Assembly: GCA_026709985.1 (NCBI GenBank)
Contig: JAPORY010000036.1
Location: 62,001 to 126,000 of the forward strand
DNA length: 64,000 nt
Direction of reading: 5' to 3'
Source of the DNA: Aestuariivita sp.
GTDB lineage: Bacteria > Pseudomonadota > Alphaproteobacteria > Rhodobacterales > Rhodobacteraceae
In this document: piece after piece, positions 1 through 64,000 of the stretch
Position numbering within the stretch: position 1 is the first letter of the stretch
How the letters are laid out: every line of letters begins with the position of its first letter
The notes under the pieces: generated by a model
Database searches by the model: none
What the model was told of the DNA's origin: nothing
The model's input: the letters and a program-made list of their open reading frames with translations, nothing else
Position numbers and translations under genes: made by a program

Positions 1-1082
1 GGAGCGTTGATAGGCGGCGATAACGCCTTTATCCACCTTGTGACCCAAAGCGGCTTCCTTGACTTCAAACGGCATGTCTGTCTGTTCTTCCACGCAGGTA
101 CGGGAGGTCGCACGGAAACCATGAGGACCATAGGGCAGTCCCTTTCGGATCATCAGCTGTGACATGGCGGCATCGGACAAGGGGTTGCTTGTTAGTGAAG
201 TGAATATGTGGTTCTTGGTGCCAGTCTCTTGTGCTATCGTAATAATAGATTGAGCCTCACTGCATAGCGGGACACGACGTTGCTGACTTGCTTTGGTTGT
301 TGAAGCTGGGATATGCCAAACATCACCTTCGATTTCTTTGAAGCTTGCAAGTCGAAATTCACGGGTGCGGGTGATGGTAAGAATGAGGAAGCGCAGAGCC
401 AGGCAGGACATATGATTGTGTTCGGACAGCCAGCGATAAAAATCTGGAAGTTCTGCGTAGGGCATGGAAGGGATATGTGTGACTTCATCACGCTGCCTGC
501 TTGCCCGTCAGAACACGCGCTTTCATGGTGGCTTGCATATCAACATTCAGACCCACGGCCACCCGCGTGCTTAAGGGTAAGGTTGGGACGCTTTAAGGCT
601 TTACGTGCGGTATCGGCTTTCGTATGCCAGATGGGTTCCAAGGTCTGCTTGATAATATGTTGGTCAATATCTTCAACAGCGTGTTTGCCGATCCTGGGTA
701 GCACATGCAGTTCAAGGGGAGAGAGCCAACGTTCGGCCTGGCCATCGTCTTTAAGTTCAGCCTGCCGTGCTTCAAAACAACCAGCCACTGCCTCTATAAG
801 TGTCAGGCGTTTGTTGTACTGCTTGCGTTTCAGTCGTTCTTCAATCGGATCACGGTCATCGCGAATGATACGGCGTACCCTGGCAGCTTGTTCGCGTGCC
901 TCGGCGATAGTGACATCCGGCCATGGCCCAAGACCCACTTCACGTCTGCGACCCAGCATGACGGTTCTGAGAATCCATTTGCCAACTGATTTATTCCGCT
1001 TTACCCAAAGACCTTGGCCATCGGAGTATTTGCCTGCGGTTAAATTTTTCGCGTGCATCTGAGTGAGAGCATTGTATTTCAC
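1..1082 (-). pseudogene. Tyrosine-type integrase, frameshifted and cut by the window edge
   Basis: The N-terminal part (1082 down to about 560) reads as the arm-binding domain (DUF4102 type) and start of the core domain of a phage/island integrase. The frame is lost near 555 and again near 498. The C-terminal half then reads without a stop to base 1. It includes the first catalytic Arg in TRTREFR, the HGFR box (His-x-x-Arg) and the final ALGHK...AAYQR block with the Tyr nucleophile. All catalytic residues can be seen but lie in three different frames, so the gene is dead unless the sequence has errors. It would have integrated an island, whose remains probably include the nuclease relic to its right. 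The C-terminus lies beyond the window. Confidence 0.85.
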
Positions 1083-1168
1083 GGTTCAGCCCACCTTTTC
1101 GCATTTTAGGAATCAAACTGACATTTCCAAGATATTTCCAAAAATGGCCCGTCGGTTAGCCCACCTTT
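1082..1168. repeat. Imperfect direct repeat beside the integrase start
   Basis: The 17-mer cggttcagcccaccttt at 1082-1098 recurs as cggttagcccaccttt at 1153-1168 with one base missing, 71 bases away. It sits directly upstream of the integrase start, where arm-type integrase sites or an attachment-site remnant could lie. Only the repeat is seen; the role is inferred. Confidence 0.4.
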
Positions 1169-1275
1169 GAACATGCGAAAGTATGTTCACCTATGAATCT
1201 GGGTGTCAGGCCAATTTTTCGCTAACATATTGATTTATTCGGAAATATTCAGCAATGTGACACTATGAAAATAGG

Positions 1276-2053
1276 CTATTCTTCAGCCCCTCGGGCCACG
1301 GCCTCTCGAATCACGAGGAATGCGAGACGGCGCTTCGGAAGCCCTTTATGGATCTGCCTCCCCGATGGTCAGCTGGAATCGCGTCAGGTCGCGGTTCTGG
1401 CTTCTCAAGCGGCGCTCTTCGCGCTCCTTTTCCCTGACGCGAACCTGATATTCGGCCGCTTCGGGAAGGGGAAAGATCTGCACGATGTCGATGTGAACCT
1501 CCTTTCCCAGCCTGTAAGGCTTGAGCTTGATGCATCTGACATCAATGTCGTACTCGGATAGCCACATGACCGCTGTCGTGAGTTCTTTCGAGAAGTCGGC
1601 AGACCCAAGGACTATCGCTACTTCCGCCGCGAACTCGTCCTCCCTAGGCTCATCCCAGTCCAAGAACTGCAGCAGGCGCCGCTCGGCATCTTCCTCGATT
1701 CCGTACTTGTCCATGAATGCCTGATGTGCACGCAATGCCGAGGCAAAGGTCATGTGGGACACCATGGAGGCGTAGCGGACGGCTTGCAGCTCCATGTATC
1801 CACCGTCCTCCGTGCGCTTCAGTTCTACCACGATGAGTCGCGCGCTCCGGTCGAGGCAAAGAAGGTCCACTCCTCTGCGGTTGTCCACCCAGTCTCCGTA
1901 TTCTTCTGCCAGAACCATGGCGTCTGGTACAAGGAGATCGATTGACCGGCTGAACATCCTCTGCAAGTGCCGGCGTTCGAGAATGCCTTGGGCACCGAAG
2001 GTGGTTTACTCGACCCGCAACACATCGCCTTCCGAGATTCGGTAGCTCGTCAT
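1276..2053 (-). pseudogene. DUF91/NucS-like endonuclease domain protein, inactivated
   Basis: Read from ATG at 2053, the frame gives 15 codons and then TAA at 2008-2006, where a CAA Gln codon would restore a good N-terminus. It reopens at once and continues to about 1350. There a frameshift moves the conserved end (motif LPKRR) into another frame, closed by TAG at 1278-1276. The central part has the pattern of PD-(D/E)XK nucleases of the DUF91/NucS group: GVDLLCLD, then IVVELKR, matching D...ExK, followed by a region of conserved aromatics. A shorter protein could start at 1966 but would lack the N-terminus and the correct C-terminus. The gene has base composition unlike the core genes and lies next to a dead integrase. 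Confidence 0.75.
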
Positions 2054-2706
2054 GATTCGCGCCTTTCCTAGTGTCACTTGCCTCCATCCGCCCTTGGCAG
2101 GGACGGAACGTCAGGCATAATGCCAAAAAATGGATTCTATATCAATGACTTAGTACTGAAGGTGCATCAACTGATATAGTACACAGTGCGTTGAGAGGCT
2201 GTAATTCGAAAACGGCGATTGTTTCTCCTAGGTCTTTGAGTCTTGGTTGCTTCATATATGCGCACCTCGAATGGTATAGAATTCCGCCAAACAAGATGTG
2301 ACAACTCGGCGCAAACCGGAGTCAGAGCTAAGAAGATTGAACGCAGGTTCGGCAAAACCCCTCAACCGAGCGTTTGCCTTTTCGGAAAAGGTACTCATTC
2401 ATCGCATACGTCCTGACGATAGATTCGGAATGGTACAGACCAAGAAATCTTGCATTTATCCAACGTCGACACGGTCAAAATAAACCTGCTCGGGTACCGC
2501 GAGACGGGGCGAGTTTTCTTGCGGGTATTAAGGATATTGATAAATTTTTCTCAGAAAGGCATCAATCACTTACCCGTACGGTCGGCGACATAAACCAGTA
2601 CAGCAAGCGAGCGAACAAAGTACTTATGCCGGCGACTACGTTTCGGATCATTCTCATGAAACCGAAATTCAATTTTGGTTGATCCAGTTGGACACCAATT
2701 TTGACG
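2054..2706. other. Intergenic stretch, nothing recognised
   Basis: About 650 AT-rich bases lie between the nuclease relic and the end of cobS. Short open frames exist on both strands but none has a ribosome site or a recognisable motif. In many alphaproteobacteria cobT follows cobS at this position; no trace of it is visible. Confidence 0.5.
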
Positions 2707-3699
2707 TCAAGCTAACGCCGCACCCGCGGCACTTTCGGGAAGTTCCTCCCCAAAGCACCGCTGATAAAACTCAGCCACTGTTGGTCGTTCTAACTCGTCG
2801 CACTTGTTGAGGAAAGATAGGCGAAAAGCATAACCGTTCGAACGGAATATCTCAGCATTTTGCGCCCAGGTAATGACGGTACGGGGACTCATTACCGTTG
2901 ATAATTCACCATTTACAAAAGCCGTGCGAGTTAAATCAGCTAACGTCACCATCTGCCCCACGGTCGTCCGACCCTTTTCCGTATTATAGTGTGGCGCTTT
3001 GGCCAAGACGATCGCCACCTCAGCGTCATGACTAAGGTAGTTTAGCGTTGCAACCATCGACCAACGATCCATCTGCGCCTGATTGATCTGCTGTACGCCG
3101 TGATATAGTCCCGTTGTATCGCCTAAGCCGACCGTGTTTGAGGTTGCAAACAGTCGAAAGTAGGGATGCGGCTCTATGATCTCATTTTGGTTGAGCAACG
3201 TCAATTTGCCGTCATGCTCAAGTACCCGCTGAATGACAAACATTACATCAGCGCGTCCCGCATCGTATTCGTCAAATACAATTGCGCACGCGTTTCGAAG
3301 AGCCCACGGCAATATACCATCTTGGAATTCGGTTACTTGCTTGCCTTCACGAAGCTTTATGACGTCTTTGCCGATTAAATCAATTCGGCTGATGTGACTG
3401 TCTAGATTCACCCTGACCATCGGCCAATTCAGCCTGGCGGCGACTTGCTCAATATGCGTTGATTTTCCGGTGCCGTGATACCCTTGAATCATAACCCGAC
3501 GATTGCGGCTAAAGCCGGCGATGATTGCAAGAGTCGTGTCGGGGTCGAACTTATAGGTACTATCAATCTCTGGCACGCGCTCGGTTCGCTCCGAAAAACT
3601 GTTCACGACTAGGTCGCTATCAACGCCAAAGACATCGCGAATCGAAATACTCTCGGTTGGTTTCACTGTGGTGCTGTCCTGTTTTTCTGGAGTTTTCAT
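2707..3699 (-). CDS. cobS: Aerobic cobaltochelatase subunit CobS
   Basis: This is the AAA+ motor subunit of the CobNST complex, which inserts cobalt into hydrogenobyrinate a,c-diamide during aerobic B12 synthesis. The protein has 330 residues when started at the ATG at 3699, the usual family length. The open frame runs 27 codons further upstream, but that part does not look like CobS. Walker A (GYHGTGKST) is at residues 73-81 and Walker B (IVFDEYDAG) at about 140-148; the family ending [11 protein letters not shown]...YQRCF is present. The J-domain gene upstream is on the same strand, an arrangement seen in many Rhodobacterales. The usual partner cobT is not downstream here. B12 is needed by the mutase at 27 kb. 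Confidence 0.93.
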
Positions 3700-3876
3700 A
3701 GTGAGGATAAGTTTTCCGAGTGCGGTTCTACCTGCATCAAAGGAACGGGTTTTCGTGCAACAAAAACATGAGTGGTGCAAGGGTAGGGGCGAGAAATTTC
3801 TTCAACTTGGGCAGAATGATGAGGGCACGGCGTGAGGATAAGGGATTATTCCGGAAGGCAGGTCTGTTCGGCGAAG

Positions 3877-4500
3877 TTAGTCGCTGAAACTACTGCTGGA
3901 TTTTATCTGATCCCATGCCCAAACGACTTGCTGTAGTTGTTCTTCCTGACTGCGATCGCCGCCATTGCTGTCTGGATGTAGTACTTTGATCAGAGCATTA
4001 TAGACTTTTCGAACTTCGGCTTTGGTAGTGCAGCCCTCGGCGTCGAGAATCTCTAGGGCTCGTCGTTCCACCGCCGACAGTTTTCGAGAAGCACCGCTGC
4101 GACCTAGGTTGCGGGTTGCGTTGGCGCCCAGGACCTGATGCGGGTCTTCGATACCGAGACGCGCCCAGGCGCGGGTTTCGGGATCAAATGAGCGGCGCTG
4201 AAATCCGTTCCCGAAGTCGCTTCTACTTTCTTGTGTTTGCTCCTCTTCATCGGCTACACTGTCGAAGAAATTCCACTTTTTATTATATTCTTGAACATGT
4301 TCTTGGCAGAACCAATAGAATTGAAGGCTATCGTCGGGGGCCTTCGGCGCCCGAAACAGTCCAGCTTTCGTGCAGCCCTGATGGTCACAAATTCTGGTTG
4401 ATGTGTCTGACGCGCCAGTTATGCCCCCCCGCCTTCGCGGGTTTTTCTTTTTTGCCGAGGATACCGACATGTCGAAACCAAATAGGTCTGGTTTGTTCAT
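3877..4500 (-). CDS. J-domain protein of the bolA-cobS locus
   Basis: A 207-residue protein. The C-terminal third (about 140-200) is a J domain with the HPD tripeptide at 175-177, so it should stimulate an Hsp70 (DnaK) ATPase. The N-terminal part holds Cys38, Cys43, Cys65 and His68, spaced like a small zinc site. The ATG at 4500 is chosen because the protein then begins MNKPDLFGFD, as in related proteins, and AAAGGA lies upstream; an upstream extension is possible but unlikely. It is divergent from bolA and upstream of cobS, a conserved alphaproteobacterial order. Its client is unknown. Confidence 0.85.
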   Translation of the reverse strand: MNKPDLFGFDMSVSSAKKKNPRRRGGITGASDTSTRICDHQGCTKAGLFRAPKAPDDSLQFYWFCQEHVQEYNKKWNFFDSVADEEEQTQESRSDFGNGFQRRSFDPETRAWARLGIEDPHQVLGANATRNLGRSGASRKLSAVERRALEILDAEGCTTKAEVRKVYNALIKVLHPDSNGGDRSQEEQLQQVVWAWDQIKSSSSFSD

Positions 4501-4629
4501 AGGAGGATATCCTTTAAGACCACAAGGTTGTCGCGATGCTGTTGAGCCATGCAGTTTATGCATTTGCACGCAGGATTGAAGAGAGCGAAACAGGATAGAT
4601 TATTTGTCACCAAAATGGTAGGAGAAAAA

Positions 4630-4887
4630 ATGCGTGTCGAGGATGAAATCAAACATTCATTGCAGGGGGCGTTTAATCCGAGCGAGCTCAGTGTTATTGA
4701 TGAAAGCGAGCGGCATCGGGGTCATGCTGGCTATCGAGAAGGCGGACAAACGCACTTCAGAGTTCGAATTCGCTCTCAGGCATTTTGCGGACAATCCCGC
4801 CTAGCGAGGCAACGCGCCGTTCACGAAGCCTTGGGTGCACAAATGCTCGCAAATATTCACGCTCTAACATTGGATATCGACACTTAA
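4630..4887 (+). CDS. bolA: BolA family protein
   Basis: An 85-residue protein of the BolA family, which pairs with monothiol glutaredoxins and takes part in iron-sulfur cluster and iron handling. The ATG at 4630 is preceded by AGGAG at ideal distance; the open frame extends upstream without support. Family features are the central ESERHRGHAGYREGG segment, the FRVRI strand, and the RQRAVHEAL helix followed by IHAL. Both the usual conserved His residues are visible. It is divergent from the J-domain/cobS pair. Confidence 0.92.
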   Translation: MRVEDEIKHSLQGAFNPSELSVIDESERHRGHAGYREGGQTHFRVRIRSQAFCGQSRLARQRAVHEALGAQMLANIHALTLDIDT

Positions 4888-4913
4888 TTTAGAATTGAGG
4901 CTTCGATTGAATT

Positions 4914-6425
4914 TTAGGAGGAATTCAGTTTTTCGGACACCAGTTGATTAACGACTTTTGGGTTTGCCTTGCCCGCGGTACCCTTCATCACTTGACCGAC
5001 GAGCCAGCCGATCACCTTTGGATTTTCACGCGCCTTTTCGACCTGCGACGGATTTTCCGTAAACACTTGTTCGACCATTTGGTCGATAGCTTTTGTGTCG
5101 CTGACTTGTCGCATCCCCCGCTCGTCTACCACTTTAGTCGGATCGCCGCCCTCGCGATAAATGATATCAAAAACATCCTTAGCGATCTTGCCGGAGATTT
5201 CCCCGCGGTCGATCATATCGACAATTGCACCGATTTGGTGCGGAGAAACTGGGGAGTTTGCGATCACATGCCCTTCCTTTTTGAGCCGACCAAAAAGTTC
5301 GTTAATCACCCAGTTGGCGGCAAGTTTGGCGTTGCGTCCGTTAGCGGTGTCTTCAAAATAGGTTGCGGCATCAATCTCGGCTGTGAGGACGGACGCGTCG
5401 TAATCGGACAAACCGTAGCTCTTGATAAAGCGCTGTTTTTTTTCGTCAGGCAACTCTGGTAAGCTTTGTTTAATTTCCTCTATCCAAGCGAGATCTAATT
5501 CAAGCGGCAGTAAATCGGGATCAGGAAAGTAGCGATAGTCGTGAGCTTCTTCTTTTGATCGCATGGACCGCGTTTCGCCCCTTTCGGGGTCATAGAGACG
5601 GGTTTCTTGTTTGACGCTTTCGCCGCCTTCGACCAAAGCAATCTGGCGTCGCGACTCAATCTCAATCGCTTGCTGAATGAAACGGACAGAGTTCATATTC
5701 TTGATTTCGCACCGCGTCCCAAGAATGGACGTATCTCCTGTGGCGGCAAATTTTTCGTAGTCACCTGGTTGGCAGATGGAGATATTTACGTCGGCGCGTA
5801 AGTTGCCATTTTGCATATTTCCGTCACAGGTTCCGAGATACAACATGATCTGACGGAGTTTATTGAGATACGCAGCGGCCTCAACGGGACTACGAATATC
5901 GGGCCGTGAGACGATTTCCATCAAGGCCACCCCGGTGCGATTGAGGTCGACGAAAGACAGTTCGGGATCCATATCGTGAATTGATTTACCAGCATCTTGT
6001 TCGAGATGGATTCGCTCGATTCGGACGCGACGAATGGCGTCGTTCTCCAACTCAACCAATACTTCCCCTTCGCCGACGATGGGAGCATAGAGTTGCGAGA
6101 TTTGATAGCCTTGCGGCAAGTCGGGATAGTAGTAGTTTTTGCGATCAAAGGCACTTGTGCGATTGATATGGGCGTTGAGGCCTAGCCCGGTGCGAATGGC
6201 TTGCTCCACGCAGAATTCATTCAGAACGGGTAGCATGCCAGGCATTGCCGCGTCGACGAGCGAAACATTTGAATTGGGCTCGGCGCCAACCGTCGTTGCC
6301 GCTCCAGAAAATAGCTTTGCGTTCGAGGCGACCTGCGCGTGCACCTCCATCCCAATAACAAGTTCCCAGTTGTTTGTTGCACCGGCTATGATCGGTGCCT
6401 TCGCATTTTGGTTTAAATCTAGCAT
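4914..6425 (-). CDS. gatB: Asp-tRNA(Asn)/Glu-tRNA(Gln) amidotransferase subunit B
   Basis: The tRNA-binding and kinase-like subunit of GatCAB, which amidates mischarged Glu-tRNA(Gln) and Asp-tRNA(Asn) in the cytoplasm. The start at 6425 gives 503 residues and an N-terminus followed by the conserved [12 protein letters not shown] segment. The frame stays open for 78 more codons upstream but that part has no similarity to Gat[19 protein letters not shown], the HLEQDAGKS segment and the C-terminal YqeY-like helical domain are present. gatC and gatA are not adjacent. Confidence 0.96.
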
Positions 6426-6745
6426 CAATACCGTTCCGTTGCTGGTGATGATCGAATAATATCCCCGCAATCTTATCGCAGTGAGATTAGTGATTCTATT
6501 GTAAATGCGACGCGTTATGAGGTCATGTGAAACAGAACTAGCGACATAAGTTTGTCGGCTGTTTAACGACGGTTTCGGCTTCGAATAGAATTGATGAGGA
6601 TGCTGTGTGTTTGTGAGGGTTTGTTGTAGATAGCTTCGAGACAATTCCGGTTGCGCCAAGAAGCAAGTGCGGGATCACGGCTAGATTGCGATGGCGACGA
6701 TCAAAATGTGCGATCATACCTCATTGAGGGTAATCCGTTGTAGGA

Positions 6746-9322
6746 TTAATTCGCCAAAATTCGGTTCAGCATGTCCTGCGTGTCAACAGAAACGTCCTTT
6801 TGGGAAAGAATACGATTCATCGCGGCCTGCATCTTTGTTTGTCGGTCCGCATCGTAATCTCGCCATGACTGGAATGCCGAACACATTCGTGCAGCGACTT
6901 GCGGATTGATTGCATCAAGCCGCCCAAGCCAGTGTGCTAAGAAGTCATATCCCGCTCCGTCAGAAGAATGAAAGCCTGGCGCGTTTTGGACTAACGCGCT
7001 AAAGACTGAGCGGAAGATATTCGGATTTCTCCAATTGAAATCGTCATGGACGGTTAGTTCCGCCGCAACGCGGACAGCGTTTTGGGGAGTGGCCTTCATA
7101 ACTTGCAACGCGAACCACTTCGTACGAACCAGCCGATCATGCTGCCACTGGTGGTAAAAGGCAGCGACTTGCTTCTCTCCCGAACCCGCTTCAATTAAAC
7201 AACCGAGCGAATAAATTTGTAACGTCAGATTATCAGCGAGAGCAAACTGCTCACTTGCAAGTTTGCCCCCATCAAGGCACGAAATCAGCGAGAGCGTTAC
7301 CGCCCCTAGTTCTCTTTTTCCCGACTGTTCAGCGTTTGGTATATAACTCTCAGACAGTTTGGTGGCGGTATGGAGGGGGTAAAGCAGGTTTTCGCAATGG
7401 CGAGCCAAAGCCAGCTTGAGGTCTTGCGTTGCTTGCCAAATTTTTGTCGGCTTCAATACCAGACCCGCACGGGCAAGCGCGTTAGAAATATTCGAATAGT
7501 CTGGAAGCTTTAGTAAGAGAGCCTTATAAGCGGGCTCGATTTGAGTATCATCCATGATCGCTCGGATAGCGCTGAGATAATCTTGGTTCGGGTGGGCGTC
7601 GCGTGTAATCATCGCAATCAATGTGTCTTGCGCCAAGGCGCGACCAGCATCCCAACGCGTGAAGGGATCGGTATCGTGCGCAAGGAGAAAAGCCCGCTCT
7701 TTGTGATTACTCTCTCGTTCGATCATGACCGGTGCTGAGAAATTGCGGAGAATCGAGGGTATAGGCTTGGCCGATAAATCGCCAAATTCAAAGTTCTGTT
7801 CTTGTTCGGTGATCGCTAATAGCGTCGTCGGCACGACTTCCTGCCCTGATGGATCAAGCAGTCCGACTAAAATGGGAATGACATGAGGCTTCGGATTTGG
7901 CGTTGCCGCGCTTGGCTCAATATGTTGCTTGAAGGTAAGCGTATAGGTGCCGTCGTTCCACGCTTCTTCCACCTTCAATACCGGCGTCCCGGCTTGCGAA
8001 TACCAAAGCTTGAACTGGCTGAGATCGCGACCCGTTGTGGTTTCAAATACAGCTAACCAGTCCTCTATCGTGCAGGCTTCGCTGTCATGTTGCGAAAAGT
8101 AGAGGTCAAGGGCTTTTCTATAGGTGTCATTGCCGACTAGGCGTTTGAGCATACCAATGACTTCGGCGCCCTTTTCGTAAACGGTGGCGGTATAGAGATT
8201 GTTAATCTCACGATAGGCCTCAGGGCGCACGGGATGGGCAAGGGGACCTTGATCCTCGGGAAACTGTCGCCCCCGCATAAATATAGCATCGTTGATCCGC
8301 TTGACGGATTGAGATCGCATGCTCGCGGTAAATTCACTATCACGAAATACGGTCAAGCCTTCCTTTAGGCAGAGTTGAAACCAATCTCGACAGGTAATGC
8401 GATTGCCCGTCCAATTGTGGAAATACTCATGGGCGATGATACCTTCAATTTGTTCGAAAGCAGTATCGGTTGCGGTTTCTGGTGTGGCGAGCACAACTTC
8501 GGCATTAAAGATATTCAGCCCCTTATTTTCCATGGCTCCAGCATTAAAGTCATCAACCGCGACGATATTAAATTCATTGAGGTCGTATTCTCGGCCGTAA
8601 GCCTCTTCATCCCAGCGCATGGCAGCCTTGAGAGATGACATCGCAAAGGCGCATTTATGCTCGTCTCCATGGCGCACCCAAATTCTCAACTGAACCGGTC
8701 TTCCAGAAGCAGTAACAAAGCTGTCTTCATGTGCCACCAAATCGCCGGCGACCAAGGCGAAGAGATAGCACGGCTTCGGCCATGGATCTTGCCAAATTGC
8801 CAAATTGCGTCCTGATGCGTCCGTACCCTTATGCATTAGATTGCCATTCGACAAAAGAATTGGCGTGTGATCTTCGACACCGGTGATACGAACCGAGAAA
8901 GCCGTCATTACGTCGGGACGATCAGGAAAGTAGGTGATTTTTCGAAATCCTTCCGCCTCACATTGTGTGCAGTACATACCATTAGACATGTATAGCCCTT
9001 CAAGGGCAGTATTTGCTGCGGGATTAATCTCCACAAGGGTCTCAAGGCAAAATGGTTGATTAGGAACCTCGCAGGTCAAGCCGCTCTCGGTAAGCAGCGG
9101 CGAGATCGACGTTCCATCAAGCGAGGCTCCTAAAAGTTTCAAATTTTCACCATGCAAAAAGAAACTGCTGTCATCGCTCGACGGGTTTGGCCGAAATTCC
9201 ATTCGATTCTTTACAAGAGTGCGCTGGGGGTTTAGCTCAAACTCCAGTTCAACCTTATCCAAACAATAGCCAAACGGCTGATAGTCCTTTAGGTAGACAG
9301 TCTGCGGCGGCGTTTTTTGCAT
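6746..9322 (-). CDS. pepN: Aminopeptidase N (M1 family)
   Basis: A cytoplasmic zinc aminopeptidase that removes N-terminal residues from peptides. The 858-residue length is normal for the bacterial PepN subtype. The substrate-binding GAMEN motif is at 262-266. The zinc motif HEYFH is at 298-302 and the third ligand Glu at about 321 in KEGLTVFRD. The N-terminal beta domain and the C-terminal helical domain are complete. It is divergent from glcB across a 340-base gap, so each probably has its own promoter. Confidence 0.96.
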   Translation of the reverse strand: MQKTPPQTVYLKDYQPFGYCLDKVELEFELNPQRTLVKNRMEFRPNPSSDDSSFFLHGENLKLLGASLDGTSISPLLTESGLTCEVPNQPFCLETLVEINPAANTALEGLYMSNGMYCTQCEAEGFRKITYFPDRPDVMTAFSVRITGVEDHTPILLSNGNLMHKGTDASGRNLAIWQDPWPKPCYLFALVAGDLVAHEDSFVTASGRPVQLRIWVRHGDEHKCAFAMSSLKAAMRWDEEAYGREYDLNEFNIVAVDDFNAGAMENKGLNIFNAEVVLATPETATDTAFEQIEGIIAHEYFHNWTGNRITCRDWFQLCLKEGLTVFRDSEFTASMRSQSVKRINDAIFMRGRQFPEDQGPLAHPVRPEAYREINNLYTATVYEKGAEVIGMLKRLVGNDTYRKALDLYFSQHDSEACTIEDWLAVFETTTGRDLSQFKLWYSQAGTPVLKVEEAWNDGTYTLTFKQHIEPSAATPNPKPHVIPILVGLLDPSGQEVVPTTLLAITEQEQNFEFGDLSAKPIPSILRNFSAPVMIERESNHKERAFLLAHDTDPFTRWDAGRALAQDTLIAMITRDAHPNQDYLSAIRAIMDDTQIEPAYKALLLKLPDYSNISNALARAGLVLKPTKIWQATQDLKLALARHCENLLYPLHTATKLSESYIPNAEQSGKRELGAVTLSLISCLDGGKLASEQFALADNLTLQIYSLGCLIEAGSGEKQVAAFYHQWQHDRLVRTKWFALQVMKATPQNAVRVAAELTVHDDFNWRNPNIFRSVFSALVQNAPGFHSSDGAGYDFLAHWLGRLDAINPQVAARMCSAFQSWRDYDADRQTKMQAAMNRILSQKDVSVDTQDMLNRILAN

Positions 9323-9664
9323 TTTTCGGCCTTTCGTGTGCCATTAGCGTGCGTTGAGCGACTGCATAAATTAGGGTTTTGCATCATGGTGCGCAAGCGG
9401 TGTTTTGAGCCAAAATCGTTGGTTCTCAAGTAGGCACTTGTTGTCTTTTGGGATGTATTTTGCCACGTGGTTCTGGATTCCAACTGGCCAGGATGATTGC
9501 TCACGCTTGGTTCGTCGTCAGCAAGCAAGTTCTTCCTTTGCAGTTGCGCCAACCATTGTGGAACTTGGGGGTTTTGCAAAAAGAGGCGGTGCTAAGAGTA
9601 GGGAGAGTTGACGAGGATGATATGCGTACTGACAAGAGACATCGAAAGGTAAGAAGGAGAGATC
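9323..9664. other. Divergent promoter region between pepN and glcB
   Basis: A 342-base gap between two divergent genes must hold both promoters. A good ribosome site (aaggagag) precedes the glcB ATG. I see no clear operator. Confidence 0.4.
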
Positions 9665-11809
9665 ATGACTCAGCGAACTTCGGTTGAGGGTCTGTCGGTT
9701 GCAACCCAATTTTATGACTTTATTGAAACGCAAGCTTTACCGAAAACGGGAGTGAACTCGCAGACATTTTGGTCTGGTATGTCTGACATTATCCATAGGA
9801 TGGGGGAAAGGAACCGTGATCTCCTGCGTGTGCGCACCAAATTGCAAAATCAGATTGACGAGTGGCATATTGCGAGAAAAGGACAACCCCACGACCACAG
9901 CGCTTACCGCGATTTTCTAGAGGAGATCGGCTACTTGTTGCCTGAGGGCGATGATTTTGAAATCGAGACGCAGAATGTCGATCTGGAAATAGCGGCAGTA
10001 GCTGGCCCGCAGTTAGTCGTACCAATTACCAATGCTCGATATGCATTGAATGCGGCCAACGCACGCTGGGGTAGTCTCTATGATTGTCTCTATGGCACCG
10101 ACGCTATGGGAACGCCGATTCCAAGTGGAGGTTACGATAAGGGTCGAGGTGCTCGTGTCGTAGCAAGAGTGCGCGTATTCTTAGATTCTTTTTTTCCGAT
10201 TGTGGGCAGTTCCCATGCCGATGCACGGCGATATCATATTCGAGATGCCAGTCTTTTTGTTGATGACTTGCCCTTAGTCCACCCGGAAAAGTTTGTTGGT
10301 TATCGTGGACACCCGAGAGCCCCCTCTGCCGTTTTGCTCAAAAATAACGGGCTTTTCGTTGAACTGGTTTTTGACCGCACCCATGAAATTGGCAGCAGAG
10401 ACCAATGTGGATTGGCAGATGTTGTTATTGAGAGCGCACTCTCGGTCATTATGGACTGTGAGGATTCGGTCGTTTGCGTTGATGCGGATGATAAAATTCT
10501 CGCGTACTCGAATTGGCTGGGTCTAATGACTGGTGAGTTGACCACAAAATTTACCAAGGCTGGTCGCGAGGTTTTTCGTACGCTCAATGATGACCGTCCA
10601 TTTTTGCGTCCTGATGGTCAAGCGTTCTCATTGCGGGGGTGCGCGTTGATGCTGATTCGTAATGTTGGCAACTTGATGACGACCTCGACTATTCTGGACC
10701 GCAACGGCGGGGAAGCTTTCGAGGGACTGGTGGATGCGCTGGTCACTACCTTGATTGCCATGCACGATCTTTCACGGCAATCTGGAAATTCCCTGACAGG
10801 ATCGGTTTATATCGTAAAACCAAAATTGCATGGCCCTGAAGAAGTTGCATTCACCGATCAGCTATTTTGCCGAGTCGAAGAAATTTTGGGCTTGCCGCAA
10901 TATACGGTGAAGTTAGGAATCATGGATGAGGAGCGTCGCACCAGCGTTAACCTTAAGGAGTGTATTCGTGCTGCACGCCATCGAACCGTTTTCATCAATA
11001 CTGGGTTTTTGGATCGGACTGGCGACGAGATTCACACGTCAATGAAGGCTGGCCCATTTTCGCGCAAGGACTTCATTAAGCGCAAGTCTTGGATTTCTGC
11101 CTATGAGAATCGAAACGTTGATATTGGACTTGAGTGTGGATTTCAGGGACGTGCTCAGATTGGCAAAGGTATGTGGCCAAAGCCTGATCAGATGGCGGCG
11201 ATGCTTGAGCAAAAGATTGAGCATCCCATGGTCGGGGCAAATTGTGCTTGGGTACCAAGCCCGACAGCGGCAACGCTACACGCACTACATTACCATCAAA
11301 TCGATGTGTTTGCGGTTCAAAATCGCCTCAAACTTGGTGGCCGACGGGCTCATGTGGATGGATTGCTGGAGATTCCGCTTGCGACTTTTCGCAAGTGGCG
11401 CCGAGATCAAATTATTTCTGAAGTCGAGAACAATGTGCAGGGTATTTTGGGATATGTGGCCCGCTGGGTCGGTCAAGGAATTGGATGTTCAACGGTACTA
11501 GACATTAATAATGTGGGTTTGATGGAAGACCGTGCAACATGCCGAATTTCTGCTCAGCATGTTGCCAACTGGCTGCATCATCATGTTGTGACAGAGGAGG
11601 ATGTTCTTGAGGTCTTGCAGCGTATGGCCAAAATTGTTGATGAGCAAAACGCTGGCGACGAAGCTTATGAGAAGTTGTCGGGACGGTCCAATTCTCTTGC
11701 CTTCGCTGCCGCCAAAGATTTGATTTTTGCGGGCGTTGAGCAACCCGCTGGATATACCGAACCAATTCTACATGCCTACAGACGAGAGCGCAAAGCGATC
11801 GAAAACTGA
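9665..11809 (+). CDS. glcB: Malate synthase G
   Basis: Condenses glyoxylate with acetyl-CoA to malate. The 714 residues match the single-chain G isoform. Recognisable blocks are NARYALNAANARWGSLYDCLYG, GYRGHP, IMDEERRTSVNLKEC, the QIGKGMWPKPDQMAAMLEQK segment and CAWVPSPTAATLHALHYHQ. A ribosome site (aaggagag) lies just upstream of the ATG. The gene stands alone. With propionyl-CoA carboxylase and methylmalonyl-CoA mutase at 20-29 kb it fits a C2-assimilation scheme that produces both glyoxylate and propionyl-CoA; the key enzymes of that scheme are not in the window. Confidence 0.96.
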   Translation: MTQRTSVEGLSVATQFYDFIETQALPKTGVNSQTFWSGMSDIIHRMGERNRDLLRVRTKLQNQIDEWHIARKGQPHDHSAYRDFLEEIGYLLPEGDDFEIETQNVDLEIAAVAGPQLVVPITNARYALNAANARWGSLYDCLYGTDAMGTPIPSGGYDKGRGARVVARVRVFLDSFFPIVGSSHADARRYHIRDASLFVDDLPLVHPEKFVGYRGHPRAPSAVLLKNNGLFVELVFDRTHEIGSRDQCGLADVVIESALSVIMDCEDSVVCVDADDKILAYSNWLGLMTGELTTKFTKAGREVFRTLNDDRPFLRPDGQAFSLRGCALMLIRNVGNLMTTSTILDRNGGEAFEGLVDALVTTLIAMHDLSRQSGNSLTGSVYIVKPKLHGPEEVAFTDQLFCRVEEILGLPQYTVKLGIMDEERRTSVNLKECIRAARHRTVFINTGFLDRTGDEIHTSMKAGPFSRKDFIKRKSWISAYENRNVDIGLECGFQGRAQIGKGMWPKPDQMAAMLEQKIEHPMVGANCAWVPSPTAATLHALHYHQIDVFAVQNRLKLGGRRAHVDGLLEIPLATFRKWRRDQIISEVENNVQGILGYVARWVGQGIGCSTVLDINNVGLMEDRATCRISAQHVANWLHHHVVTEEDVLEVLQRMAKIVDEQNAGDEAYEKLSGRSNSLAFAAAKDLIFAGVEQPAGYTEPILHAYRRERKAIEN

Positions 11810-12343
11810 GATTGCTGCGAAGGATTGAAAGAATGACCGTAACTGCTCGCCGCGGACCGGCTATTGTGCCCAAGCCGCGAGTCGTATCTTGAGCGACTTG
11901 AGTTCCCCACTGCTTTTGGCCGAGATCCCCGCCATCTCGGTCGCAACCCCTAGAAAGGCCGTCAACAAGACCGACGAAAACCGCGAAGAACCCAGGGTCT
12001 CAAAGTTCAGCACCCCACCGAAAACCGATTGAAAACAGGGCGCATTACCGCCGCCATAATCAGTGAGCACATACGCTCGAGAATCACTATCGCAGGGCGA
12101 GTACCGACGATCGACACCGTGGACCGGGATCCGATGATCGCGGATGATCAAAGATCGTGACCGTGACGTGGAAAGACCGTTTCAAAAGAGGATGCGGATC
12201 GACACGGTTGTGGATACGAGAAAGACACCGCAGGAGGAATCGCCGCCCTTTCCCGGTGAAATTGATCCTTCCACTCCCATATGATAGGCTCGTTCCGGAA
12301 ACGGCATCATCCTTTGGAGTTAGCAACACGGGAAAACATCACA
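11810..12343. other. Gap spanning the left edge of the GC-rich insert
   Basis: From about 11850 the sequence becomes visibly GC-richer than glcB and stays so through the ATPase genes. A 96-codon open frame on the minus strand (11861-12151) has no recognisable motif or ribosome site; it may be the remains of an insert gene. No inverted-repeat ends or target duplication were identified. Confidence 0.4.
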
Positions 12344-14197
12344 ATGAAGAAGACACCCTGGAGATTTTACGGACGGCAGAAGGAACTCCAGAGGCTGGCG
12401 ACCTTCGTTGACAATCATCCACGGTTTGATGTCCTCGCCATTCGCGGGCGCCGGCAGGTCGGCAAGAGCGATCTCGTCCAAACATTCCTTGATCGCCAGA
12501 CCGACCGTCTTGGTATTCTGTGTCAACTTGAAGATACCGACACGACGCACGACGCCTTCTTCGACCGGCTCGCCGCAGCCGCAGAGGAGACCGACCCACG
12601 TCTTCTCACGGAGTTCACGGTGGGCAAATACGAATACAACAACCGCTTCAGCAATCTGACGGAGCATCTCCTGCAGCAGGGGTGTGTGGTCGTCCTAGAC
12701 GAATTCCAGAACATCGGCAACACCGGCAATCGGAACATGCAAAGCCAGTTCCAGCATCTGATTGATCGGCTCCGCCGCCGAAATCGCGACCCGACATCTC
12801 CGCATTGCCGGTTGATTCTCCTGGGTTCCGAACAGCAGCGGTTCTGGGAGATGCTCAATCACGTGCGCGTGCCCCTATACCAGCGTGTCAGGAAATCCCT
12901 CCATGTCCAGCCCTGGATCTTTCCCGAATTCAAGGAGATGGCGCTGGACCAGGGTTGGGACCGCAATCCCCACCGACTCCTTACGCTCTGGACGACCTAC
13001 AACGGGTTGCCGGGACATTGGGAACGATTCGGTGAGGAGGATGCCGCGCTCGGCGACTTCTCCCGCATCCCTGATGACGCGGAGTGGACCCGCCAGTTCC
13101 TAGCGCGCGAAGAGGCCCATCGTCAGACGCGCGACGGGGCCTTCCATCGGCAGATGGAGATCGAACTCCGGGAGTCTGACCGCGCGATCGTGCGCTGGCT
13201 GGCCGAGAAGCCCGAAGGCCGAAACCTAGCCACCGACCTTGACGCGCCCGCGCACCGCGCGGCAGTTCATGCGATCAAGACGGCATTGCAAAACGAGGTG
13301 CCCAGCACGGCGGTCTCCGATCCCAAGGACATGCACACGCGCGTCCATGACGCGATCGAGAACCGTCTCTCCGGTGCCCATCTCGGGTTGCTGCGCGGGC
13401 GCGCCCCGATCGATTCGGAGGATACGATCAAATGGTCGGTGGTCGACAACTTCGCGCGGTTCCAGTTGCAGGTGCTCGAACCGTTTGCTCAGGGGATCCA
13501 CCCGGATGAAAGTGCACACCAGGTTCTCGCCACCGAGCGAGTATCTGCCCTCCAACATCTTGAGGGCTACGGTCTTGAACAGTTCGCGGCGCAGGCACTC
13601 CACCATTTCTTTGCGATCGGAGCCGATGTTCTTCCCGCAGACGCAGCGGGACGAACGGGTCTTTATACACGCTTCGAACGGACAGATGTGTCGGGTGATC
13701 TCGACATCGTCCTCATTCATCACAAGGAGCATCCCACCTCTCCGAAGAATTATGACGGCGTACGAGACTTCTGGATCGGCTCCGCCAAGCGGTCCGCGGG
13801 GGCGTTCTGCTCAATAAAGACACGTCCGGAGGACTCTTCGATGACCGCGCTCCGAAAGGACATCACGCGGATTCCGTCGTTTCTAGCCCCGCTTTCCGTG
13901 GGAAGTACGCTCACGCAAACGCATTTTTCCAAGGAGTGGAGAGGATGTGTGAACTATGTCGTGATCGCCCGCTCCTTCACCGACGCGGAGAAAGCACTGG
14001 TGTCGCAGGCGATCGCGGACACCTTCGCCGCCTATCCGGTGCATGGCATTGACCAAGTTTACAGTCTAGACATCGCCGACATCATGTCCGGACGCGGCCC
14101 TCAGCCGCTTCCGCTCCCGGAGCCGGCCGCAGAGCCGATACTTAAGGAAACGCCCGAAGAGGACGATGGCGCCAACGAAACCGACGTCGGAATGTGA
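12344..14197 (+). CDS. P-loop ATPase of the COG1672/DUF234 type with altered nuclease-like domain
   Basis: A 617-residue protein when started at ATG 12344. The N-terminus has FYGRQKELQRL and Walker A GRRQVGKS at 35-42, typical of the archaeal-type ATPase family COG1672. Walker B VVVLDEFQNIG is at 115-125 and a LILLGSEQQ sensor strand follows. A helical/winged-helix part (about 280-370) leads to WSVVDNFARFQLQVLEP and GLEQFA at 410-415, matching the DUF234 region. There the nuclease-like fold would have Asp in GDLDIV (about 452-456), but the usual ExK reads SIK (490-492), so nuclease activity is doubtful. The last 30 residues form a Pro/Glu-rich tail shared with the ATPase at 14349. Codon use is GC-rich. 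The cellular role is unknown. Confidence 0.75.
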   Translation: MKKTPWRFYGRQKELQRLATFVDNHPRFDVLAIRGRRQVGKSDLVQTFLDRQTDRLGILCQLEDTDTTHDAFFDRLAAAAEETDPRLLTEFTVGKYEYNNRFSNLTEHLLQQGCVVVLDEFQNIGNTGNRNMQSQFQHLIDRLRRRNRDPTSPHCRLILLGSEQQRFWEMLNHVRVPLYQRVRKSLHVQPWIFPEFKEMALDQGWDRNPHRLLTLWTTYNGLPGHWERFGEEDAALGDFSRIPDDAEWTRQFLAREEAHRQTRDGAFHRQMEIELRESDRAIVRWLAEKPEGRNLATDLDAPAHRAAVHAIKTALQNEVPSTAVSDPKDMHTRVHDAIENRLSGAHLGLLRGRAPIDSEDTIKWSVVDNFARFQLQVLEPFAQGIHPDESAHQVLATERVSALQHLEGYGLEQFAAQALHHFFAIGADVLPADAAGRTGLYTRFERTDVSGDLDIVLIHHKEHPTSPKNYDGVRDFWIGSAKRSAGAFCSIKTRPEDSSMTALRKDITRIPSFLAPLSVGSTLTQTHFSKEWRGCVNYVVIARSFTDAEKALVSQAIADTFAAYPVHGIDQVYSLDIADIMSGRGPQPLPLPEPAAEPILKETPEEDDGANETDVGM

Positions 14198-14292
14198 GAG
14201 GCACGCCCATCCTGTCAAACATTGAATTGGTCCATCAAATGTACCCATCCCGAGTGGGGATCGTTCGTCCTCTGGAATTCCGGGATCAATTT

Positions 14293-14334
14293 TTGATTGT
14301 GAGCCGTGTGATCGGCTATAAAGGAAACCGATCA
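14293..14334 (+). promoter_or_regulatory. Promoter with inverted repeat around the -10 of the second ATPase
   Basis: TTGATT (14293-14298) and TATAAA (14317-14322) are 18 bases apart. The -10 box is bracketed by a perfect 7-base inverted repeat, TGATCGG (14309-14315) and CCGATCA (14328-14334). AAGGAGAG then precedes the ATG at 14349. This suggests the second ATPase has its own promoter and perhaps an operator for a repressor. Both are inferred from sequence only. Confidence 0.45.
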
Positions 14335-14348
14335 AGGAGAGAACAATC

Positions 14349-15722
14349 ATGGCGGATATTGCGGGATTGCACGCGTTTAGCGAAACACCGGAACGCGATG
14401 TGGCGCGTTTTTTTGCTGGGCGGGAGGCCTTCCTTGATCATATCAAAAAAGCCTGCGAGGGCGCGGCGCACACCATCGCCGAAGGCGGCAAGATCATTTC
14501 GGCGACCCGTCTTTTCTACGGCGCGCGTGGGGCGGGAAAAACATCTCTTTTGACGGAGTTTCATGTCCACGCCGCGCGGGGCAATTTTGGGACGCCCGCG
14601 CCCGTTATTGTGGATCTCCCCTCCAGTCAATCCTTACGAAGGGAAGAAGATGTTATCCTTCAGATCGCCGAAGCCCTCGGCAAGGATTCTCTCTTTCGGA
14701 CCACCACTCATTCCGATGCCCGCGTGAATGCCGATATTCCTGTCATCGGCGGCGGCGGAGTTACAAAAGGGCAGGTACAGAATCCTCCCGCAGCGACGTT
14801 TTTTCATCTCAAACAGATTACCAAAACCCTATCGCCGCGCCGCCCTATCCTGCTGTGTGTCGATGAGATTCAAAACATGAACCCCGAGGCGAAGGATATC
14901 ATGGATATTCTCCAACAGGGAAAACACGGTCTCCCGATCATCCCGATCTATGCGGGATTGGGTAATTCCCTGAACGTCATCATGCGCCATGGGGTGTCGC
15001 GTCCCGTCAGTGGCTACATTCACGGTGTGGAAGCGCTCGCCAGCACCGAAGCCGAGGCCGCGGTCACTGCAATGCTAGACCGGTTTAAGGTGGATCAAAG
15101 CGGTGCCGATCGGGATTGGCCCGCGACCCTCGCCCAGCGGGCCGATTGCTGGCCCCAGCATCTCCACAACGCGATGCGCGCCCTTGCCATGGAATTGATC
15201 CGTCGGGACGTCAAGGGTGTACTCGCGCGTGTCAATCCCGAGGCCGTCTTCACGCACGAGCGTCGTCTGCGGATGCTGGCGCACGGATGGCGGATGTCCG
15301 AGATGATTTCGGATCATAGGGAACTCGCGGCGCGAGTCATGCAGCGCGTTGTCGCATCCACCCCGACACGCTCTGAGGTAAAACAGATCATCGCCGTGCT
15401 GCATAAGACGAGGTCTTGCACCTTAACGGAGGGCGTAAGTGTCAACAGCTTTTTTAACGAACTCCTGCATCAAGGACTTCTCCAGGAGTTTCATGAAGAG
15501 CGAGCGGATGGTACCATCGTGGATGTGCTGCGTTGTCCGATCCCGTCTCTTGCGACCTTTGTTATGGAGCGTGGCAGGGTCGATTCATCGCTGCCGCTTC
15601 CGGAGCTGGCCGCAGAGCCACCGCTTAAAGAAGCGCCCGAAGAGGAGGGCGGAGACCCATACGCCTCTCCCGAATCAAAACCTCCCAGTTATGAAGACGC
15701 CGATCCGTCAAAAATTTCTTAG
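14349..15722 (+). CDS. AAA+ ATPase with acidic proline-rich tail (dispersed unit, copy 1)
   Basis: A 457-residue cytoplasmic P-loop ATPase. FFAGREAFL precedes Walker A GARGAGKT (58-65), and Walker B ILLCVDEIQNM is at 167-177. An AGLGNS sensor strand is followed by WPQHLHNAM and a helical C-terminal domain ending in CPIPSLATFV. The last 45 residues are Pro/Glu-rich (LPLPELAAEP, then KPPSYEDADP). The same architecture recurs in the ATPase at 48180, including identical Walker A positions, so the two are paralogues. The layout recalls TniB/TnsC or ExeA-like AAA proteins of mobile elements, but no transposase partner is intact nearby. It follows the 12344 gene after 151 bases. Function unknown. 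Confidence 0.8.
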   Translation: MADIAGLHAFSETPERDVARFFAGREAFLDHIKKACEGAAHTIAEGGKIISATRLFYGARGAGKTSLLTEFHVHAARGNFGTPAPVIVDLPSSQSLRREEDVILQIAEALGKDSLFRTTTHSDARVNADIPVIGGGGVTKGQVQNPPAATFFHLKQITKTLSPRRPILLCVDEIQNMNPEAKDIMDILQQGKHGLPIIPIYAGLGNSLNVIMRHGVSRPVSGYIHGVEALASTEAEAAVTAMLDRFKVDQSGADRDWPATLAQRADCWPQHLHNAMRALAMELIRRDVKGVLARVNPEAVFTHERRLRMLAHGWRMSEMISDHRELAARVMQRVVASTPTRSEVKQIIAVLHKTRSCTLTEGVSVNSFFNELLHQGLLQEFHEERADGTIVDVLRCPIPSLATFVMERGRVDSSLPLPELAAEPPLKEAPEEEGGDPYASPESKPPSYEDADPSKIS

Positions 15723-15753
15723 ACCCAAACTGGTTGGCCGATCAGTTTGGGTC
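15722..15753 (+). repeat. Hairpin overlapping the stop codon, copy 1
   Basis: gacccaaactg (15722-15732) pairs perfectly with cagtttgggtc (15743-15753) around a 10-base loop. The first base of the stem is the G of the TAG stop. No T-run follows, so it is not a classical terminator. The equivalent hairpin at 49567 differs by a T-A to C-G change on both arms, which keeps the pairing. Confidence 0.75.
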
Positions 15754-15852
15754 AGTTGAACCCTTCAGACAAAGAGAAACGCTACATGCAGATAAACCCG
15801 ACTCCTCCTGGTTCTCACCGTCCTGCTTCTCGCGGGCTGCCAGACCGGAGGT
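15754..15852 (+). repeat. 3' module shared with the third ATPase, copy 1
   Basis: Directly after the hairpin, about 100 bases match those at 49599-49697, including ttgaacccttcagac and the segment ending cagaccggagg. Similarity stops at about 15852. Each copy directly follows an ATPase of the same family on the same strand. Confidence 0.75.
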
Positions 15853-15930
15853 AATGGCATTCGGATAGAGATTTTTTGCATTCGGAAAAAAACCTTCACT
15901 TTTGGTACCGGCCGCGCTCCCTATCGGTGA
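15796..15930 (+). pseudogene. Remnant of a tiny lipoprotein gene, copy 1
   Basis: This frame reads a hydrophobic stretch ending LLLAGC, a proper lipobox with the Cys codon at 15838-15840. It has lost its start: a TAA lies at 15793-15795 and no start codon lies between that and the hydrophobic core. Relative to the copy at 49629 two bases are missing near the start. Past QTGG the sequence no longer resembles the other copy and runs towards an IS66 relic. Confidence 0.5.
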
Positions 15931-16343
15931 AACCGGCTTCTGGGTCGCGGGCAAGACGCAATGGCTGCCTGTCGTCACCGACCGGATGCTGACGGTAAAA
16001 GTGCTTCACCCGAAGCGTGGACGCGAAGCGATTGCGGGCATCGTACTTCCCATATGACCAATGCACGCATCAGCTCTGTGGCAGCCACTTTTTACGCGAA
16101 CTCGCGTTCGTCATTGAGGCCAATGGCGATGTCTGGGCGGACGAGATGACAACGCTCCGGCTGGAAACTTGCCACAAGATTAATGCCAGTGAGACCGAGT
16201 TCTTAACCGCATCAACGCCAAGGACATTAATGAGTTTTTTGAAACCTGAGGGCTTTGGTGACAGCCGCATTGACCGAGGTTTGTCGGGCCGAGTGCTGTC
16301 GTCCAAGGAGCGACTAATAAAGCGGCGATCAGTCATCCGATAA
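15912..16343 (+). pseudogene. IS66 family transposase (TnpC) fragment
   Basis: One frame (about 15912-16056) reads GETGFWVAGKTQWL and HPKRGREAIAGIVLP. These match the IS66 catalytic region, where the first reads ESGxRVAGKTxWLH and the second HPKRGREAI. The frame then shifts, with some residues missing, into YDQC and HQLCGSHFLRELAFVIEANG with WADEM, the next conserved IS66 block. Past about 16200 the similarity fades. The 5' part and the C-terminus are missing and no inverted repeats were found, so this is a dead IS fragment. It lies directly behind the ATPase 3' module. Confidence 0.8.
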
Positions 16344-17275
16344 GCACAAGAAATTGATCACCGATGGTGATGCAAGACGCAACTTCAAGGCACTGATCCC
16401 ACATGGAGCCCGAGGGAACAATGTTCGACTAGCTTAGCCCCTTTTGAACAATCAACAATCAGCTTGTAGTATTCTTTTGCGCGTGCTCTCAAGCGTCAGT
16501 GAAGTTCCCAAAGCGGCACCGTAATCTGACCGAAGCCGCGAGCAAGCGGTTAATCTTGATGTTTCGGTGATTATTTCAGCGGCGTTTCCTATGCAGGCAA
16601 TCTGACTGGCGATAAAGGCCTTGCCATTGGGGGCGGCCAAAGAGCTTATGGTATCCGAGATACGGCAATAGGCTTGGATTTGGATCAAGTTATGTGCCTA
16701 AAAGTGTTGACAGGGTCTAGAAAATGCTTGCAGATCCCAATAGATAGATTGCACAAAAAACTCGCCACCAAAATGGGAGTGGGAGCAGGCAGTTACGCAT
16801 GACCTTGTTATTGCTCACGGACGCGGTTACCGAGGCTTGAGATTATCAAACCGAGGAGTGCATAAGTGGATCTTGTGCAACTAAAACCGTCAAGGTCAAG
16901 AGTTTGCACGCTACCAAACTTCTTGCTCGGCTCTAACCTGTTCGCTTGAAGTGCGAACTCGGTACCGCGGCAAAAGGTAAGTGATTTACGATAGCGCAGA
17001 TGTTCCATGCCTTGAATTGATCGGCTCTTCTAGACGAAATTACGGGGCGGCTAACCAATAGGCGTTGAGGCACAGCCCGTCGTCAAGTATAAGATTGAAC
17101 TCATGACCATTTGCGTTCAATCGCCATATTTGTTCTCAACCTTTTGTTAGGTAGGATAGCAAGTGAGTTCGTCCCTTCCGAGAGCAATATCAGATTCGTA
17201 TGATGCCGTTCACATCAACGACTTCGAAATTGTTACCCCCGTTGTTGACGGGAAATTGATTGGGTATCACATAAA
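16344..17275. other. Long gap upstream of betB, no gene recognised
   Basis: About 930 bases without a convincing gene. At 16570-16670 on the plus strand a short frame reads DYFSGVSYAGN and GLAIGGGQRAYGIRDTAIG. This resembles head repeats of trimeric autotransporter adhesins, but it is closed by stops on both sides and is too short to call. The rest appears to be decayed sequence. Confidence 0.4.
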
Positions 17276-18748
17276 GTGTTCAAAGTTATGACGATCAATC
17301 CGAACCCCACAGCAAGTCACTTCGTTAATGGAACTTATATTGACGACACCGATGGACAACCGATTGAGGTGATTTATCCCAGCACTGAGGCTTGCATTGC
17401 GACGATTAATGCGGCGACTTCGGAAGTTATCGAACGCGCGTTGGTATCAGCTGCGGCAGCACAAGCCGAGTGGGCGCAATGGAGCGGAACAGAACGCGGC
17501 CGTGTTTTGCGACGTGCTGCCGAAATCATGCGAGAACGCAATCATGAGTTAAGTGTACTTGAGACGTTTGACACTGGCAAACCCTATCAAGAGACGTCTG
17601 TTGCAGACGCAACCTCGGGTGCCGACGCTCTTGAATATTTCGGTGGAATAGCGGCGACCCTGACGGGCGAGCATATTCAACTCGCGGATGGGAATTGGGC
17701 CTATACACGGCGAGAACCTCTCGGTGTCTGCGCTGGGATTGGGGCTTGGAATTACCCAACGCAGATCGCATGTTGGAAAGCGGCTCCCGCGCTTGCTTGT
17801 GGTAATTCGATGATATTCAAACCGTCACAGACGACGCCTTTGTGTGCTCTCAAGGTCGCTGAAATCCTCTGTGAAGCGGGACTGCCCAGAGGGGTTTTTA
17901 ACGTTATCCAAGGTCACGGGGACGTCGGCGAAGCGTTAATCTTAGATCCGCGTGTCGATAAAGTCTCCCTCACGGGTTCAGTACCGACGGGTTCAAAGGT
18001 CTATGCCGCCGCTGCTGCGAGCTTAAAGCATGTCACTATGGAACTCGGCGGAAAATCGCCTCTAATCATTTTTGGGGACGCTGACATCGAAAATGCCGTT
18101 TCGGGTGCGATTATGGGAAATTTCTATTCGTCTGGGCAAGTATGTTCGAACGGTACCCGTGTCTTTGTAGAACGGAAGATCAAAGATATTTTTCTCAAGC
18201 GGCTACAGGAGCGATTGACGTCTGTTGTTGTCGGTGACCCACAAGATCCGCTGACGAATTACGGTCCTTTGGTCAGCGGGCAGCAATTGGCGATTGTTCA
18301 AGACTTTGTGAGAAAGGGAATTGATGAGGGTGCAAGATTGGTTGCGGGAGGTTCGCGGTGCCAACGCGAAGGGTTCTTTATGCAACCAACAGTTTTTGCT
18401 GACGTCACGGACGATATGACAATTGCACGAGAAGAGATCTTCGGACCCGTCATGTCTGTTTTGGATTTTGAAACCGAGGAGGAAGTATTAGAGAGAGCCA
18501 ATCGTACTGAGTTTGGACTAGCGGCGGGTGTATTTACGAGAGATTTGGCACGAGCGCATCGGATTATCGCCCAAATTGAAGCGGGAACGTGTTTTATCAA
18601 TTCTTATAACGATGCGCCTGTTGAGGTGCCATTTGGTGGTATGAAATTGTCTGGCGTGGGTCGCGAGAATGCCCGTGCGGCGATCGAGCACTATTCGCAG
18701 TTGAAATCGGTATTTGTCCGCATGGGCGATTTGCCATCGCCATTTTGA
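17276..18748 (+). CDS. betB: Betaine-aldehyde dehydrogenase
   Basis: An NAD(P)-dependent aldehyde dehydrogenase that oxidises betaine aldehyde to glycine betaine, an osmoprotectant. It has 490 residues from ATG 17276, or four fewer from ATG 17288. Aldehyde dehydrogenase marks are GAWNYP, the KPSQTTPL cofactor segment, [12 protein letters not shown] with the general-base Glu, and [14 protein letters not shown] with the catalytic Cys. The C-terminal [15 protein letters not shown] segment is typical of BetB. betA, betI and a choline transporter are not adjacent, so the assignment within the ALDH superfamily rests on sequence feel. Confidence 0.85.
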
Positions 18749-18843
18749 GGCGGCGCACAAATTTGGAAGCGCGACTTGAAGTCAAGCAAATGCGATCAGT
18801 TTTCAGTGTAAACTTGAATTCTCTTGCGCCGGCGTTGAGAACG

Positions 18844-19020
18844 ATGCCGCACCATGTTACGCCAGCGCGCCCCGTCTCTATCGCGTTGATCTGCCTCACA
18901 TGGCCGCTCTGGCGTTGTTTTCGATGACAGTCATCTTGCCATCGTTGCCTAAAATGACCGAATGGCTTGAGATAAGCGACCAGTTGATTTTGCGCGTGGT
19001 GCCCACCTATCTCTTGTCAA
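18844..19020 (+). pseudogene. N-terminal fragment of a Bcr/CflA-type MFS exporter
   Basis: From ATG 18844 the frame reads MPHHVTPARPVSIALICLT, then shifts at about 18898 into ALALFSMTVILPSLPKM and SDQLILRVVPTYLL. Together this is the first transmembrane segment and loop of a Bcr/CflA transporter, with similarity to the start of the intact gene on the other strand (LSALAMNIFLPSLPQM). Only about 60 codons remain. It points toward the 3' end of the intact gene. Confidence 0.6.
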
Positions 19021-19038
19021 ATTTGTATGCGCAAAAAC

Positions 19039-20280
19039 CTATCGCATCAATTGCCGTTCGCGCCAATGGACAAATTGAATAGCTGCTAGGCCGAGAGCGG
19101 CTGTGGTGAACATTAACCACAAGAGCGGCATAGCACCTGTCTCCGGGGCCAGTAAGATACCAGCTAGGGCACTCAGCGCCGCACCGCCACCAATCATCAG
19201 GGAACCACCTAGACCGGCAGCAGTGCCGGCAAGATGAGGGCGCACCGATAGCATACCCGCTGTCGCATTCGGCAAGGTCATACCATTGCCGATACCGACG
19301 AACGTCATGAAGCCGAAAAAAATATATACGTTGCCCTGTCCGTACAAAAAGATCAGCAGCAATATCATGAGGCCAGCGGCATTCACACCACAGCCCCAGA
19401 GAACCATTTGATTGATCCCAAATCGGATTGAGAACCGGCCCGAGAGAAAGTTACCGAAAAAATACCCGAGTGCTGGCGCACCAAAAAATATTCCCAACTG
19501 TGAACTTGAGAGACCAAATAACTCAGTACCGACAAACGGGGCACCGCCAAGATAGGCAAAAAATGCTCCCGATGATAGGGCTGCTGCGGCGGCATACCCC
19601 CAGAACCGCGGCGAGCGAAACAATTCTGGATACTCGCGAAATTGTTGAATGAGAGAGCGATCACTGGCAACCGCGGTTTCGCCAAGATCGGCTTGAATAA
19701 GCCAGATACACAAAACTCCGAGTAGAAACAGCGTCCAGAAACTTGCTTGCCAGCCCAGCCATTCGTCGAGGAAGCCGCCGATAGCAGGTCCGAGCATGGG
19801 CGCGATAGCCATACCCATCGTGACATATCCGATCATTGAGGCGGCTTGATCATCCATATACATGTCACGTACAACAGCGCGGCTAATGACCATGGTAACG
19901 GAGACGATGGCCTGCATCATACGAAACAGTAGAAAAATTGTCGCATTCGGGGCAAAAATACAGCCGAGTGTCGCGAGCAGAAAAAGGCCGACCCCCCACA
20001 TGAGAACCGGTCTGCGTCCATATTTGTCTGATAGGGGTCCGATTACGAGTTGCAAGATCGCAGTTGCTGCGAAATAAACCGCTACCGATAGCTGTATGAT
20101 ACGATAGTCGGCATCAAAATAGAGAGCCATCTGCGGCAAGCTCGGCAAAAAAATATTCATTGCCAGTGCCGATAGCCCCGAAATGAGGATCAAGGTTGCG
20201 ACATGGGGAGGAGAACTGCGATCCAAGAATCGGGTCGGACTTTGCATGTTTGTCATTAGTTTTGTGTATTTATTACTCAC
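19039..20280 (-). CDS. Bcr/CflA family multidrug MFS transporter
   Basis: A 413-residue inner-membrane exporter with about 12 hydrophobic segments. The MFS motif after the second helix reads GPLSDKYGRRPVL, and the FLPSLPQMALYF segment is typical of Bcr/CflA drug:proton antiporters. The start at 20280 is a GTG; ATGs at 20256 and 20247 are alternatives, and no ribosome site decides. It lies opposite to pccB. Substrate unknown. Confidence 0.85.
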   Translation of the reverse strand: MSNKYTKLMTNMQSPTRFLDRSSPPHVATLILISGLSALAMNIFLPSLPQMALYFDADYRIIQLSVAVYFAATAILQLVIGPLSDKYGRRPVLMWGVGLFLLATLGCIFAPNATIFLLFRMMQAIVSVTMVISRAVVRDMYMDDQAASMIGYVTMGMAIAPMLGPAIGGFLDEWLGWQASFWTLFLLGVLCIWLIQADLGETAVASDRSLIQQFREYPELFRSPRFWGYAAAAALSSGAFFAYLGGAPFVGTELFGLSSSQLGIFFGAPALGYFFGNFLSGRFSIRFGINQMVLWGCGVNAAGLMILLLIFLYGQGNVYIFFGFMTFVGIGNGMTLPNATAGMLSVRPHLAGTAAGLGGSLMIGGGAALSALAGILLAPETGAMPLLWLMFTTAALGLAAIQFVHWRERQLMR

Positions 20281-20420
20281 GAACTTGTCTATTCTTACCT
20301 TTCGAAAATTCCCGGAAGCATATGATCATGCGTTGTCGCAACCGACTATTGTTAAAGACCGCTCGTTAAAGTGCTGGGAACGAGTATCCAATTCTACTGT
20401 CCATGTGGCATGAGGTTTAA

Positions 20421-21956
20421 ATGATGAATGATATTTTAACGGAATTAGAACTGCGTCGTGAGACAGCACGGCAGGGCGGTGGACCGCAGCGAACCGTTGC
20501 GCAGCACGGGCGCGGGAAGCTAACGGCCCGCGAGCGGTTAGAGTTGCTGCTTGATGAGGATAGTTTTGAAGAGTTTGACATGTTTGTCGTCCATCGTTGT
20601 ATTGACTTTGGCATGGAGAAGCAACGGCCTTCTGGCGATGGAGTCGTAACCGGATGGGGAACCATAAACGGTCGCCTTGTTTATGTGTTTTCGCAAGATT
20701 TTCGTGTTCTTGGTGGGTCGGTATCAGCAACCCACGCACAAAAAATTTGCAAAGTCATGGATATGGCGATTCAAAATGGTGCGCCGATTATTGGACTGAA
20801 TGACTCGGGCGGGGCTCGCATTCAAGAGGGGGTCGACTCACTTGCTGGTTATGGCGAAGTCTTTCAACGCAATATTGAAGCATCCGGGGTTATTCCTCAA
20901 ATCAGTGTCATTATGGGACCTTGCGCTGGTGGTGCCGTTTACTCGCCAGCAATGACCGACTTTATTCTAATGGTTAAAGATTCGTCCTACATGTTTGTTA
21001 CGGGCCCTGACGTGGTAAAGACCGTCACCAATGAGCAGGTTACGGCAGAAGAATTGGGCGGGGCCAAGACTCATACACGCAAGTCCTCGGTCGCTGATGC
21101 CGCTTTTGAAAATGATGTCGAGGCTCTACAGCAAGTACGCCGGCTGTTTGATTTTCTGCCGCTCAACAATCGATCCAAGCCACCAACTCGGCCAGTTTTT
21201 GATGACCCAGAACGATACGAGATGTCGCTGGATACGCTCTTGCCCGATAATCCGAACCAGCCCTATGATATGAAGGAACTGATTATAAAGGTTGCGGATG
21301 AAGCGGATTTCTTTGAGATCCAAGAAGAATTTGCGAAGAATATTATCACGGGCTTCATTCGTCTGGAAGGACATACGATTGGCGTTGTTGCTAACCAGCC
21401 TCGAGTATTGGCGGGCGTTTTAGATATCGATTCGGCCCGCAAGGCAGCTCGTTTTGTTCGCTTTTGTGATTGTTTCGAAATTCCGATCTTGACCTTGGTC
21501 GATGTGCCCGGCTTTCTGCCCGGAACAGGCCAAGAGTATGACGGTGTAATTAAACATGGTGCAAAGCTCCTGTTTGCATACGGAGAGGCTACTGTACCAA
21601 AGGTGACGGTCATCGTGCGAAAAGCGTACGGCGGTGCGTATGTTGTTATGGCGTCCAAGCACCTTCGAGGCGACGTCAATTATGCTTGGCCGATGGCAGA
21701 AATTGCCGTCATGGGAGCTCGCGGAGCCGCTGAAGTTATTCATCGCTCCGATCTCAAAAATCCAGATCGAATTGCGCAACATACCGCCGCGTACGAGAAG
21801 CGCTTCGCCAATCCCTTTGTAGCCGCCGAGCGAGGTTTTATTGACGACGTGATACGCCCGCACTCAACGCGAAAACGAGTGGCAAGGGCATTTGAGACTT
21901 TGCGCAGTAAGCAGACAAAAACCCCATGGAAAAAGCATGACAATATTCCTCTCTAA
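20421..21956 (+). CDS. pccB: Propionyl-CoA carboxylase beta chain
   Basis: The carboxyltransferase subunit, which moves CO2 from carboxybiotin to propionyl-CoA to give methylmalonyl-CoA. The 511 residues are normal. Seen are [25 protein letters not shown], the [16 protein letters not shown] loop ([12 protein letters not shown]), [12 protein letters not shown] and the C-terminal [19 protein letters not shown] lies just upstream of the ATG. The alpha subunit is 2.1 kb downstream on the same strand, separated by a small lipoprotein gene with a terminator, so the two may be transcribed separately. Confidence 0.95.
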
Positions 21957-22567
21957 GTAGACAATGAGCGATAGGGAGTATTGTTGCTGTTAACGCAGTT
22001 GATCCTTGGAATTCGCTGTGCGCGTTACTGTCGCGTCGCTCAATGCCTTTCGAAGAGCATCGAAGTCTTCTGGACGGCGGCCGTTTCATTCTTTGTCATG
22101 ATGTTGCCCAATGGATGATGATGAAATAGTGCTGCCGTTCACTTTGCTGATTTAGAACTCTGGCAAATTTTAGCGTTGCTCTGGTTTTATCGCTCTAAAC
22201 CAGACTAACAGCGCCAGTTGTGCTATTGTGCTCGCTCTTTCGCATTCAGAGAGGCTGTAATTGCGCGTTTTCCCTATCGATGCACCGAGTCGAACATTGG
22301 TATCTTGGTTCAATCCACTACTCTCATTTAGGCTGGCGCGAGCGTGACCTTTTGCCATTTGCATACGCTCTTGAGAGCAGCCATTTGTTTCGGTGTCGAT
22401 ACGCTGTTTGCAAGCAACAGCAATTTTGCTTCTTGTATTCTAATCGGTTGCCTTTTTGATTCGTTATCGGTAGAAGGCTCACAAAGGTGGAAAATTGACC
22501 TTATTTTATCGTCAAAAAAACGTCTGATCTGAGTCGTTCTTTTTTGAATTCTAATCAGGAGATACAG
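21957..22567. other. Gap after pccB, nothing recognised
   Basis: About 610 AT-rich bases with no gene; the last part must carry the promoter of the small lipoprotein gene. Confidence 0.4.
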
Positions 22568-22699
22568 ATGTCAAAGAGCATCAAATTGATTACTGTTGCT
22601 GGCCTTCTCGCGGTTCTTGCCGCGTGTCAAGCTCCGATGGAAGAAATGGCACCCGAGCCTATCTCCGAGGAGCCCATGGAAATGACCAAGCACGGTTAG
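22568..22699 (+). CDS. Small lipoprotein, 43 residues
   Basis: ATG 22568 is preceded by AGGAG. The product has Lys residues, a hydrophobic core and a lipobox LAVLAAC with the Cys at residue 20, giving a mature peptide of 24 residues rich in Glu, Met and Pro. It should be lipidated and anchored in the envelope. A strong terminator hairpin begins 10 bases after the stop, so it is a single-gene unit. It lies between pccB and pccA, and its role is unknown. Confidence 0.7.
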   Translation: MSKSIKLITVAGLLAVLAACQAPMEEMAPEPISEEPMEMTKHG

Positions 22700-22708
22700 T
22701 TTTTCATG

Positions 22709-22744
22709 CGGGGGGAGTGCATAAACTCCCCCCGTGTTTATTCT
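22709..22744 (+). terminator. Rho-independent terminator of the small lipoprotein gene
   Basis: cggggggagt (22709-22718) pairs perfectly with actccccccg (22725-22734) around gcataa; tgtttattct follows. The stem is 10 base pairs with six G-C pairs in a row. Confidence 0.8.
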
Positions 22745-22771
22745 CCACAAGAACGTGTCAATCATTGGTGT

Positions 22772-23128
22772 ATGATCAAGCATAAGGGCTTTCCGTCCCG
22801 CTTAGCAGGTACCAATTACCAATTCACTATTCGTCGTGCGAATCCGCACGGTGCTACAAGATTGAAGAGTCGTGAGCGCTTTAGTGACCGTCGCGTAGCG
22901 GATGTGCGTGCTGACCACGGCTTCTTGGCGGCTCTTTGGGAGCATTTTTCCGATCAGCCTTTTCAGCGGGGAAACCTTGATGCAGGTCGGTTGAGCTGGC
23001 TATTCGGTCGTGAGGTGATTCCTGCCGAGGATCCTTTTGATCCAAAAAATTATAGAGCATTGCTCGTGATAAACCTCCGCGTCGCACGACAGACATATCC
23101 ACAAATCTTTGAAGGCTCGCCGATTTAA
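22772..23128 (+). CDS. Conserved-looking hypothetical protein between pccB and pccA
   Basis: A 118-residue basic, soluble-looking protein with the ATG at 22772, chosen because the upstream extension overlaps the terminator. It contains DHGFLAALWEHFSDQPFQ and GREVIPAEDPFDPKNYRALL. The even spacing of hydrophobic residues suggests a real folded protein, but I do not recognise the family and there is no clear ribosome site. Confidence 0.5.
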   Translation: MIKHKGFPSRLAGTNYQFTIRRANPHGATRLKSRERFSDRRVADVRADHGFLAALWEHFSDQPFQRGNLDAGRLSWLFGREVIPAEDPFDPKNYRALLVINLRVARQTYPQIFEGSPI

Positions 23129-24049
23129 CCAGTAGGTACGCGAACCGCGAGTTGTTCACAGCCAAATCTAAACACGAATTTATCACGTCTATACGCTGGG
23201 ATTCTGCGTTCCGCTGTTGCGCACCGAACCCGTCGAAGTAGGCGTGGTAGAAGTTTGTTGTCTCACCTTTCTCAAAGCTCGCGTCCTCCCATTCCTTTGA
23301 GAAGGCCGCGGCAGCTGACGTTGCGGACGGCGAATTCAGCTTCGGATCGGCGCATCCGCTTGCATGGGTATTCATTACCCTCTTTCCTCTATTATCGATG
23401 GTCGTGGTTTCAGTTAACGTCCAAGACGGTGCCGGTTCCCCAATCACCGTCTCGACCCCTCCCTTGAGCAATTGGGTCTTGATCTATTCGAAGCGGAACT
23501 TCCGCTTGTTCGCACCTTTAAGGAGTTCTTTTACCGTATTCGGCGCATACTCAAGGGTATGAAATGTATGCAAGATGTTGGTCTTCTCCTTGTTGACGAG
23601 AGGGCTTTGACGACTTTCTTGATCCGACGCACTCCATCGAAAATGACACTAACCTCTTTGGCTTGATAAGCACCGGTGCGATGTAAGTGACGATCAAGAC
23701 GCTGGCCAAGCCCAGAGTCTTCGGTCCGCCTGCCAGGCGACCGCGAAACCGAAATTCCCCGAAACAATGCCCGGTCCGATCCAATACGGTATCGGGCTAT
23801 AATCCTACCTCATTACCTGGTTGCTCGCCATACGCTGTCTTTGCGCCGGGCCGTCGCACGCGTGTTCACGGTGCTTGGTCACCACAATTAAAAGCTCATC
23901 GAATTACTCGTGGGGTCGGTGATAAAGAAAGCGGCTATATAACGTCATCAGCATCAGAAAAAAATCTTGCACGTTCCAACACATAGGATAGACCGCAAAC
24001 ACCTGCCCTTAAACCGGGGTAGTTACAAATGAAGTAGATGGGCAGTATA
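23129..24049. other. Long gap upstream of pccA, no gene recognised
   Basis: About 920 bases. Several open frames exist on both strands, the longest on minus between 23471 and 22881 where it overlaps the hypothetical gene, but none shows a family motif. Possibly decayed sequence plus the pccA promoter. Confidence 0.4.
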
Positions 24050-26101
24050 ATGTTTAAAAAAATTCTAATCGCGAATAGAGGTGAGATCGCTTGTCGAGTC
24101 ATCAAGACTGCCCAAAAAATGGGGATACCTACAGTTGCTGTCTACTCAGAGGCGGATCACCGCGCCCTACATGTTCAGATGGCCGATGAGTCGGTGCTGG
24201 TTGGACCGCCCACAGTCAGCCAATCCTACATAAACATTGAGCGCGTTGTGCAGGCTGCCCTAGATAGCGGTGCTGACGCCGTTCATCCCGGCTATGGATT
24301 TCTGTCCGAGAATGCCAAGTTTGTGGAAGCTCTGGTTGCACACGACATTTCTTTCATTGGTCCTCCTCAAAACGCAATTGAAGCAATGGGCGATAAAATA
24401 ACCTCAAAGAAGATCGCAATTGAGGCCAATGTCAACACGGTTCCCGGTCACATTGGCCTGGTCGAAACGGCAGAGGAAGCCGCGGAAATCGCTCAAGGGA
24501 TTGGATTTCCGGTGATGATCAAGGCGAGTGCCGGCGGCGGTGGTAAAGGTATGCGGGTCGCTCGGTCTCGACAAGACGTCTACGAAGGGTTCGAGTCCTC
24601 TCGTAACGAAGCGGCAAATGCTTTCGGGGATGACCGAATCTTTATCGAGAAGTTTGTTTCAAGACCCCGCCATATCGAAATTCAAATACTATTCGACCAG
24701 CATGGTAACGGGATTTTTCTCGGTGAGCGTGAGTGTTCGGTGCAGAGACGCAACCAAAAGGTAATCGAGGAAGCGCCGTCACCATTCTTGGATCAAAGCA
24801 CTCGGGAGGCGATGGGGAATCAAGCTGTCGCGCTCGCGAAGGCGGTAAACTATTCCAGCGCGGGCACCGTCGAATTCATTGTGGACGAAAACCGCGATTT
24901 TTTCTTTCTCGAGATGAACACAAGGCTCCAAGTCGAACATCCCGTAACCGAACTGATTACCGGCATTGATTTAGTGGAGCAAATGATACGCATAGCGGCT
25001 GGCGAGAGTTTGCCGCTAAAACAAGAGGATGTGGAGCTCAAAGGATGGGCGATTGAGAGCCGTCTTTACGCGGAAGATCCCTATCGCAACTTCATGCCGT
25101 CAATTGGCCGACTGAAACGCTATCGTCCGCCAACAGAAGTCGCGGCTGGCCCCATGATTGCGAACAAGACCTGGCATAATGCTCCCGCAGTTGGTGAGAT
25201 TGCCGTTCGTAATGATACGGGCGTCTATGAAGGGGGCGATATTAGCATGCATTACGACCCAATGGTCGCAAAGTTGTGCACTTGGGCACATGATCGTACG
25301 ACAGCTCTCGCAGCAATGCGTGAGGCACTCGACAATTTTGAGGTTGAGGGAATTGGCCACAATTTACCGTTTATTTCGGCGGTGATTGATCACCCGGACT
25401 TCATTTCTGGAGACATAACCACGCAGTTCATCGCTGAGCATTATGCGGAAGGATTCACGGGGGTAGACCTGCAGAAAGATGACTTGCGACAGACGCTAGC
25501 GGCTTGTCTGGCTATGCACCATACGGCCGAAGTTCGTCGAACCGAGGTGTCGGGACGCTTGGGAGGGCATCGACGGCGAGTCGGTGATAGTTGGGTGGTG
25601 CTGGCTCAAGGAGAGCAATTCGCTCTCTCAATCAAAAAGCACAACGACGTTTTCTTGGTCACTTTTGCTGATGGCGAAATATACGAAGTGGTCAGCGACT
25701 GGACGCCAGGTGACAGTCTAGCGCAAGCTAGCGTTAATGATCTTAGTATTGCGCTTAAAGTTGACAAGATGATCTGCGGTTTTCGTATTCGCTATCAAGG
25801 TGCAGATTTCCCAATTCAAATTTTGGCGCCGAGACAAGCGGAACTCAGTGCGCTCATGCCTGAAAAACAGGCTCCAGATACGTCAAATATGCTCATCTGT
25901 CCGATGCCTGGATTAATCACTCGTATCGAAGTGGCGGTCGGGCAAGAAGTGCAAGACGGCCAAAATCTATGTACCGTAGAAGCAATGAAGATGGAGAATA
26001 TTCTGCGGGCGGAGCGCAAGGGTATCGTGGCCAAGATTAACTCGTCCGTTGGCGATAGCCTTGCGGTTGACGAAGTCATTATGGAATTCGAGCCAGCCTG
26101 A
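24050..26101 (+). CDS. pccA: Propionyl-CoA carboxylase alpha chain (biotin carboxylase + BCCP)
   Basis: Carboxylates its own biotin with ATP and bicarbonate. The protein has 683 residues from ATG 24050, giving the standard start MFKKILIANRGEIACRV; an ATG four codons earlier is possible. Domains in order are biotin carboxylase (about 1-450, with KASAGGGGKGMR and FLEMNTRLQVEHPVTE), a BT linker domain, and the C-terminal biotinyl domain with biotin Lys647 in EAMKMEN. Works with pccB at 20.4 kb and feeds the mutase at 27 kb. Confidence 0.96.
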   Translation: MFKKILIANRGEIACRVIKTAQKMGIPTVAVYSEADHRALHVQMADESVLVGPPTVSQSYINIERVVQAALDSGADAVHPGYGFLSENAKFVEALVAHDISFIGPPQNAIEAMGDKITSKKIAIEANVNTVPGHIGLVETAEEAAEIAQGIGFPVMIKASAGGGGKGMRVARSRQDVYEGFESSRNEAANAFGDDRIFIEKFVSRPRHIEIQILFDQHGNGIFLGERECSVQRRNQKVIEEAPSPFLDQSTREAMGNQAVALAKAVNYSSAGTVEFIVDENRDFFFLEMNTRLQVEHPVTELITGIDLVEQMIRIAAGESLPLKQEDVELKGWAIESRLYAEDPYRNFMPSIGRLKRYRPPTEVAAGPMIANKTWHNAPAVGEIAVRNDTGVYEGGDISMHYDPMVAKLCTWAHDRTTALAAMREALDNFEVEGIGHNLPFISAVIDHPDFISGDITTQFIAEHYAEGFTGVDLQKDDLRQTLAACLAMHHTAEVRRTEVSGRLGGHRRRVGDSWVVLAQGEQFALSIKKHNDVFLVTFADGEIYEVVSDWTPGDSLAQASVNDLSIALKVDKMICGFRIRYQGADFPIQILAPRQAELSALMPEKQAPDTSNMLICPMPGLITRIEVAVGQEVQDGQNLCTVEAMKMENILRAERKGIVAKINSSVGDSLAVDEVIMEFEPA

Positions 26102-26184
26102 GCATCGACCGCTTTTGAGCCATTTTTCTACCCAAGAACAGTCTTGGTTTCAGAGACTCTCGTTCAAAAACAGGCAGTGCCAAA

Positions 26185-26631
26185 TTATTGATCGCCGCGA
26201 CGCGAACGAATTTCCTGCTGACGCAACGGCATTTTGTCGATAGATCGCGACAGGTCCCTTACACTCCAAGGAAAAGGTTTGCGAAGATATACTGTTCCAT
26301 CTTTACCAACCAATACTAGCATGAAACTTCTTGGTCGCAATTTTCGGCGCACAGGGGAAAGTGCGCTGGCGTTGGTGTCGGTAAGCACGACGACATCGCG
26401 CTCAATCAAGTCATCGATTTGTGCTTCAATCAAATCGATTTGCTCGGAGAAGCGCGGGTCAGCAGCCTCGTCAGCAAATACAACCAGGGCTCGTTTGTTC
26501 CACTTGAACTCGGACAAATCCGAGTCACCTGCTGGTCGAATGGTATCTTCTTCCGCAGTTGCGGGTAGGTCCGTTCCGATGGCAACCGTTGCAACTAAGG
26601 TCGCAAATATAACGAATAAATAATGCCACAT
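26185..26631 (-). CDS. DUF4174 domain protein, exported
   Basis: A 148-residue protein beginning with a hydrophobic signal segment (MWHYLFVIFATLVATVA), then a domain with FKWNKRALVVFADEAADPRF, a Gln/Leu-rich helix and ERDVVVLTD, typical of DUF4174. Later LVLVGKDGTVYLR and a C-terminal DMMPMR-like RSIDKMPLRQQEIR complete the domain. Family function is not known. It lies between pccA and the mutase gene but on the opposite strand, as in related genomes. Confidence 0.8.
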   Translation of the reverse strand: MWHYLFVIFATLVATVAIGTDLPATAEEDTIRPAGDSDLSEFKWNKRALVVFADEAADPRFSEQIDLIEAQIDDLIERDVVVLTDTNASALSPVRRKLRPRSFMLVLVGKDGTVYLRKPFPWSVRDLSRSIDKMPLRQQEIRSRRGDQ

Positions 26632-27065
26632 AAAGAAAGCCTTAATGGAACAAAGCAAAAGTTCAGAATCATCAATTTTTGCTCGACTGAGATCACTAAG
26701 CGAGGTTTAGTTTGTGATAATCCAAAATATCAACATAGTGCCCACAAGAATTGTATCCAAGAGCAAATCTAGCCGTTAACGCCTGCCGGCACCAGTAGAC
26801 CCGCAAGATGGGGCTCGCGAATTTGGCGGTATTGTGAGATTGTCACACTTAGCACCGTCAGTTCAAGGTGCCTTATATCGTATTAGCTGCCGATTGGATC
26901 ACAACCGCTTTTTCTTTCGCGCATAGACCCAGGGGGTAGAGCTTTACGCATGGCAGACCAGTATAGCTGTGGTATAAGGCGCAAGAAAAGCTGCTGCATC
27001 ATTCGCCGAATTAGTCGACTTTGTAAACCGGCTGAACAGATTGAGAGACGCTAAGGGGATCGATT
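26632..27065. other. Divergent gap between the DUF4174 gene and mcm
   Basis: 434 bases that must hold two promoters. I looked for a cobalamin riboswitch before the mutase and found no convincing core. Confidence 0.4.
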
Positions 27066-29201
27066 ATGAACTCTGACTTGAGTAAATGGGAATCGCTTGC
27101 CAAACAAGAACTGCGCGGTAAGTCGCTAGAAGATTTAACTTGGCACACTCTCGAAGGGATACCCGTAAAGCCCGTCTATTCCGGTTTAGACACGAAGAAT
27201 ATTCCATACCTTGACAGTCTGCCGGGTGAACCTCCGTTCACCCGCGGCGTAAAGGCAACAATGTATGCCGGACGTCCTTGGACAATACGGCAGTATGCGG
27301 GGTACTCTACGGCCGAAGAGTCGAATTCTTTCTATCGGCAAAATTTAGCTGCTGGTCAACAAGGGGTGTCGGTGGCTTTTGATTTAGCAACTCACCGTGG
27401 TTACGATAGCGATCACCCAAGAGTACAGGGTGATGTCGGCAAGGCGGGAGTAGCGATCGATTCTGTTGAGGATATGAAAATCCTTTTTGACGGCATCCCT
27501 CTCGACAAAATATCGGTCTCCATGACAATGAACGGTGCGGTAATTCCCGTGCTTGCAAACTTCATTGTCGCGGGTGAAGAGCAGGGTCACGATCCGTCAA
27601 AATTGTCGGGGACGATTCAAAATGATATCTTGAAGGAGTTCATGGTGCGAAACACTTACGTATATCCACCGGAACCATCAATGCGCATTGTTGCCGATAT
27701 CATTGAATACACAGCCGCTCATATGCCGAAATTCAATTCGGTGTCGATCTCGGGATATCATATGCAGGAGGCAGGCGCGAATCTTGTGCAGGAACTAGCT
27801 TACACCCTCGCGGACGGGCGAGAATATGTGCGAACGGCTCTTGCACGGGGCATGGATGTTGATCAATTCGCGGGGCGTCTGAGTTTTTTCTTTGCAATTG
27901 GAATGAATTTCTTCATGGAAGTAGCAAAACTGCGGGCAGCGCGTCTGCTGTGGCATCGAATTATGACCGAGTTCTCGCCCAAGAAGCCAAAGTCATTGAT
28001 GCTGCGTACGCATTGCCAGACTTCGGGAGTGAGTTTACAAGAGCAGGATCCCTACAATAACGTTGTTCGCACAGCCTACGAAGCCTTGGCAGCCGTTTTA
28101 GGTGGAACCCAATCACTGCACACCAATGCGTTAGATGAAGCGATTGCTCTACCCAGCGACTTTTCGGCACGAATCGCCCGCAACACGCAGCTGATTTTGC
28201 AGGAAGAAACCGGAATTACGCAAGTGGTTGATCCACTTGCAGGCTCTTACTACGTCGAGAATCTCACGCATCAAATTGCCGAGTCGGCGTGGGCACTGAT
28301 AAAGGAAGTTGAAGCGATGGGCGGAATGACCGCAGCCGTCACAGCTGGCATTCCGAAGCTAAGAATTGAAGAAACAGCAGCAGCTCGACAAGCGATGATC
28401 GACAACGGCGTGGAGGTTATCGTCGGCGTCAACAAATATCACCAAGAGCATGAGGATCCGATTGATATTCGTGAGATTGATAATCACGAGGTGCGGCAGA
28501 AGCAAATCGATCGGCTTAAGGCGATTCGCGACAATCGTGATCCGAAGGCAGTTGAAGAGGCCCTTGCTGATTTGCGCAGACAGGCGGCAGAGGGGGGAAA
28601 CCTGCTAACGGCCGCCATTGTTGCGGCCCGCGTGCGAGCGACGGTTGGAGAGATTAGTTCGGCATTGGAAGCAATATTTGGCCGTCATCGCGCAGAGGTT
28701 CAAACCTTATCGGGGGTTTACGGGGCGGCAAATGACGGTAATTCGGAATTTGCTGCGATCCAGAGCGAAGTTGAGGCATTTGCGGAACAAGAGGGACGCC
28801 GTCCAAGAATGCTCGTCGTGAAGATGGGTCAGGATGGTCATGACCGCGGCGCAAAGGTTATAGCGACGGCCTTTGCTGACATTGGCTTTGATGTTGACGT
28901 CGGCCCCTTATTTCAAACGCCAGAGGAAGCGGCACGAGATGCAATCGACAATGATGTTCATGTTGTGGGAATTTCATCTCAAGCGGCAGGTCACAAAACA
29001 CTTGCACCCCAACTGGTACAGGCTTTATCCGATGCCGGTGCTGAGGATATTATTGTGATTTGCGGGGGCGTTATTCCGCAACAGGATTACGAATTTTTGA
29101 AGAACGAGGGGATCAAAGCTATTTTTGGGCCTGGTACCAATATTCCGCATGCTGCTCATGAGATTTTGCGCCTAATTCGTGAACTGCGACCGATGATGTA
29201 G
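27066..29201 (+). CDS. Methylmalonyl-CoA mutase (single-chain)
   Basis: Adenosyl-B12 enzyme converting (R)-methylmalonyl-CoA to succinyl-CoA. The 711 residues include both the catalytic barrel ([19 protein letters not shown] and [14 protein letters not shown]) and the C-terminal B12 domain with Asp590-x-His592-x-x-Gly595, where His592 is the lower cobalt ligand. It completes the propionyl-CoA to succinyl-CoA route with pccA and pccB. Methylmalonyl-CoA epimerase and a MeaB-type chaperone are not in the window. Confidence 0.96.
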
Positions 29202-29485
29202 TGTATTGAGCGGCGTATCACGGGGTGAGGTGGTGAACATTTAATTGACGTATGAGTTATTGAGTGAACTGTATTATATGTTTTGAATCGCGGAGATCTT
29301 GAATCGTTTGGAGGGCGCCCAATTGGCCTGATATTCAGAATGATACTGGCCACGACCAAAACGATAGTTTTTTGGCATTTTGCAAATCCCCATGGCAAAG
29401 ATGTCGAGCAAACGGCTAGATAAGTTCTGGAATTGTGGTACTCATAGCCTCAAATTGGCTTCGTTTTTCTGTCCCTTAAAAAATT

Positions 29486-30181
29486 ATGTCTCTATGGTCT
29501 CGGATAACGCAAGCACTTACTGCTCTAGCGCAGGGTGAGAGCCTTGCGCAGATTTTTGACAAGTTACGGTTACCGCCAGAACGCAGTGTTGGGTTTGCGA
29601 TTGCCATTATTGCGTTAGCTGCCAAAATGGCAAAAGCTGACGGGCAGGTTACCCGCGATGAAGTCAGAGCTTTTCGAGAAGTATTTCATATCGGGCGCGA
29701 GGATGAGGCGGGGGCGGCAAGAGTCTTCAATCTCGCCCGTCAAGATGTTGCTGGTTATGAAAATTACGCCTCTAAAATTGCTCGCTTGTTTCGCGATGAT
29801 CCACGCTCACTTCAGGACCTCATGGAGGGATTGTTTCACATCGCCATGGCGGACGGCTTTTACCATCCGAACGAAGACGGCTTTCTCCACACGGTCGCAA
29901 GAATCTTTGGTTTACCAGAGCCCGTATTTCGGTCTATCCGCGCTCGTTTTGTTCCCGACACTGATCCAGATCCCTATACGGTACTCGGAGTTACCACTGA
30001 TATGCCGCTCGACCAGATTCAATCTATCTGGCGCCGCTTAGTGCGTGAGAATCATCCCGACCAGATGATTGCCCGCGGTGTCCCCATTGAAGCGATCAAA
30101 TTAGCGGAAAAGCGGATGGTTGACATCAATAACGCTTGGGATGCGATTGTCGGTTCTCGTCCCACGGCAGACACGCGGTAG
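29486..30181 (+). CDS. DjlA-like protein: TerB domain plus J domain
   Basis: 231 residues. The N-terminal half (about 30-150) is an all-helical TerB-type domain (AAKMAKADGQVTRDE, then IAMADGFYHPNEDGFL). The C-terminal half is a J domain starting at DPYTVLGV with HPD at 190-192. No transmembrane segment is present, unlike E. coli DjlA. Likely a DnaK co-chaperone. Confidence 0.87.
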   Translation: MSLWSRITQALTALAQGESLAQIFDKLRLPPERSVGFAIAIIALAAKMAKADGQVTRDEVRAFREVFHIGREDEAGAARVFNLARQDVAGYENYASKIARLFRDDPRSLQDLMEGLFHIAMADGFYHPNEDGFLHTVARIFGLPEPVFRSIRARFVPDTDPDPYTVLGVTTDMPLDQIQSIWRRLVRENHPDQMIARGVPIEAIKLAEKRMVDINNAWDAIVGSRPTADTR

Positions 30182-30385
30182 TGGTATTTCGAAAGGTTGC
30201 AGTTTTTCGCGAAAGCGAGTAGTGCATTGACATTGATAGAATGCCGCATTGTGCAGTTCGTGGTCATTCGTCGACGCATCATCTGCAATTCTTGGGTACG
30301 AACATAGCGCACTTGGAGTTTAGAAGGCTGCCGTATCTGTACCGTTCAAATTGGGTTGGGAAATCAAGAGCAACGAGGCCAGAGA

Positions 30386-30787
30386 ATGATACATCCTGCA
30401 AAACTCCTTTTGATCCTCTGCCTTGTGTTTGGCTTTGGCAACAGCACGGTCGCCGACAGTGCTGAATCTGAATCAACTGGGAATAATGCCGCGCTGAGAA
30501 GCCACAAGGCAATCTCAGATCATGGCAATAATCGCTTGCAATTCTATCAAGTGCACAGTGATAACCCAAGGGAGTGGGCGGACAGATTCAGTCTCGGTCT
30601 TGAAGATTTTCTTTCAAAAATGGGACCAGCGATTGAACAATTTCTTGATCAAGTTGAAGATTGGTCTGCCTACCAGTTACCCGAATTCTTGCCAAACGGC
30701 GATATCATTATTCGGAGAAGGATACCAAAAACGCCTGATGATGCCGATCAAGGGTTTGACGATCCGCCGGGAGCTATTGATCTGTAG
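30386..30787 (+). CDS. Secreted hypothetical protein of a Rhodobacterales family
   Basis: 133 residues with a signal peptide (KLLLILCLVFGFGNSTVADS). A helical middle (FLSKMGPAIEQFLDQVEDW) is followed by the conserved end LPNGDIIIRRRIP and a Pro/Asp-rich tail ending IDL. I recall similar short exported proteins in Rhodobacterales genomes. ATG 30386 is chosen because it gives a clean signal peptide. Its stop overlaps the end of the convergent ppx gene by 14 bases. Confidence 0.7.
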   Translation: MIHPAKLLLILCLVFGFGNSTVADSAESESTGNNAALRSHKAISDHGNNRLQFYQVHSDNPREWADRFSLGLEDFLSKMGPAIEQFLDQVEDWSAYQLPEFLPNGDIIIRRRIPKTPDDADQGFDDPPGAIDL

Positions 30788-32330
30788 ACCAAGAACTCTT
30801 GACTTTGACGCTGGCGTTGAGCGCTGTTGCCAAAGATAAGAGCCGTGCCTGTGCAACTTCGCCATAGAGCGGTTTTGCAGTTTTTGAAATTCGCAACTCA
30901 AGTAGTTTTTTGCGCGGTTTCCAGCGCAGCTGTCCGATCGACATATTGGGCTGCATTGAGAACATTGCGCCGAACCGCATGGCCTTACCGAGAACCTCTG
31001 CTCGCAGTTGCTCCCGATCGTTCAGAAGGTAGGAAAGTTCGTCAAAGCGCGTTCCTTCACGGCGATTGCGATATCGGTGCAGCAGGGCAAGTCCCAAATA
31101 AACCCTTTCACTGTGTTTCAACCCGCCCAGATTCGCACGGGTTGCATTGTCAAAGCACGTCTCCGCTCTGTATACCGGATGCGCTCTCCAACTAACGTCG
31201 TGTAGTAAACAAGCGGCCTTGATTAATCGTAATTCGGCGGGGGTTGATTTCCCAAAAAGCGGCAAAACGAATTGAAACAAGCTACGACCAAAACCCGGCA
31301 TACGAGCGTCTTTGCTCTCAGCGAAGCGACACGCTTCAATGAGCGGGTCTCGGTCGCGCACTGCCTGCGGCATTATTTCATAAAGCATACCCTCGCGGAT
31401 ACCGTAACTTGAGATCGCGATGTCTTTTGGGCGAAACTTTCGAACCAGGTATCGCAGAACCTCAATAGCGTAGGGCACCAAGCTCATACGAGCGCTTGAT
31501 AAGCCGCATGTAATTCTGACCTCTTCCAAATCATTTGATGCGAGGTATTTGGCGGTGGCCGCAACTGACGTCGCTGACATTCGGTATTCGTGGAGAACAT
31601 GAAGCGGATATTGTCGGCGCTCCATATCTATTCGGGCAATCGCTCGCCACGAACCGCCCACCAAGAATAGTCGATCGCGCTGCAGGCCAAATTGCTCCGC
31701 AAGCGCGTCAACCGTTTGTTTGATAAACGCCTTCTTGGCTTTTTTTCCGCCCTTCAAGTCGCGAAGTTTTAAGGGGCCAAGATTGGATGTGGCTCGTCGC
31801 CCAACTTCACCTTCGCGGATTTCTGCCAGTTCCATTGACGAGCCGCCGATATCACAGACCAGACCGAAAGATCCAGGCCAGCCGAGCAGTACCCCTTGGG
31901 CCGAAAGTCGCGCTTCTTCTTCACCGCTCACAACGCGTAGGAGTAGTCCGGTCTCTTTCTTCACCTGCTGGCAGAATTGATCGCCGTCTTGCGCATCGCG
32001 AATGGCAGCGGTTGCGATTGCGGTCAAAGCCGGTAGCTCCATTCCTTCTGCTAAGAGTTGAAAGCGTTTGATCGCGGCAAGAGCTCGTACGCGTCCTTCT
32101 TGGTTCAAGATGCCCGTTTCGGCTAGTCCTTCACCGAGAGCACACATAATTTTTTCGTTGAAGAAATAGGCCGGGCTGCGAGCCGCACCGTTGAACACGA
32201 CCAATCGAACTGAGTTTGAACCTACATCGACAACCCCAACGCGGGCTAATCTTCGCACGGAAGGGTCATCAAAAAGCGGCTTCCCAAACGGGCTCCAGTC
32301 GGGTTGAGTTTGGTCAGAAGCTTTCGTCAT
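30774..32330 (-). CDS. ppx: Exopolyphosphatase / guanosine pentaphosphatase (Ppx/GppA)
   Basis: 518 residues. The phosphate-binding loop VVDVGSNSVRLVVF begins at about residue 34, and FGLVCDIGGSSMELAEI is the second ASKHA-fold motif. The C-terminal third carries a helical HD-like region with LLHDVSWRAHP. It hydrolyses terminal phosphate from polyphosphate. It follows ppk on the same strand with a 55-base gap, so they are probably co-transcribed. Confidence 0.93.
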   Translation of the reverse strand: MTKASDQTQPDWSPFGKPLFDDPSVRRLARVGVVDVGSNSVRLVVFNGAARSPAYFFNEKIMCALGEGLAETGILNQEGRVRALAAIKRFQLLAEGMELPALTAIATAAIRDAQDGDQFCQQVKKETGLLLRVVSGEEEARLSAQGVLLGWPGSFGLVCDIGGSSMELAEIREGEVGRRATSNLGPLKLRDLKGGKKAKKAFIKQTVDALAEQFGLQRDRLFLVGGSWRAIARIDMERRQYPLHVLHEYRMSATSVAATAKYLASNDLEEVRITCGLSSARMSLVPYAIEVLRYLVRKFRPKDIAISSYGIREGMLYEIMPQAVRDRDPLIEACRFAESKDARMPGFGRSLFQFVLPLFGKSTPAELRLIKAACLLHDVSWRAHPVYRAETCFDNATRANLGGLKHSERVYLGLALLHRYRNRREGTRFDELSYLLNDREQLRAEVLGKAMRFGAMFSMQPNMSIGQLRWKPRKKLLELRISKTAKPLYGEVAQARLLSLATALNASVKVKSSWSTDQ

Positions 32331-32385
32331 TTAATACCCCTAATACCCGGCGTTCTGTCAGAATATGCTGCGAGAATTACGATCG

Positions 32386-34560
32386 CTAACCCTCGGCATG
32401 AGTTAACTTCGGCACATCCGCGGCGCCCGCAGAACCGCGTCCTGATAAAGAGGGATTTTCCATAAAAAACCGGTGGCAGTTAAAAGCGAAGCCAGAGTCT
32501 TCTGTTGACGCTCGAACAAAACTACCGTCCGCCTGCATGATCCAGCTTTGGGCAACATCAGCTAGGTTAGCGGCCAAGATTTGACTGACAATTTGTGCTT
32601 TCACGGTTGCGTTATGAATCTCAATTAATGTTTCTACTCTTCGGTTTAGATTGCGACCCATCCAGTCAGCTGACGATATCAAAACTCTGGCTTTGCGCGA
32701 TGGCAGACCGGCGCCATTGGCGAAGCAAACGATACGGGAATGCTCTAAGAACCGACCGATGACAGATTTTACTCGAATGTTGTCACTTAAACCTTTGATG
32801 CCGGGTCGTAGACTACATATTCCCCGAATGACCAGACTAATTTTGACGCCAGCTTGACTAGCAGCATACAAGGAATCGATGACCTCACTATCGACTAGCG
32901 AGTTCATCTTCGCCCAGATTTCAGCAGGTCTTTCGGCCTTGGCGTGCGCGACTTCACCTGCAATCATTTCGAGCAGGCTTGATTTAAGGGATAGTGGTGA
33001 GATTGAAAGATTTTCAAGTGAGTCTGGTTGGGCATAGCCTGAGAGATAGTTGAAGACTTTAGTGGCATCTCGTCCGAGTGCCTGATCGCAGGTGAACAGA
33101 CTCAGGTCGGTATAGATTCGAGCGGTAATTGGATGATAATTACCAGTGCCATAGTGGGTGTAGGTTATCAGATTATCCCCTTCTCTTCTTACGACCGTTG
33201 AGATTTTGGCGTGTGTCTTTAGATCCATAAAGCCATACACAACATGGGCACCCGCTCGCTCTAGTCGTCGCGACTGGCGGATATTCGCAGCTTCATCGAA
33301 GCGCGCCTTTAGTTCGACGAATGCGGTGACGGATTTACCGTCCTCGGCAGCCTCGCACAGGGCTTCGACAATCGGTGATTCGTTAGAGGTGCGATACAGG
33401 GTTTGTTTGATTGCGACGACACTTGGGTCGCGCGCCGCCTGTTGGAGGAAGCGAACAACCATATCGAAGGTCTCATAGGGATGATGCAAGAGCATATCTT
33501 TGCGTCGGATTGCCGCAAACATATCGCCGTCGTGATCTTGCACTCTTTCTGGTACCCGTGGAGAAAATGGTGGCCAGAGTAAATCCGGACGGGTGTCTAG
33601 AACGAGGGCACTCAGGTCGGCAATGCCGATCATCCCATCCATTTCGACGAGTTCATCATGTTCTACTCGCAACTGCTCCATGATCAGTGCTTTAAGTCGT
33701 TTCGGAGCGCCCGCCGAGTAGGTCATTCTGATAACTTCTCCTCGACGCCGTCGTTTGAGAGCGACCTCAAATTCACGCACGAGGTCTTCCGCCTCTTCCT
33801 CCACTTCTAGGTCGCTGTCGCGCAGAATGCGGAAGGCAAAATGCGACTTAACCCGATAGCCAGGAAACAAATTCTCGATCTTCAGCAAGAGTAAATCTTC
33901 GAGCGGTAGAAACCGATGATAACCTATGGTTGCCGGTAATTCGATGAAGCGCTCAATCTGATTGGGTATCGGGAGTAAGGCCTGCAGGGGTCTCTTGTCG
34001 CGAGTGCGTTCGAGCTGAAGGACCAGCGAAAAGCCGTTGTTTGGCAAGAATGGAAAAGGATGGGCTGGATCAATCGCTAGCGGTGACAACACCCCAAAGA
34101 CCTTATGCAAGAATACCTCATCCAAATACTCTTGGTCAGCCTTCTTGATTGCGTTGGTCTGCACTATCGAAATACCCTCGTGTTCCATTTCCGCACGCAA
34201 GGTCGCTAACACCTTTTGCTGTTGTGACATCAGCTTGAGAGCATCTTCTCGAACGAGCGCGAGTTGTTGACTAGCAGTTAATCCGTCTGCTGCCGGAGTT
34301 GGATTGCCAGAGTTGGCGAGCCCACGAAGCCCGGCGACGCGGACGGTAAAGAATTCATCCAAATTTGTTGCTGAAATTGACAAAAACCGTAGCCGCTCCA
34401 ACAGCGGTACTCGGGGATTCTCTGCTTCTTCAAGCACGCGCCAGTTAAAGCCCAACCAACTTAATTCGCGGTTATAAAATCGATCATGGCTCGAAGCATC
34501 CAAGGTCGGAATATCCTGTGCCTTTGGAAATCCATATTTTAGGAAATCAGCGTGCGTCAT
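32386..34560 (-). CDS. ppk1: Polyphosphate kinase 1
   Basis: Makes polyphosphate from ATP. 724 residues from ATG 34560; an upstream start at 34617 would add 19 residues. Family blocks are RELSWLGFNWRVLEEA near the N-terminus, HHPYETFDMVVRFL, AIKQTLYRTS, HYGTGNYHP with the phosphorylated His region, and DWMGRNLNRRVE at the C-terminal end. ppk, ppx, hdaA and the permease gene all lie on the same strand. Confidence 0.96.
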   Translation of the reverse strand: MTHADFLKYGFPKAQDIPTLDASSHDRFYNRELSWLGFNWRVLEEAENPRVPLLERLRFLSISATNLDEFFTVRVAGLRGLANSGNPTPAADGLTASQQLALVREDALKLMSQQQKVLATLRAEMEHEGISIVQTNAIKKADQEYLDEVFLHKVFGVLSPLAIDPAHPFPFLPNNGFSLVLQLERTRDKRPLQALLPIPNQIERFIELPATIGYHRFLPLEDLLLLKIENLFPGYRVKSHFAFRILRDSDLEVEEEAEDLVREFEVALKRRRRGEVIRMTYSAGAPKRLKALIMEQLRVEHDELVEMDGMIGIADLSALVLDTRPDLLWPPFSPRVPERVQDHDGDMFAAIRRKDMLLHHPYETFDMVVRFLQQAARDPSVVAIKQTLYRTSNESPIVEALCEAAEDGKSVTAFVELKARFDEAANIRQSRRLERAGAHVVYGFMDLKTHAKISTVVRREGDNLITYTHYGTGNYHPITARIYTDLSLFTCDQALGRDATKVFNYLSGYAQPDSLENLSISPLSLKSSLLEMIAGEVAHAKAERPAEIWAKMNSLVDSEVIDSLYAASQAGVKISLVIRGICSLRPGIKGLSDNIRVKSVIGRFLEHSRIVCFANGAGLPSRKARVLISSADWMGRNLNRRVETLIEIHNATVKAQIVSQILAANLADVAQSWIMQADGSFVRASTEDSGFAFNCHRFFMENPSLSGRGSAGAADVPKLTHAEG

Positions 34561-34962
34561 ATTGTTTTGGAGACCATCTTGTGACAACGGAAAAATGTGG
34601 ATCGGTTTTGACCGCAACCTTGATCGAATGATTTGCTCTTATGTTATCCATACGAGCCATAAAAACTCGCTCTTTAGGGCGAGGATATACGGCGCAATGT
34701 TGTTTGAAATGTTTTTTGTTGCGGTTCTTGATGTTTAAGACATTTGCGAGTGGGCAAGTATACCGATGTACAAAGACTTTCGAGCTGTGTTGTAGAAACG
34801 ACAGATTAACGAAAACCAAGTAATCGGCGTGGCAACTCTGAAGGTCCAATTAAGTGAAGGCGGCACGGCTATCCGTCTCTGCTTGTGGAGGCTTGCGTAA
34901 GACGAGCATATTGCTTGCTGCAGCCGATGAAGCAAGAAGCCTGTCATTTAGGCGGGGAGTAG
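34561..34962. other. Gap between hdaA and ppk1
   Basis: About 400 bases without a gene. It should contain the ppk promoter. A single CTGTCATTT at about 34938 is half of a possible Pho box but its second half is absent. Confidence 0.35.
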
Positions 34963-35640
34963 TCACTCCTCTGTATTGGTGCTAGGGAAGAACTGTCGTA
35001 CGAAACCGCGCGTTACAGTACGCTGTTGCGACAAAGCCGCAGCGTCCACTTTTGCAACAATTTTCTGCGCTGCTTCATAAGAGCGCTCCATGCGCGTGAG
35101 TAGGAAAGGAATGACGTCAGGTTTTGGCGCTAATTGGCGATCAAGAAAGAGTTTGGCGAGAATTGCCGCCAACAAGGCATCGTCTGGCGGACCAAGCGAA
35201 ATCGACTGCGCGGCGTTTATTCGACTTTGTAAGTCGGGCAAAGAAAGGTTCCAGTGAAATGCGGTGCCGCGGCCAGTCAGCAATAAATTATGACCTGAGG
35301 CCTGCAATTGATTAAAGAGATGAAACAGGGCCGCAAGCACTGGTTGGTCTCTTGATATTTCTGGAACATCCTCAACGGCTATCGAACCACGGGCAAGTCT
35401 TGGAACATCATCGGTGCGAAGACCACGAGCTTTAAGTATCTGACCGTTAGTTCGCCTTGCCCACATGTGAACGAGATGCGTTTTTCCCGCACCAGCTGGA
35501 CCTGTCAACACGCAACTCGTCCCGTTCTCTTCCGAGAATCTCTTTATGTGAGTGACGGCGTTAGCATTGGATGGTGAGACAAAAAAGTTGCTATGATCTA
35601 AGGCCTCTCGGTGGGGCAATTCAAAATTTAGTTGATACAA
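34963..35640 (-). CDS. hdaA: DnaA regulatory protein HdaA
   Basis: 225 residues, related to DnaA domain III. P-loop GPAGAGKTHL is at 46-55 and VEDVP takes the Walker B position. In alphaproteobacteria HdaA works with the sliding clamp to convert DnaA-ATP to DnaA-ADP; the N-terminal QLNFELPHREAL region fits the clamp-binding QL-x-L/F-x-L/F motif. It follows the permease gene by 2 bases. Confidence 0.92.
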   Translation of the reverse strand: MYQLNFELPHREALDHSNFFVSPSNANAVTHIKRFSEENGTSCVLTGPAGAGKTHLVHMWARRTNGQILKARGLRTDDVPRLARGSIAVEDVPEISRDQPVLAALFHLFNQLQASGHNLLLTGRGTAFHWNLSLPDLQSRINAAQSISLGPPDDALLAAILAKLFLDRQLAPKPDVIPFLLTRMERSYEAAQKIVAKVDAAALSQQRTVTRGFVRQFFPSTNTEE

Positions 35641-35642
35641 GT

Positions 35643-36710
35643 TTAGGGTTCTTCTCGATCCGATAAGCCTCGATAGAGGCGGCTTTCAGTATATTGCGAC
35701 AGGCCAAATTTGGTAATGACACCGAGCGCCGCGGCGACGGGAACGGCCACGAGTAAACCAATAAATCCAAATAATGCTCCAAAGACACTAAGTGCCACCA
35801 AGAGCCACACCGGATGCAGTCCGACCGAACTCCCGACTAGGCGCGGGGTGAGAATATTTCCCTCAATGATTTGTCCAACGAGAAAGATACCCGCTACTAG
35901 ACCAAGCGATATCCAATCTCCCCAGAACTGAAATAGGCCCAATCCAATCGCCAAAACACCGCCCAGTAGTGCGCCAAGGTAGGGAATAAAGGTAATGAGT
36001 CCGGCGAAAAACCCCACCACGAGCCCGAATTGTAAGCCGACAAGCATTAAGGAGATGGCATAATAGGTGCCGAGAATCAAACACACGGTACCCATACCCC
36101 GAACAAAAGAAGCCATTGTTTGATCGATTTCAGCAGCAAGGCGTCGCACGATTGGCGCATGATCGCGAGGTAGCAGATCATCGACTCGCGCCGTTAAACG
36201 ATCCCAATCAAGCAACATGTAGACGGCAACGACCGGCACGATAACGAGTAGGAAAAGAAAATTTAGAAAAGAGGCTGCGGAGTTAATGATTGGATCTAAA
36301 AGTGCGTCGCCGCGTCGTTGAATAATTTCGCCCAAAGAAAGCAGTGTTTGTCGAAACAGGGATGACTCATCCAACAGCGACGGGAACCGTTCCCGTAAGA
36401 AGGCTTGCAAATTATCGAAGAGTTGCGGGGTAACTTCGAATAATTGTGTTGTCTGGGCGAGCAACGCGGGAATGATCACTAGCGCAATCAATACGAACGT
36501 TACTAAGCTGATCACGGCGATTAAGGCAGTTGCCAAAATGCGAGACAGGCCAATGGCCTCAAGACGATCTGCTACGGGATCAAGAAAGTAGGCGATAGCC
36601 CCGCCAATCACGAAGGGCATGAGGACATCACCCAGAAACCACAAGGTCAACGTCAGTGCAACGAATACGCCCCCCCAGTATTGCAACTGAACCTTTACTG
36701 GAAGGGCCAT
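35643..36710 (-). CDS. AI-2E/PerM family permease
   Basis: 355 residues with seven to eight hydrophobic segments in the layout of the AI-2E family: paired helices at the N-terminus, a central soluble loop (about 80-150), then a C-terminal helix bundle with FITFIPYLGALLGG. The substrate is uncertain for most members. It is first in a likely operon with hdaA, which is common in Rhodobacterales. Confidence 0.9.
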   Translation of the reverse strand: MALPVKVQLQYWGGVFVALTLTLWFLGDVLMPFVIGGAIAYFLDPVADRLEAIGLSRILATALIAVISLVTFVLIALVIIPALLAQTTQLFEVTPQLFDNLQAFLRERFPSLLDESSLFRQTLLSLGEIIQRRGDALLDPIINSAASFLNFLFLLVIVPVVAVYMLLDWDRLTARVDDLLPRDHAPIVRRLAAEIDQTMASFVRGMGTVCLILGTYYAISLMLVGLQFGLVVGFFAGLITFIPYLGALLGGVLAIGLGLFQFWGDWISLGLVAGIFLVGQIIEGNILTPRLVGSSVGLHPVWLLVALSVFGALFGFIGLLVAVPVAAALGVITKFGLSQYTESRLYRGLSDREEP

Positions 36711-37014
36711 AGGGTAGGTTCCTCGCTAAACTCTGGGAATTCCAGGCACATTGCGGGTTATGACATCGTGAAGCTTTGTCTTGGGGCTTCGTATCATACT
36801 ACGCAGGCTACTTCCAGTCTCCTCACCGCGCTACAAAAAAATCCGCCTAGTGTGTAAATTTTACTTGACAAGTATTATTGCCTAATTTTATTGACATTAT
36901 GAGAGATGGTTTGATGCAGTCAATTGGCTGTATGGGATCAGCGGGGGTGGAGATTACAACACAACCGATTTTTATCCTAACGACATTTTGCCCATGCATT
37001 TGGAGGGAAAAATT
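36711..37014. other. Divergent region between perM and the puc operon
   Basis: 304 bases. The right half holds the puc promoter elements described separately; a good ribosome site (GGAGG) lies at about 37001-37005. Confidence 0.6.
36853..36896 (+). promoter_or_regulatory. Candidate PpsR/CrtJ site and promoter of the puc operon
   Basis: TGT (36853-36855) and ACA (36868-36870) are 12 bases apart, the spacing of the PpsR/CrtJ redox and light repressor site. The ACA is the end of a TTGACA -35 box (36865-36870), so a bound repressor would block the polymerase. A second TTGACA is at 36891-36896. No perfect -10 box follows either one. This is a match to a known consensus; binding is inferred. Confidence 0.5.
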
Positions 37015-37173
37015 ATGAATGAAAGCGATCTCAATAAAGTTTGGCCGACGGGGTTAACGCTCCGGGAGGCTGAAGAGGTACACAGTTACCTCATTGATGG
37101 CACGCGGGTGTTCGGTGTGATTGCGTTACTTGCGCACATCCTTGTTGCCGTCACCACACCGTGGCTAGGATAG
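37015..37173 (+). CDS. pucB: Light-harvesting complex 2 beta subunit
   Basis: 52 residues. It binds bacteriochlorophyll in the inner membrane. DLNKVWPTGLT is the typical LH2 beta start; His23 (EEVHSYL) and His41 (LLAHILV) are the two conserved histidines, the latter ligating B850 chlorophyll, and the protein ends in TPWLG. ATG 37015 follows GGAGG; upstream in-frame starts have no support. pucA follows after 9 bases. Confidence 0.95.
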   Translation: MNESDLNKVWPTGLTLREAEEVHSYLIDGTRVFGVIALLAHILVAVTTPWLG

Positions 37174-37182
37174 GAGGCCGCC

Positions 37183-37518
37183 ATGAATAATTCGAAAATA
37201 TGGTTGGTCGTCAAACCAACAGTGGGTGTCCCGATCTTCCTGTCGGCGGTAGCCATTGGGTCATTTGCGGTCCATGTGGCCGTTCTTTCCAACACGTCGT
37301 GGGTGTCGGATTTCCTCAAAGGTGACCCCATGGGAACAGCTGCTGGTAATGCTGCTCTCGAACGGGATGCTGCAACATCGCATGCGTCTTATGATGCAAC
37401 GTCGTTGGACGGCAAGGCGGTGCTTGTTACCCTGCCAGATGGAACTCAGGCGCGCGCGATTATTGAGATGCCGAAAGTGCTAGCGTCAACGCGTTCGACA
37501 ACGCTTCCTGACGGTTAA
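37183..37518 (+). CDS. pucA: Light-harvesting complex 2 alpha subunit with long C-terminal extension
   Basis: 111 residues. The first 50 are a normal LH2 alpha chain: NNSKIWLVVKPTVGVP, one transmembrane helix with chlorophyll ligand His31, and LSNTSW. Usual alpha chains end at 50-70 residues; here a periplasmic extension of about 55 residues follows, polar and Ala/Thr-rich. It stays in frame and ends at a natural stop followed by two hairpins. Long Ala-rich tails occur in some LH alpha proteins. Confidence 0.93.
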   Translation: MNNSKIWLVVKPTVGVPIFLSAVAIGSFAVHVAVLSNTSWVSDFLKGDPMGTAAGNAALERDAATSHASYDATSLDGKAVLVTLPDGTQARAIIEMPKVLASTRSTTLPDG

Positions 37519-37526
37519 CCGCACGG

Positions 37527-37580
37527 AACCTCATGACTGTGAGGTTAATGATCTGACCCGTGCAAAAGCGCACGGGTCAG
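37527..37580 (+). terminator. Two hairpins between pucA and pucC
   Basis: aacctca (37527-37533) pairs with tgaggtt (37540-37546). ctgacccgtgc (37553-37563) pairs perfectly with gcacgggtcag (37570-37580) around aaaagc. No T-run follows. As in other puc and puf operons such hairpins probably stabilise the abundant pucBA message and reduce read-through into pucC. Confidence 0.7.
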
Positions 37581-37632
37581 ACAATCTGTCGAAATAAATT
37601 AGGGCGTGGCAGTTCGTCGACTGAGGAGTTGC

Positions 37633-39147
37633 GTGGTGTTTGATTACAGAGCCTTTGTCTATCACCGCATGGCTCGAATTGCGCCCAAATATCTTCCCTT
37701 TGCCGATGTTGCGACGGACGAAGTTCCGCTGAGCCGTCTGCTGCGGCTATCGTTATTTCAGGTCACGGTTGGCATGGCCCTTGTATTGATGGCCGGGACT
37801 CTCAACCGTGTAATGATTGTCGAGTTAGGGGTACCAGCATCTTTAGTTGCGGGTATGCTGGCATTGCCCCTAATTTTCGCACCATTTCGAACCCTAATCG
37901 GGTTTAAATCCGATACCTTCTCTTCCGCGCTTGGTTGGCGCCGTACGCCTTTCATTTGGAAGGGTTCGATGTGGCAGTTTGGTGGATTTGCTATTATGCC
38001 CTTCGCGCTTTTGGTCTTGTCGGGATATGGTGAAGCCATTGATGCACCGCGTTGGATTGGTCTGAGTTCTGCTGCGCTGTCGTTCCTTTTGGTGGGTGCG
38101 GGAATGCATATGGTGCAAACGGTGGGCCTTGCCCTCGCGACTGACCTCGTTAAGGAAGAGGCTCAACCGAGGGTGGTTGGTCTTATGTATGTGATGCTCT
38201 TGTTTGGCATGGTGATCGCTGCATTCGTGTTTGGTGCCCTTCTGGAAAATTATACTCCGGGTCGGTTGATCCAAGTAATTCAGGGTTGTGCCGTTCTGAC
38301 CTTAATTTTGAATTGTGTTGCGATGTGGAAGCAGGAAGCGCGGGATCGCTCTCGTGCCGAAGTTATGTTTCGCCGCACCGTGACTCCCAAATTTGTCGAC
38401 CACTGGCGGCAGTTTATTCGTTATGATGGCGCCCTGCGGTTGCTGATCGTTATTGGTCTCGGAACGCTTGCCTATGGGATGGTGGACGTCCTGCTAGAGC
38501 CCTATGGTGGGCAGGTTCTTGCCATGAGCGTTGCTGACACCACGAAGCTTACGGCTGTTCTCGCTGGAGGGACCCTCGTTGGCTTTGGCTACGCTTCGAT
38601 GACATTGGGGCGAAATGGCGCACCGTTACCTCTCGCCCGAGCCGGCATCGTTATCGGTGTTCCTGGTTTTTTTGCTATCATTGCTGCTGCCTTTATAGGT
38701 AGTATCGTTTTTTTTGTGACGGGAGCGTTTGCAATTGGTGTCGGTGCTGGTTTATTTGGTCATGGGACCTTAACTGCTACAATGCGCCGTGCACCTGAGG
38801 GGCATGTTGGTCTCGCGCTCGGTGCTTGGGGTGCGGTGCAAGCAACAGCTGCCGGGATTGGGGTTGCCTTGGGCGGAATCGTGCGCGACATTGTGCTGTA
38901 CTTACCTTTTGTTTCAAGTGTTTCAGACGAGACGCCGTACGTCGTTGTATTTGCGATTGAGGCAGTTCTACTGGTGTTGGCTTTGATCGTTGCCCTGTCT
39001 ATGCGGGACAAGCGGATACGGACGGCCAACCGCGAGATTGTCAACTCACGAACACCAAAGGAGCCTAAGAATATAAAAATGATGGGCAAGGGACGCGAAT
39101 ATGGCTCGCTTCATCCCACTCATCCCAGACCACAGGAGGTTTCATGA
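37633..39147 (+). CDS. pucC: BCD-family MFS protein PucC
   Basis: About 504 residues and 12 membrane helices. PucC is needed for LH2 assembly and is thought to handle bacteriochlorophyll. Family marks are PFADVATDEVPLSRLLRLSLFQV, GTLNRVMIVELGVPA, GWRRTPFIWKGSMWQFGG and GHGTLTATMRRAP. A GTG at 37633 preceded by GAGGAG is the best start; an ATG at 37669 is an alternative. Its stop overlaps the next gene (ATGA). Confidence 0.93.
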   Translation: MVFDYRAFVYHRMARIAPKYLPFADVATDEVPLSRLLRLSLFQVTVGMALVLMAGTLNRVMIVELGVPASLVAGMLALPLIFAPFRTLIGFKSDTFSSALGWRRTPFIWKGSMWQFGGFAIMPFALLVLSGYGEAIDAPRWIGLSSAALSFLLVGAGMHMVQTVGLALATDLVKEEAQPRVVGLMYVMLLFGMVIAAFVFGALLENYTPGRLIQVIQGCAVLTLILNCVAMWKQEARDRSRAEVMFRRTVTPKFVDHWRQFIRYDGALRLLIVIGLGTLAYGMVDVLLEPYGGQVLAMSVADTTKLTAVLAGGTLVGFGYASMTLGRNGAPLPLARAGIVIGVPGFFAIIAAAFIGSIVFFVTGAFAIGVGAGLFGHGTLTATMRRAPEGHVGLALGAWGAVQATAAGIGVALGGIVRDIVLYLPFVSSVSDETPYVVVFAIEAVLLVLALIVALSMRDKRIRTANREIVNSRTPKEPKNIKMMGKGREYGSLHPTHPRPQEVS

Positions 39148-39734
39148 CAACAGTAATTTCGAGACTTTATGCTGAAGCTAATGCCGCTGAGGCGGTATTG
39201 CAGGAACTGCGAAAGACCGGTTTTCCTGAGAGCACCCTTAGCGTCGTTTCTGAGGCGGTGGTGGACAACATTATTGCGACACGGGTACCGTCGCAGGATG
39301 CTGCGATTTATGCGGAAAGAATGCAACCCGAAAATGTTTTGGTTGTCGTTCGAGCGCCAGTCACTCCTTTCGGTGCCGCTCGTGCTGCGATGGCAATTGT
39401 CGATAGTACGCCGTCATTGTCTGTGGGCGTTTCTAATCCGAACTACCACATTCGGGAGGTTGCGAATCCGAGCCGATTCCTCAGCGTGCTGACGGATCAT
39501 CCGCGGTATTTGACGAGTGACCTCGGACCTGATCATCCGCGTGAGCGCGGCTTTATTTCCGACGGTATGAGTTGGCGTTTGCTTAGTCCGCATCGTAAGG
39601 GCCGTTCAGGGTCAAGTGGTTGGTTTACGTCAACCAAAATCTTGCCCTTTCCGTTACTGCGGCCCAAGTCGGGAGGAAACTCTGCTATTTCGGGTGGACG
39701 GCGCTGGCTGTATAATCCTTCCCGTCTGGCTTAA
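39144..39734 (+). CDS. Hypothetical protein of the puc operon
   Basis: 196 residues, translationally coupled to pucC through ATGA and preceded by AGGAGG. The first 100 residues look like a compact alpha/beta domain (TTVISRLYAEANAAEAVLQEL, then NVLVVVRAP), similar in feel to heat-induced/YflT-type stress domains. The rest is basic and low in hydrophobicity. Similar genes follow pucC in other Rhodobacterales as I recall. Possibly an LH2 assembly or stability factor. Confidence 0.75.
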   Translation: MTTVISRLYAEANAAEAVLQELRKTGFPESTLSVVSEAVVDNIIATRVPSQDAAIYAERMQPENVLVVVRAPVTPFGAARAAMAIVDSTPSLSVGVSNPNYHIREVANPSRFLSVLTDHPRYLTSDLGPDHPRERGFISDGMSWRLLSPHRKGRSGSSGWFTSTKILPFPLLRPKSGGNSAISGGRRWLYNPSRLA

Positions 39735-39759
39735 TTTGAGCGTAAATTTGCGCATGTAA

Positions 39760-39785
39760 GGGGCGTCGATTTCGACGCCCCTTTT
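39760..39785 (+). terminator. Rho-independent terminator of the puc operon
   Basis: ggggcgtc (39760-39767) pairs with gacgcccc (39774-39781) around gatttc, followed by TTTT. Confidence 0.85.
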
Positions 39786-40134
39786 CGTCATGCTATCGGT
39801 CGGTAAATTAATTTGCGAATTTTACCGAATGACTAATTTGGCAAAAAAATATATTATGTTGACTGATTGCGCTTGTCGGCGAGACAGAAAGTAAATTACG
39901 ATTGGTGTAATGTCGTGTAGATTAGGTGGATTGGCAAACCGTTAAAGAACTTTCTGATCCTCTAATGTTGTTGGTTGTAGTGCGAGTTTCGATTTTCGCA
40001 CGCAGTAGTTCTCTCGGCTATTATCTCACCTTATTGGAGAGGTGACAAAGTGTTTAACTATTCTTCTCCGTCCCGACTTGACATGCTGCATAAAGAACAT
40101 TTAACCGGGTTACAATTCAACTAAGGAGAAATAA
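39786..40134. other. Gap before the poly-C gene
   Basis: About 350 AT-rich bases with no gene; ctaaggag lies just before the next ATG. Confidence 0.4.
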
Positions 40135-40500
40135 ATGAAAAGCCTATTATCCCCCCCCCCCCCCCTAACTAGAATTCTATTCTCGGCACTAGCTACTGCA
40201 CTGGTGGCTATGCTTATAGCTGGGCCGGTGATGGCGCATCCGACAGGAACACAGCACGCTTGCCGGGCGCTTGCCTCGTTCGATCCCAAACCTGGCCCGT
40301 CTTTTGGTCTGCCCGAGTGCATACAGAGTCTAGATAACAATGATACGGCGGTTGAGGACAAACTTTGTTATTGTTTCAAATACGGAAACACAGACAGCGA
40401 TAATCATAATACGCAAAGGTTCGGCAACAGTCTTGTTAACCGAACAAATAAATGCTGGGAGCGTAAATGGCGAAGAGGCAGTGTGATTTGTGAGCGTTAA
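40135..40500 (+). CDS. Exported cysteine-containing protein with a 15-C tract at its start
   Basis: 121 residues. A strong ribosome site (AAGGAG) precedes the ATG. The sixth codon starts a run of 15 C (40151-40165) that encodes Ser-Pro-Pro-Pro-Pro inside the signal peptide; the hydrophobic core and a likely cleavage after VMA follow. The mature part has six Cys (HACRAL, LPECIQ, LCYCF, NKCWE, VICER) and should be disulfide-bonded in the periplasm or outside. One base gained or lost in the C tract would close the frame, so expression may be phase-variable. Family not recognised. Confidence 0.7.
   Translation: MKSLLSPPPPLTRILFSALATALVAMLIAGPVMAHPTGTQHACRALASFDPKPGPSFGLPECIQSLDNNDTAVEDKLCYCFKYGNTDSDNHNTQRFGNSLVNRTNKCWERKWRRGSVICER
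40151..40165 (+). repeat. Homopolymer of 15 C inside a start-proximal codon run
   Basis: Fifteen C in a row beginning at the 17th base of the gene. Such tracts are hot spots of slipped-strand mispairing and act as on/off switches in several bacteria; here 15 is an open setting. Long C runs are also prone to sequencing error. Confidence 0.85.
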
Positions 40501-40944
40501 CTAACCATACCATATCCAACTAAGGGCTGACGAGATAATAAATGCTCCTAAAGTAGGTATATTTGCGATCCTTGGGTTATTGAATGGGCGCGGTCTAAAT
40601 TCAGAGATCCTTAAATCGGAATCAAGATAAATTGCCTTAATCGCCAAATCAATCTGCTGCAACACGACTTGGATACGGTCTTGACAGGGGCAATCACGGT
40701 GTTGTTTGTTTATTGCCAGAGGTATGCAGCGACACTGCCGAGAATATTCATCGCAGTGAGGCCTAAAACTCAGCGCTTTTAGATCAGGTGCCAAGTCTTG
40801 TTGACTTGTTGCCAACGGGTGATTGCCAGCCGCAAGAAGCGGCGTACGTTGGCGAACCGAAAGTCCCTTTTCGCTGATTTCTGGCGCACGAGCAATTTGA
40901 GAGTCTGCAAGGTCGTTTGGGCGAGATATAATTGTCTGCCGCAA
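40501..40944 (-). CDS. Possible hypothetical protein, weak
   Basis: A 147-residue frame with a TTG start at 40944 and AAGGAT upstream. It ends at the base directly after the stop of the convergent gene. The product has a Cys cluster (CRC, CPC) and a hydrophobic C-terminal segment (LGAFIISSALSWIWY) that could be a tail anchor. I do not recognise a family and it may be a chance frame. Confidence 0.3.
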   Translation of the reverse strand: MRQTIISRPNDLADSQIARAPEISEKGLSVRQRTPLLAAGNHPLATSQQDLAPDLKALSFRPHCDEYSRQCRCIPLAINKQHRDCPCQDRIQVVLQQIDLAIKAIYLDSDLRISEFRPRPFNNPRIANIPTLGAFIISSALSWIWYG

Positions 40945-41236
40945 GATGAAATCCTTACGAAACCATCCCTGGCTCTTGATAATTCGTCATAATCTTCTAA
41001 GTCCTAAAAGAGAAGCCTAAAGGCCATAAATTTTATTCGATAATTGGTCACTTGATGACATTTTGCCGTATCTATTTTGTTGAGCATCAGACTTTCTTCT
41101 GAAGCAGAAGAGCAACTTGCAATAGACATCAACGATAGTGGGACTGTCTGTAGTTGAAGCTATGCTGTGTGTCATGATTGACACGTGCGTTGTTGATCAT
41201 AAATTTAGTGTACGGCTCAAGACTGGGATATTAACA

Positions 41237-41782
41237 ATGTTTTATAAAGACGAAAAATTAGCAATCCTAATCGACGGCTCAAACCTATTTGCTGCGACAC
41301 GAGCGTTAGGCTTTGACATTGATTTTAGGTTGCTTCGACAAGAATTCATGCAGAAGGGCAGGTTGCTTCGCATGATCTACTACACGGCAATATTGGAAAA
41401 CGATGAATACTCGCCAGTACGTCCGTTGGTCGACTGGTTGCAGTACAATGGTTACAGCATGGTCACCAAGAACGCCAAAGAGTTCACCGACGCCTCTGGT
41501 CGCAAGAAGATCAAGGGAGATATGGATGTTGAGGTCGCTGTTGACGCCATGGAGTTGGCGCCGCATGTCGACCACATTGTGTTATTTTCGGGCGATGGAA
41601 ATTTTCGAGCACTTGTCGAAAGCTTGCAACGCTCTGGGGTTCGAGTGTCTGTCGTATCAACGGTCCGTAGCCAACCGTCGATGATCTCCGACGAACTGCG
41701 TAGGAAAGCGGATAATTTTATCGAACTTGAAGATCTGAAGTCGGTGATGGGTCGGGCTCTTTCTGAAGTCGCTACAGCGTGA
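41237..41782 (+). CDS. LabA-like NYN domain protein
   Basis: 181 residues. The NYN (PIN-like) nuclease fold is visible: AILIDGSNLFAA with the first Asp, KKIKGDMDVEVAVDAM with further acidic residues, and IVLFSGDGNFRALV with the GDGDF-like motif. Members are thought to be metal-dependent RNases or regulators. ATG 41237 starts MFYKDEKLAILIDGSN, like other members; the upstream extension has no support. It is convergent with the AerR-like gene, 12 bases apart. Confidence 0.88.
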   Translation: MFYKDEKLAILIDGSNLFAATRALGFDIDFRLLRQEFMQKGRLLRMIYYTAILENDEYSPVRPLVDWLQYNGYSMVTKNAKEFTDASGRKKIKGDMDVEVAVDAMELAPHVDHIVLFSGDGNFRALVESLQRSGVRVSVVSTVRSQPSMISDELRRKADNFIELEDLKSVMGRALSEVATA

Positions 41783-41794
41783 GTACCGGAATTA

Positions 41795-42595
41795 TCACGG
41801 TCGGTGCTCACCTTGACTAGCAAGATCTCTTACAACCTCCAGCGCTTGTGGGACATCACGAACGACGGCATCGATTCCAACATTGAGTGCCAAGCTGTTC
41901 TCGGTCTGCGTAATGGCACCGCTGACGATAACTCTTACCTCAGGTCGAATCATTCGCAGGGCTAATATCAAACGAATGAGCGCCGCTTGGTGGCGAGATC
42001 CTGAAGCTGATAAACCCAACAGAAAAATGCTCTTATCTTCGAGCGTGAGTAAAATTTCTTCATGACTTGGTCCTACGAGATGGGCCACGTCCCAACCTTC
42101 TCGGCGAAATAAGTCCGTCGCCATTTCGACACCGAGCGTATGCTGTTCTCCAGGGACAGCCGCGAAAGCAAGTCTAGGCTGACATGATTGAACCGGAACG
42201 GGCTGTCGCTTTCGTAACGAATCCATGATCTTGTAAATTCTGGCAGAGGCCAAACTCACTTGCTCGAAAGACCGGGTATCATTTTCCCAGTCCGTACCTA
42301 AGCGCCGTGCCGCCTCAGCCAAATATTTTCGATAGATTCGATCAAGTGGCAGACCGACCTGAAGTAATTCATGGATAAATTTATTTGCTCGGTATGAATG
42401 TTTCGCGCACAATACTTGGCACAGATAATCAAGTTCACTATTCGAAGCGCGCCAATCCTCTTGGGCTGGCGTTTCGAGCCTATCCAACACCGATTTGGCG
42501 AGCAACTCAAGTGATGGTTGCGACAAGACTGATCGCAAAGGCGTCAGCAACTCTTGCGAACTTTGCGGCGTTTGCTTTATCGTGGTGTCATTCAT
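41795..42595 (-). CDS. B12-binding photosynthesis regulator of the AerR/PpaA type
   Basis: 266 residues. The N-terminal helical part (about 55-130) is followed by a B12-binding domain with GEQHTLGVEMATDLFRREGWDV; His152 stands where the cobalt ligand lies in AerR. LLGLSASG and VIVSGAI complete the Rossmann-like fold. In Rhodobacter capsulatus AerR binds B12 in the light and opposes the CrtJ repressor. The nearby puc operon with a TGT-N12-ACA site fits this. An assignment to a different B12 photoreceptor subgroup cannot be ruled out. Confidence 0.75.
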   Translation of the reverse strand: MNDTTIKQTPQSSQELLTPLRSVLSQPSLELLAKSVLDRLETPAQEDWRASNSELDYLCQVLCAKHSYRANKFIHELLQVGLPLDRIYRKYLAEAARRLGTDWENDTRSFEQVSLASARIYKIMDSLRKRQPVPVQSCQPRLAFAAVPGEQHTLGVEMATDLFRREGWDVAHLVGPSHEEILLTLEDKSIFLLGLSASGSRHQAALIRLILALRMIRPEVRVIVSGAITQTENSLALNVGIDAVVRDVPQALEVVRDLASQGEHRP

Positions 42596-42818
42596 AAGGG
42601 CTCAATCAAAGCAGCATTGCGCAGAAGACCGGCGTGAGACGCCCGCGTATCTATAAAGTCTATCTTGATTGTTGCTATGTTTTTGTTAAAATTGCAAGGT
42701 AGCCTGTGGGAGGCTGGAAGTTTTAGACCTTCTATTTGTGTTACGTCCACGCACGACATTTCTTAGATCGCTTGAGGCGATAGTTTGGTGGAAATGAAAA
42801 AAATCAAGGAAGCACAAA

Positions 42819-43781
42819 ATGAAAAAAATGCCGCTTACACTCTATCTCGCATCGCCACGGGGTTTTTGTGCTGGAGTTGATCGTGCAATTAGTATCGTTG
42901 AAATGGCGATAGAAAAATGGGGTGCCCCAGTTTATGTTCGTCACGAGATTGTTCACAACAAGCATGTCGTCAACACCCTTCGGGATAAGGGGGCGGTGTT
43001 TGTGGAAGAACTTGATGAATGCCCCGATGATCGCCCAGTAATTTTCTCTGCTCACGGTGTACCTAAATCCGTGCCGGCGGCGGCAAAGCAACGACAGATG
43101 CTTTATGTTGATGCCACATGTCCGCTCGTGTCAAAAGTCCATATCGAAACTCAGCGCTATTACGAGCAGGGATTGCAGATGATTTTGATCGGCCATGAGG
43201 GGCATCCCGAAACAGTTGGCACGATGGGTCAATTGCCGAGCGGAGAGGTCTTGTTGGTTGAAACGGTTGAGGATGTGGCGACGGTTGAGGTTAGAGATTC
43301 GAATAAACTGGCGTATGTAACCCAAACGACTTTATCAGTTGATGATTCGGCTGATGTGATTGAAGCTTTGAAGAAGCGTTTTCCCAACATCACCGGGCCG
43401 CACAAGGAAGATATTTGTTACGCAACGACAAACCGACAAGAAGCGGTAAAGGCCATCGCAAGCAAAGTCGACGCGCTAATCGTGGTTGGTGCTCCCAACT
43501 CGTCAAATTCGCTTCGGTTGGTTGAGGTCGGTTCCCGTGCAGGTTGCGTTTATGCCCAGTTGGTACAAAGTGCTGACGATATCAGTTGGGCCGACCTTGA
43601 TGGTATTTCTACTGTTGGCTTGACGGCTGGGGCTTCGGCGCCTGACATTCTCGTTGAAGAGGTCATCAATGCCTTCCGTAGCCGCTATGAATTGCAAATC
43701 GAAACGGTCGAAACCAGTCGGGAAGATGTTGAATTCAAGGTGCCGCGGATTCTGCGAGAAGAACACGCGCCCGTTACCTGA
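42819..43781 (+). CDS. ispH: 4-hydroxy-3-methylbut-2-enyl diphosphate reductase
   Basis: Last step of the non-mevalonate isoprenoid pathway, an iron-sulfur enzyme. 320 residues. The three cluster Cys are in [11 protein letters not shown] (Cys17), [13 protein letters not shown] and [17 protein letters not shown] and GHEGHPE are the family motifs. It also supports carotenoid and bacteriochlorophyll phytol supply. Confidence 0.96.
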
Positions 43782-43972
43782 ATTGGGTCAAGAAAATCTA
43801 AAAACGTTAAAGTTGCCATCGACGAGAAATTTATATTGCGGTGAATTGATATTTTAGGGGTTCGCTGAAGTAGACATCTGTCGGTTTTGAGATGCCGTCC
43901 TTCCTTATCGACACCGTTGGGTTTCAAGGATAGAGGTCGCAATAGACACGGTATGGGTGTTCGCGATAACCG

Positions 43973-44623
43973 ATGTTAGACAGCTATTGCCATCTCAAGG
44001 AGGGGCTTTTGGGTGGGCAAAAAACAGAAACGAGTGATCCGACGACACTCGAAGTCTACGCCAAGAAAATCAATGATTACGTCGACATTGCTCGATCTCA
44101 AGCCGAACAAGATCCGCTGATCAATGAGTTTATTGCCACGTGCCCGCCAAACGGTCGCGTGCTTGATTTTGGTTGTGGGCCGGGTCATTACGCCGAGATG
44201 ATGGCGGTCGCTGGTCTGCGGGTTGACGCTATTGATGCTTGTGCAGAAATGGTCCGATACGCCAAGCGGGTCTCTAATGTTGCGACCCGTCAAGCAACCT
44301 TCGATGATCTTGATACTACTGATCTTTATGACGGGATTTGGGTAAACTTCAGCTTACTACATGCGCCCCGTTCTGCTTTCCCGACTCATCTCTCTGCTAT
44401 CGCTAGGGCACTAAAGCAAGGCGGAGTCTTATTTGTTAGTCTCAAGCGTGATTACGGCAGTGCCCGCGATCTTCTGGGACGCTACTACACTTACTTTCAA
44501 CTTTCGGAGATTGAGTGCTTTCTCGGAGATGCTGGCCTCTCGCCGTCTCGACATTGGTCGGGTAGCGGATTTGGCTTATCGGGCGAGCACGCTGAATGGC
44601 TCATGGTTGAGGCTTATGCTTGA
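43973..44623 (+). CDS. Class I SAM-dependent methyltransferase
   Basis: 216 residues. Motif [14 protein letters not shown], followed by [11 protein letters not shown], binds S-adenosylmethionine; [13 protein letters not shown] is the later strand pair. The substrate cannot be told. Its stop overlaps the start of rnhA, and the pair probably belongs to the ispH transcription unit, a common Rhodobacterales order. Confidence 0.87.
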
Positions 44624-45080
44624 AATTATCGCTTACACCGACGGTGCCTGCTCCGGGAACCCCGGTTGCGGGGGGTGGGGGGTTGTGCTGCAGGCAAAAA
44701 GAGAAGAGCGGATGATTAAAGAGCGGCATCTAAAGGGTGGAGAAAAAATGACGACCAATAACCGCATGGAGCTAATGGCGGCGATCTCGGCCCTCGAATG
44801 TTTGCAGCACCCTGCCAAAATCACGATTCATACGGACAGCACCTACGTGAAAAACGGGGTCACGATGTGGATTCAAAATTGGAAGAGAAATAATTGGCGG
44901 GGGGCCAGTAAACAGAAAATCAAAAATATCGATCTCTGGAAGCGCCTTGATGCGGCGAAAGCCCAACATTCAGTAACATGGAAATGGATCAAGGGCCACG
45001 CAGGTCATCCAGGGAATGAACGTGCGGACTCGCTTGCACGGAAGGGGATGAAACCATTCGAAGCTGCTAAGACGGGATAG
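44616..45080 (+). CDS. rnhA: Ribonuclease HI
   Basis: Cleaves RNA in RNA-DNA hybrids. 154 residues from ATG 44616, overlapping the methyltransferase stop. Catalytic residues Asp9 ([11 protein letters not shown]), Glu52 (NNRMELMA), Asp74 (HTDSTYV) and Asp138 (GNERAD) are present, with His128 in the flexible loop. Confidence 0.96.
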
Positions 45081-45123
45081 TCGACTAGAGGCTCCGCTTT
45101 TGCCTCAGAGGATTGTCGTAGCA

Positions 45124-46221
45124 TTAAACATTAAACAGGATATGCAAGATGTCGCCGTCAGCGACTATATAGTCCTTACCCTCAGATCGCATTTTCCCCA
45201 TTTCTTTGGCCATACGCTCGCCACCGCACGAAACGTAATCTTCAAATGAAATTGTTTCTGCGCGGATAAAGCCCGATTCAAAGTCACCGTGAATAACCCC
45301 TGCCGCTTGCGGCGCACGTGTATCTTGGCGGATCGTCCATGCCCGTGCCTCTTTCGGACCAGCCGTAAAGAACGTCTGTAAGCGTAGCAGCGCGTAGGCC
45401 TTTCGAATTAAGCGGTCAAGACCAGGTTCTTCCAAATCCATCTCAGACAAAAAAACTTGCGCGTCGGAAGGGTCCAGTTGCGCGATTTCTTCTTCAATTC
45501 GCGCACTGATCGCGATACATCCGCATCCATTCTTGGCGGCCATCGCCTCAACTGCTTTGACGCGATCATTTTCCACCAGTGAGGTAGCCTCACCAACATT
45601 GCAAACAAAAAGGACAGGTTTTGCAGAAAGTAGTTGCAGATTTTCCCAACAGTCGCGATCATCATCATCAATTGTGAGGACGCGGGCGGGACGACCTGTT
45701 TCCAAGATGGCTTGCGCCTTCTTAAGCAAACGGTATTGTTGTTGCGCTTCTTTGTCACCGCCGCGCAGCTTCCTGATCAGACCGTTCAACCGTTTTGTGA
45801 TCAGATCAAGATCGGCGAGAATCAATTCGAGCTCAACGATTTCGGCATCCGCTAGCGGATCAATTCTTCCGTCGACGTGCATCACCTCGTCGGCCTCAAA
45901 GCATCGAAGGACATGAGAAATTGCCGAAACTTCTCGAATGTTTGCAAGAAATTGATTGCCAAGACCTTCACCTTTGGAGGCGCCCTTAACCAATCCAGCG
46001 ATATCGACAAAAACCATTCGCGCTGGAATTACAGAAGCCGATTCTGCAATTTTCGCGATTGCATCCAATCTTGGGTCGGGAACAATAACCTCTCCGACAT
46101 TTGGATCTATCGTACAAAATGGGAAATTAGCGGCTTGCGCCAGAGCGGTGCGGGTCAGTGAGTTGAATAACGTTGACTTGCCGACATTTGGAAGTCCAAC
46201 AATTCCCATTCTAAGTGACAT
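45124..46221 (-). CDS. ychF: Ribosome-binding ATPase YchF
   Basis: An Obg-family P-loop protein that prefers ATP. 365 residues from ATG 46221 (MSLRMGIVGLPNVGKST); a longer frame upstream is not supported. P-loop GLPNVGKST at 9-17, VDIAGLVKGASKGEGLGNQFL as G3, and a C-terminal TGS domain ending in KDYIVADGDILHILFNV. Confidence 0.96.
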   Translation of the reverse strand: MSLRMGIVGLPNVGKSTLFNSLTRTALAQAANFPFCTIDPNVGEVIVPDPRLDAIAKIAESASVIPARMVFVDIAGLVKGASKGEGLGNQFLANIREVSAISHVLRCFEADEVMHVDGRIDPLADAEIVELELILADLDLITKRLNGLIRKLRGGDKEAQQQYRLLKKAQAILETGRPARVLTIDDDDRDCWENLQLLSAKPVLFVCNVGEATSLVENDRVKAVEAMAAKNGCGCIAISARIEEEIAQLDPSDAQVFLSEMDLEEPGLDRLIRKAYALLRLQTFFTAGPKEARAWTIRQDTRAPQAAGVIHGDFESGFIRAETISFEDYVSCGGERMAKEMGKMRSEGKDYIVADGDILHILFNV

Positions 46222-46891
46222 CGGTTTCTCCCCCAGGGCGCAATGCTCAAAGGCATGTATCGCAGTATCCAATTCACATCTAGACTTTCTTTGTGGATTA
46301 GCGGGTCATCAATTCGGGCTTGCTTGTGGGGTGAGATATTAAACGCGACTTGCATGAGGGACACCCAAGTCTGACTATCGCAGAGAGGCCTCGTCATTTT
46401 CGATACTATGATCAATGGTATGGTTATTGTTAAGAGGCTTGCGATTCTTGAAATCAATAGTTCGACTTTGATCACCGACAACACCGTCTCACTCCAAAAA
46501 CCACATTGAAGTTTCGCTAACTGACACGAATATCCGCGCTAATTCATCGATTTTGGTTTTCTCGTACCTTTCAACTTAGTCTGGTGCCTCGTCGCAACCA
46601 ATAACGATACCTGAACTGTGATTGCGCAGGACGAGCAAATTGCCTATGGGACTACCAACAAGTACGCTTGTGGATTAGAAGACGGCGAATGCCAAGTAAT
46701 TTGAATGAACATCAAGGGCGACCTACGATGTCGCCGAAGAGATTTATGGCGGTTACAGGTAAATGTTTGCGCGGCATTGATGGCCGAAACGACGGACCGC
46801 AATGATACCAAATTCCGAAAAGAGAGTAAAAGAGCGTTACGGATCAGCTCAAGAATACGTTAAGCATCATGGGCGAAAATAGAAAAAGTCA
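46222..46891. other. Divergent gap between ychF and trpA, nothing recognised
   Basis: About 670 bases. No gene, repeat or operator is convincing. Confidence 0.4.
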
Positions 46892-47689
46892 ATGTCACGA
46901 CTCAACACTAAATTAGAAGCCCTTAGGGCAGACAATCGCAAGGCTTTTGTCGCCTACATTATGGCTGGTGATCCCGATTTGCAGGAATCATATGATCTTC
47001 TGTGCGGCCTGCCGAAGGCAGGGGTAGATATTATCGAACTGGGGGTTCCCTTCACCGACCCGATGGCGGACGGGCCTATTATCCAGCTTTCGGGGCAGCG
47101 TGCTCTAGCGGCAGGAACCACAGTCGAAAAGGTCCTAGAGATCGTACAGCGCTTTCGTGACCAAGACCAAACGACCCCGTTGGTGTTGATGGGCTATTTC
47201 AATCCGATTCTGCGTTACGGAGTCGACAAGTTTCTTGAGAAGTGCCGAACAGTTGGGGTCGATGGTCTGATTGTCGTCGACTTGCCACCCGAAGAAGACG
47301 AGGAACTGTGCCTGCCCGCACTAGAGGCGGGCATTTCATTCATCCGTCTCACGACCCCGACCACCAATGACCGGCGCTTGAAAAGAGTTCTGCAAAATAC
47401 GACAGGTTTTGTCTACTATGTGTCGATTACCGGTATTACGGGTGCCGCAGGGGCGCGAGTTGATGCCGTACAGCCAGAAGTCAAGCGCATCAAGCAGCAA
47501 ACGAATTTGCCAGTGATTGTCGGGTTCGGCGTAAAATCGGCTGAAGGCGCTCGTGAGATCGCGGCTGTGTGCGACGGCGTTGTTGTTGGGTCGGCTATTG
47601 TCGAAAAGGTTGCGGCTGGCCTGCCGACAAACCAAGTCCTAGACTTTGTCTCTGAGTTGGCTGCGGGCACCCACTCGGAAGCGTCCTAA
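46892..47689 (+). CDS. trpA: Tryptophan synthase alpha chain
   Basis: Cleaves indole-3-glycerol phosphate to indole. 265 residues. Catalytic Glu49 and Asp60 lie in [26 protein letters not shown] and [10 protein letters not shown] bind the substrate phosphate. trpB is not adjacent, and no ribosome site is strong. The gap on both sides of the gene is large. Confidence 0.96.
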
Positions 47690-48179
47690 TCGAAATTGCA
47701 CCGTTCACTGAATTTAACTTTCAGTCTATAGGCATACAAACCAATAAGTAGTCTGGAGATTATTGAGTAGATCGGGTTTTGAGCGACACAGCTTGCCAAA
47801 AGTTATCCTATCTATAAAGAAATCAACATTGAAGACTGACCATCTTGGCAAGTAGGATAATCCCGAGTATTCTGCCCGCAATCGGATGTCGCAGCGGATC
47901 GAGTGTTGCATCCGATGGGTGTGGTTCTCATATGGATACCTTAGCATAGCATAAGAATTCAGTGTTTCTCTTTGTGTGTTTCCGCTTAACGGAGTTGAGC
48001 AAACAAACGATACGATGACCCCATCTGTTCAAAATTCAGGAAAACCGGAACCGATCTTCAGTCTTACGGAAGCGATTTTGTCAGTCAAAAGTATCGCCAA
48101 GAGTCTGCAACCAAGAGCGCACAGACTGGAAAATTTCTGCAATTTACGCTATCATTTCCGATGATAGAGCGACCGGATC
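47690..48179. other. Gap left of the third ATPase
   Basis: About 490 AT-rich bases without a gene. At the right end ctatcat (48149-48155) and atgatag (48161-48167) form a perfect 7-base inverted repeat with loop ttccg, 13 bases before the ATPase start. It is an operator or hairpin candidate. Confidence 0.45.
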
Positions 48180-49460
48180 ATGATGGCATATTTTAAACGC
48201 TCCGAATTAAAGCACTTTGTGGAGGATGGTGAAAAGGATCATCCCCCGGTGTTTGCGGGCCGCCGCAACATCATGGAACCGATTCTCACAACGGTCAGAC
48301 GCACCGGTGAACGAAGAAGGGGCATCCCCGGCAATACCACGGTTATACAAGGAGCACCGGGCGCGGGGAAAAGTTCCGTTCTGAGAGAACTCACCCGATT
48401 CAATACCGATCTTTCCGAAGAGGGGCCAAAGACCCTTTATATCTCCAGTGTGGAACTGGAGGAGAATTTTTTCGATGTCTTGCTGGCGATCGGAACGCTG
48501 GGACAGACCAAAAAAAGTCGGTTGAAAGCACTCGCGTTGAAGGGTACGCGCCGTTTTGGGGGACTCGCCCTCCTCGACGTCGCGGGTTTGATGGAGGTCA
48601 ATATCCAAACGATCAAAGCCCTGTTTCGAGAGCACGAGATCCGAAATATTGGCGCGCTCCATAAGGCCTTTCCCGCGTCGGATTGGGACACACCCGTCAT
48701 TGTCGCGGTCGATGAAGCTCAAAACCTTCCCCCCGGACGGAGTACATCTCAATCGAATTTTCTGCGCACGCTGCACGAAGCTGTGACACAACTCCCCCTC
48801 GCCCTAGTGCTGGCTGGACTGGGGGACACCCAGTCCGTGATCCGTTCCATGGGGCTAACGCGCCATCAGGTGACGCACAGGATCGGTCGCTTTACGCTGG
48901 ACGAACAGGCCGAACTCACCGACCGATGGACCGCGCATTTCGGCATCACGATCGGGGATCAACGCGGACGTATGGATCAATTGATGGCACCCACCGACGG
49001 CTGGCCGCGTCATGTCCACTGTGCACAGCAGGCCTTGGCGGAAGCCCTCCTCGCCCCGGGAGTCGACGGTCACGCCGACCGGATCCCTGACTGGCGGGAT
49101 GTCCATGCCCGCTCCGACCAACTCCGACACAGCTATTATGAGACGCAGTTCAGCGATGCGATGGTCGCGTCGTGTAAACTTGTTGGCCGGGTGATGGTGG
49201 ATGTGACCCGCGCGTTCCGCGAGGGGGACGGATTGACCTTTGGCCAGGTCGTGGATGCTGTCGACCGCTCCAACGGACACGAACCCGGCAGCGAATGGAC
49301 ATTACCCGAGGACATGAATGCACGATCCTATGTGACTCATCTGATCCATTGCGGTGCGTTAGAAGAAAATCCAGAGACCTGGTCGCTCACCTGTCCGATC
49401 CCCAGTTTCCAGAGCTATATCGGGCGCCGCGGGGGGCTGGATCCGGCCACGCTGGAATAG
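48180..49460 (+). CDS. AAA+ ATPase (dispersed unit, copy 2), tail out of frame
   Basis: 426 residues, a paralogue of the protein at 14349. FAGRRNIM, Walker A GAPGAGKS at 58-65 (the same position), Walker B VIVAVDEAQNL at 173-183, the LVLAGLGDT sensor, WPRHVHCAQQAL and CPIPSFQSYI are all matched. The frame ends at TAG 49460. The conserved Pro-rich tail continues in another frame up to TAG 49565-49567 (ERGGDSYTPP, then PPGYDDDPF). Thus the protein either lost its tail by a frameshift or the tail is reached by recoding. GC-rich codon use contrasts with trpA and lldD. No clear ribosome site. Function unknown. Confidence 0.75.
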   Translation: MMAYFKRSELKHFVEDGEKDHPPVFAGRRNIMEPILTTVRRTGERRRGIPGNTTVIQGAPGAGKSSVLRELTRFNTDLSEEGPKTLYISSVELEENFFDVLLAIGTLGQTKKSRLKALALKGTRRFGGLALLDVAGLMEVNIQTIKALFREHEIRNIGALHKAFPASDWDTPVIVAVDEAQNLPPGRSTSQSNFLRTLHEAVTQLPLALVLAGLGDTQSVIRSMGLTRHQVTHRIGRFTLDEQAELTDRWTAHFGITIGDQRGRMDQLMAPTDGWPRHVHCAQQALAEALLAPGVDGHADRIPDWRDVHARSDQLRHSYYETQFSDAMVASCKLVGRVMVDVTRAFREGDGLTFGQVVDAVDRSNGHEPGSEWTLPEDMNARSYVTHLIHCGALEENPETWSLTCPIPSFQSYIGRRGGLDPATLE

Positions 49461-49567
49461 ACGTCGAAGGAAAACGCGCCCACGTTCAAGAAAGAGGAGG
49501 CGACTCATACACCCCACCCAAACCCAAACCGCCGGGGTACGACGACGATCCGTTTGACATGTTTTAG
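49461..49567 (+). pseudogene. Out-of-frame tail of the third ATPase
   Basis: In the frame shifted relative to the main gene, this stretch encodes ERGGDSYTPP and PPGYDDDPFDMF. It corresponds to EEEGGDPYASPE and PPSYEDADPSK in the 14349 protein. The similarity at both protein and DNA level shows it is the ancestral C-terminus. Confidence 0.6.
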
Positions 49568-49598
49568 ACCCAAACCGGTCGTTCGACCGGTTTGGGTC
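49567..49598 (+). repeat. Hairpin overlapping the stop codon, copy 2
   Basis: gacccaaaccggtc (49567-49580) pairs perfectly with gaccggtttgggtc (49585-49598) around the tetraloop gttc, 14 base pairs. Its first base is the last base of the tail's TAG stop. No T-run follows. Compared with copy 1, both arms changed at the same pair. Confidence 0.8.
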
Positions 49599-49697
49599 GG
49601 TTGAACCCTTCAGACACAGAGAAACTTTATGTGCAGACGTACCCCACTCCTCCTGGTTCCCACCGTCCTGCTTCTTGCGGGCTACCAGACCGGAGGG
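49599..49697 (+). repeat. 3' module shared with the second ATPase, copy 2
   Basis: Matches 15754-15852, including ttgaacccttcagac and the end cagaccggagg. The match ends at about 49697. Confidence 0.75.
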
Positions 49698-49772
49698 TGT
49701 CCGATTGCCGCGATTTTGAACAGTTTTGGAACCTGTGTGGGAGAGACTCCGGAACAAATCGCCACCTGTTAA
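49629..49772 (+). CDS. Tiny membrane or former lipoprotein ORF in the 3' module
   Basis: 47 residues: MCRRT, a hydrophobic core PLLLVPTVLLLAGY, then a short tail with three Cys ending IATC. The position of Tyr19 corresponds to the lipobox Cys in the damaged copy at 15796, so this version would not be lipidated. The start codon is intact here but the ribosome site is weak. Expression is uncertain. Confidence 0.35.
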   Translation: MCRRTPLLLVPTVLLLAGYQTGGCPIAAILNSFGTCVGETPEQIATC

Positions 49773-50330
49773 GGAGTCTGTAAGACACGTCGCAATGTTT
49801 GCGTCCGCATCGCCCGCAAAACACTCGAAATCGGTGCGCCAGAAAAGGGGATTTGGGCAGGATTTCCCAATCTGATTGGAAGTGGTCTAACAGTACTAAC
49901 GACCTCAATGTAAGAACAGTAGAAAAGCTATTCAAAATCTCTCTCGTATAGGCTCTATAGGCGTCAGTTACTGAGTTGGAACAAAAGTTCTCTACCTCTT
50001 CGGTGATATCTTCAAGATCGGATTTTGACATATGGATCACGGTTCCTTTCTGAAAAATTGATTACCCATTTTGTGCGATTTTTGATGTTCAGAAAAAAAT
50101 GAAAACCCGCAAATATGACAAAATACAGAATTTTGTCGTGACACGAAAAAAGGCCTTCAAAAATCAATCAATTGCGACTACTTTTAGGCGTAAAGCGACT
50201 ACTTGTGCCCAAAAAAGGTATCCATATCAGGATCACACCCATTCGATGCGTGATTTAGATCTCAACATTGATGAACTGAGCCGAATATCTTTGATTGCTT
50301 GTCTTAATTTTCTTCGGGGGTAGCAAAATC
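49773..50330. other. Gap between the ATPase unit and lldD
   Basis: About 560 bases. On the minus strand a frame from ATG 50031, with AGGAA upstream, reads MSKSDLEDITEEVENFCSNS and about 25 more residues before running into the GC-rich ATPase module near 49900. It may be a host gene truncated by arrival of the unit. Nothing else was recognised. Confidence 0.35.
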
Positions 50331-51494
50331 ATGACGGTCATTACCAATATCGAAGATTTGCGAAGAATATATCGCCGTCGCGTACCCAAAATGTTTTACG
50401 ACTATGTCGAAAGCGGCAGTTGGACCGAACAGACCTTCCGCGAAAACAGTTCAGATTTCGACAAAGTCCGTCTCCGCCAACGCGTTGCTGTCGATATGAC
50501 AGGGCGTTCTACAAAGACGCAAATGATCGGCCAAGAAGTCAAGATGCCAGTGGCATTAGCACCAGTTGGTATGACCGGCATGCAGTGTGCAGATGGTGAA
50601 ATTAAAGCGGCCCGAGCGGCCGAGAATTTTGGTGTTCCGTTTACACTGTCGACAATGTCAATCAACTCTATTGAGGATGTCGCAAGTCACACGACGACAC
50701 CGTTTTGGTTTCAACTTTATACGATGAAAGACCAAGATTATCTGCGACGGCTGATCCAACGAGCTAAGGACGCCAAGTGCTCGGCACTCGTCATCACGCT
50801 CGACTTGCAAATTCTTGGTCAACGGCACAAGGACCTAAAGAATGGTCTATCGGCACCACCCAAACTAACACTTTCGATGCTTGCAGATCTGATGACCAAG
50901 TGGTCGTGGGGATTAGGCATGCTGTCAGCTAAACGACGAGAATTCGGTAATATTGTTGGTCATGTTGAAGGGGTGTCAGATGCTTCGTCGCTAATGACTT
51001 GGACCGCCGAACAGTTTGATCCGTCCCTTGATTGGGAGAAAGTCGAAAAACTGATCGAACTCTGGGGCGGAAAAGTAATTTTGAAGGGACTTTTGGATCC
51101 CGATGACGCGGTGCGTGCGGCAAAAATGGGGGTTGATGCCATTATCGTTTCCAATCATGGGGGTCGGCAGCTTGACGGCGCTCTGTCATCAATCAGGATG
51201 CTGCCAAGACTCCTTGATGCGGTGCAAGGGGATATTGAAGTGCATCTTGATAGTGGCATTCGTTCAGGACAAGATATTTTAAAAGCGATCGCGCTAGGTG
51301 CTAAGGGAACCTATGTTGGTCGCGCTTTCATCTATGGTCTTGGCGCACTTGGTGAGAAAGGCGTCACGAAGGCGCTTGAACTTCTTCATAAGGAGTTTGA
51401 CACAACCATGGCGCTATGCGGTGAGCGTAATGTTGGGTGTCTAGGGCGACACAATTTATATGTCCCAGAGGATTTTTCTGGGCGATGGCAGTAA
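50331..51494 (+). CDS. lldD: L-lactate dehydrogenase (FMN-dependent alpha-hydroxy acid dehydrogenase)
   Basis: 387 residues. Oxidises L-lactate to pyruvate and feeds the respiratory chain. MFYDYVESGSWTEQTFREN is the typical N-terminus. APVGMTGM and FWFQLYTMKD lie around FMN, and the base His276 is in SNHGGRQLD, followed by DSGIRSGQD. ATG 50331 is chosen from this N-terminus. No lactate permease or regulator is adjacent. Confidence 0.9.
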   Translation: MTVITNIEDLRRIYRRRVPKMFYDYVESGSWTEQTFRENSSDFDKVRLRQRVAVDMTGRSTKTQMIGQEVKMPVALAPVGMTGMQCADGEIKAARAAENFGVPFTLSTMSINSIEDVASHTTTPFWFQLYTMKDQDYLRRLIQRAKDAKCSALVITLDLQILGQRHKDLKNGLSAPPKLTLSMLADLMTKWSWGLGMLSAKRREFGNIVGHVEGVSDASSLMTWTAEQFDPSLDWEKVEKLIELWGGKVILKGLLDPDDAVRAAKMGVDAIIVSNHGGRQLDGALSSIRMLPRLLDAVQGDIEVHLDSGIRSGQDILKAIALGAKGTYVGRAFIYGLGALGEKGVTKALELLHKEFDTTMALCGERNVGCLGRHNLYVPEDFSGRWQ

Positions 51495-51847
51495 TCTTGA
51501 TCTCAATTTAGACATTTTTGATGAGTATAGTTTCGATCAATTGTTTTACTCGGCTATTAATGCGTGACTCTCCGATCGAAATTGCAAAGTTGTGCGGCAA
51601 GGTACATCAGCCGATTGTCAATTGAGCTGCATGCGCAATAGTTGTTGTACAATTTTGAGTGGCATAACCCGTAACGGAACAAAAACAAATTTCATCGTCA
51701 CGCAGTAGCGATCAACGGCTTTAACACTCCATTTTTAATAGCAAGAAATTGCTTAAGGATCGAATCGATCAAGGACGATGTCTCAAGAAATTCGTTGGAT
51801 GATGGCGTCTCCTGCCCTCACGGGTTGTTGCTCACTTAGTGTCCAAG
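51495..51847. other. Gap before the MFS gene, nothing recognised
   Basis: About 350 AT-rich bases without a gene or clear signal. Confidence 0.4.
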
Positions 51848-53284
51848 ATGTCGCCGAAATCAGCTGTTGATTCTGATTCCGCTTCGGTCAGTTGGTCGGA
51901 GTTCGCTGGAGTTGTTCACCTTCCGTCGGTTGCTCTGGTTTGTTTGGCGGTCTGGCTGCACGCCGCTGACTCGTTAGTTGTTGCTACTATGTTGCCGGCA
52001 ATCGTTAGTGAGGTGGGCGGCGTGACACTTGTTGGCTGGATGGTGGCGCTCTACGAAATCGGCTCCATTGTCGCTGGGGCTGTATCGGCGCTATCGGTTA
52101 TGCGTTTTGGGTTTCGGATACCGATGGCGTGCTCGGCGTTAATTTTTGCGGCGGGGTGTCTCCTGAGCTCACTTGGACCGGAAATGTCGGTGATTCTTGC
52201 TGGACGATTGTTGCAAGGTGCTGGCGGCGGTGGACTTGTTGCCATGGGTTTCGTTGTGATTTCAGTCGTTTTTGAGCGTCGATACACGGCGCGAATATTG
52301 GCGGTAGTATCGGCATTTTGGGGTTTGTCAGCCTTTATGGGGCCGCTCATCGGCGGGATTTTTGTTGAATTTGCAACTTGGCGACTTTGCTTCGCTTTTT
52401 TCTTCTTGCAAGCATTTGCCCTCGCGATTTGGATACTGCTGCGGGCACCGACCCATCCCCGCCAGCAGATTATTCAGCAAACCAGCGTCCCTGTCCTGCG
52501 TTTGTTGGTCTTATCGACATCGGTAATTTGTATCGCTTATGCTGGTGTTGAGATCAGTGAAATCAAAACTCCCCTCTTTATCGGATTAGGCTTGATTACC
52601 TTCGTGGTATTCTTGTCAATTGATGGCGGCAAAGATGACGCAAACCGATTGTTGCCGCTCTCACCGCTTAATCCGCTGACCCCGGCGGGTGCCACACTAT
52701 CAATGATTCTTGCCCTTGCAGTTGCCACTATCCCCATCGTAGCCTTCGGACCGCTATTCATTTCTGCTATTCATGGGGCTTCAGCCCTCACAGTAGGTTA
52801 CATCGTAGCGTGTTCATCAATTGGTTGGACAATCACTGCCATTATTGTGTCGGCGGCTCCAGAACGGCTAGATCCCATCTTGATCTGCGTCGGAGTTTTG
52901 ATGGTCATCTCGTCAATTCCAGGGTTTCTCTACGCTGTTCCTATCGGGCCGCTGTGGTTGATAGCGGTGGTCGCAGCGATTGAGGGAGGCGGCTTCGGCG
53001 TCTCATGGACGTTTATTTTGCGGCGCACGACTGCGCTCGCAGCACCTACGGACACCCAACGTATTGCCGCAGCACTGCCCACAATTCAGAGATTTGGTTA
53101 CGCGATCGGTGCTGTTTATATTGGGCTCGTGGCAAACGCTGTCGGATTCGCGAGTATTTCCAATTCCGCTGAGGCCCAAGCGGTGGCGAAGTCGATTTTT
53201 ATCGCGTGTATACCACCGGCACTGCTTGCGCTCCCGGGTTTGTGGGGTCTGGTTCGTAAACAAGAATATGAACCAGTCGTTTAG
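51848..53284 (+). CDS. MFS transporter of the drug:proton antiporter type
   Basis: 478 residues from ATG 51848 (a GTG three codons earlier is possible) with 12 to 14 hydrophobic segments. DSLVVATMLPAIVSEVGG and the motif GRLLQGAGGGGLVAMGF are typical of EmrB/QacA-like exporters. Substrate unknown. It stands alone. Confidence 0.85.
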   Translation: MSPKSAVDSDSASVSWSEFAGVVHLPSVALVCLAVWLHAADSLVVATMLPAIVSEVGGVTLVGWMVALYEIGSIVAGAVSALSVMRFGFRIPMACSALIFAAGCLLSSLGPEMSVILAGRLLQGAGGGGLVAMGFVVISVVFERRYTARILAVVSAFWGLSAFMGPLIGGIFVEFATWRLCFAFFFLQAFALAIWILLRAPTHPRQQIIQQTSVPVLRLLVLSTSVICIAYAGVEISEIKTPLFIGLGLITFVVFLSIDGGKDDANRLLPLSPLNPLTPAGATLSMILALAVATIPIVAFGPLFISAIHGASALTVGYIVACSSIGWTITAIIVSAAPERLDPILICVGVLMVISSIPGFLYAVPIGPLWLIAVVAAIEGGGFGVSWTFILRRTTALAAPTDTQRIAAALPTIQRFGYAIGAVYIGLVANAVGFASISNSAEAQAVAKSIFIACIPPALLALPGLWGLVRKQEYEPVV

Positions 53285-53655
53285 CGGCACATTGGTTGTT
53301 GCGGCTAGATGATTTTCCGCTCATCCGATCAATGACATAGCAAACCATACATTTGCCTGACCCAAAATTAGTATCAGGGGCGTACAATATTTCAGTACAA
53401 TCTGCTAGTTTACACCGTAGGATTTTCGGCTTCGACCAATAATAACATTGCGACAATCAGAAATACTTACGATAATCCGATGCGCTGCTTTGATTGTACG
53501 GAGTCAACGAGAAATGGCGATGAACTTTCCAAGGAACTCCCCAAGAGCGATGGAAAAATTTCTGCTTGCAACGGGTTTGGCACCGATATAAAGACACGCT
53601 TTCAAACGTGTTCAAGCATTTTTCTTCTCTTGCAGTGATCTATCGGAATAATACA
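53285..53655. other. Gap before rplY
   Basis: 370 bases without a gene. The frame of rplY is open back to 53566 but that part does not resemble L25. Confidence 0.4.
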
Positions 53656-54315
53656 ATGGCCAGCGACATACCCGATCTTGAAGCATTTGTCCGAACGGAC
53701 ACAGGCAAAGGACCTGCCGGTCGAATGCGTCGTGACGGAATGGTTCCTGGTATTGTCTTCGGCGGTGATAGTGACCCATTACCGATCAGTATTCCTTTCA
53801 ACGTATTGCTAAAGCGGCTCAAAGCTGGTCGGTTTAAGTCTACTCTATTTAATTTAAAGGTAGACGGGCAGGAGGATACTCGGGTTATCTGCCGAGACGT
53901 TCAACGCGATGTTGTGAAAGATTTGCCGATGCATGTTGATCTGATGCGATTGAGGCGCTCTACCAAAATTAATCTCTTCATCCCAGTGGAGTTTAAAAAC
54001 GAAAAGGATGCGCCCGGAATTCGTCTCGGTGGTGTCTTGACGGTCGTTCGCCCCGAGATTGAGTTGCTAGTGACAGCTAACGAAATCCCGGAATCGCTAA
54101 CCGTTGATCTTTCAGGATTGAACATCGGCGATGTTGTGACGATCTCATCCATTAATCTTCCAAGCGGTACACGACCTGTCATTGATCGCGATTTTGTAAT
54201 CGCTAACATTTCTGCCCCGTCGGCGCTACGGTCACAAGATGGTGACGACGGGCAGGAAGAAGTTGATGAAGCGACGGTGGATGAAGGCAGTATTGACGAA
54301 GAAGATCGGAGTTAA
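53656..54315 (+). CDS. rplY: 50S ribosomal protein L25/Ctc
   Basis: 219 residues, the long Ctc type with an N-terminal 5S rRNA-binding L25 domain ([21 protein letters not shown]) and a C-terminal TL5 domain ([33 protein letters not shown]). An acidic tail follows. The start at 53656 matches the family. pth, the usual next gene, is not here. Confidence 0.92.
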
Positions 54316-54565
54316 GCCACAATTCTGAATGGACGGACAACTGATGTTGTTAGAGGCCACTTACCTTTTCAAATTCTTTATTTTTTGACTTTATCGCGAT
54401 CATGGCGTTATATTGCTAGAATTATCTTCCGCATGAAGACAAATTCGGCGGGTTGACACAAAATTAAAGCGATTTTGGTAGCTAGCCGCTAACCCAGCCA
54501 GAGGGCTAAAATCGTAACCGCAACGGCGGTCATCGCCGCAGGCAGTCTGGTCGGTTTGACGAGAT

Positions 54566-54901
54566 CTAGTCCTGAATCCTTTCGAGTTCGCCGGGCTTCA
54601 AGGGGCGGTACCCGATTTTTTCTGGGATGAGAAGGCGTGTCGAAACCGTTGTGGAGTGACAGCAGACGGCAAACGTTGGCGCTTCTTTTTTGAACGGTGA
54701 TTTCAGCAAGGTCGACTTTTCCGGTCGGGTCTGTTTTGCCGCTTTGAAGGGTACGATAACTACGGTCCCGCGCACTCGGTTGATCTTTGAAATGACCAAG
54801 GCAGGTTGCCGTTTGCCGTCGAAGCCAAGTTCTTTGGAGAACTCCGTTTTAGGAAATTGGCACCAGAAGACCTGAAGGATATTAAGAGTGTGACATAACA
54901 T
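54566..54901 (-). CDS. PemK/MazF-like toxin, no antitoxin beside it
   Basis: 111 residues from ATG 54901, with alternative longer starts up to 54982. The pattern VFWCQFPKT, GKRQPALVISK and VRGTVVIVPFKAAKQ matches strands 1 to 3 of MazF/PemK ribonucleases, and the end has VSTRLLIPEKIG. Such proteins cleave mRNA. No small antitoxin gene is visible on the same strand upstream, so it may be an orphan or domesticated member. Confidence 0.6.
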   Translation of the reverse strand: MLCHTLNILQVFWCQFPKTEFSKELGFDGKRQPALVISKINRVRGTVVIVPFKAAKQTRPEKSTLLKSPFKKEAPTFAVCCHSTTVSTRLLIPEKIGYRPLKPGELERIQD

Positions 54902-55342
54902 TTGAATGTTCCTGGGGTGAATGCTTGTTCTGTCATCAAAACTCAAGTTTGCGCTCTTGCGTGTGCGTTTACGGACCACCACGAGCGGTTTGCCGACCGA
55001 AGTTACGAAGATTGATGCTGGGGTTTAGGTTGCGATCATGCGGTCTGTTGCATTCGGTAATTTCCCAATCTTAATCACCAAGTTCCAAATCTCGGATAGG
55101 TGCGCTGCCAGTTGAGAAGGATTTAGAAGATGGAAAGAACCTGCTTGACGAGTGTAATCGGCTTGCATTGTTAACACAATCTCTTATGTTGCCTCTTGCT
55201 TGACCTGAACTGTTTGAGTCCACAACATTCCCTTCGAAGTTACATGGCGCGCAGAATAACCTCATCCTCTACGGCGAAAAAATATTGTGGTTGTCTGCAA
55301 TACTGGCGTGAGTCAAATATCAATTAGCTAGGACAATCAGCA
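54902..55342. other. Gap upstream of ffh, nothing recognised
   Basis: 440 bases, should hold the ffh promoter and that of the MazF-like gene. No SRP RNA gene was seen. Confidence 0.4.
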
Positions 55343-56842
55343 ATGTTCGAATCACTCTCAGATCGCTTTTCCAGTGTTTTCGATCGATTAACGAAAAAAG
55401 GGGCACTTTCTGCCGACGACGTCAAAGTTGCGCTTCGGGAAGTACGGGTTGCGCTGCTAGAGGCTGACGTATCGTTGCCAGTGGTTCGTTCGTTTATTCG
55501 CAAAGTGCAAACGAAAGCTACGGGCCAAGCTGTGACGCGATCAGTTACCCCAGGCCAGCAAGTGATCAAAATTGTTCACGACGAACTCATCGCGATACTT
55601 GGTGGCGTTGAGACGGACACGACCCTTCGGATTGATAGTCCGCCGGCACCGATTCTGATGGTTGGTTTACAAGGATCGGGAAAAACGACGACGACTGCCA
55701 AGCTCGCAAAGCGATTAACGGAACGAGAAAATAAGCGGGTGCTGATGGCATCCCTCGACACTAATCGCCCTGCCGCAATGGAACAACTAGCCATTCTAGG
55801 AAGTCAGATTAGTGTCGATACGTTACCGATTGTTTCAGGGGAAGATGCTATAGCGATTGCAAGGCGGGCAACCGAACAAGCGAAGCAAGGCGGTTATGAT
55901 GTCTGTCTCCTTGATACCGCTGGTCGCTTGCACATTGATCACGAATTGATTGAGCAAGCAGCAACGGTTCGAGATGTGGCAACCCCGCGTGAGACACTGC
56001 TCGTTGTCGATGGTCTTACTGGTCAAGATGCCGTGAATGTTGCGGCAGAGTTCGACAGTAAAATCGGTGTTTCAGGAATTGTGCTGACGCGAATGGACGG
56101 AGATGGTCGCGGCGGTGCTGCGCTTTCGATGCGGGCCGTGACGGGCAAGCCGATCCGCCTGATTGGCACAGGAGAGAAATTAGATGCCTTGGAGGAGTTT
56201 GAGCCTGACCGGATCGCTAGCCGTATTTTGGGCATGGGTGATATTGTCTCCCTTGTACAGAAAGCTCAAGAGACGTTGGAGGTCGAGAAGGCAGAACGAG
56301 CTGCCCGACGCCTCCAAAGGGGTCAGTTATCAATGAACGACCTCAAGATGCAGATGGAACAAATCGTAAAACTCGGCGGGATCAAACAGTTGAGTTCGAT
56401 GCTACCCGGCTTTGCCAAAGCTGCCAAAAACTTACCAATTGATGACGCGCATGAGAAGGAGATGATTCGCCATATTGCACTTATTCAATCCATGACAAAG
56501 AAAGAACGGGTTGCGCCTCATATCCTGAAAGCGTCACGAAAAAAGCGTATTGCCGATGGGGCAGGATCGACTGTTATTGAGTTAAACAGACTACTCAAAA
56601 TGCATCGGCAAATGGCCGATCAAGTCAAGAAATATAGCAGAAAGAATGGTCAACTCCCACCAGAATTTCTCAACATGCTGAATCTTGACCGTAAGAAAAT
56701 TGATGGCGCGGTTCAAAAAATTTCAGAGAATGTTCCGTTTAAACCGTCAACGCAATCTGAAAGTAGCAGTTCGTCTGAGTTCCCAGAGATTCAAATGCCA
56801 CTGAATCTGACGGGCATTGGAAAAGACAGGGAGTCGGGTTGA
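55343..56842 (+). CDS. ffh: Signal recognition particle protein
   Basis: 499 residues. The GTPase that targets nascent membrane proteins. N domain, then G1 GLQGSGKTTTTAK at about 108-120, DTAGRLHIDHELI, and TRMDGDGRGGAALSM. The Met-rich M domain follows with MNDLKMQMEQIVKLGG and SSMLPG. Starts the ffh-aroQ-rpsP-rimM-trmD region typical of alphaproteobacteria, here opened up by inserted genes and gaps. Confidence 0.97.
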   Translation: MFESLSDRFSSVFDRLTKKGALSADDVKVALREVRVALLEADVSLPVVRSFIRKVQTKATGQAVTRSVTPGQQVIKIVHDELIAILGGVETDTTLRIDSPPAPILMVGLQGSGKTTTTAKLAKRLTERENKRVLMASLDTNRPAAMEQLAILGSQISVDTLPIVSGEDAIAIARRATEQAKQGGYDVCLLDTAGRLHIDHELIEQAATVRDVATPRETLLVVDGLTGQDAVNVAAEFDSKIGVSGIVLTRMDGDGRGGAALSMRAVTGKPIRLIGTGEKLDALEEFEPDRIASRILGMGDIVSLVQKAQETLEVEKAERAARRLQRGQLSMNDLKMQMEQIVKLGGIKQLSSMLPGFAKAAKNLPIDDAHEKEMIRHIALIQSMTKKERVAPHILKASRKKRIADGAGSTVIELNRLLKMHRQMADQVKKYSRKNGQLPPEFLNMLNLDRKKIDGAVQKISENVPFKPSTQSESSSSSEFPEIQMPLNLTGIGKDRESG

Positions 56843-56971
56843 TGTCAAGTATCGCCAATCAAAGTCTGCGCCTTGCTTGCACGCGTAATCCAGACAAATG
56901 ACCTCTTTTCGCTTGAGGGGCTGGCTCTCGCTATGAAGGCGTCTCCCTTGGTTGATTGATGCTCGATTGCT

Positions 56972-57499
56972 ATGAATGAGAAATTCTATATTCCGACCTT
57001 AGAAACTGAAAGATTGCTCCTTCGCGCTCCGCAGTTGGATGACTTCGCGGGTATAGCAGACTTTTATGCAAGCGACCACGCTAAATTTGTCGGCGGACCG
57101 GTATCGGCGGAACTGGCTTGGCGAAATTTAGCGCAAGAAGCTGGCCACTGGGTTTTGCGGGGTTTTGGTCGATGGTCAATTGTTGAGAAACAAAGCAACG
57201 GCTGGATAGGTAGCTGCGGCCTTTGGTTTCCGGCTGGGTTTCCAGAGATTGAACTCGGCTGGGATCTTGCCGAGCGGGCAACGGGTAAAGGTTATGCCAC
57301 AGAGGCCGCTCATGCTGCCCGCGACTTTGCCTATCAGCAACTCGAATTGACGACACTGATTTCTCTCGTTGCTGACGGTAATGACCGATCTGTTGCTGTT
57401 GCGCTTCGTCTTGGAGCGATGCTTGAAGGTCGATTTGTACATGAACGCATTGGCGAACTTAATGTCTACCGTCACCCAAGTCCAAAAGATTCAGCGTAG
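56972..57499 (+). CDS. GNAT family N-acetyltransferase (RimJ/RimL type)
   Basis: 175 residues. ETERLLLRAPQLDDF is the typical start; GWDLAERATGKGYATEAAHAARDFAY is the acetyl-CoA-binding motif, and VADGNDRSVAVALRLGA the following helix. Likely acetylates a protein N-terminus or small molecule. It is in the usual place after ffh in Rhodobacterales. Confidence 0.92.
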   Translation: MNEKFYIPTLETERLLLRAPQLDDFAGIADFYASDHAKFVGGPVSAELAWRNLAQEAGHWVLRGFGRWSIVEKQSNGWIGSCGLWFPAGFPEIELGWDLAERATGKGYATEAAHAARDFAYQQLELTTLISLVADGNDRSVAVALRLGAMLEGRFVHERIGELNVYRHPSPKDSA

Positions 57500-57944
57500 A
57501 CTAGCAGTTTTTTCGGTGGATTATTTTTCGAGACAGTCCACTATACCCGAACATAATACTTCGGAATTTAGTAGGCCGACGAAAACGTTCATTAGGGCTG
57601 CGGCACATCTTAACATCACTGGCCTTCGATTGCCCGCAACTGATACAGAGAGGTTGGTGATTTCAGTGGCAGGCTGATCCTAAACAGACAGTCTCGGTTC
57701 GGACTGAATGATTGTAAGTTGCCGAGTTTTCGAAGTGGCGAGTACCGCCTAATTCCTTTTCAAGGTAGAAGCGTGCAGGAACTTCTTCGAATTAGCAGGA
57801 TAGGCTTGATGAATAAGCGGAAACACTTGGTCAACTCACAATCATTACCACTTATTCTTGGATGCTATACAATTGTATATGATTGAGATTTGCGAGGCTC
57901 TGACCTAGCGCGAGCCACCAAGCAGAGACACTCGTTCGCAGATT
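57500..57944. other. Gap between the GNAT gene and the hipA remnant
   Basis: About 445 bases, nothing recognised. Confidence 0.4.
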
Positions 57945-58401
57945 TCAGAGTTCGAAGGCCGAACTATAAGCTTTTTGGTCGGCAGTGCTCATGCCAATTT
58001 GATCGGCGATCTTTTTCCAGCCGTTGACGATTTTCGCAGTAATAACCATGACCTCTAGGGCCTTACCTGCCGTAAGCTTGAAATACGGGGCGGCGTCCAT
58101 CAGCAGATCAATGGACGCTTCATCCCCTTTGTCGGAAATCGCAGTTTTCAGTGTGCCATCGGTCAGGTGCGCTGTCACGGATCGCCCCTGGCAGGCAGGA
58201 CGTGTCCGTGCGTGTATAGAAAGGTTCGTCGGTGAGTGGTAGGTTCTCAGGGTCGAGTGCGAAGCTACTTTGGTAGTTCAGCCAAGAAGGGTCGTATCGA
58301 AATTCGGAAGTGGCGTGGGGGCGCTTTGTGATGAAGCGGCATCGTCCCACCAGCCGAGCCTCATTTTCAATATCCATATAGACGCCGATTAGATCGGACA
58401 T
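57945..58401 (-). pseudogene. hipA: HipA-type kinase toxin with its core deleted
   Basis: The first 80 codons from ATG 58401 are a HipA N-terminus ending at CLPGAIRDSAPDRW. At about 58170 the sequence jumps directly to the HipA C-terminus in a different frame (AISDKGDEASIDLLMDAAPYFKL, down to SSAFEL). The nucleotide-binding and catalytic core, well over 200 residues, is missing. The start follows hipB by 4 bases. The toxin must be inactive. Confidence 0.8.
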
Positions 58402-58405
58402 AGTC

Positions 58406-58729
58406 TCACGACCCCCGTTTCAGATGGATGCGCTCAGGTAATCGGTCTTCATCAAGATCAAGACCGATTTCGTCTGTCGAGCGCTCGGCGATATTGCCCA
58501 AACCGTCAACAAGCCCTAGCAGGGACAGCACGGTGGCATAGATGGCCATGGAGACAGACGGATTGCCCTTCTCAAGCTGAGCAAGCGTATTGCGGCTGAT
58601 GAAGGCGCGCTCAGCCATGGAAACGGTGGAGATTCTGCGTTTCTTCCGCGCAACCGCAATGTCTGCGCCAAGCTTAGCGACGGCATTCCTAGCATCCCGA
58701 GGCAGTGTTTCTTTGGCTATTGAGCGCAT
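58406..58729 (-). CDS. hipB: HipB-like antitoxin / HTH repressor
   Basis: 107 residues. A helix-turn-helix of the Cro/C1 (XRE) type lies at about 25-75 (ARKKRRISTVSMAERAFISRNTLAQLEKG). In intact pairs HipB neutralises HipA and represses the operon. Here the gene is complete while the toxin is deleted. A 9-base inverted repeat lies directly before the start. Confidence 0.85.
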   Translation of the reverse strand: MRSIAKETLPRDARNAVAKLGADIAVARKKRRISTVSMAERAFISRNTLAQLEKGNPSVSMAIYATVLSLLGLVDGLGNIAERSTDEIGLDLDEDRLPERIHLKRGS

Positions 58730-58731
58730 AG

Positions 58732-58782
58732 CTGTCCTATGTTTTGATGATTAAAAGATTTTGTGACTAATTTATAGGACAG
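58732..58782 (-). promoter_or_regulatory. Inverted repeat upstream of hipB, likely operator
   Basis: ctgtcctat (58732-58740) and ataggacag (58774-58782) are perfect inverted copies separated by 33 bases, directly upstream of the hipB start. The AT-rich spacer would hold the promoter. HipB proteins bind such paired sites. Confidence 0.6.
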
Positions 58783-59438
58783 AATGGTGAAAATAGCAAT
58801 AATGATCGCCTGTAAGCGATTTCGGCGGATTCTCGGCGGAACTCACCAAGGACTAAATAATTATTGCTCGTGACGGGGCGGGAGAAAAAAGGAGGACTTT
58901 GGAGATGAAAGCAGCAGAAAAAAGCTGCGGGTTCTGCTTTCTTGGCTGTGTGCCCAGTACGCAAAGTGTTGGTAGTATTGCGTAATCAGGTCATGGGGCT
59001 CGCCAAGTTGGCAACTTGACCAGCGCTCAACCTCCTATGCGAGCAAGAATAGGAGAAAACCGATCATTGATCTGACGTTCCCCTTTGAGAACTCAGTAAC
59101 GGATTGTGCAACGACGCCCCTTACCCAGAGGCGATATCATTACGCGACTTGGGATTAAAGGTCAGATTTTCGATTGACGTTGCCTCAAGGTAGGGTTGCG
59201 AAATAAAAGTTTTTTGATTAGGTTTGCCTGCGGATAACTTAGGGTGAAGATTCTCAGATTTAGTGCAAATTTGGGCGCACTATTGTGGTGACCGCCCCGT
59301 AGCGAGATTCCTCTCTGGCAAAAACTTACAAGCCTGCCAAATGTTAAGTTTATAGCTTTTTTGAAATTTTGAGTTTTTTTGCAGCCACTAGCTAGAGCCA
59401 GTCTTAATGAAACTATTTTCGGACGAGGGATAACTTTA
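58783..59438. other. Gap between the hip locus and chorismate mutase
   Basis: About 650 bases with no gene recognised. Confidence 0.4.
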
Positions 59439-59735
59439 TTGACTGATTATTCTGCTTTGGCTGCGAAACTCCTAAAAGAGCACCGATCAAGTATTGATCG
59501 CCTTGACGCAATTCTTATCTACACTCTGGCGGAGAGATTCAAACATACCCAAGCTGTGGGGAATTTGAAGCGAGAGAATAAGTTACCTGCTTCTGACCCC
59601 GTCCGTGAGCAGACGCAGATTGCCAGACTTGAACAATTAGCGCTGCAGGCGCAGTTAGATCCGGTATTTGCAAAAAAGTTTTTACGCTTCGTAATCGACG
59701 AAGTCATTCAAAACCACAAAAGAAAAGCTGAGTAA
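59439..59735 (+). CDS. Chorismate mutase (AroQ class)
   Basis: 98 residues from a TTG start at 59439 with GAGG upstream; other upstream starts are possible. The all-helical AroQ pattern is seen: HRSSIDRLDAILIYTLAERF, KHTQAVGNLKRENKLPASDPVREQTQIARL, and KFLRFVIDEVIQNH. It converts chorismate to prephenate. Position between ffh and rpsP is the norm in Rhodobacterales; aroC is 2.6 kb downstream. Confidence 0.85.
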   Translation: MTDYSALAAKLLKEHRSSIDRLDAILIYTLAERFKHTQAVGNLKRENKLPASDPVREQTQIARLEQLALQAQLDPVFAKKFLRFVIDEVIQNHKRKAE

Positions 59736-60044
59736 ATTGTAACCGCTCGTCACCGACAAATCGGTCACAAGCTAGTTCTAGCATAAAAATTGGTCCTTTA
59801 GTCGCGTTGGAGTGATAAGGTTCTCAGAAAACTACCACATGGAATTGTTTCCCAGCTTGCAGGGATTCCCGCCTGTATCTTATTCGACAATGTGAACTGC
59901 CGCCTCCTTGCTGCATTTAGTTTCGCGCTCGGTGAATCTGTCGACATTCTAATTTTTTGCGCTAAGAGGGCAAGTAACTGGACGGAAGGAAGGGCGAGAA
60001 ATCGCCCGAATGGCACCACTTAATATCATCACTAGGAGAGAAAA
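59736..60044. other. Gap before rpsP
   Basis: 309 bases; only the strong ribosome site (AGGAGAG) before rpsP is clear. Confidence 0.4.
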
Positions 60045-60554
60045 ATGGCAATGAAAATACGACTGGCACGGGGCGGATCAAAGAAAAGACCGTTTTATCG
60101 AATTGTTGCGGCAGATTCGCGAATGCCGCGCGACGGTAGGTTCAAAGAAAAACTCGGCACTTATAACCCGCTACTACCTAAGGATAGCGAGGAACGCGTG
60201 CGGATGAACCTGGAGCGAATTCAGTATTGGCTCGATAAAGGTGCAAAACCAACAGATCGTATCGCTCGGTTCCTCGAAGCGGCAAATGTGCTTGAGCCAA
60301 AACATCGGTCTAACCCCATCAAGGGTAAACCGCACGAAAAAACTGTTGCAAGGGCCGAGGCTAAGGCAGCTAAGTCAGCGGACGAAGCGAGCGCAGCAGC
60401 AGATACGGATGCTGAAACGGTAGATGGCGATGCCGCTGTGTCCACTGAGTCCAGCGACGACAATGCGTTAGAAGTGAACGCTACAGCCGCCGATGAGACC
60501 GACGCTGACGCAACCGACGATACCAGCGAGACTAAGAAGGACGGCGCGAATTGA
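60045..60554 (+). CDS. rpsP: 30S ribosomal protein S16 with long acidic tail
   Basis: 169 residues. The first 85 are S16: [31 protein letters not shown] and the LGTYNP motif. Bacterial S16 is usually 80-120 residues long; here an Ala-rich then strongly acidic tail of about 65 residues (Asp/Glu/Thr/Ser) is added, probably disordered. Two ATGs (60045 and 60051) compete. Confidence 0.95.
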
Positions 60555-60603
60555 ACACTAGGCCCAGAACCGAAATATACCGCCCAGCGCACGACCAAGT
60601 TCG

Positions 60604-61167
60604 ATGATCAATGCCAGTGAGCAGATCAGCGTGGCAACGAAAACAGAAAAACTTGATTTAGTCTGCGTTGGCGCAATCCTAGGTGCCTACGGTGTCGAAG
60701 GTGAAGTCCGCATAAAGAGCTTTTGTGTCGAGCCGTCGGATATTGTGAAATTTTCGCCATTGTGGGAGGTTGATGGACAGCGGCAATATGTGTTGTCAGG
60801 ACTAACCCCAAGAAAGGTTGGGTTTACGACCAGACTAGGTGGCATAAAAACAAAAGAGGCAGCGGACGCCCTCAAGGGCGTGAAGCTCTTCGCTCACCGA
60901 AGTGAATTTGCACAACTCGACGATGATGAGTTTTATCATGCCGATTTGATCGGGATGACGGTTTATGATCTTGATGAAAAGAAGCTTGGCTACATAAAGT
61001 CGATCCAAAACTATGGCGCTGGAGATTTAATCGAGGTAGCCACGGCGAGTAAAACAAAAACCCACTTAGTTCCATTTTCCCGCGCCGTTGTTCCTAAAGT
61101 TGATGTGCGTTTAGGACATATTGTTGTAGACCAGAGAGTTAGCGAAGGCTTTGAGCAAAAGCAGTAG
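60604..61167 (+). CDS. rimM: Ribosome maturation factor RimM
   Basis: 187 residues. VGAILGAYGVEGEVRIKSF is the N-terminal RimM domain; FYHADLIGMTVYDLDEKKLGYIKSIQNYGAGDLIEV is the PRC-barrel. It binds S19 during 30S maturation. Follows rpsP by 49 bases, so co-transcription is likely. Confidence 0.94.
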   Translation: MINASEQISVATKTEKLDLVCVGAILGAYGVEGEVRIKSFCVEPSDIVKFSPLWEVDGQRQYVLSGLTPRKVGFTTRLGGIKTKEAADALKGVKLFAHRSEFAQLDDDEFYHADLIGMTVYDLDEKKLGYIKSIQNYGAGDLIEVATASKTKTHLVPFSRAVVPKVDVRLGHIVVDQRVSEGFEQKQ

Positions 61168-61564
61168 CCCTTATAACCGCGACAGCAGGACAATCTGGGG
61201 GGAGTTCAGATAGTTCTGATTTATTGACGGAAACAGTTCAAGGAAATGCGCTCTTTCTTGCCGAGGCAGTAAGGTCGTTGACGGTTTTCAGCCAAGGAAT
61301 TGTCAAGATATGCTTGTCGCAGCGTCGCAATATCTTTGCAAGCTGAGCACTTGCTCTGACTGAATTTGGCTACTCAATTAGTTATGAAGGGCGCCGCTTA
61401 GAGTGTTTAAATGCGGCACACTTCTCGCTAGGACTGAATGAGATGCTAGCAAGAGACGATTTTTTTCGGCCGGTATTTCTCTACCCTTGATCCTGCTGTT
61501 GCCCTCCGACAAAAATATTATCGGTTCATACCAATAGAATTCAAACAGCGAAAATGATGCTGCA
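61168..61564. other. Gap between rimM and trmD
   Basis: About 400 bases with nothing recognised. In most relatives the two genes are close, so an insertion or a decayed gene is likely. Confidence 0.45.
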
Positions 61565-62281
61565 ATGACTCAGTCATCGCGAACCTGGACCGCACGCGTA
61601 ATTTCACTTTTCCCAGAGGTCTTCCCGGGCGTGCTCGCCTGTAGTCTGTCGGGACAGGCTCTTGAGAAGGGTTTGTGGGGGCTTGAGACAATTGATCTGC
61701 GGCAGTATGGCATCGGCAAACATCGCGACGTGGATGGCCCACCGATAGGCGGTGGCGCGGGAATGGTCTTGCGACCTGACGTGATGGAAAGCGCAATCAC
61801 GGACGCGATGTCGTCTGTCAGCGCACCGTGGCCTCTGATTTATTTGAGTCCACGCGGTCGACCAGTAGATCAAGAATTGATTGCCATGCTCGCCGCTGCA
61901 AATGGCACAACGCTAATTTGTGGTCGTTATGAAGGTCTCGACGAAAGGGTTTTGAACCATTTTGATATCGCTGAATATTCAATCGGCGATTTTGTTTTAT
62001 CGGGCGGAGAACTTGCCGCCCAAGTCGTCATTGACGCGGTCGTGCGATTGCTACCGGGCGTTGTTGGCAATGCGGCATCGCTTCACGACGAAAGCTTCTC
62101 CAGCGGTTTGCTTGAATACCCCCAATTTACTCGCCCAACGATGTGGCAAGGAAAGCAGGTTCCCGAAGTCTTGCTATCGGGAAACCATGCAAAGATCGCC
62201 GCCTGGCGAAAAGAAGCGGCAGAGCGCGTGACACGCTTACGAAGGCCTGACCTATGGAGAAAATACCGCGCAACTTCCTGA
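61565..62281 (+). CDS. trmD: tRNA (guanine37-N1)-methyltransferase
   Basis: 238 residues. SPOUT-fold enzyme methylating G37. LFPEVFPGVL near the start, IGGGAGMVLRPDV, and the trefoil knot CGRYEGLDERV with EYSIGDFVLSGGELAA are present. rplS, normally next, is absent; aroC lies convergent. Confidence 0.96.
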   Translation: MTQSSRTWTARVISLFPEVFPGVLACSLSGQALEKGLWGLETIDLRQYGIGKHRDVDGPPIGGGAGMVLRPDVMESAITDAMSSVSAPWPLIYLSPRGRPVDQELIAMLAAANGTTLICGRYEGLDERVLNHFDIAEYSIGDFVLSGGELAAQVVIDAVVRLLPGVVGNAASLHDESFSSGLLEYPQFTRPTMWQGKQVPEVLLSGNHAKIAAWRKEAAERVTRLRRPDLWRKYRATS

Positions 62282-62373
62282 CTATCTATAGATTCGAGGT
62301 TTGACGATCTTTCTGATTAAGCGAACCACAAAACTTAAATCTGATGAAGATTTGAGCGGTTGTTGACGCAACC

Positions 62374-63483
62374 CTATAAGATTTCTCCTTCGGGTCTGAT
62401 TTTTCCAATCTGCCCGCGATGGAGCAGTATATGATCGGAGATTACGCACGCCATCATGGCTTCTGCGACCGGCACCGCGCGAATGCCGACACAGGGATCA
62501 TGGCGTCCTTTAGTGACGATCTCCGTCGGTTGAGCGTCTTTGGTGATTGTCTCTCGCGGTGTGCGGATGGATGATGTCGGCTTAACCGCAAACCGTACAA
62601 TGATATCTTGACCAGTAGAGATGCCGCCGAGAATGCCGCCAGCGTTATTGGAACCGAACGTGATCACATTGTCTGACGCAACGAAGATTTCATCTGCGTT
62701 TTCTTCTCCTGTAAGGCTTGCGGCCGACATACCGGCACCAATTTCAACCGCTTTTACAGCGTTTATGCTCATCATTGCCGCCGCAAGGTCCGCGTCAAGC
62801 TTGGCGTAAATGGGAGCACCAAGACCAGCTGGAACTCCGCTCGCGAGAATTTCGATCACCGCACCAACAGACGAGCCCGACTTGCGGACTTCATCAAGGT
62901 ATTTGGCGAAGACTTCCGCAGCCGCAGCATCTGGAGTCCAAAACGGGTTCTCCGCGATTTGTTTAATGTCAAAATTATCAGGGTTAGCGGCATACTTGCC
63001 CATCTGCACAAGATAGGCAGTGATTTTCACGCTCGGGGAAATTTCTTGGATGATTTTTCGTGCGATCGCTCCAGCGGCGACTCGTGCGGCGGTTTCACGG
63101 GCCGATGACCGCCCGCCACCGCGATGATCGCGAATTCCGTATTTTTGCCAATATGTGAGATCAGCATGTCCCGGTCGAAATTTATCTTCAATCTCGGTGT
63201 AATCCTTCGAGCGCTGATCGTGATTCATGATTTCGAGCTGTATCGGGGTGCCAGTCGTCTGGTTCTCAAAAATGCCCGAACGAATTTGCACGACGTCGGG
63301 TTCACGACGCTGCGAGGTAAACTTATTTTGCGCCGGTCTTCGCCGATCCAAATATCGCTGAATGTCGCTCTCACTGATCGCAATCTTAGGCGGGCAACCG
63401 TCAATGGTAGCACCTATTGCCTGCCCATGGCTCTCGCCCCAAGTAGTGACTCGAAATAAGCGACCAAATGTGTTGAAAGACAT
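62374..63483 (-). CDS. aroC: Chorismate synthase
   Basis: 369 residues. Needs reduced FMN and makes chorismate from [30 protein letters not shown] is the N-terminal signature; [36 protein letters not shown] is the central signature and [17 protein letters not shown] the third. It is convergent with trmD. Confidence 0.97.
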
Positions 63484-64000
63484 ATTCTAGCTCCGAGAGA
63501 AGGAATCAATTGGTAAACAATGACGAGATACTTGAGATTTTTGGTAAGCTTCAACTGAGTCCCAGTTTAAGTTGAACAACTAGGGTTGGGATTTAGTGCC
63601 ATTGTATCGATACGGACAGTTTACGGGAAATTTGCGCCGGACGAATAGCGAAATCGGATTCAGCAAAATTTCCTTTGCTATTTTTCGGCATGATGATTGT
63701 TAATTGACCGTTTAGTTGCGTTCGCAAAGTTGACGTTGAACTGGTTGCGCGTATGTCCGTTACACTGAACAGGTTTTTGCAGTGACAACCTACCAGCGGC
63801 ATTTGCCAATGACGCGTAACACGGGCCAACAAGTTCGCTGTCCGCTGCTTTGCCATCAGCATAAGTTAATCGGGCAACCGGTTAAAGGCCGGTTGCAATC
63901 TGGCCCACAAATCTTGATCACGTGGCTAATATAAGTCTTCTTGACAGAGTTAGTGTGTTAAACGAGGACAAGTCGACAGGAAAGGTATTAGCGGCGGCCT
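63484..64000. other. Right end, no gene recognised
   Basis: About 520 bases. A minus-strand frame of 89 codons (63593-63862) has no motif or convincing start and is not called. Confidence 0.4.

Follow-up and report, generated by a model that had tools for sequence, protein, structure and literature searches.

The window analysed here, a 64,000-nucleotide stretch of a contig from Aestuariivita sp., carries two AAA+ ATPase genes on its forward strand: gene B (14349–15722; 457 aa), which is intact and ends in an in-frame C-terminal tag, and gene C (48180–49460; 426 aa), whose core is intact. An earlier note on this DNA had described two ATPase genes with these positions and strands, a common set of motifs and a raised GC content, and all of this was borne out. 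Walker A lies at residue 58 in both proteins, Walker B at residue 167 in B and 173 in C, AGLG at 202 and 212, WPxHxH at 268 and 275, and CPIPS at 396 and 405, respectively; the GC contents were 57.4% (B) and 57.8% (C), compared to 50.3% for the window. B and C were distant homologues along their length (25% identity, E 4e-20, BLASTP), and the kinship that the note had supposed also held at the profile level, where B matched a set of 75 C-type sequences (100% probability, E 6e-43).

C scored above the AAA_16 cut-off (35.6 bits vs 32.6), and B, which by itself was below it (27.3 bits), is nevertheless homologous to C by the profile comparison. Based on Walker A, Walker B, and the profile score of C, B and C are AAA_16-type AAA+ ATPases. 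Scores of C for nSTAND1 (22.8 bits) and Pfam TniB (17.7) were under the respective cut-offs of 27.1 and 22.4, and B gave no row for either model. PADLOC returned no weighty defence match for B or C, the best being a short Walker-A match with an E of 4.9e-5. The genes around B and C read as housekeeping by eye. As the earlier note had remarked, the ORF lists of the window contained no intact transposase, and the only such trace beside B or C was an IS66-like remnant after B.

B and C share a 3' block of 204 bp that is 79% identical (blastn). It starts with the gene's last codons and comprises a C-terminal tail of ~23 residues (consensus PEPKPPGYEDDDPxKIP/S), a hairpin located at the stop codon, and an ORF of lipoprotein-like type that is damaged; the shared 3' sequence reported in the note is real, and longer than the ~100 bases it gave. 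When window positions 11801–17300 were compared with 47681–50330 by blastn, only this block and the hairpin self-aligned in reverse were matched, hence the ATPase parts of B and C share no detectable DNA. Together with the 25% protein identity, this suggests that the ATPase parts diverged long ago, the 3' block being far more alike.

At B, the tag codons (15648–15719, forward strand; GGDPYASPESKPPSYEDADPSKIS) encode a tail predicted to be disordered, with AlphaFold2 block-mean pLDDT values of 48–53 over residues 421–457. Right after the B stop lies a hairpin with a 14-bp stem (15722–15753), and the rest of the block (15754–15851) holds a broken small lipoprotein-like ORF, followed by the IS66-like remnant. 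At C, the homologous codons are out of frame behind the stop: the tag is readable in another frame (GDSYTPPKPKPPGYDDDPFDMF) of an eroded tail (49461–49566) that matched the tag profile described below with an E of 4e-17, C's own tail being among the profile seeds. It is followed on the same forward strand by a second hairpin with a 14-bp stem (49567–49598) and a small lipoprotein-like ORF of 47 aa (49629–49772). This ORF has a tyrosine at the lipobox cysteine position, and its product is therefore probably not lipidated. One copy thus has an intact tag and a broken small ORF, and the other a tag behind the stop and a small ORF without the lipobox cysteine.

The hairpin noted earlier after each ATPase gene was confirmed by folding, with energies of −21.9 kcal/mol (z −4.8) for B and −28.2 kcal/mol (z −7.0) for C, and none of 200 shuffles was as good in either case. 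Both are unbroken stems, and the hairpins of other copies have internal loops. A known RNA family was dismissed, as Rfam gave no match at the gathering threshold across the window. Relatives of the small ORF are unbroken and have the lipobox cysteine at three other loci (contigs C47 and C192 of G001 and C72 of G002; G001 and G002 are the other two genomes of the genus, and G000 denotes the window's own genome). The small ORF at B and C appears to be related to a small lipoprotein gene but damaged, an assignment made by eye from the lipobox, and within G000 the hairpin-plus-lipoprotein version of the block occurred at B and C only. Members of the small lipoprotein-like family end in GTCVGETPEQIANC or near it at L100 (from 5649), L101 (from 1733), and L102 (from 6563), and at L101 the gene adjoins a tagged Fic gene on the opposite strand. 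The remnant after B (15909–16105), which resembles an IS66-type transposase, is similar to loci in G001 (C97) and in a further genome, G016 (C83).

Directly upstream of B lies gene A (12344–14197, forward strand), an ATPase with similarity to PADLOC PDC-S27 (E 8e-35) and an AAA_16 score of 38.3 bits (cut-off 32.6). A 58-bp segment of its C-terminal DNA (14106–14163) matched a portion of the B tail with 84% identity, but the protein ends in residues other than those of the tag.

AlphaFold2 models were obtained with pLDDT values of 92 for C and 86 for B. For both models the best fold match, over most of the chain, was to the archaeal ATPases 2QEN and 2FNA, followed by plant NLRs, archaeal ORC proteins and CED-4; TnsC ranked below these. 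B and C are accordingly predicted to have an ORC/NLR-like AAA+ fold, and the models contain the NB-domain and winged-helix fold of STAND/NLR NTPases. The fold fits a STAND/NLR assignment, but the nSTAND1 score is under the cut-off, and we would say only that the proteins may work like STAND/NLR NTPases. A common fold by itself shows no function.

Genes of the B/C family were found at 26 places in the 3.5 Mb window genome, 22 of them of at least 1.1 kb, after merging 27 protein-search rows with C and 24 with B; a two-copy element is ruled out by this number. Among the candidates scored, G001 and G002 had 24 and 21 ATPase rows, and G000 had 21 by the same count; all genomes are fragmented assemblies. 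In the genomes sampled, the family is rare outside the genus: five of 81 relatives were positive, the three genomes of the genus included, and class-wide at least three of 385 genomes were, the window's own included, when the best four candidates per genome were considered. A protein database search listed 226 relatives with C as query and 109 with B (E up to 0.001), with Aestuariivita, Roseovarius, Rhodobacter, and a gammaproteobacterium among the named taxa, and Boseongicola for Fic. Collections of 72,556 plasmids and 50,697 phages contained no match to the C protein (E up to 1e-5) or to the module DNA (E up to 1e-3), and a search of viral contigs, sensitive to close relatives only, found none; phage or plasmid cargo was rejected on these searches. 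The name of the isolate, CAR1_bin_6, suggests a sponge origin, and Carteriospongia is among the sponges sampled according to the available text of PMC8163846.

The ATPase cores are under purifying selection, as indicated by dN/dS values of 0.26–0.37 for those C-type pairs whose dS could be measured, 0.11 for the near-identical pair on contigs C75 and C9, and 0.12–0.36 for B-type pairs. In three ATPase copies (L036 on C105, L030 1526–2776 on C12, and L037 on C80) another C-terminal stretch, e.g. LYYGT...LWYGD, replaces the tag. A gene with AAA-ATPase_like and PDDEXK_9 domains (L024 526–2097, reverse strand) adjoins the C-type copy of contig C49.

To locate the tag elsewhere, a profile was built from 13 tails, each belonging to a B- or C-type ATPase, and searched against four genomes with E up to 5. 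Of the 23 rows, 14 were at ATPases, five at Fic genes or remnants, two at one A-type gene, one at an AbiEii-like ORF and one at a solo tail at a contig end, and none came from G016. The tag is in frame at an open gene end on B- and C-type ATPases and on two Fic genes (G001 C1 and G002 C72), and it is also in frame on the AbiEii-like piece of G002. It stands at the end of an interrupted Fic gene in G000 (C32), and out of frame behind the stop of an A-type (PDC-S27-type) gene of G002. The tag is thus not an ATPase feature but is common to unrelated genes across three species of the genus. The tagged Fic protein matched PF02661 (72.5 bits vs 24), has the HPFxxGNGR motif, and also matched PADLOC PDC-S04 and SoFic; it has no BID domain, PF02661 being its sole Pfam match at E up to 0.01. 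The AbiEii match was weak (19.8, under the Pfam cut-off of 22.5) and lies on a 168-residue piece. Five of the best 120 among 5780 Fic homologues end in the tag by eye, which marks the tag as added in this lineage.

The sharing extends to DNA. One Fic tail, hairpin and spacer used as a DNA query matched ATPase, A-type, and AbiEii-like loci (20 rows, counting those of the query itself and of reverse-strand hairpins). When tails of different families were compared, codons were identical at 230 of 323 same-residue sites (136 expected) in nine tails, two of them not in frame, and at 68 of 94 (39 expected) in the five in-frame tails. Pooled cross-family pN and pS were 0.184 and 0.505 over 24 pairs, and 0.166 and 0.555 over the eight pairs of in-frame tails; because pairs overlap, the codon and pN/pS figures are indicative rather than a formal test. 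Codon identity together with pN below pS points to tail DNA of common descent whose amino acids have been kept. Within G000, the tag was in frame in four of the 24 ATPase copies examined (24 of the 26 places). It was behind the stop at C and at contig C75, and at C also out of frame, and the three tagged Fic copies of this genome were one gene with an internal stop and two fragments, none whole. These broken copies, the out-of-frame A-type tag and the differing end of gene A suggest that the tag is not required throughout and that a large part of the set is in decay.

C-terminal ankyrin repeats were present on Fic as well as ATPase homologues of other lineages (P0073–P0120, P0138–P0229, P0239–P0349), and a number of both kinds of homologue end in short acidic Pro/Phe motifs (DDGPSFGM, PSPFD, DDSPSPF). 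From these endings, a wider tag code across lineages is possible. One tag per lineage, which such C-termini had suggested, was not upheld, as in G016 the short terminal motifs of the Fic and ATPase-ankyrin proteins differ.

Unrelated genes can be aligned at the DNA level over the tail, the hairpin, and a non-coding spacer. This spacer, S, lies upstream of C (48023–48117, forward strand); it occurs 3' of the hairpins of tagged genes and also 5' of C-type and A-type genes, and on contig C75 it flanks the same ATPase on both sides. On contig C104, a Fic tail and hairpin run directly into the start of a C-type ATPase remnant, which is followed by an A-type gene, and in G001 the end of a Type ISP restriction gene precedes an ATPase. 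These groupings, and the adjacent genes A and B of the window with their shared tail DNA, look like pieces of arrays. Of six neighbouring or tagged genes submitted to PADLOC, two were matched (the Type ISP end and Fic) and four were not. A short repeat upstream of C (47969–48026) recurs at several places in G001 and G002, and a dispersed repeat of ~324 bp (34644–34966) is 90.7% identical to G000 contig C72 (L032 7411–7732).

Near-identical units occupy different sites in two species. An ATPase unit was 96.2% identical over 1698 bp between G000 (C75) and G001 (C9), and a Fic unit 90.3% identical over 1139 bp between C32 and C1; for comparison, the syntenic lldD gene was 72% identical. In translated comparisons of the stretches around the units (13 kb vs 9 kb and 9 kb vs 4.3 kb), neither pair shared any other gene, one weak 61-residue match aside. 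C itself lies between trpA and lldD, which in G002 are ~0.46 kb apart without an ATPase and in G001 enclose an exonuclease gene in its place; the trpA-lldD intergenic DNA gave no blastn match between genomes. The ATPase-free sites and the 90–96% identical units at unrelated sites support the earlier suggestion of a mobile or repeatedly acquired unit. No target duplications were seen by eye at the compared ends of the Fic and ATPase units. The integron integrase model TIGR02249 was above its cut-off in none of the four genomes, with weaker matches in all four and likewise in 14 of 14 controls. The window has no tRNA gene, and tRNA-linked integration was dropped as a candidate. An ORF at 540–1082 (reverse strand) is an integrase fragment with Arm-DNA-bind_3 and Phage_int_M, in which no catalytic domain was matched.

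Several known systems resemble parts of this arrangement. The archaeal Walker-type ATPases PAB2304 (2QEN) and SSO1545 (2FNA) are the best fold matches of B and C but only 11–14% identical to them, and we know of no tag or comparable expansion in either. Compared to STAND/NLR NTPases such as plant resistosomes and CED-4, B and C lack a long sensor domain, and their family has a short tail or ankyrin repeats instead. Bartonella Bep effectors likewise carry unrelated N-termini, Fic among them, on one shared C-terminal module; there the module is a BID domain, beside which the tail is basic, whereas here it consists of ~23 disordered residues, and the sharing is at the DNA level and includes a hairpin. 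Integron cassettes are also single, individually movable genes whose stop is followed by a palindromic repeat, but here the repeat includes a coding tail, the units are dispersed, and no integrase was above cut-off in the four genomes.

The likeness to integron cassettes bears on what the tail does. It may have no job in the protein and simply be the coding part of a recombination site that genes have joined as passengers. The joint travel of tail, hairpin, and spacer as DNA agrees with this account, and so does a tail that is often broken or out of frame while the ATPase cores are intact. However, passengers would not explain why, between families, the tail has a lower pooled pN than pS, in the in-frame-only set too, or why its reading frame is preserved at ATPases, Fic genes, and an AbiEii-like gene. 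The two window hairpins are unbroken stems, whereas the attC sites of integrons contain unpaired bases, and the absence of an above-cut-off integrase also counts against the comparison. We regard a purely passenger tail as unlikely, if still a serious contender.

A short and acidic tail is unlike a BID domain plus basic tail, and the tagged Fic protein matches PADLOC defence models; both observations make it improbable that the tail is an export signal by which Fic, ankyrin-fused and ATPase proteins are delivered through a secretion system into a suspected animal host. In favour of export are the C-terminal ankyrin repeats of both Fic and ATPase homologues and the Fic effectors of Bartonella, which share a C-terminal delivery domain according to the available text of PMC8714903 and PMC6509941. 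The earlier note had also proposed a non-autonomous element with its own ATPase, which in its fuller form makes each unit a transposable element with a TnsC/TniB-like ATPase. This was not supported, since Fic, A-type and AbiEii-like genes carry the 3' module without this ATPase, and the Fic unit is shared between species without any ATPase. The TniB score under its cut-off, the better fold matches to 2QEN, 2FNA, and NLRs and the lack of plasmid or phage matches further argue against such an element, which we consider very improbable. Of the three readings in the note, "defence gene" fares best, as judged by the neighbours and the families that share the tail, and no support emerged for a regulator family.

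The picture that we favour is that of a movable defence-type gene set with a common C-terminal tag, probably a docking signal. In full, B and C belong to a 26-place AAA+ family, the tail of their 3' block is also on unrelated Fic, PDC-S27-type, and AbiEii-like genes, the ATPases would be NLR-like phage-defence switches, and the tail would dock on one common partner. We put this combined reading forward tentatively, as credible though somewhat short of probable; we take the sharing and the movement to be demonstrated, and the docking and the defence roles are its predictions. Homologous recombination between copies of the repeated modules may have spread the units, exchanging the genes that precede a constant 3' module, and the hairpin is predicted to end transcription. 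The ATPase core, consisting of the nucleotide-binding domain and winged helix, is predicted to switch state on ATP and a trigger, and the disordered, acidic and proline-rich tail would bring it to a partner that recognises Fic and the other tagged proteins as well. No partner protein for the tag was found.

In the usual view, defence genes are shuffled as entire genes or operons. In a bolder version of the docking reading, a single lineage attaches one and the same C-terminal address tag to unrelated immune-type proteins, in the form of a mobile 3' DNA module of tag codons, stop, hairpin and spacer, so that any captured ATPase, Fic, or toxin is wired to a shared partner. We hold this plug-in arsenal to be doubtful at present. 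If true, it would be the mirror image of polymorphic toxins, here with a variable front and a fixed tail. We found no description of such a tag in the open-licence literature, including the available text of PMC9252829 and PMC8163846. If unrelated defence-type genes share a short C-terminal tag as DNA, a common receptor in the cell would be indicated. Such a tag would also offer a sequence handle, in that any gene ending in the tag becomes a candidate member, and the coordination of diverse immune proteins would become directly testable.
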